A stretch of DNA of 64,000 nucleotides, taken from NCBI RefSeq assembly GCF_905115235.1, contig NC_051850.1:25235010-25299009 (forward strand). The letters run 5' to 3'. Of this stretch, positions 1 through 64,000 are shown in pieces. The DNA is from Hermetia illucens. Its lineage: Eukaryota; Arthropoda; Insecta; Diptera; Stratiomyidae. Position 1 is the first letter of the stretch; each line of letters begins with the position of its first letter. The position numbers and the translations under genes were made by a program. The notes under the pieces were generated by a model that saw nothing but the letters and a program-made list of their open reading frames with translations, did not search any database and was not told the DNA's origin.

Positions 1-505
1 GTGGTGGCAATCAACTGGGTTCCCCTGAACACTTTCTATACCACTTTATATGATCTTCTTTGCTGTTATGTCCGTTGCTCTCCTAAGTATTTACGTTCTT
101 CTTCCTCCTCTTCCCTACCGCTACTAGATGTATCCTACCCCGCATCAACCACCATTCCCATCTTTCCCCCTCTCCTTGTCGAGCACCTCATTGGTAAACT
201 TGATGCCAATGTCGGCTCTGGCTATGATGGTTTTCCAAACCCCTTATTGCCTAAAATTGGTCAGTCCATCTCCTTATTTTCAACAAAAGCTGCGAAGCAC
301 TTTCCGCGCTGGTGGAAAAAGGCTCTCATCATCCCTAGTTACGAAAGTGGCGATTGTACGCTTGCGGAGAATTACCGTCCCATTTCCCTTCTCTTCTCCT
401 GCTAAAAAATCTAGGAATAATATGTCAGCGACTGGTTGTCGCCCACTTTAGCCACCACGTAGTGAAAAAGGAACACGGGTTTGTTGAGCGTAGGTCCACT
501 GCTTT
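1..505 (+). mobile_element. Decayed LINE reverse-transcriptase fragment (Jockey-like)
   Basis: Translation of about the first 400 bases gives the N-terminal RT region of a non-LTR retrotransposon: a GSGYDGFPN segment (usual form GSGPDGIPN), then FPRWWKKALIIPSYESGD and ENYRPISLL. A frame change follows, and around 470-505 HGFVERRSTAFNL continues the same domain. No YADD box follows, because the similarity stops where a hammerhead-bearing piece begins near 505. It is a 5'- and 3'-incomplete relic. Assignment to the Jockey superfamily is from motif style only; a CR1-like origin is possible. Confidence 0.6.
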
Positions 506-548
506 CAACTTGGTCTTGCAAATACCGGGAACCACCTGTTCCCTTCAA

Positions 549-607
549 GTCTTGTTAGCACTGATGAAAGGAACATGTGATTCCCGAAATACCGGTTTTT
601 GCAAGAC
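549..607 (+). ncRNA. Hammerhead-ribozyme-like motif 1 (Penelope-like fragment)
   Basis: The core CTGATGA is at 561-567 and GAA at 586-588. A stem II of GGAA (570-573) with TTCC (581-584) separates them. Stem I can be drawn as GTCTT (549-553) with AAGAC (603-607) plus GCA (558-560) with TGC (600-602), leaving a small bulge. Stem III would be the short A-T-rich loop 589-599, with predicted cleavage after 599. Minimal stem III hammerheads are known from Penelope-like element terminal repeats. No Penelope coding sequence adjoins this copy. Confidence 0.5.
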
Positions 608-659
608 CAATAAATAATTCTAGCGAGTAGAAAAAGCAAGTTTTAATTATTTCAAATAA

Positions 660-1590
660 TTTAAGCGCTAGAAATACCGCGTAATTATGCTCAGATTACT
701 GTTCTAATTGTCGTCAGCATACCGATATTCGGGTGCCTTCGTTACGAGGCCACTATCAGAGGTATGCTCTTTGCCACGGAATTCTTAGTGTTAGTGGTGC
801 AACATGGAAGGCTGGAAAGTGTCTCGAGAAGTGAATATCAGCTCATTTCTTCTGAAGTAATGAGCAGCTCCTCCCTATGTTCTGACGCCGCTGGCAATAG
901 CTAGTTTAAAACCCATGGGGCCTCGGGTATTAGTTGGTTACCAAAAAAATTGGTGCTCATCGATCATCCTATTCCTGTAAGCAGTAAAAATGAAAGAAAC
1001 TGTGCAGATACTTCCACCTGTACACCCTATCCGAGCTAACGTTGCCAATTAAAAGGGAATAGTACAAAATGACCACTATTCATTCTAAAGAAACTGGAAG
1101 ATACTGGCATGAGCCAGAAAGGAACAAAAGTGACGCTCCGTTCATCGCATGTATATTAGTGGCCGTTTTTCCTCTCGCTGGAAAGTTGCGAGTCTGGTGT
1201 TAATAAGTAAGTGTGCCGACAGCGTACCTTCCTCTGAGTAAGCTTCACAAAACGGAGACACTGCAAAGAAGTAGACTTAGCGATGAGACTGACTGAGGTA
1301 TGCAGTCACCAGTCGCAGTCAAGTGTGCTGCTGATGACGCTAGAAGTATGAAATACCTTCAATTGAGTTAGCCCAACATACTCAAAGCGCTGGCATTTTT
1401 TTCAAAATTCTTTGTAGATATTGAGAGACAATGGAGCACGCCTTGTTCTGTGGGAGAAGCAGGGTCATATGTGGGGTAAGCAAATCATAATTCGTCAGAC
1501 TTCGAGTCTGTGGTAACAAAATTCGTACATGGAAGAAGCGGATGGGAAGAACCTTCCAATGTGCATGATATTGCACAGCAGTGTCGCACC
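660..1590. other. No gene recognised
   Basis: No coherent reading frame, RNA gene or known repeat is visible. The first bases after 607 (AATAAA then CTAGC) resemble the flank of the hammerhead-like motif near 8.8 kb, so the Penelope-like fragment may extend to about 660. Confidence 0.4.
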
Positions 1591-1594
1591 CCGC

Positions 1595-1806
1595 TGTGAC
1601 GATGTGAAAAAATGTACACCCCCGTTTTGCATGTATGGGGACCGCCCCTTAAATTTGACCTGTAACTCACGTGAGCGTTCACAGTTCCGACCTTTCCACC
1701 AAATTTGGTGTCAATCGCTATAACCATTTCCAAAAAAAAAAATGTGTGTGATCGACAGACGGACTGACAAACAATAAACGGATTTTAATAAGGTTTTGTT
1801 TTACAC
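1595..1806 (+). repeat. Unnamed interspersed repeat, copy 1 (3' part)
   Basis: This is the 3' third of a family seen several times in the window. It has a GCATGTATGGGGACC block, then AAATTTGGTGTCAATCG, a short ACAG/GACA-type tract and a terminal GATTTTAATAAGGTTTTG. The closing arm of the terminal hairpin found in the complete copy at 55.9-56.8 kb is missing here. No coding capacity is seen. Confidence 0.65.
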
Positions 1807-1879
1807 CTGCTTGGCGTTCATTGCTTCAGAATTTTTATTTTGCTCAGCCAGCTTCCCTCCTCTCAACCATATTTTTGTA

Positions 1880-2905
1880 TGCCGCGCATCCGCGGTAGTT
1901 GCCGGGATAATCGGTCTGGCCGCAATCGCAGCAGTGAGGCATCTCTGCTGTGGGTCGTGGCCATTCCCCACGGATATGGGTTTTCGTTCACTTTACGCTC
2001 CTGTGCCCAATCGAGGAACTAGGAGCGATATGCCCGAAGATTTGGCAGTTGTAGCACTGCTCTTCTTAAATTGGCTTGACTTTCTTCAGCAAGATCTTTT
2101 ATTGGAGTAAGTATTTCACCTTGAAGGCTTCATTGAGCTCTTATACTGGCTCGAAGGTAGCCATGAATAACCCCGATTGTCACTTCAACGGAAGTGCTTA
2201 TCGGCTCGCGTGACTAGGTTAAGTGTAGTTGCTTCTCGTTGAGCTCCCACATTATGCCAGCTGGGTCTGTTTCCCTGTGGAAACCGCAGATGACCAGGAA
2301 CTGTGTACTTAAGGCTGGTGAGGTGCTCGTTGTGTCCTGTAGCCCCTTTTCTTTTATGAGGGCAAAGATCGCCGCGTGAGCTTCGATGCTTTGAGTTCTG
2401 TGGGCCCTCGTATTGACTTGGTTTGAACCCAGTAATCGAGGGAATTTTTACTTTTTTTGGTCGGGTATTTTGAGATGAGTATGCCAGAGGGACACTTATA
2501 TGGCTAGCACTAACCTTAGGTTTTAGCCTCTTTTTTTTTCCTGCGCTGCACGAAACTCTTCCTGGATAATAACCTCCAGGCACATCTAGTTCTTTTGTTG
2601 CTGATGATTCTGCTGCTGCTGTGTTTCGTGTTGGTGTCCTTCTGGGTGACGCTATTGTTGTTCTGCTTGTTCGTGTCCTTCGGGTGACGCTGCCGCTGTA
2701 GTTTTGGTTTTACTAAGTGACGCTGACGTTGTTCCTGTTGCGACTGTTCAGCTACACTTCTTCATGGCATTCTCATTTGGAGTGCTGCTATCTGCTGCAG
2801 CAATTGAAAGATGAACGCTTGTCGGCACTCCAGTTTTTGGGTCACGGCAGCCTTCACTTGCTCACCGAGGTCATTAGTAGTATAGTATCCTATCGCATTT
2901 AGATA
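1880..2905 (-). mobile_element. Decayed Jockey-like LINE ORF1 fragment
   Basis: Read on the minus strand, an N-terminal QQIAALQMRMP-type stretch (near 2780-2860) is followed by KKVKIPSITGFKPS (near 2440). A decayed gag-like RNA-binding region then ends in NLVTRADKHF (2190-2230), which parallels NLVTRRDKF of the better preserved LINE at 18-22.7 kb. Around 1900-2070 there is a CCHC-like knuckle, CYNCQIFGH. This is the ORF1 (nucleic-acid-binding Gag-like protein) of a relative of that LINE. It is heavily broken, and no ORF2 follows. Confidence 0.55.
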
Positions 2906-3222
2906 ATTACAAATATAGATGACCATCGCTTCGATTCGAAATCGGGCCACAAAACGACGAGCTCTCCCCATAACCAGCTTGACCAGGGTACGATCAAGAG
3001 TCACCTCCGACTAGTATATACCGACATTCTCGCTTCTATTTCACTCTTGAACATTGGGCTATGGCTTTCTAGCTTCGCCATTAAAAAAGTTATGGGGAAG
3101 ATTAACACCAAAATATTCCATTTTCATATTTAAATTTCGGTTCAGTGAATAAAATTAACGTTTAAAAAAATCTATTTATTTAATTAAAGTGTCCGGACCC
3201 TAGGTTCTACATAGTAGATAAT

Positions 3223-3725
3223 TTAAGCACGTTTCTTCAAGAGAAGAGGACCTCCCAAGCTGTTAAGTCCAAGGGGCAATGAGGCCAACCCTGGAGCGGC
3301 AATAATGTTCTGACCGAGAAGTCCGGAACTAAGACCGATAGGGGCGATTCCAGCAGAAAGTGGGGCAAGAGCTGGAGCAATTGGAGCAGCGGCAAGGGGA
3401 GCAGCAATTGAAGTTCTAAGTACTGGAGCGGAGAGAAGTGGAGCACCGATGGCTGGAGCAGCAATGGAAGCACCAAGAACTGGAGCACCAATTGAAGTAG
3501 CAGTAAGTGGAGCAGCGATACGGGTGGCTAAAACTGGAGCAGCAATTGAAGCACCGAGAACTGGAGGAGCGATTGAAGCACTAAGTAAGGGAGCAGCGGC
3601 AAGTGTTGCAATTGGGCTAGCCGAGGCAGCAGCGATGAGAGCGAGGCTCAAAATAATGAATTTCTGAAATGAAGTTATTTTGAGTAAACCATCCATCCGG
3701 GATAGTTGCATCAATATCTTACCAT
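3223..3725 (-). CDS. Paralogue A: small secreted Ala/Pro/Leu-rich protein
   Basis: Exon 1 contributes only the ATG (3725-3723). A 59-bp intron (3722-3664, GT...AG) is followed by exon 2 (3663-3223), giving about 147 residues. The start MKFIILSLALIAAASA is a classic signal peptide. The mature chain is built from APxLGASI-like units and contains no Cys. It ends in the family module PLSAGIAPIGLSSGLLGQN, then IIAAPGLASLPLG and a terminal LLLKKRA. A minus-strand AATAAA lies at 3180-3175. An open frame running through the intron to 3795 is not the likely start, because the splice sites and ATG position match eight paralogues. Ala/Pro-rich secreted chains and an intron in the signal peptide fit insect cuticle-type proteins, but this is inference; the function is unknown. 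Confidence 0.85.
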
Positions 3726-3767
3726 TTTGATAAGTCTTGTAAGTTTCTTCCTTCGCAGCAAAACGTA

Positions 3768-3838
3768 ACTGATACCGTTTCTCTCGATAACGCACTATTT
3801 ATACGCAAAATTTTGATCTAGATATGTCTCAACTAGTT
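3768..3838 (-). promoter_or_regulatory. Core promoter of paralogue A
   Basis: On the minus strand TATAAATA (3803-3796) precedes an arthropod-type initiator TCAGT (3772-3768) with 33 bp from the first T of the box to the presumed +1 A (3770). A palindromic AACTAGTT (3838-3831) lies 35 bp upstream of the box and fits the CNNG form bound by Grainyhead/CP2 factors. The binding factor is inferred. Confidence 0.7.
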
Positions 3839-3839
3839 T

Positions 3840-4415
3840 GCAATTTACATATAGGCGTTCTCACTGATCACAATGATTCTTATAGAGCGCGAATTTCATC
3901 ATAATATTCTATGTTGTTATGTTGATACATGCTGATTTGTATGCTTGGATAAAGTGTGTATATTCACGAAAATGTTGGCGAGAAATTCGAAGTTGTTGGA
4001 AGTAAATTTCCTGATATAGAAAACATGCAACTTCATCACTGAAGATATTATATAGATATAGATAAAGCCATTATTCTTTCCACTGTTGACTAGATGCGTG
4101 AGAATGGTTTAGATTTTCAAATTAATGATTGATGAGATTTTTATTACACCTATTTGTTATGAATGCGGAGATTTAGAGATATTTTCTATGGTTTTAATTG
4201 AGGTTCAACTATGTACGTATTGAACATAATATGTCGTTCAGTAAACTTATTGAAAAAATATAATTTCAAAATACTAAGCTAAGGAATTTGCCTGTTGTGA
4301 CCTTTCAATAGGAACAGTAGCCCAAGATCTCTTCGTAATCATAAAATGAGACAGTTTGGGAATCTTATCTTCTATACTCTAGGGAAAGGGATTGTGAAGG
4401 ACAGGGGATAGGCCG
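3840..4415. other. 5' flank of paralogue A, no gene
   Basis: A-T-rich sequence sharing scattered blocks with the upstream regions of paralogues B, C and D, for example a GCGTGAGAA...TTTTCAAATT segment near 4095-4120. It probably holds upstream regulatory sequence. No reading frame is supported. Confidence 0.4.
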
Positions 4416-4521
4416 TGGGGGTGGCGACATGTGCAAAGGACTACTCAAACTTGACTTATCGAAGAGACGGTAATGACGTTTATAGGAAAGGAGAATTTAG
4501 GGAAAGGAAGGAAGTGTTTTC

Positions 4522-6010
4522 TCATCATCATCATCATCATCAACGGTCTAGGCCTGTCTTAATAAGAAACTCCAGACATCCCGGTTTTGCGCTGAGGTCC
4601 ACCAATTCGATATCCCTAAAAGGTATCTGGCGTCCTGGCCCACGCTATGGCTCCATCACAGGCAGGGTCTGCCTCGTCTTCTTTTTCTACCATAGATATT
4701 GCCCTTATAGACTTTCCAGGTCGGGTCATCCTCATCAATGTGGATTAAGTGACCCGCCCACCGCAACCTATTGAGCCGGAATTTGTTTACATCTTAACGG
4801 TCATGGTATCGCTCATAAATGTCGTCGTTATGTAGGCAACGGAATGGACCATCCTCATGTAGGGGACCAAAAATTCTTCGGAGGATTCTTCTCTCGAACG
4901 CGGCCAAGAGTTCGCAATTATTCTTGCTAAGAACCCAAGTCTCCGAGAAATGCATTAGGACTGGCAAGATCATAGTCTTGTACAGTAAGAGCTTTGACCC
5001 TATGGTGAGACGTTTCGAGCGGAACAGTTTTTGTAAGTCGAAATAGGCTTTGCTGGCTGTCAATAATCGTACACGAATTTCATAGTCGTAGCTGTTATTG
5101 GTTGTGATTTTCGACCCTAGATAGGAGAAATTACCAACGACCTCAAAGTTGTAGTCTCCTATCTTTATTCTTCCCGTTTGACCAGTGCAGTTTGATTTGG
5201 TGCTGACGTTGTCACACCCAAGATCTCACACCGCCTGTATGATCTGGATGAAGGCAGTTTGTACGTCTCGGGTGGTTCTTCCCATGATGTCGATATCGTC
5301 AGCATAGGCCAGTAGTTGGGTGGACTTAAAGAGGATCGTACCTCTTGCTTTTACCTCAGCATCACAGATCATTTTCTCGAGGGCCAGGTTAAAGAGGACG
5401 CATGATAGGGCATCCTCTTGTCGTAGACCGTTGTGGATGTCGAATGGTCTTGAGAGTGATTCTGCTGCTTTTATCTGGCTTCGGAAATTTTTCAGGGTAG
5501 GCCTAGTCAGCCTTATCAATTTCGTCTGAATACCGAATTCTCTCATGGCCGTGCATAGTTTTACCCTGGCTATGCTATCATAGGCGGCTTTAAGGTTGTT
5601 GTAAATATGGGGCAACTTAAATAGTAGATATTGTCTGCTATTTGTAGTCTAGCGTAAATTTGATTCACCGGTAGCTTACACCAAACTACAATTTTTATTT
5701 TTCAGTGTAGATATATATTTCGGGAACAATTTACTCCCTTCATCAGTACAAAGCTACCGTAGCTTTGGCCTGGTGAACTGATGTCCATATTCCAACAGAT
5801 TTTTCGTCGCTTGCCGCACAGAGAAAATCTGATATATTGCTGATTTGCCTGAACTGAAGCCTCTTTGGCATGGGTCAATGATATTCTGGGCGTATGGGGC
5901 TATGCAGCCTAGCAAGATATTATGTATGAGACAGGTTATTCCTCTTTGCCAGTCATCAGGCATTGACTCACTCTCCCTCATCTTGAGCACAAGTTGATGT
6001 ACCACTTGGG
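4522..6010 (-). mobile_element. RTE-like LINE relic (RT to 3' tail)
   Basis: On the minus strand, 6005-5768 encodes an RT N-terminal region with CQRGFSSGKSAIYQIFSVRQ. From 5605 to 5226 follow LKAAYDSI, GLRQEDALSCVLFNLALEK and LLAYADDIDIMGRT (the YADD catalytic box). From 5063 to 4794 comes the C-terminal SETWVLSKNN / RRILRRIFGP region, and near 4760-4640 LRWAGHL...DDPTWKV. The 3' end is a TGA/GAT trinucleotide run (TCA on the plus strand, 4522-4541), as RTE elements often have. The RT is split between about 5608 and 5768 by a hammerhead-bearing insertion. No endonuclease is present, so the copy is 5'-truncated and broken. Confidence 0.75.
5670..5766 (-). ncRNA. Hammerhead-ribozyme-like motif 4, inserted in the RTE relic
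   Basis: On the minus strand TGTA (5750-5747) precedes CTGATGA (5746-5740). A stem II GGGA...TTCC, GAA (5721-5719), an A-T-rich minimal stem III of eight bases, and C (5710) followed by TACA (5709-5706) complete the core. TGTA pairs with TACA as the inner part of stem I, which places an AUC cleavage triplet before 5709. A short palindrome, AAAGCTAC/GTAGCTTT, lies at 5750-5766, and GGTAGCTT recurs at 5670. This is the most convincing hammerhead core in the window. It probably derives from a Penelope-like terminal repeat. Confidence 0.6.
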
Positions 6011-6067
6011 CTTCACACTCTGAGTTTAGTATTAGTAAATGTGAAGAATTTAACCTACAACCGATAT

Positions 6068-6866
6068 AAACAAGTCGGGAAACCGGAAGCTCGGCGCTTC
6101 AGGCATGAAAAGTTCTGCATGTATATATATATATTTGAGTGCAGAACTATCCCACTTGTACGTTCCCTGGTATGTATTATATATGCATTTAGCATGTTAG
6201 ACTACTCACTTTAGTGTGATATCGATATTTACTTGCAGTAAACATACGCAGTAAAGGCAATATTGAGCTACTCTGACTTTGTTAGTAATAGTATGATGTT
6301 GATCAAACTTGGAGACAGCATGTTTCATATTATATACTATACTACTACAATTTTTTAAAACTCTGGGATAAACTTAAGGGGGGTTTTTCTCAATTATTCC
6401 AAAAATATGGTAATATACTATTATTAACTTAAATTGAGCAGATATCGATATGGAGAGTATTTTGAGGCCTGGCCACCATATAGAGGCAGCTTCATAATTT
6501 TGTTCGGATTTTTCTGTCGGGTAGCTTCTGAGAATGGGTCCGTTGAAGAAATCATCACTTTCAACCCCTCCCACTCGCCACCTTTCCAACAAATCTCATA
6601 ACTAAGACGGGCTTCGAAAAGTACTAATCGAGATCTTTCATTTGATACTCAACATGACTATATTCGGTGAAAAAAAATGTTACACCCCCCTTTTGTATAT
6701 ATGGGGACCCCCTTTAATCTCAACGTAGAAGGATAGCACTCACTGCATGTCTGGGCACCTTCCCACTAAATTTCGTGTTAATCGGTGTAGCCGTTTCTGA
6801 GAAAAGTGCGTGTGACAGACAGACAGATAGATATTCAGCCGATTTTAATAAGTTTTGCAAACAAAA
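6068..6866 (+). repeat. Unnamed interspersed repeat, copy 2 (near complete)
   Basis: It begins ACAAGTCGGGAAACCGGAAG (near 6070), like the complete copy at 55.9 kb. It then has the central AACTTAAGGGGGGTTTTTC block, the GTATATATGGGGACCCCC block, a short ACAGACAG tract (6815-6830) and GATTTTAATAAG. The terminal hairpin is degenerate. No coding potential is seen. A 5' signature, an internal microsatellite and a 3' hairpin make a DINE/HINE-type Helitron-like non-autonomous element plausible. Confidence 0.65.
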
Positions 6867-7440
6867 GGACTGAGGAGAAGCAGATTCTTCATGAATGGAA
6901 TTTTAATATTTTATTCGAATGTCAATTATTCTCGTTAATTAGGACGTCAGCATCTTATTTGCATGGCTTAGGATGCGGAAAATTCGCACGAAATTAATAG
7001 ATTTGAATTGCTGTAACTTTGACACTAATAGTTGAACTTCCATTAAACTTGGCATGTATATGCACGATACAGTCCTCTATGCCGGTGCAATTTAGTACCA
7101 ATAGGATGAACTTAAGGGGAGTTTCCAGTCAATTTCTTAAAATTGGTAATATACCATTAGTGAGTTTATTTGAGTATGGGAATGGGACACCTTTCGAGGC
7201 TTAAATTTCACATAAGTGTTTAACATAAAACCTTAAAAAGGGCTGAGGAGAAGTCAATTCTTCATAAATGCGACTCCACGCGAATGTCAATTATTCTCAT
7301 TAATTATGACGTGGGCATCTTATTTGCATAGCTTCAGAAGCAATAAATTCGCGCGAAATTGCTGAGTTTGAACTGTTATAACTTTGGCGTTATTGGCCAG
7401 ATTTCCATGTGTATATAAAATAAGATCCTCTATGGTGCGA
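6866..7440 (+). repeat. Locally duplicated segment in the repeat cluster
   Basis: The stretch 6866-7050 (GACTGAGGAGAAG, then CGAATGTCAATTATTCTC and CATCTTATTTGCAT) recurs at about 7241-7420 with moderate divergence. This is a direct duplication with a step of about 375 bp. It contains blocks of the neighbouring repeat family. No gene is seen. Confidence 0.55.
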
Positions 7441-7972
7441 AATTTAGTAGTCCTAGTATGAATTTAAGGCTGTTTTTCAGTAAATTTCCAAAAGTTTACA
7501 ATATACTATTATAGTTTTAGTTGATAGTTTATTTGGGCAAATAGCGGAACAGGACATAGTTTGAGGCCTCGATTTCATCTAAGGGCACTTTCATGTTTTT
7601 TTCGAATTTTTGGCTTGGGTAGTTTCCGAAAATGAGTCCTATCTCATTTTTTGTTCGTTCATTCGGACTCCATACTCACGCACTTTGCAATTATATTAGT
7701 TTCGGAAAGTACTAATCGAGACCTTTGATTTGATACCTTACACGACTATATCCGCTGAAAAAATTTTTGAAATCCCCCTTTGCATGTAGAGAGCCCCCTA
7801 AGCTCCACCTAAATTTATGTCACTCGCTGTATGCGTGGGACTTCATAGTTCCCATTTGTTTACCAAATTTCGTTCGGATCAGTTTAGCTGCTTTGGAGAA
7901 AAGTGCGTATGACAGACAGACAGACAAGCAGACATAAAGTGATCGATTTTAATAAGGTTTTGTTTTACACCA
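7440..7972 (+). repeat. Unnamed interspersed repeat, copy 3
   Basis: A diverged copy with the TTGAGGCCTCGATTTCAT block, the CCCCCTTTGCATGTAGAG block, an ACAGACAG tract (7914-7929) and the end block GATTTTAATAAGGTTTTG. It abuts copy 4 directly. Confidence 0.6.
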
Positions 7973-8460
7973 ACCCTAAAAATTACCACTGTCTGGTATA
8001 ATTATTTCGTGCACTGAATTATTAACTTTATTTGAACAGATATCGGTATGGAGGGTATTTCGGAGCCTAGGCAGCCCCCTAATTTTTTTCAGATTGTTCG
8101 AGCAATTGCAATTTTTTAAAATAGGTCCGTGATAGAAGTGATCACTTTCGAGCCCCCACACTCCCCACCCCTCTACTAATACTACTACTAACCGAGATCT
8201 TTCATTTCACACCCCACATGGCTACATTGGGTGGAAAAAAAAATTGCACCGCCATTTTGTATGTATGGGGACTCCCACTTAAATTGGACGCGATGATGAT
8301 CATGCAGCTCGCTTTGTGCGTAAGCGTTCATCTTTCCACCGAATTCGGTCTCAATCGATATGACCGTTTCCGAGAAAACTGCGTGTGACAAACAAGCAGA
8401 TAGACAGTAAACCGATTTTAATAAGGCTTTGTTTTACACAAATCCTTAAAAATGGGATAA
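7973..8460 (+). repeat. Unnamed interspersed repeat, copy 4
   Basis: A diverged 3'-weighted copy in the same orientation as copies 2 and 3. It has GGAGGGTATTTCGGAGCCTA, then TTTTGTATGTATGGGGACTC, a short AACAAGCAGATAGACAG tract and GATTTTAATAAGGCTTTG. A degenerate terminal hairpin ends in CCTTAAAAA. The sequence 8460-8690 shows no gene. Confidence 0.6.
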
Positions 8461-8689
8461 GCAAGATATATAGGAAGAGGAATAAAATGGAGAAATCCTC
8501 TTTCTCGACGTGGAAATAATAAAAAAAAACAACGGCATTCAATTCGGCATACACAGGAAGCCTACGGATAGAGAACGCACCATCGTTGAGACATCTAACC
8601 TGACATAAAGACATAAAGTGGTCTACTACTGTTCCATGGTCCATATACTCTTATGAACACCTCGCACGAAAGGAAGGTTTAACAAAGAA

Positions 8690-9600
8690 GAAGCATATTT
8701 TATGGATTCAGCCTGTGGCGATCAAATTATTTGAAATAATTAGACGGTTTCTGCTTTTTCGTGCACGTTAGGACATGTAGCACTGATGAAGTGAACAAGT
8801 GGTTCCCGAAATATCAGTGTATGCGAATAGAATAAAAAATCTAGCAAAAAATCAAAACCCTTTGATTAGTTTTGATTCATAGTTTAATAAGTAGGAAGGA
8901 GAGAACGATGGAAAGTTCAGGGAATAGAAAATGAAAAAAGACGCAAAACGAGCCATTATAACATACTCGACAGACATGCTTCCCCTTGGAATCCAACATG
9001 GGCAAAGCAGGAATTGAGGCGGTAAAATCCAGCAAGTATCACACAGTGCCTTATTTGGTACAGAATAAGACCCTCCGGAGAAAGAAGCCGCATCTAGAAG
9101 ATATTTTGAAAGACTGCCCATGTATCTACATAGGGCAAACCAAACGCTTAGTTAGCGCTCGGGCTAAAGAGTATTTGAAACAAGCCATAGGAGAACACAT
9201 ATCGATTCTGAAGTCGCGCTGCACATTATAGAAAGAGGCCACAAAGGGGAGGAGGTAGCAAGGCTCAAAGTGGTTAATCATAACAAACTGGACTCCTATG
9301 AAGACTCTTTGTAGGAAAAAAGTTTTCGTTAGGTTAAGAAATTTTCTAAGTTAATTCCACCGAAGAAGCCGCAAGTGGAATTTCAAATTTCTCTACTTTT
9401 AATTTGTTAAGTATCCCTTCCATTCTTATCCTTCTCCTTTTTGTGCTGCTTCTGGGTGAGCTTTTGTTTGACGTATATTCCCAAGTATGCTATTTGGTCT
9501 GGGACACTCGAGACCATTCAATTGTCGGCCATTTTATCGGGACATTCGATATATGTTACATATTTAGATTTAAACATTTAGTGCATCAAACTTGACCAGG
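8690..9600 (+). mobile_element. Penelope-like element fragment 1 with GIY-YIG endonuclease piece
   Basis: A hammerhead-like core at 8780-8824 is followed by about 80 residues (8986-9228) containing CPCIYIGQTKRLVSARAKE, the GIY-YIG signature of Penelope-like elements. A tail around 9265-9310 reads as KVVNHNKLDSYESL, typical of the end of that domain. The reverse transcriptase is absent, so the fragment is incomplete and broken. A homologous fragment lies at 14.8-15.7 kb at the same position relative to paralogue C, so this piece was copied together with the gene. Confidence 0.7.
8777..8827 (+). ncRNA. Hammerhead-ribozyme-like motif 2
   Basis: GCA (8780-8782), CTGATGA (8783-8789), a stem II region GAAC...GTTC, GAA (8808-8810), a short stem III (8811-8820) and TGC (8822-8824) able to pair with GCA. 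The outer part of stem I is not convincing, so activity is doubtful. It lies about 160 bp upstream of the GIY-YIG piece. Confidence 0.45.
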
Positions 9601-10370
9601 TTTGGTGCGCTAAAAGGTTAGATCGCTTACCATCATAATTTTTGAAATTTTTTTTGGGTCCAATGGGGGGAAGCGTTCAAGTTCGGTTTGTATAGATTTC
9701 CGACCTATATAAATATGTCATATTGTAGTCTTATGTCTTTTAAGTATCTTCTCAAGGAAAATATGCTCGCCAGGGTGCCCGATATCCATTTTAGATATAT
9801 TTTTCCTGCAGCAGCTGTTCAAATGGTTCAGAAATTTTGAAGAGGCCAGTTAATGTGTGGTTTCAAGGAAGCTATTCTTTGTTAAATTTTTTTAAGTAAC
9901 CGAGAATTAATCGCGAAAAGTTATCAGCGTCTGGGCAGGACGAGAGGTAAATTCACCACCATTAAATTTTCAAACTCCATATTTCCAATGTTACTGATAG
10001 AAATAATTGCAACGATGAATGGCTTTCTCGCATAACAAGTGAACAAACTGAACGATAATCCCAAATATCATATAAACCATTAGCACCACACACCTCTTGA
10101 ATATTAATGTGAAAATTTAAATTACAAATGAATCAATTCTCACGCATCTCATCAAAACTGGAAAGAATACTTATTAACATCTATTACTTAACATTTCTAC
10201 TCCAGAATTGAAATATACGAGCATTTTTTATCAAAAAAAATAGATTTTAGTAAAACTAAGTAACCAATATGTACCAAGTTTTATGACGAAATTTGTTCTC
10301 TATGAGCATCACTTTGACCAGTAGGCCCAGATTTTCGAAAAAAGTATTTTTGAACTCCGATATGTAAATT
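9600..10370. other. 5' flank of paralogue B, no gene
   Basis: The part 9895-10370 is closely similar to 15770-16260 upstream of paralogue C. It includes GGCTTTCTCG, AACAAGTGAACAAACTGAACG and the GCATC...ATCAAAACTGGAAAGAATAC block. This is the conserved upstream region of the duplicated gene. The part 9600-9890 shows nothing recognisable. Confidence 0.5.
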
Positions 10371-10373
10371 GGA

Positions 10374-10448
10374 AACTTGTTACGATATACATATCTAGAT
10401 AAGAATTTTGCGTATAAATAGTGCGTTATCGAGAAAAACGGTATCAGT
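10374..10448 (+). promoter_or_regulatory. Core promoter of paralogue B
   Basis: AACTTGTT (10374-10381, CNNG form), TATAAATA (10413-10420) and TCAGT (10444-10448). The presumed +1 A is at 10446, 33 bp from the first T of the TATA box. Confidence 0.75.
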
Positions 10449-10490
10449 GATATTTCGCTTCGAAGAAAGAAACTTACAAAACTTATCAAA

Positions 10491-10979
10491 ATGGTAAAAT
10501 CTATGGGAAATTCCCCCTAAAGGAGTTTTTATTGAAAGATAATTTCATTTCAGAAATTCATTATTTTGAGTCTCGCTCTTATCGCCGCTGCCTCGGCTAG
10601 CCCAATTGCAACACTTGCCGCTGCTCCAGTGCTTGGTGCTTCAATCGCTCCTCCACTTCTTGGTGCTTCAATTGCCGCTCCAGCTTTAGTCACCCGTATC
10701 GCTGCCCCACTTGCTGCTACTTCAATTGCTGCTCCAGTTCTCGGTGCTTCCGTTGCTGCTCCAGCCATCGGTGCTCCACTTCTCTCTGCTCCAGTACTTA
10801 GAACTTCAATCGCTGCTCCAATTGCTCCTGCTCTTGCTCCACTTTCAGCTGGAATCGCTCCTATCGGTCTTAGTTCCGGACTCCTCGGTCAAAATATTAT
10901 TGCCGCTCCAGGATTGGCTTCATTGCCCCTTGGACTTAACAGCTTGGGAGGTCCTCTTCTTTTGAAGAAACGTGCTTAA
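10491..10979 (+). CDS. Paralogue B: small secreted Ala/Pro/Leu-rich protein
   Basis: The ATG (10491-10493) ends exon 1. The intron is 10494-10553, and exon 2 (10554-10979) encodes the rest of about 142 residues. The signal peptide MKFIILSLALIAAASA is identical to that of A, C and D. The mature part carries repeated APxLGASI units, ALVTRIAAP and SAPVLRTSIAAP, then the shared C-terminal module ending LLLKKRA. It lacks the short PLAAA segment before PIAPALAPL that A and C have, which explains its shorter length. AATAAA is at 11019-11024. Its 3' flank matches that of D (opposite strand), and its 5' flank matches that of C. Confidence 0.85.
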
Positions 10980-11039
10980 ATTATCTATTAAATAGGCTAT
11001 GATCTTGGGTAGGAATTAAATAAATTACATTTTTGTTAT

Positions 11040-11640
11040 TTAACTTTTTGTTTTATTTTTTTCACTGAAATAAAATTGTAGGCCGAATATTATACAGTTA
11101 AACTTAATATATGATTGTTGTTGTGATATCACGCTACATTTTTTGTTTGAAATAAACGCCGTGCGATAAATTGAGGCTCTTCCCAAAAATCCGAGGAAGT
11201 GAAGTGATCCTCACTATTCAGATGGTTACAAAATTATACATCGTGAATTTGGCTGATTAAGGCGAGCCTCTGTCTACAATGCAATCCGGATACTCCAGTA
11301 CTCAATTGCAGTATCGGAGTTAATCAGGAGATATGCTGCACCATTTTAACATGATATCTAGCAATGATTGGGAGTTAATCCCATTCTGGTGCAAAGTTCG
11401 ATTAGCTACGTTTAAGATATATAATTTGTTAATTGCTAGAAGAATGGACGTAAATTATCTATAACTAAGCTAGTCATAGATGTGAAATTGTTGAAAGACA
11501 TCAGCAGGAATTGCTGACTTGTATCATTCAGGGACTAAAAATTCACACCTAGTTACTAAGCTACACTCGTGTATCACTTGAGCTGCTTATCTCTCGAGAC
11601 TATCAATATATCATACTTAGCCTGGCCGGTTAGAAATTAT
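11040..11640. other. 3' flank of paralogue B, no gene
   Basis: The first 60 bases, including CCGAATATTATACAGTTAAA, match in inverted orientation the 3' flank of paralogue D near 30065-30120. Beyond that no gene or known repeat is recognised. Confidence 0.4.
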
Positions 11641-12010
11641 GCTGCTCCATAGACCGACTTTATCATGTGATCCTCTCGGAAACTCACGCTGGGAATGTTA
11701 GCCCTCCACTTCGCGAAGCATCTTCAGAAGAATATTGCATGCATTTAATCTTCTTTTTGGCCTGGCAAGCTGGGCAAACATGGAGACTTATCGTCGCCAA
11801 CTCAGTAGGGTATCTACTTACGGTAGCCGCCTTAGCCAAATAGTAACTATGTCAACTGGTAAATACTATCTCCATGATGAGTGACTATGGATAATTGGAA
11901 CTACTTATATGTCTACCGGCCTTTCAGGGAACTATCCCATTGGGTCTGCCACTTGACCATTGAAGTTTCCCTTTCCTCGGCGTCGTCTTCGTCCTTGTTC
12001 TCTTTGCTTA
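11640..12010 (-). mobile_element. Possible LINE ORF2 C-terminal relic
   Basis: On the minus strand, near 11990-11900, a decayed stretch reads FNGQVADPMG...FPERPVDI, resembling the WQ.QWD.S.KGRWT segment near the end of R1-type ORF2. Further on (11790-11760) comes a HVCPAC stretch. The similarity is weak and the region is badly broken. Confidence 0.3.
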
Positions 12011-13140
12011 GATTGGTGATATCTGGGGCTCATCTATTGTCCAACTGGGCCTTTCCTAACAACTATGAAAGTTGATGTCGTTTATTTTATCCCGGACGAA
12101 ACCCCCAAATCGCTTTTTGACTTGTTGGAACGTTTGCTTCCCGCATATCCAACCTATTGTCCTGAAGCCATATTTGGCCCCGAATTTATGAATAACGGGA
12201 TCTTCTCTCTATGGTCCTGGTGCCAGGAGATCTTAAGCTATCCCTTCAAGTTTATTTGTATTATCATCATGATTATTTCGTAGCTATGTGACTAGCGACT
12301 TTTAACTGTTCCTCTCTGCAGGACATACGCCCTAACTTTTTGTCGCAGTTCTTCGCTATTAGACCTTGAACTGCACATTTCCTGCATAGCTTCGAGCGCT
12401 TTTCCGTATTTTGTATAGTTGCATATTATAAACAACTCAGCTTCCTAGCATTTCCCGCTGGAATGACAAGGGCCGGAGTTTATGTCGCCGTATGCTTTTC
12501 GTGAAGGTACTGCTTCTAAGGATATTGCATCTCCAATTCTGAGCGGTGACTAAATCGCCGTGCGTATATCCTTCATAATGGTTAGCTCGTCGATATCTCT
12601 GCAGAGAGATCCTCGGATGTTCTTTTCGAATGCAAGAGATTTTTCCACTGTTTCGCTCAGTTTCTGCTTTTCCATACTGCTTTGCCGATTTGCTCCAATT
12701 TTGGGTCGGCTTGGAAATTGCGCAGAATATTTGCATATCGCATTCCACTTTCAGTTTTCATCAAAGCCTCGGGTCCCAACATTTTCCTTTTTCTTCATCA
12801 TTCGGACCTATTTGCCCATTTGTCATTCACAGGTTTGTGGCCTATGATGGTCGTTTACCTAGGCTATGATGTTAGATTTCGAAATTGAGTCTTTATTCCA
12901 GGTATGCTTCTTCTCCGTATCGGAGGTATTCCATTTAGGGGTCATTCGTGAGAACTTATCCTTTCGAATCGTGGCATTAGACTTCTAACGCTCTTCACTG
13001 AATCGTTCAATGCATGAAACCGCTTTTGTGTCCTCCAGATTTTGATTCGCATTTATTTATTTTTTATTGTTAAGATTAATCAAGTCCATGGTTTTAATAT
13101 TCGAGTTTGTAATAAAAATGTGGCCCCATTGTGATTTATG
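12010..13140. other. No gene recognised
   Basis: Several open frames of 60-100 codons occur on both strands, but none carries a recognisable domain. The minus-strand stretch 12450-12430 to 12290 (KYGKALEAMQEM...SEELRQKVRAY) could be a remnant of a LINE ORF1 coiled region, but this is speculative. Confidence 0.3.
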
Positions 13141-13640
13141 CATGCAGTGAGGTCAAGTAAGGGTCGGCGGCAACCCTTATGGGATCCTACGCTTAGAGTC
13201 AAATCAATCCGCAGATGTCTCTCGCTTTCCTAGGTGGCAGTTTAGCCTTCAGTCACCAGTGAGTATTTCCACTATGATCCGTAGGCTCTTTCTTTTAAAA
13301 AATTCCGGGCGCTTGGGGTTCGTATCCCCATGAGAACCCTGGACTGTTTTATTCCTGGTAAGATCGCAAAGTTTATTTTTCAATGTTGTAGTCATGAATC
13401 CATTTTCGACTGCACAGAATGGCTCTGGCCCGTATAGAGGCGTCCCTGCGCCATTCATGGCCACTTCAACTGCTTCATTGCCTTCTAATCCAATGTGGTC
13501 TGGAACCCAAGGTATCCGGACCTTATTGAGCGAGCTGAGCATATACAGTGTATTAAGACACTCCCATACCTGTTTGGGATTTACTTGGTAGGACCTAATC
13601 CCGTTAATAACCACTTAGTTGTCGATTAGATGAGCAGTCA
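13140..13640 (-). mobile_element. LINE RNase H domain relic
   Basis: On the minus strand an open frame (13614-13249) carries AIRSYQV-like, VWECLNTL, LSSLNKVRIPWVPDHIGLEGNE and PLYGPEPF. This is the C-terminal half of the RNase H domain that some LINE ORF2 proteins carry, with the expected GH of the usual WVPGH replaced by DH. No RT adjoins, and the piece ends in a decayed FKRKSLRIIVEILTG segment. The clade is uncertain (LOA, I or R1-like). Confidence 0.6.
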
Positions 13641-14520
13641 GTATATCTGAACTTATACCACAAATCTGATGAGAAATTGAGCGTTCTTTGAAGTCTCCCA
13701 GGATTTTCACGGAAGGGAGGTGTACATAGCATTATCTTCTAAACCATTTCAGTAAGATTTCACATTACATACTCAACCAAACTACGACAATAAATAAATT
13801 CACTGCCCGTTTTTCAGTGGATCGACTAAAACAGCTCCATAAAGGGATGTGCTACTTAGTTAGATGAACACTACTACTAATGGACATCGAAGCTAAAATG
13901 AAATAATATATAATCAGATACGAAATACAACATTAGGGAAGAAGTGGCGAAAGTTATATAATCGTCGCTTAGTCGTCCCTCCAAGGTAGTAAAACAGGCC
14001 AAACAGCTGAAGGAAGATGCAAATGTAATCAACGACAAAAAAGAAATGATAGGTGAGTAGCGAATAATTAAAATCTTGTGGATACTTCGAATTTAGACAA
14101 ACTCCGCAATATTGTTAACATAGTATGCTGGTCCCAAGCCCAGGTAAAGGAGGAGCGTGCGAGGGAACGCACTTTCTGCTATCCTCAGTAAAACCAAAAT
14201 TAAATGCTGAGATCGGGGAAGAGACAAATAAAGTATAATTGGAGTTATTCCACTATGCTAAATCCTACCTGATCTCTCTTGGTGACAGGCCCCGCGACAG
14301 GCCGGCCAAGAAAATGCATCCAATATCATTAGAAACAATATGATCGGATCGAATAACAAGCCTCGGAAAAATGCTAGCCCGTCCACATTAGTCGACGCGG
14401 CAGGACGGGCCCCGGTTCTGTCAAGAAATGGGCAAGCAGTGATCTGATCTGCCCAGACCTGAGAGATGTAAATACCTCTGGTCAACGCTATCAGCCAATG
14501 GAGAACTGTGTTATGAAATT
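13640..14520. other. No gene recognised
   Basis: No supported reading frame, RNA or repeat is seen. The stretch 13980-14090 has somewhat codon-like composition but no identifiable domain. Confidence 0.3.
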
Positions 14521-14790
14521 GCTTGACGCATTAACGCAACCTGGATGAAGTGGCGTTCTACAACTGGTGTTCTTTGCGATCGACTGTCACTCTCTTTGGT
14601 TCTGAGTGCTGGCCGATTATAAAAGACAACGAATGGCGTCTTGCGGTAATGGAGTTGCATTGGACTAGCGGCGTGACACGTTTTGACCACATCCGAAATG
14701 AGGATATCCGCGGTCGATATGGCGTTGCACCAACTGAGGAAAAACTGCGAGTCTTCGATGGTATGGTCACGTAATTGGCGCTAACGAGTG
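14520..14790 (+). mobile_element. RTE-type LINE 3' fragment 1
   Basis: The translation includes LFGSECWPIIKDNEWRLAVM, then TSGVTRFDHIRNEDIRGRY and GVAPTEEKLRVFDGMVT. This is the post-RT C-terminal region of an RTE-type ORF2 (family b). Related pieces are at 42.08-42.24 and 54.8-55.4 kb. It starts after the RT domain, so it is strongly 5'-truncated. Confidence 0.7.
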
Positions 14791-14799
14791 GATACCGCC

Positions 14800-15740
14800 A
14801 ATATAAGCATATTTAAGCCATTGCAATGTTACTAGCCATATAATTTTTTTAAAATAGTTCGAAGGGTTTCTGTTTTCTTGTGGACGTTAAAGCGTGTAGT
14901 ACTGATGAGGTGAAAAAGTGGTTCCCGGAATATCGGCATATGCGATTGGACGAAAAACTCAAAATCACTGAAATTATTTCAAAGGATTTCAGCCAGTTTT
15001 AATTCAAAGTTTAATAAAGGGAAGAAGAAAAAAATGAGAAGTGAAGGGAAGAAAATGAAAAGAGAAGCAAAACGAGTGATTATAACATACACGAGAGACA
15101 TTTTCCCCTATTACGACGCATCATAGGCAAAGAGGGAATTGAGGTAAATATCACACACTCAAAGGGTTATTAGGCACAGAAAAAGGCGGCATCTAGAGGA
15201 TATCTTGAAAGATTGCGTTCCCTGTCCTTGCTCTACTAAACGCTTAACCAGCATTCGGGTTAAGGACCATTTGAAATAAGCTGAATTAGTAAAAAGGGTG
15301 AGAAGGACACATATTAATTCTGCAGTCGCAATATACTTTGTGAAAGATAACACAAAATGGGGGAGGTAGCAGTGCTTAAAGTGGTCAAACATAATAAACT
15401 GGACTCCTACGAAACCCTCTTTTTAGGAAAAAGATCAAGAGCACCGTTTCGTTAGGTTAAGAAGTTTGCTAGGTTAATTCCATCGAAGAAGCCGCAAGTG
15501 GCTATCGAAATACATTTGTAGTTATCGATGACAGGGAATTTGGAATTCCTTTCATCCATCCTTATCCTTCTCCTTTATGTGCTGCTTCTAGATGAGCTCT
15601 TGTTTACGTATATTCTCAAGTATTCTATGTTGTTTGGCTTGGGACACCACACTCGAGAACATTCCATTTTCGGCCATTTTATCGGGGCATTTGGTATATG
15701 TTACATACTTAGATCTAACCATTTAGTGTATTAAACCTTT
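14800..15740 (+). mobile_element. Penelope-like element fragment 2
   Basis: Homologous along its length to 8.69-9.60 kb. It has a hammerhead-like core at 14902-14930, then a more decayed GIY-YIG region (around 15180-15270, KRLTSIRVKDHLK-like) and the KVVKHNKLDSYE-type end (15380-15415). It sits upstream of paralogue C exactly as fragment 1 sits upstream of B, so the two are products of one segmental duplication. Confidence 0.65.
14895..14945 (+). ncRNA. Hammerhead-ribozyme-like motif 3 (degenerate)
   Basis: CTGATGA (14902-14908) is followed by a stem II region and CCCGGAA (14924-14930), where the other copies have CCCGAA. The extra G or substitution at the conserved GAA should harm the core. 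It is the duplicate of motif 2. Confidence 0.4.
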
Positions 15741-15749
15741 GTTACTTTT

Positions 15750-16260
15750 TCTAACCAACTGAAAATTAACCGCGAAAAAATGATCAGCGTCTGGACAGGA
15801 CCAGAAGTAAATTCACCATCATTAAATTTTCAAACTCCATATTTCCAATGTCACTGATAGAGGCAATTGCAACGATGAATGGCTTTCTCGTATAACAAGT
15901 GAACAAACTGAACGTAAGCCCAAAATATCATATAAATCCACACATCTCATGAATATTAATCTAAATTGTAAATGAATCTATTCTCACGCATCGCATCAAA
16001 ACTGGAAAGAATACTCATTTGCATCTATTACTTAACATTTCTACTCCAGAATTCAAATTTACGAGAATTTTTTATCAAAAAAAAATAAATTTCAGCAAAA
16101 CTAAGTTCTTTGTCAAAATTTTTAAGAAAATTACTCTACAAACACTTCGTATTAAAAACCTATATGTACCAAATATGACGAAATTTGTTCTCGATGAGCA
16201 TCACTCTGACCAGTAGGCCCAGATTTTTAAAAAAAGTGTTTTTGGACTCCGATATGTAAA
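15750..16260. other. 5' flank of paralogue C
   Basis: A close copy of the flank 9890-10370 of paralogue B, with small insertions and deletions. No reading frame is supported. It is presumed regulatory sequence that was duplicated with the gene. Confidence 0.5.
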
Positions 16261-16265
16261 TTGGA

Positions 16266-16340
16266 AACTTGTTGCGATATACATATCTTGATAAGAATTT
16301 TGCGTATAAATAGTGCGTTATCGAGAAAAACGGTATCAGT
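16266..16340 (+). promoter_or_regulatory. Core promoter of paralogue C
   Basis: AACTTGTT (16266-16273), TATAAATA (16305-16312) and TCAGT (16336-16340), with the presumed +1 A at 16338. Box-to-start spacing is 33 bp, as in the other copies. Confidence 0.75.
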
Positions 16341-16382
16341 GACATTTCGCTTCGAAGAAAGAAACTTACAAAACATATCAAA

Positions 16383-16886
16383 ATGGTAAGATCCCTAATA
16401 AATTCCCAATAAAAGACTTTTCATTGAAATATAATTTCATTTCAGAAATTCATTATTTTGAGTCTCGCTCTCATCGCTGCTGCCTCAGCTAGCCCAATTG
16501 CAACACTCGCCGCTGCTCCTCTACTTAGTGCCTCAATCGCTCCTCCAGTTCTCGGTGCTTCAATTGCCGCTCCAGTTTTAGCCACTCGTATTGCTGCCCC
16601 ACTTGCTGCTACTTCAATTGGTGCTCCAGTTCTTGGCGCTTCCATTGCTGCTCCAGCCATCGGTGCTCCACTTCTCTCCGCTCCAGTACTTAGAACTTCT
16701 ATTGCTGCTCCTCTTGCCGCTGCTCCAATTGCTCCAGCTCTTGCTCCACTTTCTGCTGGAATCGCTCCTATCGGTCTTAGTTCCGGACTTCTCGGCCAAA
16801 ATATCATTGCCGCTCCAGGATTGGCTTCATTGCCCCTTGGACTCAACAGCCTGGGAGCTCCTCTCCTCTTGAAGAAACGTGCTTAA
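16383..16886 (+). CDS. Paralogue C: small secreted Ala/Pro/Leu-rich protein
   Basis: The ATG (16383-16385) is exon 1 coding. The intron is 16386-16445, and exon 2 (16446-16886) brings the protein to about 147 residues, equal to A. It has the signal peptide MKFIILSLALIAAASA, then SPIATLAAAPLLSASIAPP, VLATRIAAP, SAPVLRTSIAAPLAAAP, and the C-terminal module ending NSLGAPLLLKKRA. C and A are nearly the same protein although they lie 13 kb apart on opposite strands. AATAAA is at 16929-16934. The long antisense open frame here is a by-product of the GCN/CCN-rich codons. Confidence 0.88.
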
Positions 16887-17189
16887 ATTATCTACTATGT
16901 AGACGCTATGATCTGGATATAGTAATTAAATAAATAATATTTCTATTCTTAATTTTCCATTTTATTTCCATTCACTATAACAAAATCATAATTAAAATAT
17001 TGCAGAAGCCAGCTTAACCGCTGATCATCCATTACGCTATTAAAATTCTTGTATATTTTTTTATCAGTTGTATGGAAAATATACCAAGTTGTCCATTTGG
17101 TACATCCTTAACAAATACAAAATAATAAAAAAAAATAATACCCAACATAGATATACTTCGGCTCTAGATAATAACAAAGCAGACTCTCC

Positions 17190-17765
17190 CACATCGTCAT
17201 CAACGGCGTAACAACTGCGTTTAGTCTAGGTCTGTCTTAACAAGGAATCTTTAACATCCCGATTTGCATCGAGGTCCACCAATTCAGTATCTCGAAGAGC
17301 TGACTGGTTCCTGGCTTACGTTTCGATCGAAACCGTTTTACTAAGCCAAAGTAAACCCTGCTGACCGCTAAAAGTCGTACACGAATTTCGTCGTCGTTGT
17401 TGTTATCGGTTTTGATTTTCGACCCTAGATAGGGAAATTTTCAACGATTAGGAAATCTTAGTATAGTATCTTTAATATTTTGAATTGACCAGTGCCATTT
17501 GATGATGCTGCCTCTTTTACTTTTGATGCTAACATTGAAACTATTTATTCCATCTCCTTCCTATATTGTGTAGCTCAGGATTACGAGCCAATAGCTAGGT
17601 ATCGGCTAAGGTGCTTTGCAGATCTCGGATTGTTCTTCCAATCATCTCAATATTGTCAGCATAGGCAAGTTGTTGGGCGTACTTTAACAAGACATCCCTC
17701 GTCTTAGGTCGTTGTTGATGTTGAAAAATCTCGATTTTCTACTGCTTGCTTCTGGCCCCGCATAT
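17190..17765 (-). mobile_element. RTE-like LINE relic 2
   Basis: It matches parts of the 4.5-6.0 kb RTE relic on the same strand: the 3' tail region (CATCGTCATCAACGG), the CGTACACGAATTTCGT...CGACCCTAGATAGGG block (17370-17430) and the YADD-proximal block (17600-17700, read as YADNIEMIGRTIRDL-like). Internal segments are missing. The region 16990-17160 holds only A-T-rich sequence. Confidence 0.6.
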
Positions 17766-17789
17766 TGGATAGAGTTATTTATTTGAAAA

Positions 17790-18010
17790 AAAAATTTACT
17801 TTGGTGGTCTGCCAAGTTGGGGTAAGTACTGCCTTGATAAACCTACCTGGAACAAATATTTGCTCTGAAACTACGGAAGGAGCCTTGAACTCAGCTGAGT
17901 ATACGACTTGTCGATCCCGCGAAAAAGGAATAAATGATTTATGCATTTTCTCATGAAAGACGCGCAGCCGATCCCCTGGGGTGGGATCACTATCCCCCAA
18001 TGGAGGAACT
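17790..18010 (+). mobile_element. Possible RTE family-b 5' fragment
   Basis: The block around 17900-17960 (GAAAAAGGAATAAATGATTT, then ATGCATTTTCTCATGAAAG) resembles 24365-24410 at the start of the endonuclease-bearing RTE relic. The match is short and decayed. Confidence 0.35.
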
Positions 18011-18131
18011 GTACCACGAGTTAAGTAACAACACTTAGTGTGTATTTGTTACACAGTTGTTTATTTTAGTACTTCCGTACTGTGATATAGAAACAAGCCT
18101 ATTATAATATCGAAACAAGCCTCAACGTTTG

Positions 18132-18165
18132 CTTCAATTCAATTCAATTCAATTCAATTCATTTA
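18132..18165 (-). repeat. Pentanucleotide 3' tail of the LINE
   Basis: Five to six AATTC units on the plus strand, so the element ends in TTGAA units on its own strand. A short-repeat tail instead of poly(A) is unusual for Jockey-type LINEs, which normally end in poly(A). Confidence 0.7.
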
Positions 18166-18499
18166 TTTAAATAGTGACTTACAACTAGACAATGGTTACT
18201 TAATGCTAGCTTAAATAATGGCTAATTGATCTTAACTCTATCAAACGGGTGACTATTACATTGTTTGGCCAACCCGACCTTCTCTGTAATTTACTTTACT
18301 TAGTATATCATTTTTTACATACATGGATCTTGACAATTTGTTGTACAATCTTGACTTTTCAATACTGCGCCTGCACTAAAGACGCGAGAAGGTTGAAATT
18401 TACTTACTTAACCTAACTTATTTTAACTTAACCTAGCTTAATCTAACATAATTAATCCTTAACTAATATTTACAAAAGGCACATTACAATTTTCTGTGC

Positions 18500-20707
18500 T
18501 TAGCCTCTATCCACTCCTACCAGGCAGGGAGTTTCAAAAAGGGTGCGGATTTTAGGTCTGTGGGATGAACTCACGATTTGGCAGGGCCTTAAGAATGTGG
18601 CCAATGGGGAGGTTTTACCCTGTTGGTAGAGATGCCGAATTAATGGGTTGGGGTGGTCCTCCGTTCTTTCGAAGAACCTTTCCATTATTCTGAGAACATG
18701 TTCTCGAAGTGGTTTGACTTTGGCTCGCCTATACACTTCGGCGTTTTTGCCGATCTTTCTGGTTTTCCAGTTGTAAGACAAGTCTGTGCAATGTCTAAGG
18801 ATTCGGCGTTCGAATGACTCGCATTATGCCATGGCTTGGTTGGAGCATGAGATCCAAGTTGGTGCTCCGTAACAGATAACGGGTCTAATCAGGGTCTTAT
18901 ACAGTGTCAGTTTGGTTTTGGTGCTGAGACCTACTGTCTTGCGAAGAAGAGAGTAGATGCCACTGACTGCACCACGTGCCTTGCTGATAGCGAGCTGGAG
19001 GTGGGGTTTGAACTTGAGGAGTTCATGCAGGGTTACTCCCAAGTATTTGATTGAACTAGATCTGCTCACTGTGGTGTTCCCGATTCTCATTTTGAAGCGT
19101 TTAGCTTTCTTGTGGATGCTTCTAGAACCTAAGTATCTAGATTTTCTCCTAAAAGTACAGATTTGCGTTTTTCCCTCGTTTATCTTGATTCCCCAACTAC
19201 GGTGGTACCTGCAGAGAATTACAATGTAGTTCTCAACCGATTTGGCTGCCCTGTTGGGGTGGAGGTTTGAAGCGAAGATAAGCGTATCGTCGGCGAATTG
19301 GATGAGGTCAACGCCATCATCGGGGATCGGAATGTCAGCCGTGAAGATGTTGTAGAATGTTGGCCCAGAAATGGATCCTTGCGGTACACCCGACGTTACC
19401 GGCAAGAGATCGGAGAATTCATTCCCCACGCTGACATAAAAGTGCCTATCTTCGAAGAAACTTAGCGCAAGTCTAATTATCGGGACTGGGAATTCATTGT
19501 CTATTAATTTGTATATAAGTCCGTTTATCCACACGGAGTCGAAGGCCTTTTCTAAATCTAACGCACATGCTACTGTGGGTTTGTTGTTGACATTAAGTCT
19601 TGAGACAACAGTGTCGTGAAGGTAGCTCAGTGCGTGCTGGGTTCCGTGTTTGGAGCGGAATCCGAACTGGTGGTCAGGGATAATTTTGTTGAGGTTGCAG
19701 TGCTGGACTAGCCCAACTGTCCATGCTTTCTCAAACAGTTTGCCAAGGTTGGATAATAGAGAAATGGGCCTGAAATTGCTTGGCTCACTGGAAATGCCTT
19801 TTTTACGAATCGCAATTATTTTTACAACTTTCCACGTGGATGAAAAGTAGCCATTATTAATACAGTTGTTGAAAACTGCTAATAGGAATTTCAATGAGGC
19901 TCTGGGCAGATTCTTTATTGCAAAGTTCGGGATTTCATCAGGCCCGGCTGACCTTTTACCGTTGAGGTTTTGGGTTAAGTCGGTGAGTTGTGGTAAACTC
20001 AGAAAATGTTGCGATTCCGTTGGTTTAACTGAGGTGTTGGTTGTGGTGAATTTAGTGAGTTTCTGGGAGTTCTCAGAGACGAAGGCCTTGATTGTTGAAT
20101 CAACAATCGCTGATATAGCCGGGTTGTTTTGAGGCGGAGGGGAATTGAGCTGAGTTTCAAAAGATTCCGCGAGAACTTGCGCTTTCCTAGCATCACTGCA
20201 AATGTGCTCCCCGTTCTTGTAGAGAGCGATATTACGGGATTTGTGTCTGCCGGTTAGCCTGTTGATATGCTGAAACATATCTGGGCCGGGCTTAATATCT
20301 GCTAGTTTCCTTGTTAGTTCTTTGTTGCGGAAAATCGCCACTCTTTGCCGAATTATTGTACTCAGACAATTAATCCGGGAATGTAATGCTTTATACTCAG
20401 CATTAACTTTATTTCCGTGTTTGTGGAAAATCCGTTTGAGTTGCCTACGCCATATTTGCCTGACTTTCAAGTGGAGCATGATATCGTGAGGGACTGAGTT
20501 ATATTGTAACTCCTTAACTTTGATAAGCCTTGTGTTTCTGCGTGTAGCAGTATTAATGGCATCAGTGGCCAAGGTGATGGCTTCGTCGATCTCTATGTCC
20601 GATAGATTGCGGTCAGTTGCGAGTTTCTTCAAGTTCAGCCTTGGTGCAAGGTCTGACTTGAATTTGTCCCAGTCAGTGTGGGCGAAGGACCTTACGGTGG
20701 TCATCAC
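18500..20707 (-). pseudogene. LINE ORF2 C-terminus: reverse transcriptase
   Basis: Continuous frame 20707-18827 (about 627 residues), then a TAA at 18826-18824, then about 100 more residues in the same frame to 18500. It contains GPDEIPNFAIKNLP, NFRPISLLSNLGKLFEK, VACALDLEKAFDSVWINGL, TSGVPQGSISGPTFY and QFADDTLIFASN (FADD catalytic box, about residue 470), followed by LGVTL and LIRPVICYGAP of the thumb. The C-terminal extension, rich in basic residues, has no RNase H. The two in-frame stops noted here and at 20708 make it inactive as it stands. Confidence 0.8.
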
Positions 20708-21378
20708 TCACTTTCGCAGTTGGGAGGACGAGGAAAGTTTAAGTAGTACTGCGAGATGGTCAGACATGCCTGGTAAAGTAGTGCACGATATCACTTGAAA
20801 GTTCTGTGAAGTTTCCTCCGAAAGGAGGAAGTAATCAATGGTTGATTGACTACTGGGTCTTGTCGGAGAGTCTGGCAAGACCAAATCGACATAGGCTGGC
20901 GAGCAAGGGTCTTGGATCCATTTAAGCAGGGTTTCCCCATTTTTATTTACTGCCATATCGCCCCAGGAGGTGTGCCTAGAGTTGAAGTCGCCACCGAAAA
21001 TGAGGTACTTGTATTTTAACTGGAGATTGCCCAAGATCTTAAGATCTTGTCCCAGTTGCTCATTCCGAGAGTTGCATTTGATGTAGACGGAAACTACCAA
21101 AATCCGTCTACCATCAGTGGTTTTTACTATTGCCGCCGCGGCGGAAGAGGTCAGCAGGTTTTCAATGACGACTTCCTCAAATTCATAGCCTTTCCTGACT
21201 AAAAGGGCAGCGCCAGTGTTGTTGTGATTCCGGATAATATTATACCCGGTGAATTGCACGTTATGCCGGTGAATTGCACGTTATCTGCTTTCAGATTGTT
21301 AATCAACACTTGGGCTGTGGCACGTTGGACGTGTGAGATCAGGGACGCGGAGTTAAAGGTGACGATATTTAACTCCAT
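20708..21378 (-). pseudogene. LINE ORF2 N-terminus: APE-type endonuclease
   Basis: The best start is the ATG at 21378, which overlaps the ORF1 stop (the TAA at 21371-21369 is read in another frame). MELNIVTFNSASLISHVQRA is the usual EN opening. A 20-bp direct duplication (about 21246-21285) shifts the frame. From 21259 the domain continues with YLIFGGDFNSRHTSWGD (catalytic Asp/Asn) and MSDHLAVLLKL (catalytic Asp-His) and ends at TGA 20710-20708. The RT follows in the same frame. Confidence 0.75.
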
Positions 21379-22500
21379 AAATTCATAATGAGTTTTATAG
21401 CGGCGAATTGCCGCTGCTCATTAGTTGAGGCCGACGCGATAGATTGCACCAATTCGCGGAAAGCATTTGGTGCGGGGATGGGAGCAGGTTGTGCTGCCAC
21501 TCTTGGTTGAGTGTTTCTGGTAGCTTGAGCGTACGATACGCTGGAATTGATCAAGCTTTGTGACAGTTGTATCACTGTGCGCTTGACTTGGGAGCTTTCA
21601 TTGGGTCGCTTTTGTTTGGCAGAGGGCTCCAAAGTCGCGATGAACTATCCCGATTGCGATTTCATCGGGAGGGCCGGATTTTCGCTATGCAGAAACTTGT
21701 CTCTGCGCGTAACCAGGTTCGCAACTGTCTTTAGTTGGAAATCTGGGTGCTCTGTTTTTAGTTCTTCCAGGATGTCCACGGGGTCCGTTTCCCTGTGGAG
21801 TCCGCGGATAACTACAGACTGGGTGCGAAGGGAGGGAGGTGTCCTAGTGGTAGCATTAAGCCCCTGTTCTTTTAAAAGCGCGAAGACCTTCCCGTGATCT
21901 TCCGCCGTTTCAGTCCTGTCAGCCCTCGTATTTTTAAGGGACGCTTTTAGCCCCTTATTTTTCAGGAGTTTTAGAAAAGAGGGTACGTTTAAACCGTACC
22001 CAGTTATAGCGGGGACTTGGACTTGGTAGGTTGGGTGCTTGGGGGGGGGGGTAGCCTGTTTAGGAGCGGTTACAGTTTTTACACTAACCTTTATCTTGTT
22101 ACGTTTCCTCCTCCGCACGAAGTTGAACGGGTCACCTTCGTCGTTGACTTCGGGGTTTGGTGATGGTGATGTGTCCATCTCGCACTCTTCGTTGACTCTT
22201 GTTGAGTCCTCTATTGCTGCTGGTGCTCCCCCGCTGTCGATGACGATCGGTTCACGACTATTTCTTGCTACACTGGTTCGCACCGCCTCTTGTAGCGCTG
22301 CTACCTCCTGTTTTAGCTGAATTATCAGCTGTTGTTGGCAGTTGCTGTGCGAGGGCTGCTTTCTCGCCTCTGAGCTCTTCAAGCTCCTTCCTCAGCGGGT
22401 AGTCGTAATTTTCTGAGGGGCCCGTGCTCCCCTCCTCCTCAGATGATAGCTCCCCAGGGAGTGCCATTTTAGACCTCTTGGCGGACATTATTGCCCCCAA
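21369..22500 (-). pseudogene. LINE ORF1 (Gag-like), broken
   Basis: The start MGAIMSAKRSKMALPG (22500) leads into a coiled region (LRKELEELRGEKAALAQQL). A shift to another frame follows near 22340, where IQLKQEVAALQEAV continues the coil. Next come VIDSGG, RRRKRNKIKV (basic), PPPKHPTYQVQVPAITGYG and the RNA-recognition-like TQSVVIRGLHRETDPVDIL...NLVTRRDKF. At about 21645 the frame ends, and 21632-21369 supplies the usual C-terminal SYAQATRN / FRELVQSI region. The CCHC zinc knuckles expected between these are absent, so a deletion is likely. Its stop overlaps the ORF2 start. Confidence 0.7.
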
Positions 22501-22714
22501 GCCCGTCCTCAGCTCTTCTCCGAGTCTTCACACAGTATTAACTCAAATTAAAGAAAAACAATTAACAATAATTGCACTTTGGTATACAGTGTCTCAATAA
22601 TATTGAGATGCACTGCATACTTCAATCAACTGTACTTCCTTTTGAGAGTACTACACTTAACACTTCACCACTTTTTTTTTTTTATTTAAGTCACTTGTTT
22701 CCTTTCACCGTGCT

Positions 22715-22756
22715 CCGTGCCACGTCTGTCCGCTTCGATGTCTCGGAGCGAACTCG
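22715..22756 (-). promoter_or_regulatory. LINE internal promoter with downstream promoter element
   Basis: On the minus strand the element begins GAGTTCGCTCC. Taking the A at 22754 as +1, AGACGTG falls at +28 to +34, the position and sequence of the downstream promoter element used by TATA-less Jockey/I-type LINEs. This supports 22756 as the true 5' end. Confidence 0.55.
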
Positions 22757-22799
22757 ACGCTTGCTTCCCGGTCACCTCGTATTTATATTTCCTTAAAAT

Positions 22800-23110
22800 T
22801 GTTTACATAATATACATATGTTCCTTATCTTCTATGAAACTATCTAATATATAACACATATTAACATATCGTTCTTATCTACGTAAAATACTATAAATCC
22901 GTAGATTATATTATCTTTTATTACGGCCAGCGAATATGCGCAAATGCATCTTCGCAGGACATGTTGTGAAGGAAAACGTTTAACCTTAGTCGGGTACGAC
23001 TAAATATGGAAAATGATAAAGACCGAAATATTTATCAGGGTCATACGGAGGAAAGAAGATGCGCAGATGCATCTTCGTTTATTATTATTTAGAACCAGGA
23101 TTTATGCTGG
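22800..23110. other. No gene recognised
   Basis: A-T-rich sequence with GCGCAAATGCATCTTCG (near 22938) and a similar GCGCAGATGCATCTTCG (near 23061) as a short direct repeat. Nothing else is recognised. Confidence 0.35.
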
Positions 23111-23114
23111 TCGT

Positions 23115-23225
23115 TAAAAAATGCCGACGGTGCGGACGGCTCCATAACTCCATGTATTATAGCGATCATACAGTAAATCTTGTGTTCGGAATAAGTTTTC
23201 TAGCCATCCCAAAATTAAACATGAT
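23115..23225 (+). mobile_element. Small RTE endonuclease fragment
   Basis: The sequence from CATGTATTATAGCGATCAT to AAACATGATTTTATCG matches 24540-24625 of the larger RTE relic (a YYSGHPVNHVLGVGFLVSQ-type segment). It is an isolated relic of the same family. From 23225 to 24150 nothing further is recognised. Confidence 0.5.
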
Positions 23226-24159
23226 TTTATCGCCTTAAAAAACGTAAGCACTAACGAGACAAATTTCCAATCATCAACTCCATAGGCGTGGCCCGGTAAA
23301 AGAGCATAAGAATTTCGTTGGACATACACACCTGGTTTGTGCGAAAAGAGATCCGCAAACAAACTCTCCCTAGAGTTAAATTTACTGAGTCTCTACGAAA
23401 ATCCTGAAAAGTGCCCCCTGTATCAACAACATTGCTAGTAATCATTAGGATCTTTTCATCAGCTGTTCCGTTACAACATCAATATTCTTCAATTTGAAGA
23501 AGCAACAGATCCTACTACATATCCTATAACAGATTTAACAAGTGGAGTTCCTCACTAAGTTTAGCAAAAGGGAACCTCACCCAATGAAGAGCTTTAGCTT
23601 CGTTCTCTACAGAAGAGTAGTGGTCAAAAAACCTCATAATTGGATAAAAAAATGGAAACTGCTAACAATTCGGCCACGAGGAATTCTACTTTCGTCCATA
23701 ACATTCGTGTAGAGCCAGCCATGACCTAATCCACCGACAATTGATGGGACGATTCAACCAACGAAATCTGTAAAGGCAAACATACAGCCAACTACAAGGA
23801 ATCATGTCCACCAGGCCATCAGTAAAAAATTCAACAACAACACAAGGCCCGCTCATGGCGGATTAATAACGCAACCATAGCCACTCCCCCATAGACCCAC
23901 CTCATCAATCACTCACTAAATATACACAAGCCAAACATATACCGATATTCTGTGACCCTCTCAGCCCGACCACCCTCTACAAAATCCAAATCCTAATGGC
24001 TCTAACAAAAACATTCTGCACCTCGTAGTGGTCAAAGGGTAGTATCGCTCCCAAGGTGAAACGTGGATTGGTACCCACGATGGAGCATAAAACTTGGGAA
24101 ACGCCTGGTGAACTAACACCAACAGCTCTACTACCAAACCCTATCTTCACCTCCACGTG

Positions 24160-25930
24160 GTGACCGCTGGGAGTTCTTTCTTAACGAAAAGCTGCAGACG
24201 GAGAAGGATGAAGGCGAGTCTCCCGCGCCTAAAAACGGGACAAATTGTACCAGCTGGTCCTTCAGGTTGGGGGTTGGGTAGGGCTGACAACCCTATATGG
24301 AAAATAACTTGTTACGAAGCCATAACAGGAGCCTCGGACTGGACTGATGATACAACGACGAACCCGGCAATGACAAAGGAATAACGATTTGCGCATTTTC
24401 TGATGGAACGTACGCTTCCTGTACAGAGATGGAGCTGCCAAGCAGTTAGCCGATACCCTGTCCCAATATAAGGGTGATGTAACAGCGTTACCGGAGATGC
24501 GTTGGACAGGCACCAGTTTCCTAGAGAAGAGTCGCTACACCATATATTATAGCGGCCATCCAGTAAACCATGTGCTCGGAGTAGGTTTCTTAGTCAGCCA
24601 AAAAATGAAACCAGATGTTATCGGCTCTGAAAACCTAAGCGAACAGCTTTGCATTCTGCACTTCCGAGGCAAATTTAAAAATATAAGCCTCACTAACGTT
24701 CACGACCTTACAGAGGAGACTGTAGAGTTGGAGAAGGAGACCTTCTACGAGGTAGTAGAACGAACCCTCAAAGCCTGTCCTAGATATGATATCAAATTCA
24801 TTCTTGGGAATTTTAACAGCCAAGTAGGCACAAAACCCGTATTCAACTGACTACGTATTGAGCAAACGCCGCCACCATCAGAACGTATAAAGGGGTCAAT
24901 AAAGACTCGGATCGCTATCCTGTTGGCATAATGCTCCGAGCTCGTTCAATCAGGTGAGAGTTAACACTGAAGGCATCCACAACACAGCCCTCCGCAACAC
25001 TTATAAGAGGGAAATGGATGCCGCAATAACCGCAGTCAACAGAGGTCCTGGAGATGAAACATCAACAAATGATCTTCACAATCACCTGAAGAACGTTATC
25101 GTAAATACGGCCACAAACATACTTGGCCTCAGCCGGAAAAAGAGTCGGAACGGCGTGATGATTTCACGATAAATGTAAGCTAGCAACGGAACGGAAGAAC
25201 GGTGCATACCAAGTAATGTTGCATTCTCAAAGAACGCGGGCTCACGCGGCGACTTATCACGAATTGCAGCGAGCGGAGAAAAGTACAGGGAGCAACCGCA
25301 CCAAGAGCCGAAGTTTTACCAATAAGTCAGCAGGAAGAAGCCTTACACATCTGGATGCTGATCGTACTGAGACAAAGAGGGAAATCTATCTGGGTATTTA
25401 CTTTCAATTAAATTGATAGGTCATTGCCATTTTTCAACCTAAGTGAACATTAGAAGACATTACTGGCCAATATAGACTGGCATCACTATCTCGTTGATAT
25501 AGAACTCCGAGCTGAAATAACAACACCACCCTAAATTGCTTTTGCCAAAACGCAAAAGTCATCCCTAAAAAATTTTCCGTAAAATCTGCAAGCAAAATGA
25601 GGGCCACAATAATCGAATCTAGTAGATACTCTGAGCATGAAACATCCGCAATGAACTTTACAACCACCTGAACAACGTTATTATTAATAAAGAATGAAAT
25701 ATGTATATTTGGCTCCATTAACGAGAAAAGATCCAACCGATAATTACGATGATTACTGTAAGCTTGTAATGGAAGTAAGTGTGCTGCTTACCGAACAATC
25801 TAGCAATATCAAAGATTGGGCGCACGCGCAGGGACTTACTAGGAAGCCGTGAGTGGAGAAGCATTTTTACAAACAGGAAAAGGAAGGCTCGGCAAGGAGC
25901 AACCACACCAGAGCAGTAGTTTGTAATGAA
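24160..25930 (+). mobile_element. RTE-type LINE relic with APE endonuclease (family b)
   Basis: The 5' region (24180-24500) leads into MRWTGTSFLEKSRYTIYYSG, then GVGFLVSQKMK, RGKFKNISLTNVHDLTEE (usual form INVHAPTEE) and YDIKFILGNFNSQVG (usual form LGDFNAQVG). Two catalytic-site residues therefore look altered. After a gap the linker to the RT appears twice: 24955-25300 (TALRNTYKREMDAAI, NHLKNVIVNTATNILGLSRKKSRNG) and, more decayed, 25660-25870. The duplicate may reflect a second insertion of the same family. No RT core is present. Confidence 0.7.
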
Positions 25931-25989
25931 AGTAATGGAAATAGGACGATCAAACGACCAACCTGAGTGCCCGAAGACGACCTAGAGGG

Positions 25990-26290
25990 AAGAGCTATCC
26001 CAAAATCTAAAAAATACGCAAATACTGAAGCTTCATCAAAGTACTCGGTTGACATGTTCTTGCACGCCCTTGTGCTAGGCAAACTCGGGAATGTTGGTAG
26101 GGGGCGGAGGTCTTATGAGCGCTTTGATCTCTTACGTTTTATTTTTACAAAATCAACGTGTCTATATTGATGTGTGGGTCCGCACCGGAACTAAAACTAA
26201 CCAAACGAACAAGGGTATTCGCGACGCCTAATGAGATAAACCAGAAAGCGAGCTAAACCTGGAAAATAAAAAAAAAATCGATCTGCAAGC
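25990..26290 (+). repeat. Dispersed repeat of unknown nature, copy 1
   Basis: It shares with 27950-28200 the order of blocks GCAAATACTGAAGCTTCATC, ...GTAGGGGGCGGAGGTCT, a GCTTTGATCTC-like block and AAAATCAACGTGTCT, ending with a GCGACGCCTAATGA-like block. Both copies are followed by A-rich sequence. No coding sense is found. Confidence 0.5.
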
Positions 26291-27950
26291 CGTTTCGATC
26301 ACGCTGCTCCCAGGGCAGAGGTGAGGCAGTGTCTGATGAGTTGCCTTTGCCCTGGTAAGAAACCGTAGCCGTCTTCGTTCCTCTTTTACTTTTGGTAACT
26401 TGGGTGTTAAACCCAAAAAGAGGAGACCATGGAGTGGGAGCAAGTTGCTCTCCATTTAGTCCGGTCCGGCAAGTCGGTGCAAACTTAGGATTCCCTAGCC
26501 CTAAAAAAATAAACAAAAATTAGTAAACATATTTTTGAAATATACCCGATTACTTTTTGACTAATCCCAAGATTTTTCCAGCGAGAAGCAGAAGAATTTT
26601 TCCGTAGTTCTCCTTTTCCAAGTAAAATAAACAAGGTGGTTTCTCGTAGGTAAAAAATAAAGTTTTTCTCTTCCTTGTTTTCTTTTCTGAGTCTTCTCAG
26701 CGCTGCACACGCGAACGAAAAAATGTCTCTTACAAGAACACGAACTCCTTTCTCTTCGAAAGCCTCCTCATCATCCTCACAATCCGCTACTCTTTTTCCG
26801 CCCTTTATACCCGGGAAGGATTTTATATCCTCGAAGGCGGACCGTGGACTATATAAAAAGAAATTTTATAACCTGACGACTCCTTCTCGAACGAAATAGG
26901 AAACACTCGGCACCAAGCAGGCGAATTCCTAAATTCTTACAGAAACGAATAATTTATTATCCCAGAATCTGCACGTTGCTTAGCAGTCCACGAATGGGTC
27001 CCGATGCCCGCTGCGCTCGCCTTCAACTTCGAGAGATCATGTTGCAGCAACATACGCATGCGCATACGGATGCGGCAAATCATTCCCCTCTGTCACGATC
27101 TATTTGCCCGAATGCATTCAATAATGTGCAATCTGCGGCGGAAGTTAAGGCAATTGTACATTATCGAACGCATTATTTGAACAAATTAATCCAGAAAAAG
27201 GCGAATGAATTTCACTTCCGTCGCAAAGCCACGGTCATTACAAGTTTACCAGCAGATAAGCAGGATGTAACCATATAAACCCCGATGCTTCTCCTGCCGA
27301 GACAAAGAAAGATGTCTGATTTCTGATAGATTTCTTTGAGGTTTTGCCAACCAAAGACGATGGATAGATACTGCAATCAACAAGCATGGAAGAAACGGTT
27401 TTTAGAACTCATTGGCTTAAAAGTCGCCAGAAGCCGATGTACAACCGAACTGGTTAAGTATGGAGGCGGATAACTACATCAAACAGTTGAACAATATCCC
27501 TCTTGAAGACCCTTTTTGCTTTTCTTGTGTTTTTCGGGTGCCAAACTAAGGGGAGCACTAACATACGGTATATACCACGCTTCGCAGGCTCCTGGTGCTT
27601 CGTTAAACTTTTTTTTTATAATTTGTAAATGCAGTTTCGAGAAAAATGCATTTTAAAATTAGAATGGGATTATTCACCATCAAATCTTAACTGACCATTA
27701 ATCTGCTATCCTTAGTCCATAAACCTTTGATTTCTTCAAAAACCACATGTAAGGCCATGGCTTCACTTTTCGGTCTTTTAGCGAAGTCATTCGACCGTCG
27801 TTTGGGCCGATAAATTCGCGCTTCATTATGACGATCGAAATAAACCTATGCAATGACATAATGAAATCGGCGGTGGTAAAATGACTTGTGTGGCCGGGGA
27901 TGACCAAAAAAGGAGATTTATCACAAAACCTAAAGAGATAACGAAAATGA
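26290..27950. other. No gene recognised
   Basis: It contains an open frame of 100 codons (26976-27278) without a known domain and a TATAAAAAG-like element at about 26850. The piece AAAAGGCGAATGA...CGCAAAGCC (27195-27235) recurs at about 29716-29750, which suggests that an unidentified repetitive element spans this part. No family name can be supported. Confidence 0.3.
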
Positions 27951-28200
27951 CCGTGAAGGTGTAGTCGCAAATATTGTAGCTCCATCGAAGTGCTCCGTTG
28001 ATACGTGCTTGCAGTTTTGGGAATGTAAGGGCAGGGGGTCTTTCAAATACTTCGATCTCTCCCGTGTAATTTTCATAAAAATTGACGTGTCTTTTCCGGT
28101 GGAAATTCTCGCGCGCCTAATGAATGAACCACACGCAAGCTAAACCTGAAAATGAAATGAAGAAAAAATAACGGCTCAACCGCGCGCGTGGAACTGCATA
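27950..28200 (+). repeat. Dispersed repeat of unknown nature, copy 2
   Basis: Second copy of the block order described at 25990-26290, in the same orientation and moderately diverged. Confidence 0.5.
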
Positions 28201-29830
28201 ACATCGGACCTGAGTGCCGCGATCGAAAAGGAGAACCCACGACGGATCACATCCTTGATCGATGTTCCTCCTACCTCAAATGTATGATGAGGTGCGATCT
28301 GCGAGGTTCTCTTCCTGCCTTTACATCCTCACGCCATTAAATTGGAGGATGCCCCTTATTAGAGTGTAATTTGTGGGTTACAAATGCCCAAATCAAGAAG
28401 AAGAAAAATAAAACAATAAAAAAGATGATAAAAATAAATAATGAAAATAAAAGTAATAATAAACTTTATTCGAAATAATAGACTATAGAATAACGGAAAA
28501 AACCATAATTAAAAACAAATCAAAATAATAATAATATTGCAACCAAAAAACAAAAATATGGAAGAAAAATGTTACAAATCCCTCCCCCAGAAATCTGGTT
28601 GATTACATAGTGTTATTTTACAGGTTGGTTTCTTCATCTAAATAAAATAAACACAAAGTTGCTCTTCTTTCTGTTAGGAATTTGAAGTACGAAAAAATTA
28701 AGCAATACCAAAAAAGTATGTTCATTTTATATAAATGATTAAAATACTCATCGAACACAATCCATTGGTGCGTTCCTTCTTCTTCACTTCTTGCCAACGT
28801 CGTTTTGCACGGAACGCAACCTGCCGGACTTCTGACCGCCAAAAAGATACGTAAACAGGCGTTCAGATACTCGCAGCAAGAGAAAGCTTCGTTGTTTGAT
28901 TTTTATTGTTGATAATTTCTTGTTAAGAAGGTTTCACTTTCTTTTTGAACGGTTCAGAATAAACTTTAAATTGTTCACTATTCAACGTTCTTTTCAATAG
29001 AATTCCTGTTGTCTTCAAGTAAAACGTTCGCGTCTTCTCTACAATAAAATCCTCCACACGTGCTACTTGCCTTAGAATTTCGATAACTCAATTTGGTGTG
29101 AATTTTATTATAGCTGACTGAACAATAAACCCGCACCTATCACTTTTCTAGGGGTTACGCTTTCACGCAGAAATGGTCTTTCGTTTGTTATAACGCTGCC
29201 CTCCGCGGGATTAAACTCCAAAAGTACTTACAACTGTTCAGAAACGCAACCTCCTGTTTTCCAATCCAATCCACTTTCCTGCTCTAAAGATCATGACGAA
29301 CTCCCCATGTCCAGCTGATTAACTGTCCATTCCATCAGCCGGTCCTGGTGTGGTTCTTCAATTCAAACTCCGCTGGCCTTGGCCTTGAGCTTCAAATTCA
29401 TCGTCCGCTCAGCCACTAAATGCACGCAAATTCGTTCTTGCCCAGGTCAACTGATGAATGTTCGATTGTAATAAAGAGTTGAAAGTTGTTCAATTGAAAT
29501 TAGATTCTTGAGTTTAGGGGATAGCGGCCGATTGCTGAGTTTTTTCAAAATATTTAAAATAAAGAATTCTAAATGTTAAATGTTGGATCTAAAGGAATGT
29601 AAGGATACGAATTACGCAATTGAGAGAGGTAATTGGGAATGCTAAGAAGTCTTAAAATGGGGGAAAAGAAATCTTACGTGTTATTGAGTGCACTCTCTCG
29701 ACAGAAGGAACTCAGAAAAGGCGAATGACATACCATCCATGACGCAAAGCCGCGGACACTACGCCTTACATACGCCTTTCCGGACGACTTTTCGATATTC
29801 CGAAAAATCATTTTGCCCAAATATGCTCCC
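28200..29830. other. No gene recognised
   Basis: It includes a strongly A-T-rich low-complexity tract (28380-28560, many AATAA units) and no supported reading frame. The part near 29715-29770 repeats a motif from about 27195. Confidence 0.3.
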
Positions 29831-30199
29831 CCATATTGAGATCCAAAAAAAATGATTGCACGGGTCCAACACACGGGATGACCCCCTTAAGGTCTGCTAC
29901 ACCGAACCAATGTTTGATTGTTTGCAACGACGGAGATATAGCTCAGCACAGCATTTATAGAGGTATCACTTTGCAGAGCACCACTTCCAAGACAAAGACG
30001 CCAATCTTTTGTTTCTTACAAATAAAAAAACATACGAGTATCTTAATAGCATAAGGACCATGAGCCATTAAGTTTAACTGTATAATATTCGGATTATGAT
30101 TTTGTTGCAGTGAAAAGAAATAAAATAGAAATTTAAGCAATGAAAATTATATTTATTTAATTCCTATATACAGAGCATATTTTCTACATAGTAGATGAT

Positions 30200-30688
30200 T
30201 TAAGCACGTTTCTTCAAAAGAAGAGGACCTCCCAAGCTGTTAAGTCCTAGGGGCAACGAAGCCAATCCTGGAGCGGCAATAATATTTTGACCGAGAAGTC
30301 CGGAACTAAGACCGATAGGAGCGATTCCAGCAGAAAGTGGAGAAAGAGCTGAAGCAAGTGGAGCAGCAATTGAAGTTCTAAGTACTGGAGCGGAGAGAAG
30401 TGGAGCACCGATGACTGGAGCAGCAATGGAAGCACCAAGAACTGGAGCAGCAATTGAAGTAGCAGCAAGTGGGGCAGCAATACGGGTGGCTAAAGCTGGA
30501 GCGCCAATTGAAGCACCAAGAAGTGGAGGAGCAATTGAGGCACCAAGTAGAGGAGAAGCGGCAAGTGTTGCAATTGGGCTAGCTGAGGCAGCGGCAATAA
30601 GAGCAAGACTCAAAATAATGAATTTCTGAAATGAAATTATCTTTCAATAAAAGGTCCTTTATTAGGAATTTATTAGGGATTTTACAAT
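30200..30688 (-). pseudogene. Paralogue D: secreted Ala/Pro/Leu-rich protein gene lacking its ATG
   Basis: Exon 2 (30625-30200) is fully open and encodes KFIILSLALIAAASASPIATL, APxLGASI-like units, SAPVLRTSIAAPLASALSPL and the C-terminal module ending NSLGGPLLLKKRA. With a start it would be about 142 residues. The intron (30685-30626) keeps a GT donor and an AG acceptor. The triplet that is ATG in all eight other copies is ATT here (30688-30686), and exon 2 has no in-frame Met. The TATA box and initiator are intact. Either D is a very young pseudogene or it uses a non-AUG start, or the base is an assembly or allelic difference. Its 3' flank matches that of B in inverted orientation. Minus-strand AATAAA is at 30157-30152. 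Confidence 0.75.
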
Positions 30689-30730
30689 TTTGATATGTTT
30701 CGTAAGTTTCTTTCTTCGAGACGAATAGTA

Positions 30731-30801
30731 ACTGATACCATTTTCGTCGATAACGCACTATTTATATGCAAAGTTCTGATCTAGATGTATCTTAACTAGA
30801 T
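30731..30801 (-). promoter_or_regulatory. Core promoter of paralogue D
   Basis: On the minus strand TATAAATA (30766-30759) and TCAGT (30735-30731) keep the 33-bp spacing. The upstream motif is ATCTAGTT (30801-30794), one base off AACNNGTT. The promoter appears intact although the start codon is lost. Confidence 0.65.
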
Positions 30802-30839
30802 TCAAATTTACATGTCGGGGCCCAGAGACGCTTTTCTCT

Positions 30840-32460
30840 AAACACCCGAACCTGCTGGTCAAAATGATGCTCATAGAGAGCAAATTTCATCATAATATTT
30901 TTCTTACGTTGGTACGTTCTTGTTTTTATTCTCATCTCATATAAAGTGTGAATAGATTAATTTTCCTGAAAATTTTCGAGATGGACTTTTTTAAGCCAAA
31001 TTTCCTGATAAGGAATACATACATATATCCGAGCTCATAATCAAAGATCTTGAGTCATCGATATCAACGAATGTTCTTTGCAGTTTGGATCCAATGCGTG
31101 AGAACAGATTCATTTGCAATTCAAATTTTCAAATTGATATTCATGAGATGTGCGATGCTACAATTTTTTATATGTTTTTTGTGGCTACCATTCAATTTGT
31201 TTTGTGGTTTTAATTGAGATTCTATTAGTGATAAAATATATTCTTCTTTTCCATGAATTTTATTAATCTCATTGGAAAATTACAATTTGTAAACTTTAAG
31301 TTGGTAAATTGACTTATCATGCTCTCCTGGAACTGATTATCTTTTAGATGATTACTTACAGCTATTTTAGTGATAATTTTCTTTGTATCGAAAAACATGT
31401 GATACATTGAAGACAGAATTGCAGGAACCTCTAATTATAGTAATGAAGTATTTTATTTGTTACATGATACTGCTCTTAAGGGAAAAAGGCAAATGAAAGC
31501 AGATAAAATCGCACCTTTTCGATTATGGATAGAGACAAAAGTTACATTCGTCGGTAAATGGCAATGTTTGATTATTACCTTGATTTGGCCCAGGTACTGA
31601 TTCACAGCTATTATTCGTTCATTTACCCAAGCTGACGACAAATTCACAGCTCAAAAAAGAACAAATTTGTCGCAACACTACTTTTTTCACGAAATTACAA
31701 AGTTCACATTGCACTCTACACATGGGACCACTTTATATTTCCCGGAAATTATACTTGAATTCTTGAGAGGTACATTTTGATTTAGTTGGGCCTCCGACGA
31801 AACATTTCCTAAAAAAACTCGTGCAAATGTCTATGCTTCTTCGCTTTTTTTGTCTGACACGTTTGGTGCTGGACACACTGGCTGTTAGATCATGTGAATA
31901 GAGCCATATAGACACATGCGGCAGCTTTCTGTGCAAAGTGACTATTCCTGCAACTCAGAGAGAGATCCCGTAGTTGTAATTAGCAAAATGGCATTTTTGA
32001 TAAACTGCGACTTTTCAGAAGAAAAAAAAAACATATGAAAAGACAAAAGGAAAAGTCTAAAGGGAGTAAAGTGAAAGATTACCACAACAAAATGGTCACA
32101 GAATACCGAAAGGAGGTTACCGCTGGAAACGTAGCAGCAACGGTGGTAATGTTTGCAAGGATATCGTTTGACCTCCGATTCCCCGTATTGAAAAGTGAAG
32201 CGACGACAAGACGATAATAATTAGCAGCTGACAGGGAGTATCTTGATCGATTCAGGTTAGGTGGTTCTTCCTTTACTGTTCATATCATTGCACACCTGAA
32301 AACACTGACCATATCGTGTTCTACTGTTCATGAGAGGTTTGGTACACTCTCTGAAAGCTCTAAAAACATCGTCAGGGAAGTGCAGAAGTCGAGGTAAAAT
32401 GGTTGCTCCGTAATCAAAAGATTCAGGCGGAAGTTGGAAAAGCGGAACGCACAAAGAGGG
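30840..32460. other. Flank of D and unrecognised DNA
   Basis: The part 30880-31180 shares blocks with the 5' flanks of A and B (a GCGTGAGAACAG... segment followed by TTTTCAAATT and TTCATGAGATG). From about 31200 to 32460 no gene or known repeat is recognised. Confidence 0.35.
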
Positions 32461-32464
32461 TCCG

Positions 32465-32930
32465 AAGTGCAGGGGACTTGGTCACTTAAAGCGATTGGGA
32501 TCAAAAAAAGTACACCGCAATAAACTACGCATCTACAAGATATTACTTCGTCCCGTGCTACTTACTGTATGGATGCGAAATGGGAATCTTGGCTCAAATG
32601 ATGGAAAAGCAGATGGATATCTACGAGAGAAAAGTCCTCCGAAAGATTTTCGGAGCCGCAAAAGAAGAAGATGCCTGACGAACCAGATACAATAATAAAT
32701 TGTATGAAATGCTTGACGATGCACCAGCATCGACACTGATCAAAACCGGAAAATCGCAATAGACTGGCCACATCGAACGAAAGCACAAGGGAAGGATTCC
32801 AAAACTAATGCTAAAAGGCAGAGCCGATGGTAGCCGACGAAAAGAGAAGCCAAGAAAATGTTGACAGGAATCAGTAGACGCAGATTACAGATCAATTCTA
32901 AGATTTTCTAATTGGAGGACGCGTCTTTGC
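32465..32930 (+). mobile_element. LINE (RTE-like) ORF2 C-terminal relic
   Basis: In shifting frames the sequence reads NKLRIYKILLRPVLL, EKQMDIYERKVLRKIFGAAKEED, YEMLDDAPASTLIKTG, GHIERKHKGRIPKLMLKGRADGSR and a final NWRTRV. This is the region after the RT catalytic domain. The RT core is absent, so it is a 5'-truncated and broken insertion. Confidence 0.65.
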
Positions 32931-33189
32931 GTCGAAATAATTTTTTCTTTGTTTAAAATATCGTTATTATAGGCACGGGAAAGCAAAGAATGAAGAAACA
33001 AAACAATTTGCAAACCGCGAAAGCGCAGAAAAAAATCTTTCACTGAAAAAGAGATCAACAGACTAGAAATGGCGAATATGCATTAAAATTATTAAATTTT
33101 GTCTAAAGGAGGAAAAAGTCCGAGTTGCCACAATCTCGGCAGATGACAGATTTTACCTAGCTAGCACTAAGTGCCAAGCACCTACTTAA

Positions 33190-35470
33190 AACACAGAAGG
33201 GCACTGATGGCGGTGGCCATGCCCATTCTTCTACGCAAGGTTTTGATGAATCGCCTTATATACAGCATTACGCCTGTATTGCGCCGATGCCATTAAAGAG
33301 CAGCCAGAAATGAAATGGTCCAATGTCTCTAACGATCTAACGTCACATGATGACCTTTTTATAAATTCGGCTGAAGAACTACTGCATGGCATAAAGCCCT
33401 CCGTCTCAGCAAAGAACTCCCCAGCACACAGCCATCTGCTCCACAAACGCAAATCGATAAATGGTTGTCAAAGACAATTTACGCGTTTACCGTTCAACTT
33501 CCCTTCATCGACCCGCTCTTGGTCCGACTTCACTCCACTCAAAGGATTGAAAGATCGATCCTCAAGTTGAGATAAGTCAGCCCAGAGTCTGTCTTAAAAA
33601 CAGCCGGATGCAAGGGACTCACCTGCTCTTTGTTGTAAAAATAAGAGCGCAGCGAGTCGATTTGGGGGTGATGTTGTGCAGCCATTTCAACCACGCTCCT
33701 GCCTCCGATGTCACGAGGGAGATTCATCAGCTTCAATGCAGAGTTAGGATGGACATTCGGAATTTGGACGTAGTACCACGTATCCACCGCTGGACCTTCT
33801 CCAGATCGGTTTTCGTGCACGGCAATATTTCGAATGCACATTCGTTATTTTTCCCTGTCTCGGTCATTAGCTTATATGTGGAAGTCACCAATGCTATGTC
33901 CGACATGCGGCTCGTGATGCCTTTGCGGATGGCTTGGATTCGACACTTGTCTAATCCACATTCTATCCGAATATCACGGCTTAACACGTTTACTATTCGC
34001 AATAGACTTCCAAGGTGGTTATCAGTACCAACGTACGTGTCATCTAAGTAAATCAAATGCGTCAGCTGGCACTTAGCGCGTAGACTATATTTGATTACAG
34101 ACCATGCCCTCTAGTATCATTCAGTAGCTATGAAGTGACATGCAAAACCAGAGGTGACTCAACGAATGCCCCTGCAAGATGCCTCTCCGTATTTGGTATC
34201 ACTCAAAGGTATTAGCACCCTCAAATAAGCGCATTGATAAGGTCTTATGACACCCTTCCATGACTGTCGCCAAAAATTTTACTAGGATCGACGGGATATA
34301 GATGTAGAACATCATAGCCAGGTATGCGGAATATTATCGAAAGTCTTGGCATAATCGATATAGCAACTAAAGAGGTTTCATTGGCATCTAGTTGCTTGTC
34401 CTACAACTACCGACTAGATAATGAGTTGCTCTATGGAAGCCCTTGACTCGACTCGGCAGCCCTTCTGCTCCTCGGACAGAATGTTATTGGTCTTGAGGTG
34501 CGTATTAACTCTTCCGCTAATAATGGACGTTATGGATCTGTAGAGGGTTGGTAAGCAAGTAATCGGTCTTCTGTCGGCGGGGTCCTGCACCGTGCCTTTT
34601 TTGGGACAAGGTGGGTAATTTCCGCTGAGAGGAAGGGTGGAAACTCTTCCGGCCGACTAATAGCCTGATTTATGCTATGTGCCAACGGATGTCTCTCTGG
34701 GGATAGTATAGTTCCTGCAAATTCTCTGCACTTTATTCTTTACTCATCTGCTGGTATTAGTTGAGCTGAATTGAGTCAGCCTAGCAATATTCTACCTTAG
34801 TGAACCCCGTCGACATTCCAGACGAATTTTCCATGGTGAACCTCTTCAGTCACTCAAACCAATAGTGCGAAAACGAATCTTCTGACAGTGCAATCAGACA
34901 GCAGAAACTACACTACAATGTACAAATGATAGCAGTTGCAGGAGGGACTATCAGTACACAGTCGAGATGCAATCTTATCATTGATTTGAGATAGGATTCT
35001 CGGAGTTACTGGAGATGCATAGAGCCTGGGAACACCTGGTCTGTAAAGGATCCATTTCCGAGAATTCCATACAGACTCTTTGGAATTCGTCCCGAACCTC
35101 AGCGGTGTCAGATAGCGGCAGGGATTGTTTCGCTGTTAATAATAAAGCGTTATTGGTCTGCGACTCGCTGCACAGTTACGTGCGCGCAAATGCGGGAAGC
35201 GCTCGACGAATCTCTGGTGCAACAAAGAACGGTAAGATGTTGTAACCGCCTTCGCCTTTATTTCACAATAGGAACCGATAATGAAGAGGTTCATTTCCTC
35301 TGTCCACTTAATTCGCAGTCTACGCATACCTGCTGAAGTAGTCGCTGCAGATTGTCGCGAAACAGCTGCAGCAGGAGGAGCAATGCTCTTGGTCATAGTG
35401 GCGACTGGACCATCCACGATTAGCGTTTTCAACGCCGCGACTGGAACCATCCACGATTAGCGTTTTCAAC
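33190..35470 (-). mobile_element. R2-like LINE relic with Myb-like N-terminal piece
   Basis: On the minus strand, from the 5' side, 35340-35170 encodes RIKWTEEMNLFIIGSY...TTSYRSLLHQRFVERFPHL, a Myb-like DNA-binding type segment. At 34700-34450 comes RPEEFPPFLSAEITHLVPKKG, DRRPITCLPTLYRSITS, NNILSEEQKGCR (RT N-terminal blocks). At 34056-33740 comes YLDDTYVGTDNHLGSLLRIV...IRIECGLDKCRIQAIRKG, where the usual form is FMDDIKLYA (catalytic box). At 33760-33540 and 33450-33230 come C-terminal blocks such as LPRDIGGRSVVEM and PLHPAVFKTDSGLTYLNLR. R2-group elements have this layout (DNA-binding motifs first, then RT). The restriction-like endonuclease is not identified. There are several frame breaks and an internal loss before 34820. 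Confidence 0.6.
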
Positions 35471-35476
35471 GCCGTT
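35399..35476. repeat. Short tandem duplication (about 38 bp, two copies)
   Basis: GCGACTGGA(A)CCATCCACGA followed by TTAGCGTTTTCAACGCCG occurs twice in direct succession inside the R2-like relic. It is a local duplication of element sequence. Confidence 0.65.
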
Positions 35477-35499
35477 CTGTTTATTACGGGAGCCCGGCC

Positions 35500-36660
35500 C
35501 AGTCACTAAGTCAGATGACCCTCGTCGGTTATCCGTAGCGGAACTTAAGATCCTCCCTCTCCTCATTTCTGGTGGTGCATTTGATCCCTAACTGCAGGTG
35601 TGGTGATAGCTTCTTCAGTGAGTAAACTGCAAGAGTGCACTTTCCCCATCTATTCCCTGACACGCTGCCATGGCGTACAGCCATTCGTACTGGAGCTATG
35701 TACCTATCCCCCCTCCTTTCGCAACCAGGCTTGGGACGGAATACAGCGGAGCTATTTATTTGAATTTTAATTATTCAATTATTCAATTATTGAATACAAT
35801 AAAATCATGGTACACCTTTGAGATTGCTTCTCTTCAAGAGATTTCGTTCGTTTGCACCTACTTGCAGCGAATGCGAATGCTTCCAGGATGTTTAGAATTT
35901 ATAAGCATGCATTATTATCGACTGCCAAACATTAGTGCATTAAAAAACAGGAATGGATCTTGGCGGAGAATAATGACCCCATACTTACAGGTAGCTTTGC
36001 ATAGACTAAAATGCAACGTAACGCTGGATCGAAGTGCATAATCGCCTACTTATTGGAAGGAAGTGTTCCCAGTTTCCAATTAGTATGCTATAATTCTTTT
36101 GGATAGTTGCAAAGGCGCAAAATTGTAAATTTCGGGGCTGATATTATTCTTCGCGGACTCGCGTCTATTGACTTTCAACTCGTATTTGCGATTGCAAAAA
36201 ACATAGTAACTATCTTTCGAGTATAGATATATATTTCTATATTAGCAGGAAGATTTATTTAACCTATACTTTGCTTAGTCGCCAATTCGTCTGGGGCAAC
36301 AAGAAATGAGCCAGATAAATAGCATTATATTCAATAGCCCTGAATAGAAGTAACATAGAATTACGCAAATTTGGGAAAAAAACCTGTATCTAAATAACTA
36401 TGATTGATAACTGATAACCGAAAATGAATCATTTGACGCAACCAAAAAGAGAAACTGGTTCCTGGTGGAGAAAATTGAACTATTTTTTCATTACCCAGTT
36501 TTTTAGTTTACTGAATTTTACTTGATACTTCTAATTCTGAACTGATAAATATTCGACGAATTTGACAACACATTACTATCGAATCTAAGCTGCATGATGA
36601 AATTTTCCTACTTTAAGCATCATTCAAGGCTTGATCTTAATTGAATGGTAATTCGAGCAC
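35500..36660. other. 5' flank of paralogue E and unrecognised DNA
   Basis: No gene is seen. A 123-codon open frame (35670-36041) has no known domain. From about 36410 on, similarity to the upstream regions of F and G begins (GAAACTGGTTC, then CATGATGAAAT and TTCAAGGC...TTAATTG blocks). Confidence 0.4.
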
Positions 36661-36677
36661 CGCGTAGGCAAATTCGC

Positions 36678-36747
36678 TACCGGTTATGCTGTATCAGTAT
36701 AAGAACTTTTGTATAAATAGTGCGTTAAGGAAGTCGACGTTATCAGT
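36678..36747 (+). promoter_or_regulatory. Core promoter of paralogue E
   Basis: TACCGGTT (36678-36685, one base off AACCGGTT), TATAAATA (36712-36719) and TCAGT (36743-36747), with spacing of 33 bp to +1 A at 36745. Just upstream is the block GAGCACCGCGTAGGCAAATT, shared with F and G. Confidence 0.75.
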
Positions 36748-36787
36748 TCCATTTCACTTCGAAGGAAAAGACTTACAAACTCTATCA

Positions 36788-37194
36788 AAATGGTGAGGAC
36801 CTCAAAAAACTTCTAAGGAACTATATTACTGAACTAAAACTATCTTTTTCAGAAATTCGTAGTATTGAGCCTTGCTCTTATCGCCGCTGCCTCAGCTACC
36901 CCAATTGCTACACTCGCCGCTGGTCCAGCTCTTGGTGGTATTTTGGCTCCCGGAATTGCCAGTCCACTTCTTGGTGCATCAATTGCTGCTCCACTTGGTG
37001 CCACCATTGGTGCTCCTCTTCTAGCTCCACGACTTGCTGCTGCTCCAATTGCTCCACTTTCAGCTGGAATTGCTCCAATTGGTCTCAGTTCTGGACTCCT
37101 TGGTCAAAATATTATTGCTGCTCCAGGTTTGGCTTCATTGCCTCTTGGACTTAATGGCTTGGGAGCTCCTCTTCTTTTGAAGAAACGTGCTTAA
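36788..37194 (+). CDS. Paralogue E: small secreted Ala/Pro/Leu-rich protein
   Basis: ATG (36788-36790), intron 36791-36852, exon 2 36853-37194, about 114 residues. The signal peptide is MKFVVLSLALIAAASA. The mature chain TPIATLAAGPALGGILAPG, ...LLGASIAAPLGATIGAPLLA, PRLAAAPIAP leads into the common module PLSAGIAPIGLSSGLLGQN and the terminal LLLKKRA. It belongs to the shorter subfamily E/F/G, which lacks the VLRTSIAAP segment. It differs from G by one residue (Val instead of Ile at position 5 or its neighbour in the signal peptide). AATAAA is at 37237-37242. The 3' flank carries an env-like fossil also present behind F. Confidence 0.88.
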
Positions 37195-37389
37195 AATATT
37201 TATTATTTTAGAAAATAAGGACTAGATATGATGGAAAATAAATCAAACTCTATTTGAAGAATCCTTTTTTTACTGATTTAGATAAAATCCAGGAATTGCC
37301 TCAAGGATATACTATCGCTAGCCGTATCAGATGAGCAAATTTATATCTGGTTAGAAAGCCTTATATTGACCTAGTAGTAACTATTGTAC

Positions 37390-37965
37390 GAGCACATTGG
37401 AAGGTTATTGTTGGGAATGGTAAAAGGCTCGGACTACTGACCTTCGACGTACTGTTGATCGCCATTTATCGACCGATGACTCCGGTTGAGCCTTGTCGTA
37501 TAATTCGCTAACTCTTCCTCAGATACTGGGTAGTAATGATTTCGATTCCAATTAGTACTTGGGCAGTTGTATATGGTTTGAATAACCGCGACTGCCTTCT
37601 GGGCGGTCATAGGTACTGGAACGATATGTAATAACTCTAACTATCCCTCCTAGATGAACAGCAGTTTTATTTGGAGCATTATCTGATCTACCATGGTACG
37701 TCCTTTAATAGTCATGACGTTGTGGATGATTGGAGATAGTTCTTTTTTAATAGCCAATAGTTCTCACCTGAGTTGCTCTGGTGATAATACTCGCAGGTTG
37801 AATTTTTCATTATGTAAATCTAGAAGTACGTTAAGTGAGACCGCTTGAACTCCGCGTTGGCTGTTGATAACTAATAGAAAATGCAAATGCAAATGTCCAC
37901 GCACCGTTCTACTGCGGCCACAGCTGACGGCCTGATAGGAGGCGCGTGGCAAGAAAACTTCACTC
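37390..37965 (-). mobile_element. Env-like fossil (insect endogenous retrovirus / Gypsy-type)
   Basis: A minus-strand region whose translation resembles part of the envelope-like protein found in some insect LTR retroelements. It is an isolated, broken fossil with several breaks and without gag, pol or terminal repeats next to it. A shorter homologous piece lies behind paralogue F (43.66-43.94 kb), so it was already present when the E/F block was duplicated. The family call is tentative. Confidence 0.4.
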
Positions 37966-37999
37966 TCTCACTAACTACTCGTCAGAGCGACCAGCCGGA

Positions 38000-40370
38000 A
38001 ACTAAGAAAATGGAATGTAAATTATTTGCAAACGTATGAATAGGATTGGAATAAGTATATATGTGGAGACATTAATAGATTAACGTAATAAAATTAAAAA
38101 CTCGGAGTTTAATTTCGTAAACGGTGTCCTTGGAGAAATCCCAAAGTGGTAACCCAACAGTTCACGGTTAATTTTCGCGCGCTACGCTGAATACTTTTTC
38201 ACCGGAGTCTTCCGCAATTAGAAGTCCGTTATTTTTTTTCCACCTGTCACCGAAAACGTGAAAATAAATATTTAATTGGACTCTCCGCATTCGGCGCCGT
38301 CAGATCCAAACCTATGTGTATGCCAGGATTTGACGTTAGTGTTTTTCGCAGTTTCACTGGCAAAGCATTCGGAATTCGTCAAGTCGGAGCATAGTGGACT
38401 TAGAGAAGCCCTCGAAATCAGTGTTCGACCTTGCAGCGCTGAATTTGGGGATTAGCTTAAATGGAATTTGAACAGTATGCACAGGGCAGGGCAGGGGAAT
38501 TTTTTCGCTCCAGTCCCCGCCAAATAATTTTCCGCATAGCTGGAAGGGTTGTTGCGTCGACGGGACGCAAGATCACTGGGGTTTCTTTTTTGTTTGTCTG
38601 CTTCAGTTATTTCGCCTCTGCTCCATTGGGAAGTTGGCCGTTATGTCGCGGGGAGAGAAAACTGCGGGAGGCGCGATTTCGCCATTGGCAACTGTCGTCG
38701 TCAGGGTGCCCTTTTTTGACAGTGTAATTCGGCAATGAGGTTCCACGAATTAGAGGCGCAATTCGGGCTAGCCAGCGTCACAACCAGCACCATGCGTTTT
38801 AACCACTTCCTCATCGGTCTCGACGAGGAGACCATCGGATTAATCTTCGCCGTGCTGGAGGACTGCGCCTACGCTCGGCTGAAGGAGCAGCTCATACGAC
38901 GGCTTCCGGTAGTCGCACGCCGGGACCCTCATCGGCCCCAACGATTCGCTAGTACATAGTAAATACGGAGCTCAAGCAACTAAATGTACCGCTGGGTGCC
39001 TCCGCGACGGTTAGCCGAAGTGCAGTACCACGTCGCCTTACAATCTTCGGACTTTTCGAGTTCACCAAGATTAATTTTGGCTTGTGCAACGCTGTGCAGA
39101 CATTTCAGAGACTCATCCACTCTGTCCTACGAAAATTTGGTCGCTCTAAGCATTTGGACTATCTCGAGTGCATTTTCAACATTTCTTTGACCAGACTTGT
39201 TCTAAACGTTGAAAAATGCAAATTTCTTTAGAAGCAGGGAAAATTTCTCGGCCATATGATTACCCCTGGCAAAATCTAACCAGACCCAGACAAGGTTGAC
39301 GTGACAAAGAACTTTCCCGTGCCTACCACGGTGAAGGATCTGCGAAGGTTCTTGGGCATGTTAAAATTCTATTATCGTTTCTTGTCTAAGGCCGCTCATC
39401 TTCAAGCCAATCTCAACGCTTACTTGTTCGAGCCCAACAGCAAAAACTCCCGAGAGGTTTGGTGGACTACTGAAGCCGTCCATGCGTTTGTGCTGGTCAA
39501 AGAACAACTTATTGATGCAACACTGCTGTCATTTCATCGACTAGATCCACCCTTAGCGGTGTTCGTCGATGCCTCAGACAAAGCGGTATGGGCCGCTCTT
39601 CATCAGAAGGTGAATCAAACATGGGAACCGTTTTTCTTTTCGAAGCAACTCAACCCAGCTCAACGTAATTACAGCGCTTACGATCATGAGCTACTTAACG
39701 CTTACCTATCCATCAAGTACTTTCATTTCTCCCTTTAAGGCAAGCTGTTCAAAGTGTTCATGGACCACAAGTCCTTACTTTCGCAAGGCCTGACAAAAGC
39801 CAACTTCGGCAAATGGGCTTCATAAGCCAGTTTGCTTCTGATATTCAACACGTGTCTGCAAAAGACAACGTCGATTTAAACACTTTGTCTCGAATCTCGG
39901 AGGTCACAGTCCCCGCCGCGGTCGATTATACGGCAATCGTTGAGGCGCAGAAAGACGACGCAGAGCTTCAGAACTTGTGAGACTCGCACGGACACAAGTA
40001 TTGCCTCACAATCATCGACAGGTTTACGCGATGGCCTGAAGTAATACCTCTGGCTAACATTATGGCGCTATCAGGCCAAGGCCCTCCGTCGAAAGTGGAT
40101 CCAGCGCTTTGGTGTACTAGCCGTAATCATCACCGACCAGAGAATGAGAGGTCGTCTTAATGGCTCGCGACGATCCATCGTATTCGCGATTCTTGCCTTC
40201 GCACAACCCACCGAGAGGAGTTCACGGCCAGCCCCACGGAAATGGTGTACGGGCACAATCTGGACTCAGTATAGACTGGTAGAATTGTGGTTAAAGAATC
40301 AAACCATATCTTAAGAAGACCATGGGTCCGCCAGGACTTAACTATCCGTCACATCCGATTTTCTTGGAAA
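38000..40370 (+). mobile_element. Ty3/Gypsy fossil, CsRn1-like clade (copy 1)
   Basis: Parts seen in order are a possible 5' terminal-repeat remnant (about 38.0-38.3 kb), a gag-like stretch (about 38.7-38.95 kb), reverse transcriptase and RNase H pieces (about 39.0-39.75 kb) and short pieces that may belong to the integrase region (about 39.95-40.3 kb). Large segments are missing, and the copy is old, with many breaks (at least half a dozen). It is related to the fossil at 52.5-54.8 kb. Clean terminal repeats could not be delimited. Confidence 0.65.
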
Positions 40371-42080
40371 TAGCTGAACCCATTGTCAATAAATTTGGTG
40401 AAAAGATGCTTTCAGTAAATTAATGAATGAATTTTTTCGGAGAAATCCGTCACGCGGGGTATTTAATGAAAAGGATCGATTAGCACTTTTCGAAACTTAT
40501 TCCTAATTTTGAGTGAAACGCAGGAGACTGAGGGCTCAAAATCTGAGTCCCATAGAAAGAAACAGATTTCGCTCTTACAACTATCTAAGGGAAATGTCTA
40601 AAAAGCACAGTAATGTATGTACATAAGTATATCTTGAGTTTTGGCAATATAGGGAATTTTCTTTATTCCTAGCTATGTAAGAATGGAAAAACGTGAATTA
40701 AGGTTTCCTCAAATAAGATAAACACAAACCTTTTATACACAAAGCGCCCAGCGTCCGGTATTCCGACTTCTTTATTATTTCCATTCAGAATTTAAACTTT
40801 GTACTTTGTTCCATTTATTTGCTAACTTGCTAATTTGCAGTTAGAAAATGATAGTTGTTATGAGCTTGTTCTATTATCTAGAATGTGACCCGTATCATGA
40901 ATAGACGGAATTTAAACGCTCCCATCTTCCTCAATTTTCACTGGCGGTCAATATCATAAACTGAAACATATTTAATAGTATATTGGTTGCAATACGAATG
41001 TTCTGTAAATCGTTTTGTGGAGTATTCGTTTTTACGAGACGAACGATGGGGGTAGCGAGTACATTTTTCACAACACCTCCAACACTGATCAGACCATGCC
41101 TCCCATTCTTGTTTATTTTTTTTATTTCTTTTAATAAAGAAAATTGTAGGAAAATATGGGAACCTCTTCTATTTTTTTTCACTTTCTTATCTAAGAACCC
41201 GAGTCTCATGGCTCACTGAATCGAGAATTTACAGTCGGGGTTGCGCGAAAGTTCTCTACACATTTCTTGTTGAAAGGCAAGAATTATATTAGACACTGGA
41301 GATGGATAGACGATGCGTGTCATATCACAACAATGACGCCTCCTTAAAGTGTAACATCACATTACAATCAACAATCACAATCCAAGTATTATAACATCAC
41401 CTAACATTACTGCATTACATAACAGTACCCCATTACCTAACATCACCGCATTACTTAGAATTACCGCCTTAACTAATATCATCAACGCATTACTAAAGTG
41501 ATGGTGATATTACTTTTGTGATATGTAATGTAATGTGATGCTTTGTTCTTTGTATATGAAAATAGTACATGTACGCATATTAGCCATATGGAATCTTTCA
41601 TTTTTCTTTCTTGTTTTGCATGAAACATTCATTCTTCATTGATGCTTATTTGGCACTGACTTTATGCTATGAATGTAATATATGCCGGACAGATTTGTAC
41701 TACCTTTTGATATTACTTTTTTTAAGTGATATGATATCATATTGATGATGACTACCTACTAAGGTAATGTTTCATGCACCTCTATTAGACATAGCTAACT
41801 CTAATAAGAACATTTCTGCATACATATTGTACCTTCCCAGCTGCGCACAGACATATGTAGTCAGTTGATTAAGCCGCATAGCACCCACTTTATTTTAGGA
41901 CGGCTTCTTATCTTTACCTGTGTTAGCAGTATATTCTGATCTCTTAGAATTGTGTAATGTAAACTTAGATGTTAATGAAACATTCAATGAGAAGTTGTTT
42001 ATTTCTGAAATTTTGAAAACTTGGTTGAAAATCGTCTGATGACCGAAAACTTTATTTCTCCACACATACACAATGTCATC
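40300..42080 (+). repeat. Segmental duplication block, unit 1 (upstream of paralogue F)
   Basis: Homologous to 45550-47530 over nearly its whole length with small insertions and deletions. It begins with a remnant adjoining the Gypsy fossil and continues with a minus-oriented piece of the unnamed repeat family (about 40.40-40.56 kb). It then contains A-T-rich sequence, a CATTAC-rich array (41.34-41.50 kb) and the AAGTGATATGATATCATATT block near 41.73 kb. No gene is seen. Together with F it forms one unit of a duplication whose other unit ends in G. Confidence 0.7.
41340..41500 (+). repeat. Degenerate CATTAC tandem array 1
   Basis: Repeated ACATTACCnnnTTACCTAAC-like units of roughly 17-18 bp, for example CATCACCTAACATTACTGC and ATTACATAACAGTACCCC. 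A complementary GTAATG-rich stretch (41500-41540) follows. The counterpart is at 46670-46860. Confidence 0.6.
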
Positions 42081-42240
42081 CGTCCTATCGCCCTCTATGG
42101 TTCTAAGTGCTGGCCAACTATAAAAGACAATGAATGGTGACTTGCGCTAATGGAGACGAAGATGTTGCGTTGGACTAGTGGCGTGACACGTTTTGATCAC
42201 ATCCGAAATGAGGATATCCGCGATCGTTATGGGAGTGTAT
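42080..42240 (+). mobile_element. RTE-type LINE 3' fragment 2
   Basis: The translation reads RPIALYGSKCWPTIKDNEW, ALMETKMLRWTSGVTRFDH and IRNEDIRDRYG, the family-b C-terminal segment also seen at 14.52 and 55.2 kb. It inserts into unit 1 of the duplication and has no counterpart in unit 2. Confidence 0.65.
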
Positions 42241-42903
42241 CACACAAAATGGTCCAAGTTTCCAATCGGCACGGTAGTGTATTCAGCTTAGAATACTATT
42301 GAATAGGTCGTCATTGGAGGCTATCCCTGTTCACGATAGTGAGAAACGTAACGACGCCTTTTCGCTTACTGTTGCAGATTTTGCAATATAACGACCTATG
42401 GGGGCCTGTTTCCTTAAACTCATACTCTAGTTACCACCAGTTCGTCTGGGTGGATAAGAGGTGAAATTCTACCAGGTTGTTCGGAATAACAATTGCGCTA
42501 TGCAAATTTGGAAACAATAAAATTATGCAAAACTAATAAAAACCAAGCCAGCAAATCATTATAAATGCCATCATTAGCTGATAAGTTTATAAAACCAAAT
42601 CCAAATATTCAATCATTTAACGGATTGGAAAAGTGAAACTGGTTCACAGGGGAGTAACAGCAAATTTCTTTATTGGTAGCCAATTTAAATAAACTCAATT
42701 TGAAAACTAAAGGAGAAGATACAATTTTTTCTACTTAGTTTTATAGTTTATAAACTTTTCTCTGGATATATAGTATAATCCTTACTGTCCATTTTATTTG
42801 CATGATGAAATCTCCCTACTTCAAGCATCATTATACCAATTTCTCAGCAACCAAGGTTTAGTTTTAATTGATTGTAATTCGAGCACCGCGTACGCAAATT
42901 CGC

Positions 42904-42973
42904 AACCGGTTACGACAAATCAGTATAAGAACTTTTGTATAAATAGTGCGAGATTTAAATAGATGGTATCAGT
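42904..42973 (+). promoter_or_regulatory. Core promoter of paralogue F
   Basis: AACCGGTT (42904-42911, perfect Grainyhead-type site), TATAAATA (42938-42945) and TCAGT (42969-42973), with the presumed +1 A at 42971. The upstream block GAGCACCGCGTACGCAAATT is shared with E and G. Confidence 0.78.
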
Positions 42974-43015
42974 TCTATTTCACTTCGAAAGAAAAGACTT
43001 ACAAACTCCATCAAA

Positions 43016-43420
43016 ATGGTAAGGACTTCCATGGAGATCTAAGGAAAAACATTACTAAACTAAAATATTTTTTTTCAGAAATTCGTAATTTTGAGCCTTG
43101 CTCTCATCGCTGCTGCCTCAGCTACCCCAATTGCTACACTCGCCGCTGGTCCAGCTCTTGGTGGAATTTTGGCACCCGGAATTGCCAGTCCACTTCTTGG
43201 TGCGTCAATTGCTGCGCCACTTGGTGCCACCATTGGTGCTCCTCTTCTAGCTCCACGACTTGCTGCTGCTCCAATTGCTCCACTTTCAGCTGGAATTGCT
43301 CCAATTGGTCTCAGTTCTGGACTCCTTGGTCAAAATATTATTGCTGCTCCAGGTTTGGCTTCATTGCCTCTTGGGCTTGATGGCTTGGGAGCTCCTCTTC
43401 TTTTGAAGAAACGTGCTTAA
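43016..43420 (+). CDS. Paralogue F: small secreted Ala/Pro/Leu-rich protein
   Basis: ATG (43016-43018), intron 43019-43078, exon 2 43079-43420, about 114 residues. The signal peptide is MKFVILSLALIAAASA. The mature chain is like E and G except that GLNGLG near the end is GLDGLG here. AATAAA is at 43462-43467. A longer open frame starting at 42946 with ATG reads through the leader and intron in another frame; it is rejected because it shares nothing with the family. The upstream 500 bp are closely similar to those of G. Confidence 0.88.
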
Positions 43421-43659
43421 AGTATTATTATTTTAGACAATTAGGACTAGATATGATGGCAAATAAATCAAATTCTCTGTGAAGAAGTGTATTTTGGTAT
43501 TTTTTACTGATTCTGTAGCTAACAATACATTTATTGATTGAATTTTCGATAGCCCGAATCAAGCATTTTCCCCAAGGATATACTATCACTAGCTGTACCA
43601 AACCAGCAGCCTTACATCCGATTAGAAAGCCCCTGTGTTAACCTAGTAGTATCTATTGC

Positions 43660-43935
43660 ATGAGCACATTCAACCGTCGTTATTACTCGTCGATGATAAT
43701 GGTAAAAGGCTTGATTAAGGCATTGGAATCCTCGAGCTACTGGCCTTCGACGTATTAATGTTTTGACATGTGGCGGAAATTCGTTAACTCTTCGTCAGAT
43801 GGGTCACAATTGCAACTGATAATAAGGTGCCGGCGGGCACTGGAAGAATTTGTAATATGTTCGAAGCATTTCTCCAGGATCAACGACAGTTTTATTCAGA
43901 TAATTATCTGGTCTACCACGATACGTTCTATAATG
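43660..43935 (-). mobile_element. Env-like fossil, short copy
   Basis: Homologous to part of the fossil behind paralogue E, in the same relative position and orientation, and truncated where the R1-like LINE relic begins. It is broken and old. Confidence 0.35.
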
Positions 43936-45385
43936 GTCATGCAGGAAAATAAAGATTGGGTGGATTATTTGCAGAATAAGGCGAAGGGTAGTTCCAAGTG
44001 CTGGGTCTACGAACATATATCAGGCACTTGCAAGGAGCAGCACTGAAGCAATTTGTGTTACAAGTGTGGCGAATGCGGGCACAAAGCGAAGACTTGTGAT
44101 TTTGTTCTTCAAGCAAGAGCTACAAAGTCAAGCACTATGGTTCACATCCCTCAAGCAGACATGCATAAGAGTACAACTGTTCACAACCTGATGGGGAAGC
44201 TGGTGTAAGAAAGAAAAGTTGACTTGTTGCTTCTCAGCAAACAGAACCGAGATAGGAGCTCACCATCGTGAATGCTGATATATCTGGCACTACTTCCATC
44301 TGGGTGAGAGACACGGTTAGTTTGCAAGTCCTTTGTGTCAGTGGTTTAACAATGGAAGGCATTGGAAAATTTCACTTGCTAATGTTCGGCAGTCCAATCA
44401 GGAGGAGCATCGGGAAGATCGACGCAGCAAAATTTTTCGAAGCTCTCCTAAGAGGGGTAAATCAGCGACAAGACCTTGGCACAGATAGAAGAACTGCAAC
44501 TGAATCGTTAGTTCTATCAAAAATCGGCCTTATTACCGCAGTTTGTAATGCATCGGCTACCAAAAGAAAACTGCCTCCCGGGCCAGGTATACGCTGGTTA
44601 TTAGACAAGGGGTAACCTCCTCCAAACTACATTTTTTTTCAATATAAGTATATATTTCGGGAGCAACTTACCTCCTTCATCAGTCCAAACTACCTAGCTA
44701 AGCAGCTTTGTACTGATGAAGGAGGTAAGTTGCTCCCGAAATATATATTTACATTGGAGTACTTAGTTACGTTTACTCTTCACTGTAAAGGACCAAGGGG
44801 GGGTGGTCCTGTCCACGAAGGACAAAAAAGCGTCAGGACCGGACGGTATTCCCAATGAACTGTTGAAACTCGTATCTAAATACAAGCCGGACTTGCTACT
44901 CAGCACATTCAATGCATGTTTGGCAGCGGGTGTTTTTCCCTCCCACTTGAAGGTTGCGAGGCTTTTCTGTTCTATTCTGATAAACAAGGGCAAAGGCGAC
45001 CCGCATCGTCCATTCAGTATGTTGGACATAGCGGGAAAGCTGTTTGAGAAGCTCATCAAGCTGGGACTGAGATAATATGTGTTGCGGGAGACTATTTACC
45101 AAAACAATATGGTTTTAGAGCGGGACGATCCAAAATTGTTGCCATTGAGGAAGTGGTCCAAGCGTTAAACCTGGTTAAGGCACACAGTCGGCGATCTGTG
45201 CTGCTTGTGCCCCTCGACGGGGGGACAAAAGTAACATCTACACTTGCACCTTTGGAACGCCTCATACGTAACTACTCCACCCAGGATATTCCACCAAATG
45301 CAGAGCATGAGCTTCGAGGAATGGATGTTTTACGAGAATTCCTGGTCCATGTACTTTCAACTCGGTTGTAACGGTTGACCCTTAG
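43936..45385 (+). mobile_element. R1-like LINE relic (ORF1 zinc knuckles, EN and RT pieces)
   Basis: At 43990-44100 lie two to three CCHC knuckles (KCWVYEHISGTCK, then LCYKCGECGHKAKTC), the end of an R1-type ORF1. From about 44215 follow endonuclease remnants (LLLLSEQNRDRSSPSW-like, DISGTTSIWVRD) and ITAVCNASATKRKL before the RT. At 44800-45070 come RT blocks KKASGPDGIPNELLKLV, LPSHLK-like and INKGKGDPHRPFSMLDIAGKLFEKLI, then NQYGFRAGRS and IEEVVQALNLVKAHSRR to about 45230. The catalytic YADD region is lost. A hammerhead-bearing piece is inserted at 44612-44765. Confidence 0.65.
44649..44753. ncRNA. Back-to-back hammerhead-like motifs 5 and 6
   Basis: Minus copy: CTGATGA at 44683-44677 and GAA at 44658-44656. 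Plus copy: TGTA (44709-44712), CTGATGA (44713-44719), stem II GGAG...CTCC, GAA (44738-44740), a minimal A-T stem III, then TACA (44750-44753) pairing with TGTA. The arms 44651-44684 and 44712-44745 are a perfect 34-bp inverted repeat around a 27-bp spacer. The structure lies within an insertion into the R1-like relic. It matches motif 4 closely and probably stems from inverted Penelope-like terminal repeats. Confidence 0.6.
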
Positions 45386-45549
45386 TAGGAATTTTATAGG
45401 GGTTGTGGTAACGTTCAAGCGGACGAGTGATCTTCGGGCCTCAAATGTGATGTTGCCTTTGAACTCACGTGCCGTACTCTGTAGTTTGGGAGAGATCTGG
45501 TGGGTCTTGCATCCACCAGTATGAATGCTGAACCGTCTTGACTGTCGTT

Positions 45550-47530
45550 ACAAAATCAAACTGTGTCTTAAAAAGACCATGGGACTAAGTTTACACGATA
45601 AGAACTCATCTTGAACCGACAAGTTCAGTCCGTCACTTCCGATTTTTTCGCAAACTGCTGAACTCATTGTTAATTTGGAGAAAAGGTGTGGTCAGTGAAT
45701 CCCTTTTTATATAGCATGTGGCACCATTTTGTGTAAAGTTTAAGGAGTGCTCTCCGAACATGCGAAAGGGGGTGTAAATGTTTTTTGTAGAATACGGTCG
45801 CGTGGGGTATCAAACGAAAGGGATCGATCAGAACCTTTCGAAACTTATTCCTGATAGTGAGTGAAATGAAGAGGAGTGAGGGCTCAAAATGTGAGCCCCA
45901 CAAAAACAAACAGATCTCGTTCTAGGAACCTATTCAGGGAAAGTATTTGAGAAACATTGTATATTTTGGAGTTTTGCAATTTAGAATGGAATTTTCTGCA
46001 TTTCTAACTAAGTGCGAAGAAAAGTTCCCCACATAAAATGGAGTATTCCGATTTCTATTTTGTTCCATTTATTTGCTTACTTGCTCAATTGCAATTAGAA
46101 AATGATAGTCGTTGTAAGATAGTTCTATTATTTAGAATCTCATGTCACTCGTATCATGAATAGACAGATTTTATACGCTCCCATCTTCTTCAGTTTTCAC
46201 TGGTGTTAAATATCACAAACTGAAACATATTTAATGGTGTATTGATTCAAGCGAATGTTCCGCTAAACCGTTTGTGGAGTACTCGTTTTTACGAGACGAA
46301 CGATGGAGATAGAGAGGAAATTTTTACAACACCTCTAACAATGACCAGAACATGCTTCCTATTCCCATTTCAGAAAGGACATCCGTACGGTGGTACACTA
46401 TCTTCGTAAAATATCTTTGACTTGCAAAAGTCAGTCTTGTTATAAACCACTGGTCATTTTTAGAGTGAGTTTGGTTGCCAGTCTTTTACATGAAAAGACG
46501 AAAAAGGCATATTGGGATAATCAAAGCACAAAAAGTAATAAAAACTTGTGGAAATTTGGAGTCGGGGTTGTACGAAAGGTCTCTACACGTTCCTTGAGGA
46601 AAGTCAAGAATTTTATTAGACACCAGAGATGAGTAGGCGATGCATGTAATATCACAAAAGTGATGCCTCCTTAAAGTGTAACATTACATTACCATCAACG
46701 ACCACAATGCAAACATTTCAATATCACCTAACATTACTGCATTACATAACATTACCCCATTACCTAACTTCATCGCATTACTTAACATCACTGCTTTACC
46801 TAACATCATCAAGGCATTACCAAAGTGATGGTGATATTACTTCTGTGATCGGTAATGTTTTGTAATAAGATATCATGATGCTTTGTTCTTTGTATGTGAA
46901 AATAGTATATGTACTATCTAATATCTTATATGCGATCTTCTGTTTTTTTTCTTGTTTTGCATAAAACACATATTCTTCATTGTTGATTATTTGGCACCGA
47001 CTTTACGCTATGAATGTAATATTATAAATGCAGGACAGGTTACTCTAGTGGTAATATCGGTTGCCATATTAATGTTGTTGTAACATCATATGTGATATTA
47101 CTTTGCACAACTTTTTAATATCACTTTTTTTAAGTGATATGATATCATATTGATGATAACTACCTTATAAAGTAACGTTTCGTGAACCTCTATTAGACAC
47201 AGCTAGCTCATTCTAATAAAAGCATCCCCGCATTCTAATAAAAGCATCCTCGCATGTTGCGCCCTCTCAACTGCGTACAGACATATGTAGCCAATTGAGC
47301 AAACTACGTGGCACCATCTCTATTTTAGGACGGTTTCTTATATTTACTAGATTTAGCAGCATATTCTAATCTTCTTAGAATCGTGTAATGTAAACTTAGA
47401 TTTTAATGAAACATTTAATGTGAAGTTCTTTATTTCCGAAATTTTGAAAACGTGGTTGAAAATCGTCTGATGACCGAACAGTTTTTCTCCACACATACAC
47501 GCAGGTAGTTCAGTTTTCAAAGTTGGAGTT
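45550..47530 (+). repeat. Segmental duplication block, unit 2 (upstream of paralogue G)
   Basis: Counterpart of 40300-42080. It includes a minus-oriented piece of the unnamed repeat family (45.69-45.93 kb), the ACGAGACGAACGATGG block (46.29 kb), a CATTAC array (46.67-46.86 kb) and the AAGTGATATGATATCATATT block (47.13 kb). The open frames in it are short and not shared between the units, so they are not genes. Confidence 0.7.
46670..46860 (+). repeat. Degenerate CATTAC tandem array 2
   Basis: Same ACATTACC...TTACCTAAC units as array 1, followed by a GTAATG-rich complementary stretch (46845-46865). Confidence 0.6.
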
Positions 47531-48103
47531 GAAAACACAATGAGGAAGTGTGAAAAAACACAATGTGGATATGTAAAAAAAAGAAAATTTGAACTAAATT
47601 TTTTTCCTTAAACTCTCACTCTGGTTGTCTTGATGAATAAGAGAGGAAAATAGAAGACGTTGTTCTGATTAACAATTGAGAAAACTTGAGAGACTATGCA
47701 AATTTCGAAACTGAAAACAATAAAATTATGCAAAACTAATAAAAGCCAAGCCAGCAAATCATTATAAATGACATCATTGACTGATAAGTTAATAAAACCA
47801 AATCCAAATATTCAATCATTTAACGGATTAGAAAAGCGAAACTGGATAACAGGGGAGTAACGGCGAATTTCTTTATTGATAGCTAATTTAAATCAACTCA
47901 ATTTGAAAACTAAAGGAGAAGATACGATTTTTTCACTACTTAGTTTTATAGTTTATAAACTTTTCCCTGGATATATAATCCTTACTATCGATTCTATCTG
48001 CATGATGAAATCTCCCTACTTTAAGCATCACTATACCACTTTCTCAACAACCAAGCTTTAGTTTTAATTGATTGTAATTCGAGCACCGCGTACGCAAATT
48101 CGC

Positions 48104-48173
48104 AACCGGTTACGCTAAATCAGTATAAGAACTTTTGTATAAATAGTGCGAGATTTAAATAGATGGTATCAGT
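48104..48173 (+). promoter_or_regulatory. Core promoter of paralogue G
   Basis: AACCGGTT (48104-48111), TATAAATA (48138-48145) and TCAGT (48169-48173), with +1 A at 48171. The sequence is almost identical to the F promoter. Confidence 0.78.
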
Positions 48174-48215
48174 TCTATTTCACTTCGAAAGAAAAGACTT
48201 ACAAACTCCATCAAA

Positions 48216-48623
48216 ATGGTAAGGACTTCCAAGGAGATATTAGGAGCTACATTACTAAACTAAACAATTTTTTTTTTTCAGAAATTCGTAATTTTGAGCC
48301 TTGCTCTTATCGCCGCTGCCTCAGCTACCCCAATTGCTACACTCGCCGCTGGTCCAGCTCTTGGTGGAATTTTGGCTCCCGGAATTGCCAGTCCACTTCT
48401 TGGTGCATCAATTGCTGCTCCACTTGGTGCCACCATTGGTGCTCCTCTTCTAGCTCCACGACTTGCTGCTGCTCCAATTGCTCCACTTTCAGCTGGAATT
48501 GCTCCAATCGGACTTAGCTCTGGTCTCCTCGGTCAAAATATTATTGCTGCTCCAGGTTTGGCTTCATTGCCTCTTGGACTTAATGGCTTGGGAGCTCCTC
48601 TTCTTTTGAAGAAACGTGCTTAA
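48216..48623 (+). CDS. Paralogue G: small secreted Ala/Pro/Leu-rich protein
   Basis: ATG (48216-48218), intron 48219-48281, exon 2 48282-48623, about 114 residues. The product is like E apart from one residue in the signal peptide. At the DNA level exon 2 is nearly identical to E, except for six synonymous differences packed into 48509-48530, which suggests gene conversion from another copy. AATAAA is at 48667-48672. Confidence 0.88.
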
Positions 48624-48679
48624 AATGTTTATTATTTTAGGAAATAAGGACTAGGTATCATGGTAAAATAAATCAAATC

Positions 48680-50350
48680 CCAATTGAAACAATATTTTTG
48701 TAGTGCTAATTAGAACTTAAATAGGGTGGTAATCTAAATTCAGCATTTACCTCTTGGGTACACTGTTATCATCTTATGGATAGAAACGAAGTGTTCTCAT
48801 AGTATCCTTTAACTCTAGGGTTGAACATAGTCAAGTATAGTAAAAATGCAATACATTTATTTTAAACTCGGGAAGAGAGAAAAACTTGTTAGGGCACATG
48901 ATCCTATTGTTTAATTGAAAAGAACTCCAAGTGTTAACTTTACTTTGGGTTGGGTGAAAGACGGTAGTAAATATTGCAAATGCCTGATGATACTCATTAC
49001 TGAAAATAGCTCTGCATAAAGGCGGTGGGCACTTCCTTCACAACCCTTACAGAAGCCAGCGGGGAGAAACGGACGGGAAAGTCTTCAGCGACTTTGCCTC
49101 TCAGTAAAACCATAGTTTAAGGCAGCTTCGGGCCCATACTACGATCTCAGGCACTGCGATTTCCATCGCAGTAGGGTCACCAAAATGTGGATATAGGAGA
49201 AAATGGGTTCAATAATGCGGAAAGCAATAGCACAATCATAACCCGAATAGAATATTTGGGCAATACCAAAACTTAGAGCACTCAAAAGGTGCGTAAAGTG
49301 TCGTACGCACCTCCTCCTATAGCTTTTCCATCCAATTCAACTATATAGAACCGTCTGTAGAATTTGGAAGTCCAATATTGGTGGATGTATACTCCTCCTC
49401 ACGTTTACACCCAGGTGACAAAATGGCGGCAATGTTTGTCCACTAGGATATATTGCATATCAGTCGACAATGAATGAGGAAAGAAGAAATTTTTACCCAT
49501 TAGAAGTTTGTGCCTAGACTTTTTCAGGCCTGTCGTGAGGATAGTAATGTTACTAAATGAAATCTTAATTTAGTGAGACCACTTTGGTTTCGCGATTACG
49601 ATTGATTGTTAAGAGCATATCTACCTACGAACGAAAGATATGGATTGCCTGGTCGGTGAAGAAGTTAAGAGCCCATCTTCTTCTAACGAGAAAACCATAA
49701 ACATGAAAAAGACAAAAAGCCGAAGAATATGCTTGCCTGACTGAATCTTGGATTGCCTTTTTCACAAGCTTCTTAGATATTAACTTTTTGTCAGGCGTAG
49801 AAAAACTATCAAATGCCCACCTACGATTTCCATAAATTCAGAAAATTTTACTTGGATTTTAACCAGCCATCGTCGGTGGTTGCAACATTTGAAACATCAA
49901 ATATGGTCGCTAGATTTCATCCCTCAACAGCCCAGTTGTAGTAGTTCGGAAGAGTTAGAAAACGACAAACAAATGACGATTATAGATTTAAACTTCTTAT
50001 CTAGATGTACGTAAAAAAGAGGGTTGATATCGGTCTTAATAGGGATTCCTACTCGTAATCACATAACTCTCTATAAATTATCCTTTAAATTGTACTCGAA
50101 AAGTCACCGTCACTGACATTCCTAAGTCTCTTTCTACGCTTTAATTGTGTACAGATTAGATACTTGACGGATGTTGATTAGAAGGTGCAAATATTATAAG
50201 ATTTTTCAGGAACGAAAATGTGTACTGACCTGTTATTTTATCCTCAACTGTTTCCAGTGCTGCATCAAAATTGGTTACTCAGGGATGAAGGACACATTGT
50301 TCCTTTAGGCATTGGTGTTAGATATATTGCCACGCTAGCGCACAGTTAGA
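48680..50350. other. No gene recognised
   Basis: No supported reading frame, LINE or LTR motif is found. A perfect small hairpin, ACTGCGAT (49153-49160) with ATCGCAGT (49165-49172), lies in a locally G-C-richer stretch (49020-49180) with no known RNA fold. The rest is A-T-rich and unique as far as can be judged here. Confidence 0.3.
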
Positions 50351-50354
50351 CGTA

Positions 50355-51367
50355 TTAGGCTGTTGCACATGAAATTACCGTTTTGGCAATCAAGTGAAGT
50401 TAGTTGCGATTTTCCTGTATTAAACCACCACCAGTTGGCGCTGTTGGTGTCGGATAATGAAGTATAAATACTCCTACATTTAATCAAGGAGTCATTTTAG
50501 TTTTGACCATCGTTGTGGAAACAGTGAACAAAAAGGAAAAAAAAAGGATAAAAAAGAGCCAAGAACGTATATTTTTTCTGTATGAGCTCAAACTCGGTCA
50601 TAAAGCAGTGGAGGTGACCAGGAACATTAACAGCGCATTTGGAGCTGATACGGTAAGCGAACGAACCACATGGCACATTGCAGTTCTTTACTCTCCTGCA
50701 ACAGAAGCGATTTTTACAAAGAATAGTGACATGTGCTGAAAAGTGGATATTATACGACAATCGTCGCCGATCAGCACAATGGCTAGATGCTGATGAGCCA
50801 TCGAAGCATATGCCGAAACCGAGCCTCCATTCGAAGAAGGTAATGGTGACTGTTTGGTGGTCTACAGCTGGAGTTATCCACTATTCTTTTTTGGCACCTG
50901 GAGAAACGATAAATGCACAAAAATACTTTGCCCAACTCGAGAGAATGCACCACAAATTGAGTATTCACCGGCCGAGATTAGTCAACAGAGAGGGTGTGAT
51001 ACTCCTTCACGACAATGCACGACCTAATGTTTCCAGAGCAACGGTTCAAAAGTTGAACGAATTGCAGAATGAGACTCTGCCTCATCCACCATACTCACCG
51101 GACCTTTCGCCAATCGACTATCACTTTTTTAAACATTTGGATCATTTTTTGGCCGAAAAACAATTTAGGAATGAAGAGGCTGTCAAAATTGCCTTCAACG
51201 AATTTATCAACCTCCGACAATTGGACTTCTATGAAACTGGCATACATGCTCTTGAATCTCACTGGGGAAGTGCTTTGAATCGACTGGCACCTATTTTGAT
51301 TGAATAAATAAATTTTTGTAAGCTTTACAGTCGTTTGAAATTTGCCATTTCATTTGCAACAACATAA
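50355..51367 (+). mobile_element. Mariner (cecropia/Hsmar1-like) DNA transposon, internally deleted
   Basis: Terminal inverted repeats start TTAGGCTGTTGCACATGAAA on the left (50355) and TTATGTTGTTGCAAATGAAA read inward from the right (51367). TA dinucleotides flank both ends (50353-50354 and 51368-51369), as for all Tc1/mariner insertions. At about 1.01 kb it is shorter than the usual 1.3 kb because part of the transposase gene is missing. Confidence 0.85.
50503..51307 (+). pseudogene. Mariner transposase, broken
   Basis: The N-terminal piece (50563-50670) IFFLYELKLGHKAVEVTRN, then INSAFGADTVSERT is the first helix-turn-helix. About 300 bp of the gene (second helix-turn-helix and linker) are then missing, and from 50678 another frame runs 209 codons to 51307. 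That frame has TCAEKWILYDNRRRSAQWLD, VMVTVWWSTAGVIHYSFL, LLHDNARPNV and YSPDLSPIDYHFFKHLD. The second and third catalytic aspartates keep the D34D spacing, but the first (usual TCDEKW) is Ala, so even this part would be inactive. It is similar in style to the human SETMAR transposase domain but is not a host gene. Confidence 0.85.
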
Positions 51368-51369
51368 TA

Positions 51370-52475
51370 TTTTGTCTAAGTGGACTGAACTAGACCGTTT
51401 AGAAATTTTTATTTGTGTGGGATGCTTAAACAGTCGAAGGTGTCAGGTGTGTTATCCTTCGTGGATACAGAAACGCAGCCTGGGCCTTTTCGCTGTTTTT
51501 TTTTTTTGTTTCCATCTAAATGAGATAGTAGTAGTGGGGAGGCAAAAACACTATGGTGAACAGAAAAACTTGCGAGTCGAATGAACTCAATTATGATCAA
51601 GTCGGTCATGAATTCGAGAAAGAATTTTTGACAGCAAAAATGAGAACAGCAGCAGCAGCAATCACCAGCGACTTTAACATCAGCGCCGGAAATTTTTGAA
51701 ATTTTCACCGTTTAATGCTTTGACTATTACGGAAATCATTGAGGACCGGGAGATGTTTCACTTCAGCTGGTATAGACATAAATTGGAGTCTAAATTCGGA
51801 AAGAAGATCAAATGCTGAATGGTGGAAACTTTTTAAAGCATGTCTCTGCGATGTGGACGATTTAAAACGATTGAAGGTGTTTATCAATTAATATTAAAAA
51901 AAAAATATTTTCTAGAGTGAATTCTTTGCAAGTTCCTCAAAAAGTGCATGGTAGCACGGATACCATCATTTTGGTGTAGGAACCCGTAACCATAGTTTTT
52001 CCTGCACAAAAGCGCCATTCGCTTTACCCTGAGTTACAGTGGACGCCACAGAGTTCAATCATGTGTTTGCCGCGGTAGGAGACAATTGAGCTTGTCTCTA
52101 GTCTACTTTAGACTGCTATTACAAAAAGCTAAAGGAATAGCTCATAAAGCACTTGTAAGTAAGTGAGACAGCCAAACATAATCACTTACTGACAGTGCTT
52201 AAGCTCGGTGAGCGTGCGCCGAGCAGTTAGGTGATGACAAATTCGACACCAAACTGCTACAATCTTCACACATAGGCTAGCCTGATATGTGCGGATCCAG
52301 GGTCTCTGGGCACTATGGCCACCATCGAACATAAAATCCATTAAGTCGACACGCGGCCCGTGGTTGATGAATGTTTCATGACACGTAAATCCAGGAAATT
52401 CAATTTCAGAAGACGGTGACAGCGCTAAAAGCCATCGTTTCTAAATTGATAGAGACGATAAGAGACGAGAATTGA
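51370..52475. other. No gene recognised
   Basis: Several open frames of 60-100 codons, but no domain. The Cys run in a minus-strand frame near 51640 is only a GCAGCAGCAGCA triplet run (51646-51660) read backwards. Confidence 0.35.
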
Positions 52476-52479
52476 TAGA

Positions 52480-54770
52480 AATTAAATCACGGTCTAAGTT
52501 CGACTACCAAAAGAACGATCGGTTAGTAAACCTTAGGCTTAAACCGCGTCGTGCTATTACCACTAAAGGTTCGCCTAAAAGGCCACAAAATGTACCAACG
52601 GCTGCACTTTATTTTGAAAAGAAAAATTGTCGGGAGCTTGTCCGACAGCTACACGAAATGCAGTACCACTTCGCACCATAAACTATAAACTCTTGAGGCG
52701 GTTACTACCTTTCAGGTGCAAGCGCTGAAGTATCGGTTTTTCGACCGTCCAGAAATCATAATTAATCGAAATTATTAAAACTCGCAGTCTTAATCAACCC
52801 GCAGGTATGGCTACAGGCAAATGGACGTGCCTACAATACTTCGCCCAGCGTTACTTTTTTGGCGCTTCATTATCCCGGACATCAGCTTTCTCATTTTAGG
52901 CGGAGATTGCCTCTACCACTATGGATTGCTGGCGGATCTACCCAACAGATTACTCATTGACCTTACAACTACAGGAGAGATATCTTTATACGCCTCACAC
53001 TCTTTCAACTGTTTTTTTTTGAGATATCGCAATATTATTACCATACTCTCTCTAATCTTTCGTAGCCCGTTGAGCACGATGTTCAACATCGCACGAACAC
53101 GAACGCTCCCCTATCTTTTCTAAGGTGCGTCCATTATCACCGCCGAAGTCTCCAGTTGGGCGAAAAGTGGCGAAGAACTTCTCAAGAAAAATGTTTGCTT
53201 CAGGCAGCTGTTGGTCTTCGCCAGTTAATAGGGTCCCTAAACCAAATTGCGATTGGAGATTGTGTGTCGATTACAGACGTCTGATGTTTGGACAATTCCT
53301 GACCAATTCGCAATTTCGCCCACGATTTTGTGCATTATATCGCAATCCGACGTATTATTTCAACCTTAGACTTAGTCAAGGCATATCATCAAATTCTTGT
53401 AGCTTGCGAAGACATTCCAAATATGACAATATGCACATGCACCGTGCAATGCGACACAAACTTTTCCGAGATTCATCCACTTTGCGCTGCGAAACATCCA
53501 CTTTTGTTTCGTATATTTGCATGATGTTGTTCCTCCGATTTCCAGTGCTTAGAGCACCTCGAGTCCATTTTTCAATATCTCCTTGAGGCCGTTCTAGTAC
53601 TCAATGTTGAGAGAAAGAAATTCTTACAATTCAAGTTATCCAACCGGACCTAGTCAGTGCAGTGCGAGATCAAAGACTCTCGTTTGATTACGTGGTCCCC
53701 AGAGGCTGTCCGGACGCTTGAGACCGCTAAGCAAGAAAAATTGAAAGCCATACTTCTGGCATTCCCTTAACAATATGCACCCTTAGCTGGATTCATCGAT
53801 GCCTCAAACATGGTTGTAGGTGCTTCTCTTCACCAAAAGGTGAACGAAATCTACCTGCCGTTGAGCTCCTTTTCTAAACAGCTGAACCCCGTTCAACGGA
53901 ATTATAGCACTTACGATCGTGAGTTATTAGTCGCATACCTCATAATTAAATACTTCCAGTGTTTCACAGTGTTCACGGACCATGAACCAATCACTTTCGC
54001 TTTTAAACAAAAATCCGATAAAACTCCAACCTCGATACTTGAGCTTTATCAGCCAGTTCACTTCCGACATTCAACACACGTATGACATAACGTAACTGCT
54101 AACACTTTGTCGCCTGTTGCAGAGGTCAAGATCCCCGCTACCGTCGATGTTTCAACAATCGCGGAGGCGCAGAAGGACAGCGCAATTGTTCAAAGTCTTA
54201 GAACCATCTCAAAATGAACATTTAATGTAGTTGGCTCATCGTCCAGCATATACCGGTGGACCTTAGACAAGGGAACGAGTATATATTGCCGCATACAGGA
54301 CTGGAAAACATGTGAGGTTTGCTAAGGGTTTCTACACAATCCATCTCGATTTAATTGGCCCTTTCTTTGCAAGACTTGCACGGCCCTCTGTCGAAACTGA
54401 ATTCCAGTCGTTATTGTACTGGCACTTTTAATCACCGACAGGGAATGCGGTTTGGGTCTTCCCTTTTCTCGGAGTTGGGTTAACTCCTTAGCTTCAAACG
54501 AAACCGGTTCACCGCGTACCACTCGTTGTGCAATGGGATACTTGACAGGTAGCACAGGACGCTGAAGGCTGCTATAGTAGCTCAAAGCTACCTTGTTTCG
54601 TCGTACGTCTATTTGACTTCCAGACAACCAATCACAAGCAATTTGCTGCAAGTCCCTCGGATAGCTCCCCAGCGACCTTATACTCGACATTGGGTGGGAA
54701 ATTACCACCACCGATTTTCTGCATCTGCTCAAGAACGCAACAATAAACCCTGCGCGAACACTCCTGCAGA
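52480..54770 (+). mobile_element. Ty3/Gypsy fossil, CsRn1-like clade (copy 2)
   Basis: Parts seen in order are a gag-end/protease-like region (about 52.5-53.0 kb), reverse transcriptase pieces (about 53.1-53.6 kb), RNase H (about 53.75-54.1 kb) and a remnant that may include integrase or downstream sequence (to about 54.77 kb). It is old and broken, with many breaks and some missing segments. No terminal repeats are recognised. It is the same clade as the fossil at 38.0-40.4 kb but clearly a separate insertion. Confidence 0.65.
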
Positions 54771-54779
54771 AACACCGTG

Positions 54780-55445
54780 AGATGCACGATGCATTGCATT
54801 TCTAGATCTACACAAAACTTTTGATCGTATACAAAACGAACTCATCTCGTATGCTCAATGACAATACCTAGCACCAGAAGAAATCGTGGTGAGTTAAATT
54901 GTTCTAAACTGCCTTGTATCTCTGTCGGAGATCATGAAGAAAACACCCTCCCATCTTCCCTCTTTCTTCTTCTTAAGGACACAGTTGCACGAGACATCCT
55001 ACGTGCAGCGTCCGATACACTGCTTTATTCAGGCAATGTTAATCTCGAGCTATTTGTCTAAAGTCTGCTTTATCCAACACAGTCTCAAATTGAATCTGAA
55101 TAAAACAGAATTTGGTCGACCGATCCCCAAGAAACAGGCACTACTATTGTCAGTAGCAGTGATCTTCCTAGATCTGAGCGATTTAAATATCTTGGGTGAA
55201 TGCTATCAGTCCCTGGATGAAGTGACGTTCCACAACTGGTGTTCTTCGTGATCGACGTACCAATGAACGTCTCAAAACTAAAACTGACTAAGGTGTCGTC
55301 CATGGTTCTGAGTGTAGGCCGACTATAAAAAACAATGAACGGCGTCTTGCGGTAATGAAGACGAAGATGTTGCGTTGGGCTAATGACATAACACATATTG
55401 GTCAGATCCGAAATGAGGATATCCGCGGTCAACATAGAGCTCGAT
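54780..55445 (+). mobile_element. RTE-type LINE 3' fragment 3
   Basis: It reads LHFLDLHKTFDRIQNELISYA (RT block 3), then TVARDILRAASDTLLYSGNVNLE (where YADDV-type residues are expected), LKLNLNKTEF, and from 55330 RLAVMKTKMLRWAN...IRNEDIRGQH. Intermediate segments are missing. Same family b as 14.52 and 42.08 kb. Confidence 0.65.
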
Positions 55446-55885
55446 CGATATTGTAAATCAATCGATGTCCCGCTTAATGCAAAGTGAGCTTTCCGTATCC
55501 TACAAAGAGATTCTGGTTCTAAACGGGGCCGGTAAGAAGTCGTTAAAATTATTTTATAATTTCTTTTAAATAAGGTTCAGATATTAAATAAATTAATTAC
55601 AATTACTGTGATACTGGGTGGAAGATTTTAATTGTAGCTTAATGAGAGATAGTTTTGATGGGTATGAGTCCCATAACCTCGGCGTTCGACAGCTCGAGGG
55701 CCAGTTTTGAAGGCTTTTATCTCAATTTTAATTAATTTGATTTGATTTGAATGCTTAATTAAAGTTGACAAAAAAACTATAGTACCGAAAATCAACCCAT
55801 GAAATAAAGTGTCCGATCAAAAAACACCGCAATGGAAAAATGCGAGAGAAGTTTAATAAAAGATGTTTGATGAGTTACCACAGAA
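55445..55885. other. No gene recognised
   Basis: A-T-rich DNA (TTTAATTAATTTGATTTGAT near 55728) with no frame or repeat assigned. Confidence 0.4.
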
Positions 55886-55888
55886 AAA

Positions 55889-56643
55889 ACAAGTCGGGAA
55901 ACCGGAAGCTAGACGCTTCAGGTATGAAAGGTTTTGTGTATTTATTTTATAAAGAGATTTGGGTGTGCATTTGCCTCATTAGCATGTAGCACGTAAAATA
56001 TGCATATATTATGTGAAAATAGCCACTTTCAAGTGATATTGACATTCATAGTCTTGAATTTGCAGAGAAGCGCAGATTTCACCTAGTATAACTTTGTTAG
56101 TAATAGTGCGATTTTCACTAAATTTGGTAGGATCATGATTTATACTGTAGCCTATTATGCTTCAAAATTTTGTGATTCTAGGGTGAACTTAAGGGGGGTT
56201 TTCCTGTCAATTACTAAAAATTATTTTAATATACTATTATTAACTTTATTTGAACAGGTATCAATATGGAGGGTATTTCGGAGCCTAGGCACTATATAGT
56301 GGCAGCCCCCTGATTTTTTCCAGATTTTTCGGTTGGGTAGTTCCTGAGAACGGGTTCGTTGAAAAAATGACCACTTTCAACCCCCCGCACTCCCCACCTT
56401 TTCAGCAAAAGTCAAAACTAATACCGGCTTTGAAAAGTACCAACGGAGACCTTTAATTTGATACCCCACATGACTATATTTGATGAAAAAAAAATTTGCA
56501 CCCCCCTTTTGCATGTATAGGGACCCCCCCTTAAATTTGTCGTAAGAGGATGTAACTCACTATATGCGTGAGCGTTCATAGTTCCCACCTTTCTACCAAA
56601 TTTGGTGTCAATCGCTATAACCGTCTCCGAGAAAAATGCGTGT

Positions 56644-56690
<47 letters not shown>

Positions 56691-56757
56691 GGACAGACAG
56701 ACAGACAGTAAACCGATTTTAATAAGGTTTTGTTTTACAAACAAAACCTTAAAAAGA
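55889..56757 (+). repeat. Unnamed interspersed repeat, complete copy 5
   Basis: An element of about 870 bp from ACAAGTCGGGAAACCGGAAG to a perfect 12-bp terminal hairpin, AAGGTTTTGTTT (56724-56735) / AAACAAAACCTT (56739-56750), followed by AAAAA. Internally it has an AACTTAAGGGGGGTTTTCC block, a TGCATGTATAGGGACCCCCC block and a long ACAG microsatellite just before GATTTTAATAAGG. No terminal inverted repeats or target duplication are evident. This layout recalls Helitron-like DINE/HINE elements, but no family name is certain. Confidence 0.65.
56644..56710 (+). repeat. (GACA)n microsatellite
   Basis: About sixteen ACAG/GACA units with two GACG interruptions, located inside repeat copy 5. Shorter tracts sit at the same point in copies 1-4. 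Confidence 0.9.
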
Positions 56758-56977
56758 TAATGCACGGCCTTATTCTCAAGGTTGTTGCTTACAAACTTTT
56801 CGATCCCTTTCTAATTGACGCTCTTCATTCTAAGCTTCTCACTTTCTCGTTTTAATATAGTTAGTATATGACGAAATCCTCTTCATTTTGAACATCATTA
56901 TCGCACTTTCTCAGCACTGAAGGATTAACTTTAACGAGTTCGTAGTCGTAAATGGAGCACCATATATGCAAATTCAC

Positions 56978-57047
56978 AACCGGTCGGATTGTATTAGAAG
57001 CAGAACTTGCGTATAAATAGAGCACTGTCGAAGGAAAGGGTATCAGT
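56978..57047 (+). promoter_or_regulatory. Core promoter of paralogue H
   Basis: AACCGGTC (56978-56985, one base off), TATAAATA (57012-57019) and TCAGT (57043-57047), with spacing of 33 bp to +1 A at 57045. Confidence 0.75.
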
Positions 57048-57089
57048 TTCACATCGTTTCGCATGAAAGAACTACCAAATTCTACCAAG

Positions 57090-57544
57090 ATGGTATGAAC
57101 TTGAGAAGATATTTAAAATATCTTATTATTAAAAAGGAGCATAAACTTTTCTTCCAGAAATTCGTAATTTTGAGCCTCGCTCTTATCGCCGCTGCTTCAG
57201 CCAACCCAATTGGACCACTTGTGGCTGCTCCAGGTGGTGTACTCGCTACTCCTGCAATTGGCGCTACACTTGCTCCAGCTCTCTCTGCCCGTATTGCTAC
57301 TCCACTTGGTGCTACGATCGGTGCTCCCCTCCTGTCTGCTCCAGTAGTTAGAACTTCTATCGTTACCCCAATTGCCGCTGCTTCAATTGCTCCTGCTCTG
57401 GCTCCACTTTCGGCTGGCATCGCTCCTATCGGTCTTCGTTCTGGCCTTCTCGGTCAAAACATCATTGCAGCTCCAGGTTTGGCTCCATTGCCCCTTGGAC
57501 TCAATGGCTTGGGAGCTCCTCTTCTTTTGAAAAAACGGGCTTAG
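57090..57544 (+). CDS. Paralogue H: small secreted Ala/Pro/Leu-rich protein
   Basis: ATG (57090-57092), intron 57093-57157 (GTATGA donor), exon 2 57158-57544 ending in TAG, about 129 residues. The signal peptide is MKFVILSLALIAAASA. The mature chain NPIGPLVAAPGGVLATPAIG, ATLAPALSARIATPLGATIG, SAPVVRTSIVTPIAAASIAP leads to the shared C-terminal module (here IGLRSGLLGQN) and LLLKKRA. It mixes features of the A-D group (VRTSI segment) and the E-G group (LGATIGAPLL). The open frame starting at 57095 lies in the intron and is not the start. AATAAA is at 57590-57595. Confidence 0.85.
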
Positions 57545-57599
57545 AATGTTTGTGTAATTTTAGAAAATAAGCATCAGATATTTTGGTAAAATAAACCAA

Positions 57600-58060
57600 A
57601 TTGTATTTAGAAAAGAATGAGTTCTCGCTGAATTCACAACTAGTAATGAACTAACTGTTTGGATCGTCAACGGTCTTGAAAGTTCATAAGCAATGGAAAC
57701 TAGTCTTAGAATAAATAACTCTAATTCTTGAGGAATGAATAATACACGATAGTGCCCTAACCCATTTAGTTTAGCCATTGGGAGGGCGCCAGTTTGGGAA
57801 ATCTATAGTCAAAAAGTTAATTAACTTTTCCAACATAATTTTTTGCAGAGTAATTGCAGAAAACTGCCCATTATGAAACCTACCCAGAAATCTTCATAAA
57901 CAAAAACAGAAAAAAGATGAAATTTCTATACCGATTTTGCATCATGTTAGAGGCTGAAAGTTTTTTTGGACCCATGAAAATTGGCCTCACAAAAAGTAAC
58001 ATGATGTAATTTCCCCCTCGCGATCGTCATTATAAGCAATTTTGCACCTTCAAGGTTTTG
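57600..58060. other. Spacer between paralogues H and I
   Basis: About 0.5 kb of A-T-rich DNA with no frame or repeat. It is the only spacer in the array apparently free of transposon debris. Confidence 0.4.
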
Positions 58061-58103
58061 ATTTTGGACCAATTTTTAATCGAATAACCATATGCAAATC
58101 CAC

Positions 58104-58173
58104 AGTTGGTTCATTGCAATCAAATCTAAATTTTATGTATAAATAGTGTGTCCCTGCAGCCAATGGTATCAAT
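58104..58173 (+). promoter_or_regulatory. Core promoter of paralogue I
   Basis: TATAAATA (58138-58145), initiator TCAAT (58169-58173, less typical), +1 A at 58171 with 33-bp spacing. At the position of the AACNNGTT motif only the right half remains (AGTTGGTT, 58104-58111). Confidence 0.65.
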
Positions 58174-58214
58174 TCAGTTTCGCTTCGAACAAAGACACTC
58201 AAAAAACTATCAAA

Positions 58215-58961
58215 ATGGTAAGCTTAGATAAATATCCGAAGAATACGATACTAGAAAATATATTTATTTTTCAGAAATTCATGATTGTGAGCCTTGCTCT
58301 TATCGGCACTGCCTCAGCCAGTATTGTTTCCTTAGGCGCTTCATCAGGTCTTGGTGGTGTCCTGGCTTCTCCCGCTATTGGTGCTACTCTTGCTCCAGCT
58401 CTTGCCACCGGAATTGCTGCTACTTCAATTGGCAGTCCACTCCTTGGTGCATCAATTGCTGCTCCAGCCCTCAGTCCACTTTCAGCTGGTCTTGCTCCTA
58501 TTGGTCTCAGTTCCGGTCTTCTCAGCCAAAAACTTATTGCATCACCACTTTCGGCTGGTATTGCTCCTATTGGTCTCAGTTCCGGTCTTATCAGCCAAAA
58601 ACTTATTGCATCACCACTTTCAGCTGGCATTGCTCCTATTGGCCTCAGTTCCGGTCTTATCAGCCAAAAACTTATTGCATCACCACTTTCAGCAGGCATT
58701 GCTCCTATTGGTCTCAGTTCCGGTCTTATCAGCCAAAAACTTATTGCATCACCACTTTCAGCAGGCATTGCTCCTCTTGGTCTTAGCTCCGGGCTTCTAG
58801 GTCAAAAACTTATTGCATCACCACTTTCAGCTGGCATTGCTCCTCTTGGTCTTAGCTCCGGGCTTCTTGGTCAAAAAGTTATTGCAGCTCCAGGTTTAGC
58901 TTCCCTGCCTCTTGGACTTAAAGGATTGGAATCACCTCTCCTTTGGAAGAAACGTGCTTAA
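58215..58961 (+). CDS. Paralogue I: expanded secreted protein with 23-residue repeats
   Basis: ATG (58215-58217), intron 58218-58274, exon 2 58275-58961, about 229 residues, the longest family member. The signal peptide is MKFMIVSLALIGTASA. An Ala/Gly-rich head (VLASPAIGATLAPALATGIA, LLGASIAAPALS) is followed by six tandem copies of SPLSAGIAPIGLSSGLISQK-LIA-type modules (58473-58886). The end is APGLASLPLGLKGLESPLLW with KKRA. The repeat unit equals the C-terminal module that the other paralogues have once, with Asn-Ile replaced by Lys-Leu or Lys-Val after the Gln. AATAAA is at 59005-59010. The 165-codon antisense frame is a reflection of the repeats. Confidence 0.88.
   Translation: MVSLDKYPKNTILENIFIFQKFMIVSLALIGTASASIVSLGASSGLGGVLASPAIGATLAPALATGIAATSIGSPLLGASIAAPALSPLSAGLAPIGLSSGLLSQKLIASPLSAGIAPIGLSSGLISQKLIASPLSAGIAPIGLSSGLISQKLIASPLSAGIAPIGLSSGLISQKLIASPLSAGIAPLGLSSGLLGQKLIASPLSAGIAPLGLSSGLLGQKVIAAPGLASLPLGLKGLESPLLWKKRA
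58473..58886 (+). repeat. Six 69-bp tandem repeats within paralogue I
   Basis: Exact period of 69 bp, so the frame is kept. Copies 2-4 are nearly identical (IGLSSGLISQKLIA). Copies 5 and 6 read LGLSSGLLGQK. Copy 1 reads GLAPIGLSSGLLSQ. The last copy is the original-like one, because it flows into APGLASLPLG as in the other genes. Confidence 0.9.
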
Positions 58962-59204
58962 ATTGTAAGTAAGTTTAGGAAAAAAGGACTGAATGTAGTA
59001 GGACAATAAAAATATTCTTGATATAAGAGGAAGCTTCTCATTATCTAGTAATTTTAAGAGAAATCGTTTCCTTTTGAATTTCAGCAGGAGAAGAAATATT
59101 TCTTAGGCAAATGGTTGGGAAGATTCATTATTTGAAAGGTTTTTCTAAGTATATCTTTAGCTTAGCATAATAAAACCCTGTTTGGGCAGGAAGTTCTCGA
59201 GCGT

Positions 59205-59505
59205 TTATCGTGAATAATCGTTTGCGCAACAATCCATCTGGATCAGGGCCATGAAGTGTGTTACAGCACTTCATTCAAGACCGAAACGGTACACTACTGG
59301 ATAACAATACCCTTTAGGAGGCAATGTTGTCAGCATTGCACTCGTCCGAGATTATTACCCTGATTTGACTCATGTACTCATTGACAGCTGAGTTGACTGG
59401 TATCCGACGTCAAATCATGACACAAATTCCACTGCCACCAGTGAGATTTGAACCGCGACCATTCGTACGACAGCCTTGCGCTCTAACCACTCAGCTATCT
59501 GGATA
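59205..59505 (-). mobile_element. tRNA-derived SINE
   Basis: On the minus strand the head (59505-59435) has an A box, TAGCTGAGTGG (59497-59487), and a B box, GGTTCAAATCT (59454-59444), within a tRNA-like stretch. It is followed by a tRNA-unrelated body with AATTTGTGTCATGATTTGAC and a 3' part ending CGCAAACGATTATTCA. The head does not fold as a clean tRNA and continues into the body, so this is a SINE, not a tRNA gene. Confidence 0.7.
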
Positions 59506-59509
59506 CTTT

Positions 59510-60475
59510 TATCATGAATACCTAAGCATAATCTCACGGTCTTCTTTTCGCACGGATTTTTTTGCTGCCCACAATAAGAGGCTCTCTGTGACTGGTACAG
59601 CACAGCATTCATACCAGTGAATGCAAAAGTTTTCCAAACGCTTCTGCCGTAATATGGAGATAGCGAACACTACCAAGAACCTCCCCCAGCGTATTTTTCA
59701 GAAATATCTCTGGCGCATATTCGTTCAGAAAACGATTCCTGTTTCATGGTACTTGATAATCTTCGGTGAGACCTCGCGCTAAGAACCTCTGCAGATGTGT
59801 CCCCTGCAGATTCGGGTCTGATCGCCCTCTTTGAGTATGTGGATTCTTCTTTGGGCATGCAGTATCAGGGACCCATCATAATAGAGAAAGGTAGACTCCT
59901 GTTCCAGAATTCAGTTCGGCTTTTGAACCTTCGGTAAATCCCGCAACGAGCGGACTCTTGGATCGTCCCAGTTTTTACTCGATTGAGAATAGCTTTTTTA
60001 TATTCTACCAAACAGATGAGAAACGGCAAATTAGAAGCCATTATAAGGACTGGGTTTCGTTCTCCCAATATTTAAATGCTATTCTATACAGGTGCTTTGT
60101 GAAACTGCTAGTTCCATCCCTTCTACTTTTGTCACCTGCATTGACTCCCCTCTGGGGTTTGTGAAAACATCGCCCTTGTCTCTAAGAGAGTCCAACTTGG
60201 CTGACCCATCTCTTTTAAAGACTCCTTTTTTTGTTATGGGTGGAGGTGGAAATCTTAAAAACACACTGCTGCGCCAGGTTGCAGTAGTGTGTGCGATTCC
60301 TACCCACTAAAATCGCCTTCAAATCTCCGTCCATATCCCCGCGGGACCACTGTGTTTGTATTAATTCGCGAAGAGGGTTGTTGCATTAATCGCATTCGAA
60401 ATTGCTTCCGACATCAGCATCTTTTCCACAAAATTGTGGGGTCCGATAACTACGATAATGGCATTGTTTAACCTT
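59510..60475. other. No gene recognised
   Basis: Several open frames of 60-70 codons on both strands without a domain. The composition is less A-T-rich than the flanks, so decayed LINE sequence is possible but not shown. Confidence 0.3.
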
Positions 60476-60479
60476 CCTC

Positions 60480-60960
60480 TTTCAACCGCGAATATCGGTC
60501 AATGGAACAGAACATGTTCCTGGTCCTCGAGTGTAACGGCGCATTTTAGACAGTCTGGGGACTTATTTAATCCGGAGCGATGCAAGTACCCTCTGTATTC
60601 ACATATTACGTAAAAACTGTGTTAGGTATCAATTCAGCCCTCCATGCTTCCGCTCGACCCATCTCTAAATACCTGGGATCAGTGTATTTTTTTTTTTCGG
60701 AATTATCCCACCGTTGCTGCCATTTCTAGTAGAGCTACTTCCTTGTGGCTTTCCGGAAGCCCGCAGTCACTTCGGCCGGATTCGCCCTTGTTTTAAGAAT
60801 TCTTAAAGGCGAATCAGCCCTCACTCTTATTGCTTTACAAATAGGGTTAAGGTTCAAGCTGTGATAGCATCTAGTAAGTTGGCTTAGTCCTGGAGGAAGC
60901 CGTATTTGCTTTCCTTCAAAAAGTAAGGGGGAGGGGGGTCGGTCCACCATCAATGTGGCA
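60480..60960 (-). mobile_element. LINE ORF2 C-terminal relic (HCCH-like knuckle)
   Basis: On the minus strand 60605-60500 reads CEYRGYLHRSGLNKSPDCLK, then CAVTLEDQEHVLFH, the zinc-knuckle-like Cys/His segment that closes R1- and LOA-type ORF2 proteins. A 72-codon frame (60953-60735) lies upstream of it but shows no further motif. The rest of the element is missing. Confidence 0.5.
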
Positions 60961-61440
60961 ACAGTTCTTCCTCAGTTGCTCCCAAATTAAATAGATACGG
61001 ACTTAGCGCTACACGTATACCATCAATAAGATCTCGTGGTTGCCTAAGTTCCACTCCAAGTGGACAGGAGAACTCGAGATTCTGCCGTGAACGTCGGGCA
61101 ATTTCCTAATATACGGCACCCAGCTTCCCACCCCTAGTCGTTAAACAGGTGAAGTACTAGGAGAGAAAGGCGCAACCATACCATGCTAACGCACAAATAA
61201 AGATCTGGGGAAGCAGACGTCAATCAAAGAAGTGAATAGCTTCCTGTATATATAGAAAAGTTAGCCCTAGAAGCATTCAGACTATGCAAGAATAAGGCAA
61301 TATTTCCTAACTGCTTGGAAAAAGAAGATAGAACATTTATTGAGAATGATGGGGGTTCATCTGGTTCTCAAAACGCATCCCGCGAAGGAGAAGACAATAA
61401 CAGTTTGTTTGAGATCCAAATAACAGACAAAAGAGAAATG
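60960..61440. other. No gene recognised
   Basis: No frame or repeat could be assigned. It ends where the 5'-truncated LOA-like LINE begins. Confidence 0.35.
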
Positions 61441-61448
61441 CAACTAGC

Positions 61449-63572
61449 GTGAATCCTCATTGGAGTGGGCCAATGATGTTTTGGGCGTACGGAGCAATCT
61501 GGCCTAGCAAAATAGCGGAGAATATCTTACAGATCCTGGACATTCACTTAAGGACGATTATGGAGAGAACGCCTTTCTCTAAGTCCCAGCATGCCTACCT
61601 CAAAGGAAAATCCACAGAAACCGCCCTCCACGAGGTAATTGGCACGGTTGAGCGGTCGCTGCAGTACAAGCAGTATACCCTTGCTGCCTTCTTGGATATA
61701 GAAGGAGCCTTCAACAACGTCAGTACCAACGCCATCAAGGAAGCCTTGACCGGTATTGGATTGGAGGGGTATCTCACGCATTGGATTATATCCATGCTGA
61801 GTACCAGGATAATCCAATCCGATCTGGGAGGCAACCACTTGACCAGAGCTGTGAACAGAGGCACGCCCCAGGGTGGTGCTATCTCACCGGTGCTCTGGTT
61901 AATAGTAATGGACAAAATTTTACGTACATTAGACAGCAGCGGGGTGAAGGTGGTGGCGTATGCCGACGACTTGGTGATACTAGTATCTGGGATGTTTCTG
62001 TCCATTATGAGCGACATCATGGAAGGAGCGTTGCGAAAGGTGTGCCTGTGGGCCGCAAGATGCGGACTCAGCATAAACCCAACCAAAACGCAACTGATGC
62101 TATTCACCACCAAGACAAGGATACCTGAATTCCATCTACCACGGCTGAATGAACAAAGATTGGTTCTTTCCTCTAATGTGAAGTATTTGGGTGTAATCCT
62201 GGATCCTAAGCTAAATTGGAGGTTGAACATAGAACTGAGGGTTAAGAAGGCCTGTATAGCCTTCTATGCCTGTAAGAGAACCTTTGCCAAGAAATGGGGT
62301 CTCCAGCCGAGGATGGTTCTCTTGATGTACACCGCTGTAGTGCGTCCGATCCTGACGTACGGATCTATTGTATGGTGGCAGGCTTTGAAGAAGAAATACA
62401 ATAAAACGAAGCTTAATAGGATTCAAAGAACCGCGTGTGCAGGTGCTACGGGGGCTCTGCAGTCTTGCCCGGCAGATGCTCTCAATGTACTCCTGCATCT
62501 CCTCCCCCTTGACCTCCACATCAAATATGTTGCAGCGTGCAGTGCCGTAAGAGTGCGTGAGTCCGGATGCTGGGCAGCGAAGTCCTACGGCCACAGCAGC
62601 ATTCTAAATGAAATACCTCGAGAAATCTGGGCATCCCCCATGGACTATGTCACACGCAAGCTGAGCTTCACGAGAAACTTTGCTGTGGACCTTCCAACCA
62701 GGGCAAAGTGGAAGACCGGCGGCGTGTTGCAAGACTATGACACGGTATTCTTTACGAACGGATCAAAGATGGCCTATGGAGTCGGCGCGGGGGTTTTCTC
62801 GAATACACACGGTGTATCCAAGTCGTATGGTCTCCCAGGTTTCGCCAGTGTATTCCAGGCGGAAGTACTGGCGATATTGGAAGTCTGTCGATGGCTGGAG
62901 CGTGATTCGAGTCCCAAGCGTAACATAGCCATTCTGACCGACAGCCAAGCGGCCATCAAGGCCTTGTACTCAACGACGACATCTTCCCGGTTGGTGGGGC
63001 AGTGCAGAGACACGCTCAACCATCTGGGCGGCACGCTCAAGATCACTCTCCTCTGGGTTCCCGGGCATAGGAACATAGAAGGGAACGAGCGGGCTGACGT
63101 ATTGGCCAGGCAAGGCTCTGCTCTTGGCAGTCCCTCGGGGAACACAGTCGGTGTTCCGCTGGCGGCTGTCGGGGGCCGAGTCTACTCACACTGCCTAGCA
63201 GCCGCGGGCCTGAGATGGCGAAGGCTTACAAGCTGTGCCAAATCAAGGAGAATTTGGCCCGCTTATAACATAGCCCGATCACGAGAGCTCCTGTGCCAGA
63301 CGCGTGCAAATGCATTCAAGATTACGGCGGTCTGCACGGGGCACTGGCCCATAGGGGACCATGCCGCTAGGCTCGGCTTACCCTACAACTCGCATTGCCG
63401 AAGCTGCGGAGAAGGAAGGGAAACCCTCATGCACTTTCTCTGCGATTGCCCAGCTCTGACTCGAGTCAGGCTGCGGACACTGGGTAAACCATTCTTTGGG
63501 GACCTCAGTGAGATTTCTAGTTACAGGGTCGGAGAGCTGCTTTCCTTCGTGAATGCTACGGGCTGGCTCTGA
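61449..63572 (+). CDS. LOA-like LINE ORF2 remainder: reverse transcriptase and RNase H
   Basis: 707 codons without a stop. RT blocks are SKSQHAYLKGKSTETALHEV (about residue 45), AAFLDIEGAFNNV (about 80), NRGTPQGGAISPVLW (about 135), VVAYADDLVIL (about 170, catalytic) and VKYLGVILDPKLNW (about 240), with thumb RPILTYGSIVWW (about 300). The RNase H domain (about 430-560) has FFTNGSKM, where the usual catalytic Asp of TDGS is Asn (codon 62757-62759), then FQAEVLAI, ILTDSQAAIKAL and WVPGHRNIEGNERADVLAR. A Cys/His knuckle CRSCGEGRETLMHFLCDC is near the end. The ATG at 61449 is probably not original. It is not a host gene. Confidence 0.85.
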   Translation: MNPHWSGPMMFWAYGAIWPSKIAENILQILDIHLRTIMERTPFSKSQHAYLKGKSTETALHEVIGTVERSLQYKQYTLAAFLDIEGAFNNVSTNAIKEALTGIGLEGYLTHWIISMLSTRIIQSDLGGNHLTRAVNRGTPQGGAISPVLWLIVMDKILRTLDSSGVKVVAYADDLVILVSGMFLSIMSDIMEGALRKVCLWAARCGLSINPTKTQLMLFTTKTRIPEFHLPRLNEQRLVLSSNVKYLGVILDPKLNWRLNIELRVKKACIAFYACKRTFAKKWGLQPRMVLLMYTAVVRPILTYGSIVWWQALKKKYNKTKLNRIQRTACAGATGALQSCPADALNVLLHLLPLDLHIKYVAACSAVRVRESGCWAAKSYGHSSILNEIPREIWASPMDYVTRKLSFTRNFAVDLPTRAKWKTGGVLQDYDTVFFTNGSKMAYGVGAGVFSNTHGVSKSYGLPGFASVFQAEVLAILEVCRWLERDSSPKRNIAILTDSQAAIKALYSTTTSSRLVGQCRDTLNHLGGTLKITLLWVPGHRNIEGNERADVLARQGSALGSPSGNTVGVPLAAVGGRVYSHCLAAAGLRWRRLTSCAKSRRIWPAYNIARSRELLCQTRANAFKITAVCTGHWPIGDHAARLGLPYNSHCRSCGEGRETLMHFLCDCPALTRVRLRTLGKPFFGDLSEISSYRVGELLSFVNATGWL

Positions 63573-63710
63573 AGATCCGAGCCAGCTGGACTCTGCTTCC
63601 CTGTTCCTATAACAACAGTCACGGTCTTAGAAGTTTGTGGCATCAAAACGGCGCACCAAAGCACTAATTGGGCTCCTCGGAGCGGCCACTGATACCTACC
63701 TACCTACCCC
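61449..63710 (+). mobile_element. LOA-like LINE, 5'-truncated
   Basis: An RT plus RNase H type ORF2 with 3' UTR ending in a TACC repeat (about 63693-63708). ORF1 and the endonuclease are missing, as expected from incomplete reverse transcription. Element sequence seems to begin near 61530 (LDIHLRTIMERTPFSK), so the first codons of the open frame are flanking DNA. The long intact frame indicates a fairly recent insertion. Confidence 0.75.
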
Positions 63711-63711
63711 A

Positions 63712-64000
63712 TCTTACAGATGGTACTCAGCAACGTGACACCTCTTTAATTGCTGCACTGCGTGATATCCCCCTTTTTATATATGGGACAGATAATACCA
63801 CATTGGCAGTCGTCAGGCATTAATTTGTTGTCCGAAACCTTGAGCATCAACCCTCTCGGACGGAACTTATTGTCCTGAATGTAGGTAGTACTCTCTTATT
63901 CAGACATGCTGGATGCTAGGGAATTCCCTCAGACTGCTGTGGATTGCATAGCGAACAGCTGGCCAATGTGAGGTAGTCCCGATCGTATTCCAAGCCAAGA
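63712..64000. other. No gene recognised at the window end
   Basis: Nothing identifiable follows the TACC tail. Confidence 0.4.

Follow-up and report, generated by a model that had tools for sequence, protein, structure and literature searches.

Nine paralogous genes for secreted, low-complexity proteins lie between positions 3223 and 58961 of the window, the whole 64-kb stretch of DNA that was analysed. More probably than not, the array encodes a lineage-restricted, apidermin-like family of hydrophobic proteins with a structural role in the apical extracellular matrix (the cuticle, or the lining of trachea, gut or ducts).

Organisation of the gene array

A script was used to rebuild each of the nine genes independently, and the outer limits given in the earlier note proved to be the stop codons of g1 (3223) and g9 (58961). 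The single gene design that it had described holds throughout, except that g4 has lost its ATG and the lengths are not uniform. In each gene a leader of 48-49 nt precedes a first exon whose last codon is the ATG itself (ATT in g4); the intron that follows is in phase 0 and 57-65 nt long, and a single exon holds the rest of the coding sequence. The intron 3' end and exon 2 join as CAG/AAATTC in all nine, and AATAAA lies 39-45 nt 3' of the stop codon. In the list below, the core promoter is given by its start (by its full extent for g6) and the module is the 46-residue C-terminal module (PLSAGIAP...LLLKKRA).

g1: 3223..3725, minus strand; core promoter 3803; ATG 3725-3723, intron 3722-3664, exon 2 3663-3223; module 3226..3363; 147 aa
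g2: 10491..10979, plus strand; core promoter 10413; ATG 10491-10493, intron 10494-10553, exon 2 10554-10979; module 10839-10976; 142 aa
g3: 16383..16886, plus strand; core promoter 16305; ATG 16383-16385, intron 16386-16445, exon 2 16446-16886; module 16746-16883; 147 aa
g4: 30200..30688, minus strand; core promoter 30766; ATT 30688-30686, intron 30685-30626, exon 2 30625-30200; module 30203-30340; 142 codons
g5: 36790..37194, plus strand; core promoter 36712; ATG 36790-36792, intron 36793-36852, exon 2 36853-37194; module 37054-37191; 114 aa
g6: 43016..43420, plus strand; core promoter 42938..42973, TATAAATAG to TATCAGT; ATG 43016-43018, intron 43019-43078, exon 2 43079-43420; module 43280-43417; 114 aa
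g7: 48216..48623, plus strand; core promoter 48138; ATG 48216-48218, intron 48219-48281, exon 2 48282-48623; module 48483-48620; 114 aa
g8: 57090..57544, plus strand; core promoter 57012; ATG 57090-57092, intron 57093-57157, exon 2 57158-57544, stop TAG; module 57404-57541; 129 aa
g9: 58215..58961, plus strand; core promoter 58138; ATG 58215-58217, intron 58218-58274, exon 2 58275-58961; module 58821-58958; 229 aa

Protein identity between pairs is 64-99% and blastn matches of copy against copy reach E=0. These values, together with the promoter, leader, splice sites and 3' ends common to all nine, show that the copies are not a chance likeness of low-complexity sequence. A tblastn search with the nine proteins as queries found no tenth intact copy within the window. 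Long open frames antisense to the genes were rejected as by-products of codon composition. The coding tree supports two clades, g1-g4 (142-147 aa) and g5-g7 (114 aa), with g8 (129 aa) and g9 (229 aa) outside them; larger duplicated segments about 5-6 kb apart contain g2/g3 and g5/g6/g7.

The array sits among transposon remnants. Non-LTR retrotransposon ORFs with reverse transcriptase were identified at 18824-22391 (minus strand) and 61413-63572 (plus strand), the latter a 719-aa open frame that includes RNase H, and a mariner-type transposase fragment of 216 aa at 50657-51307 (plus strand; Transposase_1, E 2e-30). A drz-agam-1 (HDV-like) ribozyme at 24129-24207 (plus strand) scores barely above the gathering score. 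An endonuclease-like ORF (24404-24850) begins about 200 nt downstream of it, so the ribozyme probably marks the 5' end of a non-LTR retrotransposon. A type-P1 twister ribozyme match at 14095-14161 (plus strand) has an intact core (GGUCCCAAGCCCAGGUAAAGG) and a mismatched P1; its E value of 2e-9 applies to a short stretch and it falls under the Rfam gathering score. The near-perfect 120-nt inverted repeat at 44637-44759 is matched on both strands by several unrelated miRNA models, all under their cut-offs; a microRNA is less likely here than a short inverted-repeat transposon. Both the transposons and the design of the nine genes have an arthropod character, and introns of 57-65 nt would be in keeping with a fly.

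Protein composition, selection and codon usage

A signal-peptide-like start (MKF..LSLALIAAASA, predicted by eye) is present in all nine proteins, in agreement with the secretion proposed in the earlier note. Its description of a low-complexity chain also stands: cysteine is absent from all nine and aromatic residues from eight, with one Trp in g9. The mature chains have 98-213 residues, of which A/P/L/I/S/G/V make up 86-91% (Ala 16-28%, Leu 18-21%, Pro 9-14%, Gly 8-15%, Ile about 10%, Ser 5-18%), and GRAVY ranges from +0.96 to +1.17. AlphaFold gave no confident structure for the family (mean pLDDT 43, with only the nine close sequences as input), which is consistent with a low-complexity chain.

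As the earlier note had found, the family could not be matched to a named one: the nine proteins have no Pfam match and no credible PDB relative. None has a Pfam match to an RR, ChtBD2 chitin-binding or DUF243 domain (CPR, Tweedle, CPAP), no relatives were found among viral and prokaryotic contigs, and a full-text literature search with peptide strings of the family matched no paper. In the PDB, L-lactate oxidase chains matched the family profile (E 0.002), but no single stretch passes alone and a search with one sequence gave E 0.7; the match was put down to Ala/Pro composition. Two Pfam matches were dismissed as chance: P22_gp7 (E 6-7.5) and Retinin_C (PF04527; E 0.63, 10.8 bits against a cut-off of 22.2, in one protein of the nine).

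Repeats distinguish some of the copies. In g9, six 69-nt tandem repeats (58476..58886, plus strand; 94% matching) encode a 23-residue unit that is a multiplied portion of the C-terminal module, and the protein has a periodicity of 23 (z=21). A looser 27-nt (9-residue) repeat covers the N-terminal two thirds of g1-g4, with period 9 in the g1 and g3 proteins (z about 6). Silks also combine a repetitive chain with a conserved C-terminal module. These features would suit silk-like, glue or accessory-gland secretion proteins, but poly-Ala or GA crystalline blocks are absent and the mature chains are very short for silk, so that such a role appears quite unlikely.

All nine proteins end in KKRA, preceded by LLL (LLW in g9). 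Each mature chain contains 4-6 basic residues (10 in g9), and in seven of the nine acidic residues are absent. The lack of acidic residues and the basic end would be compatible with a role in host defence, in which hydrophobic, cationic proteins attach to microbial walls, by analogy with recombinant honeybee apidermin 2, which has MIC50/IC50 values of about 8-24 uM (PMC9604307). Such a role is nevertheless improbable: a mature chain of about 100-130 residues carries just 4-6 basic ones, and no amphipathic design is evident in the sequence.

Between gene pairs dN/dS is 0.03-0.42, and the C-terminal module (the last 46 residues) is the most constrained part of the proteins. Within g1-g4 it differs by 0-1 amino acid changes at a dS of 0.11-0.31, and between clades by 2-9 changes (dN 0.02-0.11, dS 0.48-0.81). 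Gene conversion was rejected as the cause of the conserved C-terminus because dS in the module is about that of the whole gene; constraint therefore keeps these ends alike. By these sequence comparisons, selection is maintaining the proteins, and the C-terminal module most strongly.

All nine exon-2 frames are uninterrupted. Eight genes clearly have a usable start, while g4, with ATT at 30686-30688 (minus strand) where the others have the exon-1 ATG, lacks a canonical one; there is no Met in its exon 2. Its promoter, splice sites, frame and polyadenylation signal are all intact, and g4 may be a pseudogene that lost its start recently, may use a near-cognate start or may contain a sequence error. 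The lost start and the surrounding transposon remnants would fit a decaying array with no current function. With starts, splice sites, frames and polyadenylation signals intact in eight genes and dN/dS well under 1, this is highly improbable.

Codon bias is strong, with GCT at 74% and ATT at 74%; CCA, CTT and GGT are also favoured, and GCG and CCG are absent. The same bias is not present in two transposon ORFs of the window. This usage suggests high expression, although the repetitive chain may contribute to it.

The shared promoter

Each of the nine core promoters consists of TATAAATAG followed, 29 nt on from start to start, by TATCAGT (TATCAAT in g9). The pattern TATAAATA(N15-28)TCA(G/A)T occurs at exactly nine sites on both strands of the 64 kb, one per gene. 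Columns identical in all nine genes account for 42% of positions from the TATA to the ATG, 27% in the 120 nt upstream and 9% farther up, with 11% in the intron interior and 1% in the 3' flank.

Genes for chorion and vitelline proteins are often short, TATA-driven and arranged in clusters, and in chorion genes the first exon is tiny. The array and its composition would suit proteins of this kind, secreted by follicle cells to waterproof the vitelline envelope or chorion with a hydrophobic layer. However, the cross-links typical of eggshells, made by peroxidase or as disulphides, would need Tyr or Cys, and the proteins have neither. None of the nine has an eggshell Pfam domain, and an egg-coat function is considered unlikely.

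Farther upstream, ATGAYGAAAT is found about 165 nt before the start site, with one mismatch in g9. A CATCAT-like sequence lies about 24 nt past it in nearly all copies. Measured from the start site, the two begin at about -168 and -144 (42802 and 42826 in g6, for example), and together they form a putative regulatory element. The promoter block also contains ATG(C/T)AAAT or a close variant, adjoining an AAC(C/T)NGTT-like palindrome. In three genes this palindrome is an exact Grainy head site:

36678-36685: TACCGGTT (ACCGGTT), Grainy head match in the g5 promoter
42904..42911, plus strand: AACCGGTT, perfect Grainy head palindrome in the g6 proximal promoter (site definition PMC3348937)
48104-48111: AACCGGTT, exact Grainy head site in the g7 promoter

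The corresponding sequence is off by at least one base in g1-g4 and g8, and g9 has none. In Drosophila without Grainy head, many cuticle-protein transcripts are reduced (PMC3348937). The sites of g5-g7 would therefore hint at epidermal expression, but these genes are recent duplicates and the sites count as about one observation. Control of all nine genes by Grainy head was rejected as overstated, as the exact sites occur only in g5-g7.

Proposed function and comparison with known cuticular families

The earlier note had derived a structural role from composition, and composition alone would suit eggshell, silk or gland products too. Selection, codon bias, the promoter and the apidermin precedent now also point to such a role; the tissue, the packing of the chain and the role of the C-terminus are ones that we infer, the latter two from composition and conservation. 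A secretory epithelium would transcribe the copies in quantity from one shared TATA/initiator promoter type, and the signal peptide would be cleaved after A-S-A. Hydrophobic contacts could then hold the unstructured A/P/L/I/S/G chains together as a filler or as a layer that repels water, and the conserved KKRA-ending module would make a specific contact and supply the main basic/amine groups through which the chain is anchored. Additional copies would increase dosage, and in g9 the repetition of part of the module would change the length of the chain. With almost no Lys, His, Tyr or Cys, the chains are poorly suited to a matrix that is tanned or linked by disulphides, or to ordinary chitin binding; a hydrophobic filler, coat or lining that packs by itself and is anchored at its conserved end would suit them better. 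Without a chitin-binding domain or aromatic residues, the proteins are not of the usual chitin-matrix kind.

If this role is correct, the array is one more case in which the lining of an arthropod uses a cross-link-poor, water-repelling protein that belongs to none of the named cuticular families, and its natural series (three lengths and an internally expanded copy) suits tests of what chain length and the C-terminal module contribute to assembly. If it is wrong, the array is one more clustered low-complexity family awaiting a name from annotators. A more specific version, in which the apical-matrix family has no relative outside its clade and the KKRA-ending 46-residue module, partly multiplied in g9, is an undescribed assembly or anchoring module, is a doubtful but conceivable case.

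Among described proteins, the CPH or unclassified low-complexity cuticular proteins are a catch-all that shares with the array a secreted low-complexity chain and no domain; membership is assigned via similarity to silkworm sequences (PMC13073896). Like CPLCP (low-complexity, Pro-rich cuticular proteins), the array proteins are secreted and contain 9-14% Pro, but CPLCP have frequent PV and PY pairs, whereas the array has 0-4 such pairs per protein and no Tyr. They are Ala-rich, secreted and of low complexity like CPLCA (low-complexity, Ala-rich cuticular proteins), but lack a retinin domain above the cut-off.

Apidermins, which are hydrophobic, Ala-rich and signal-peptide-bearing, are produced in the epidermis, the trachea and the gut (PMC9604307, PMC12426002) and have so far been reported from Hymenoptera only (PMC9604307, PMC7497268, PMC12426002, PMC13073896). 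Alanine in the array is 16.0-27.5% of the mature and 16.2-27.9% of the full chain, against a criterion of 30% or more (PMC13073896); this criterion varies, about 18% having been accepted elsewhere (PMC7497268). AAPA/V tetrapeptides, an apidermin feature (PMC7497268), number four in g2, two each in g1, g3 and g4, one in g9 and none in g5-g8. RERR, present in APD 1 and 2 (PMC9604307) and not stated for APD 3, occurs in none of the nine. The array also uses Ile and Ser where apidermins use Val, has nine copies against three, and has the conserved C-terminal module. Most of the formal criteria tested for apidermins, CPLCA and CPLCP thus leave it out, and on present evidence it cannot be classed as apidermin. 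Nevertheless, all nine share with apidermins a very hydrophobic, nonpolar-dominated chain behind a signal-peptide-like start. Like APD 1-3 of Apis mellifera they have a signal peptide, are small and highly hydrophobic and lack a recognised domain (PMC9604307, PMC7497268), with Ala the top residue in most copies and Gly, Leu and Pro abundant. Judged by descriptions in the literature, these likenesses make the apidermins the closest kind described so far.
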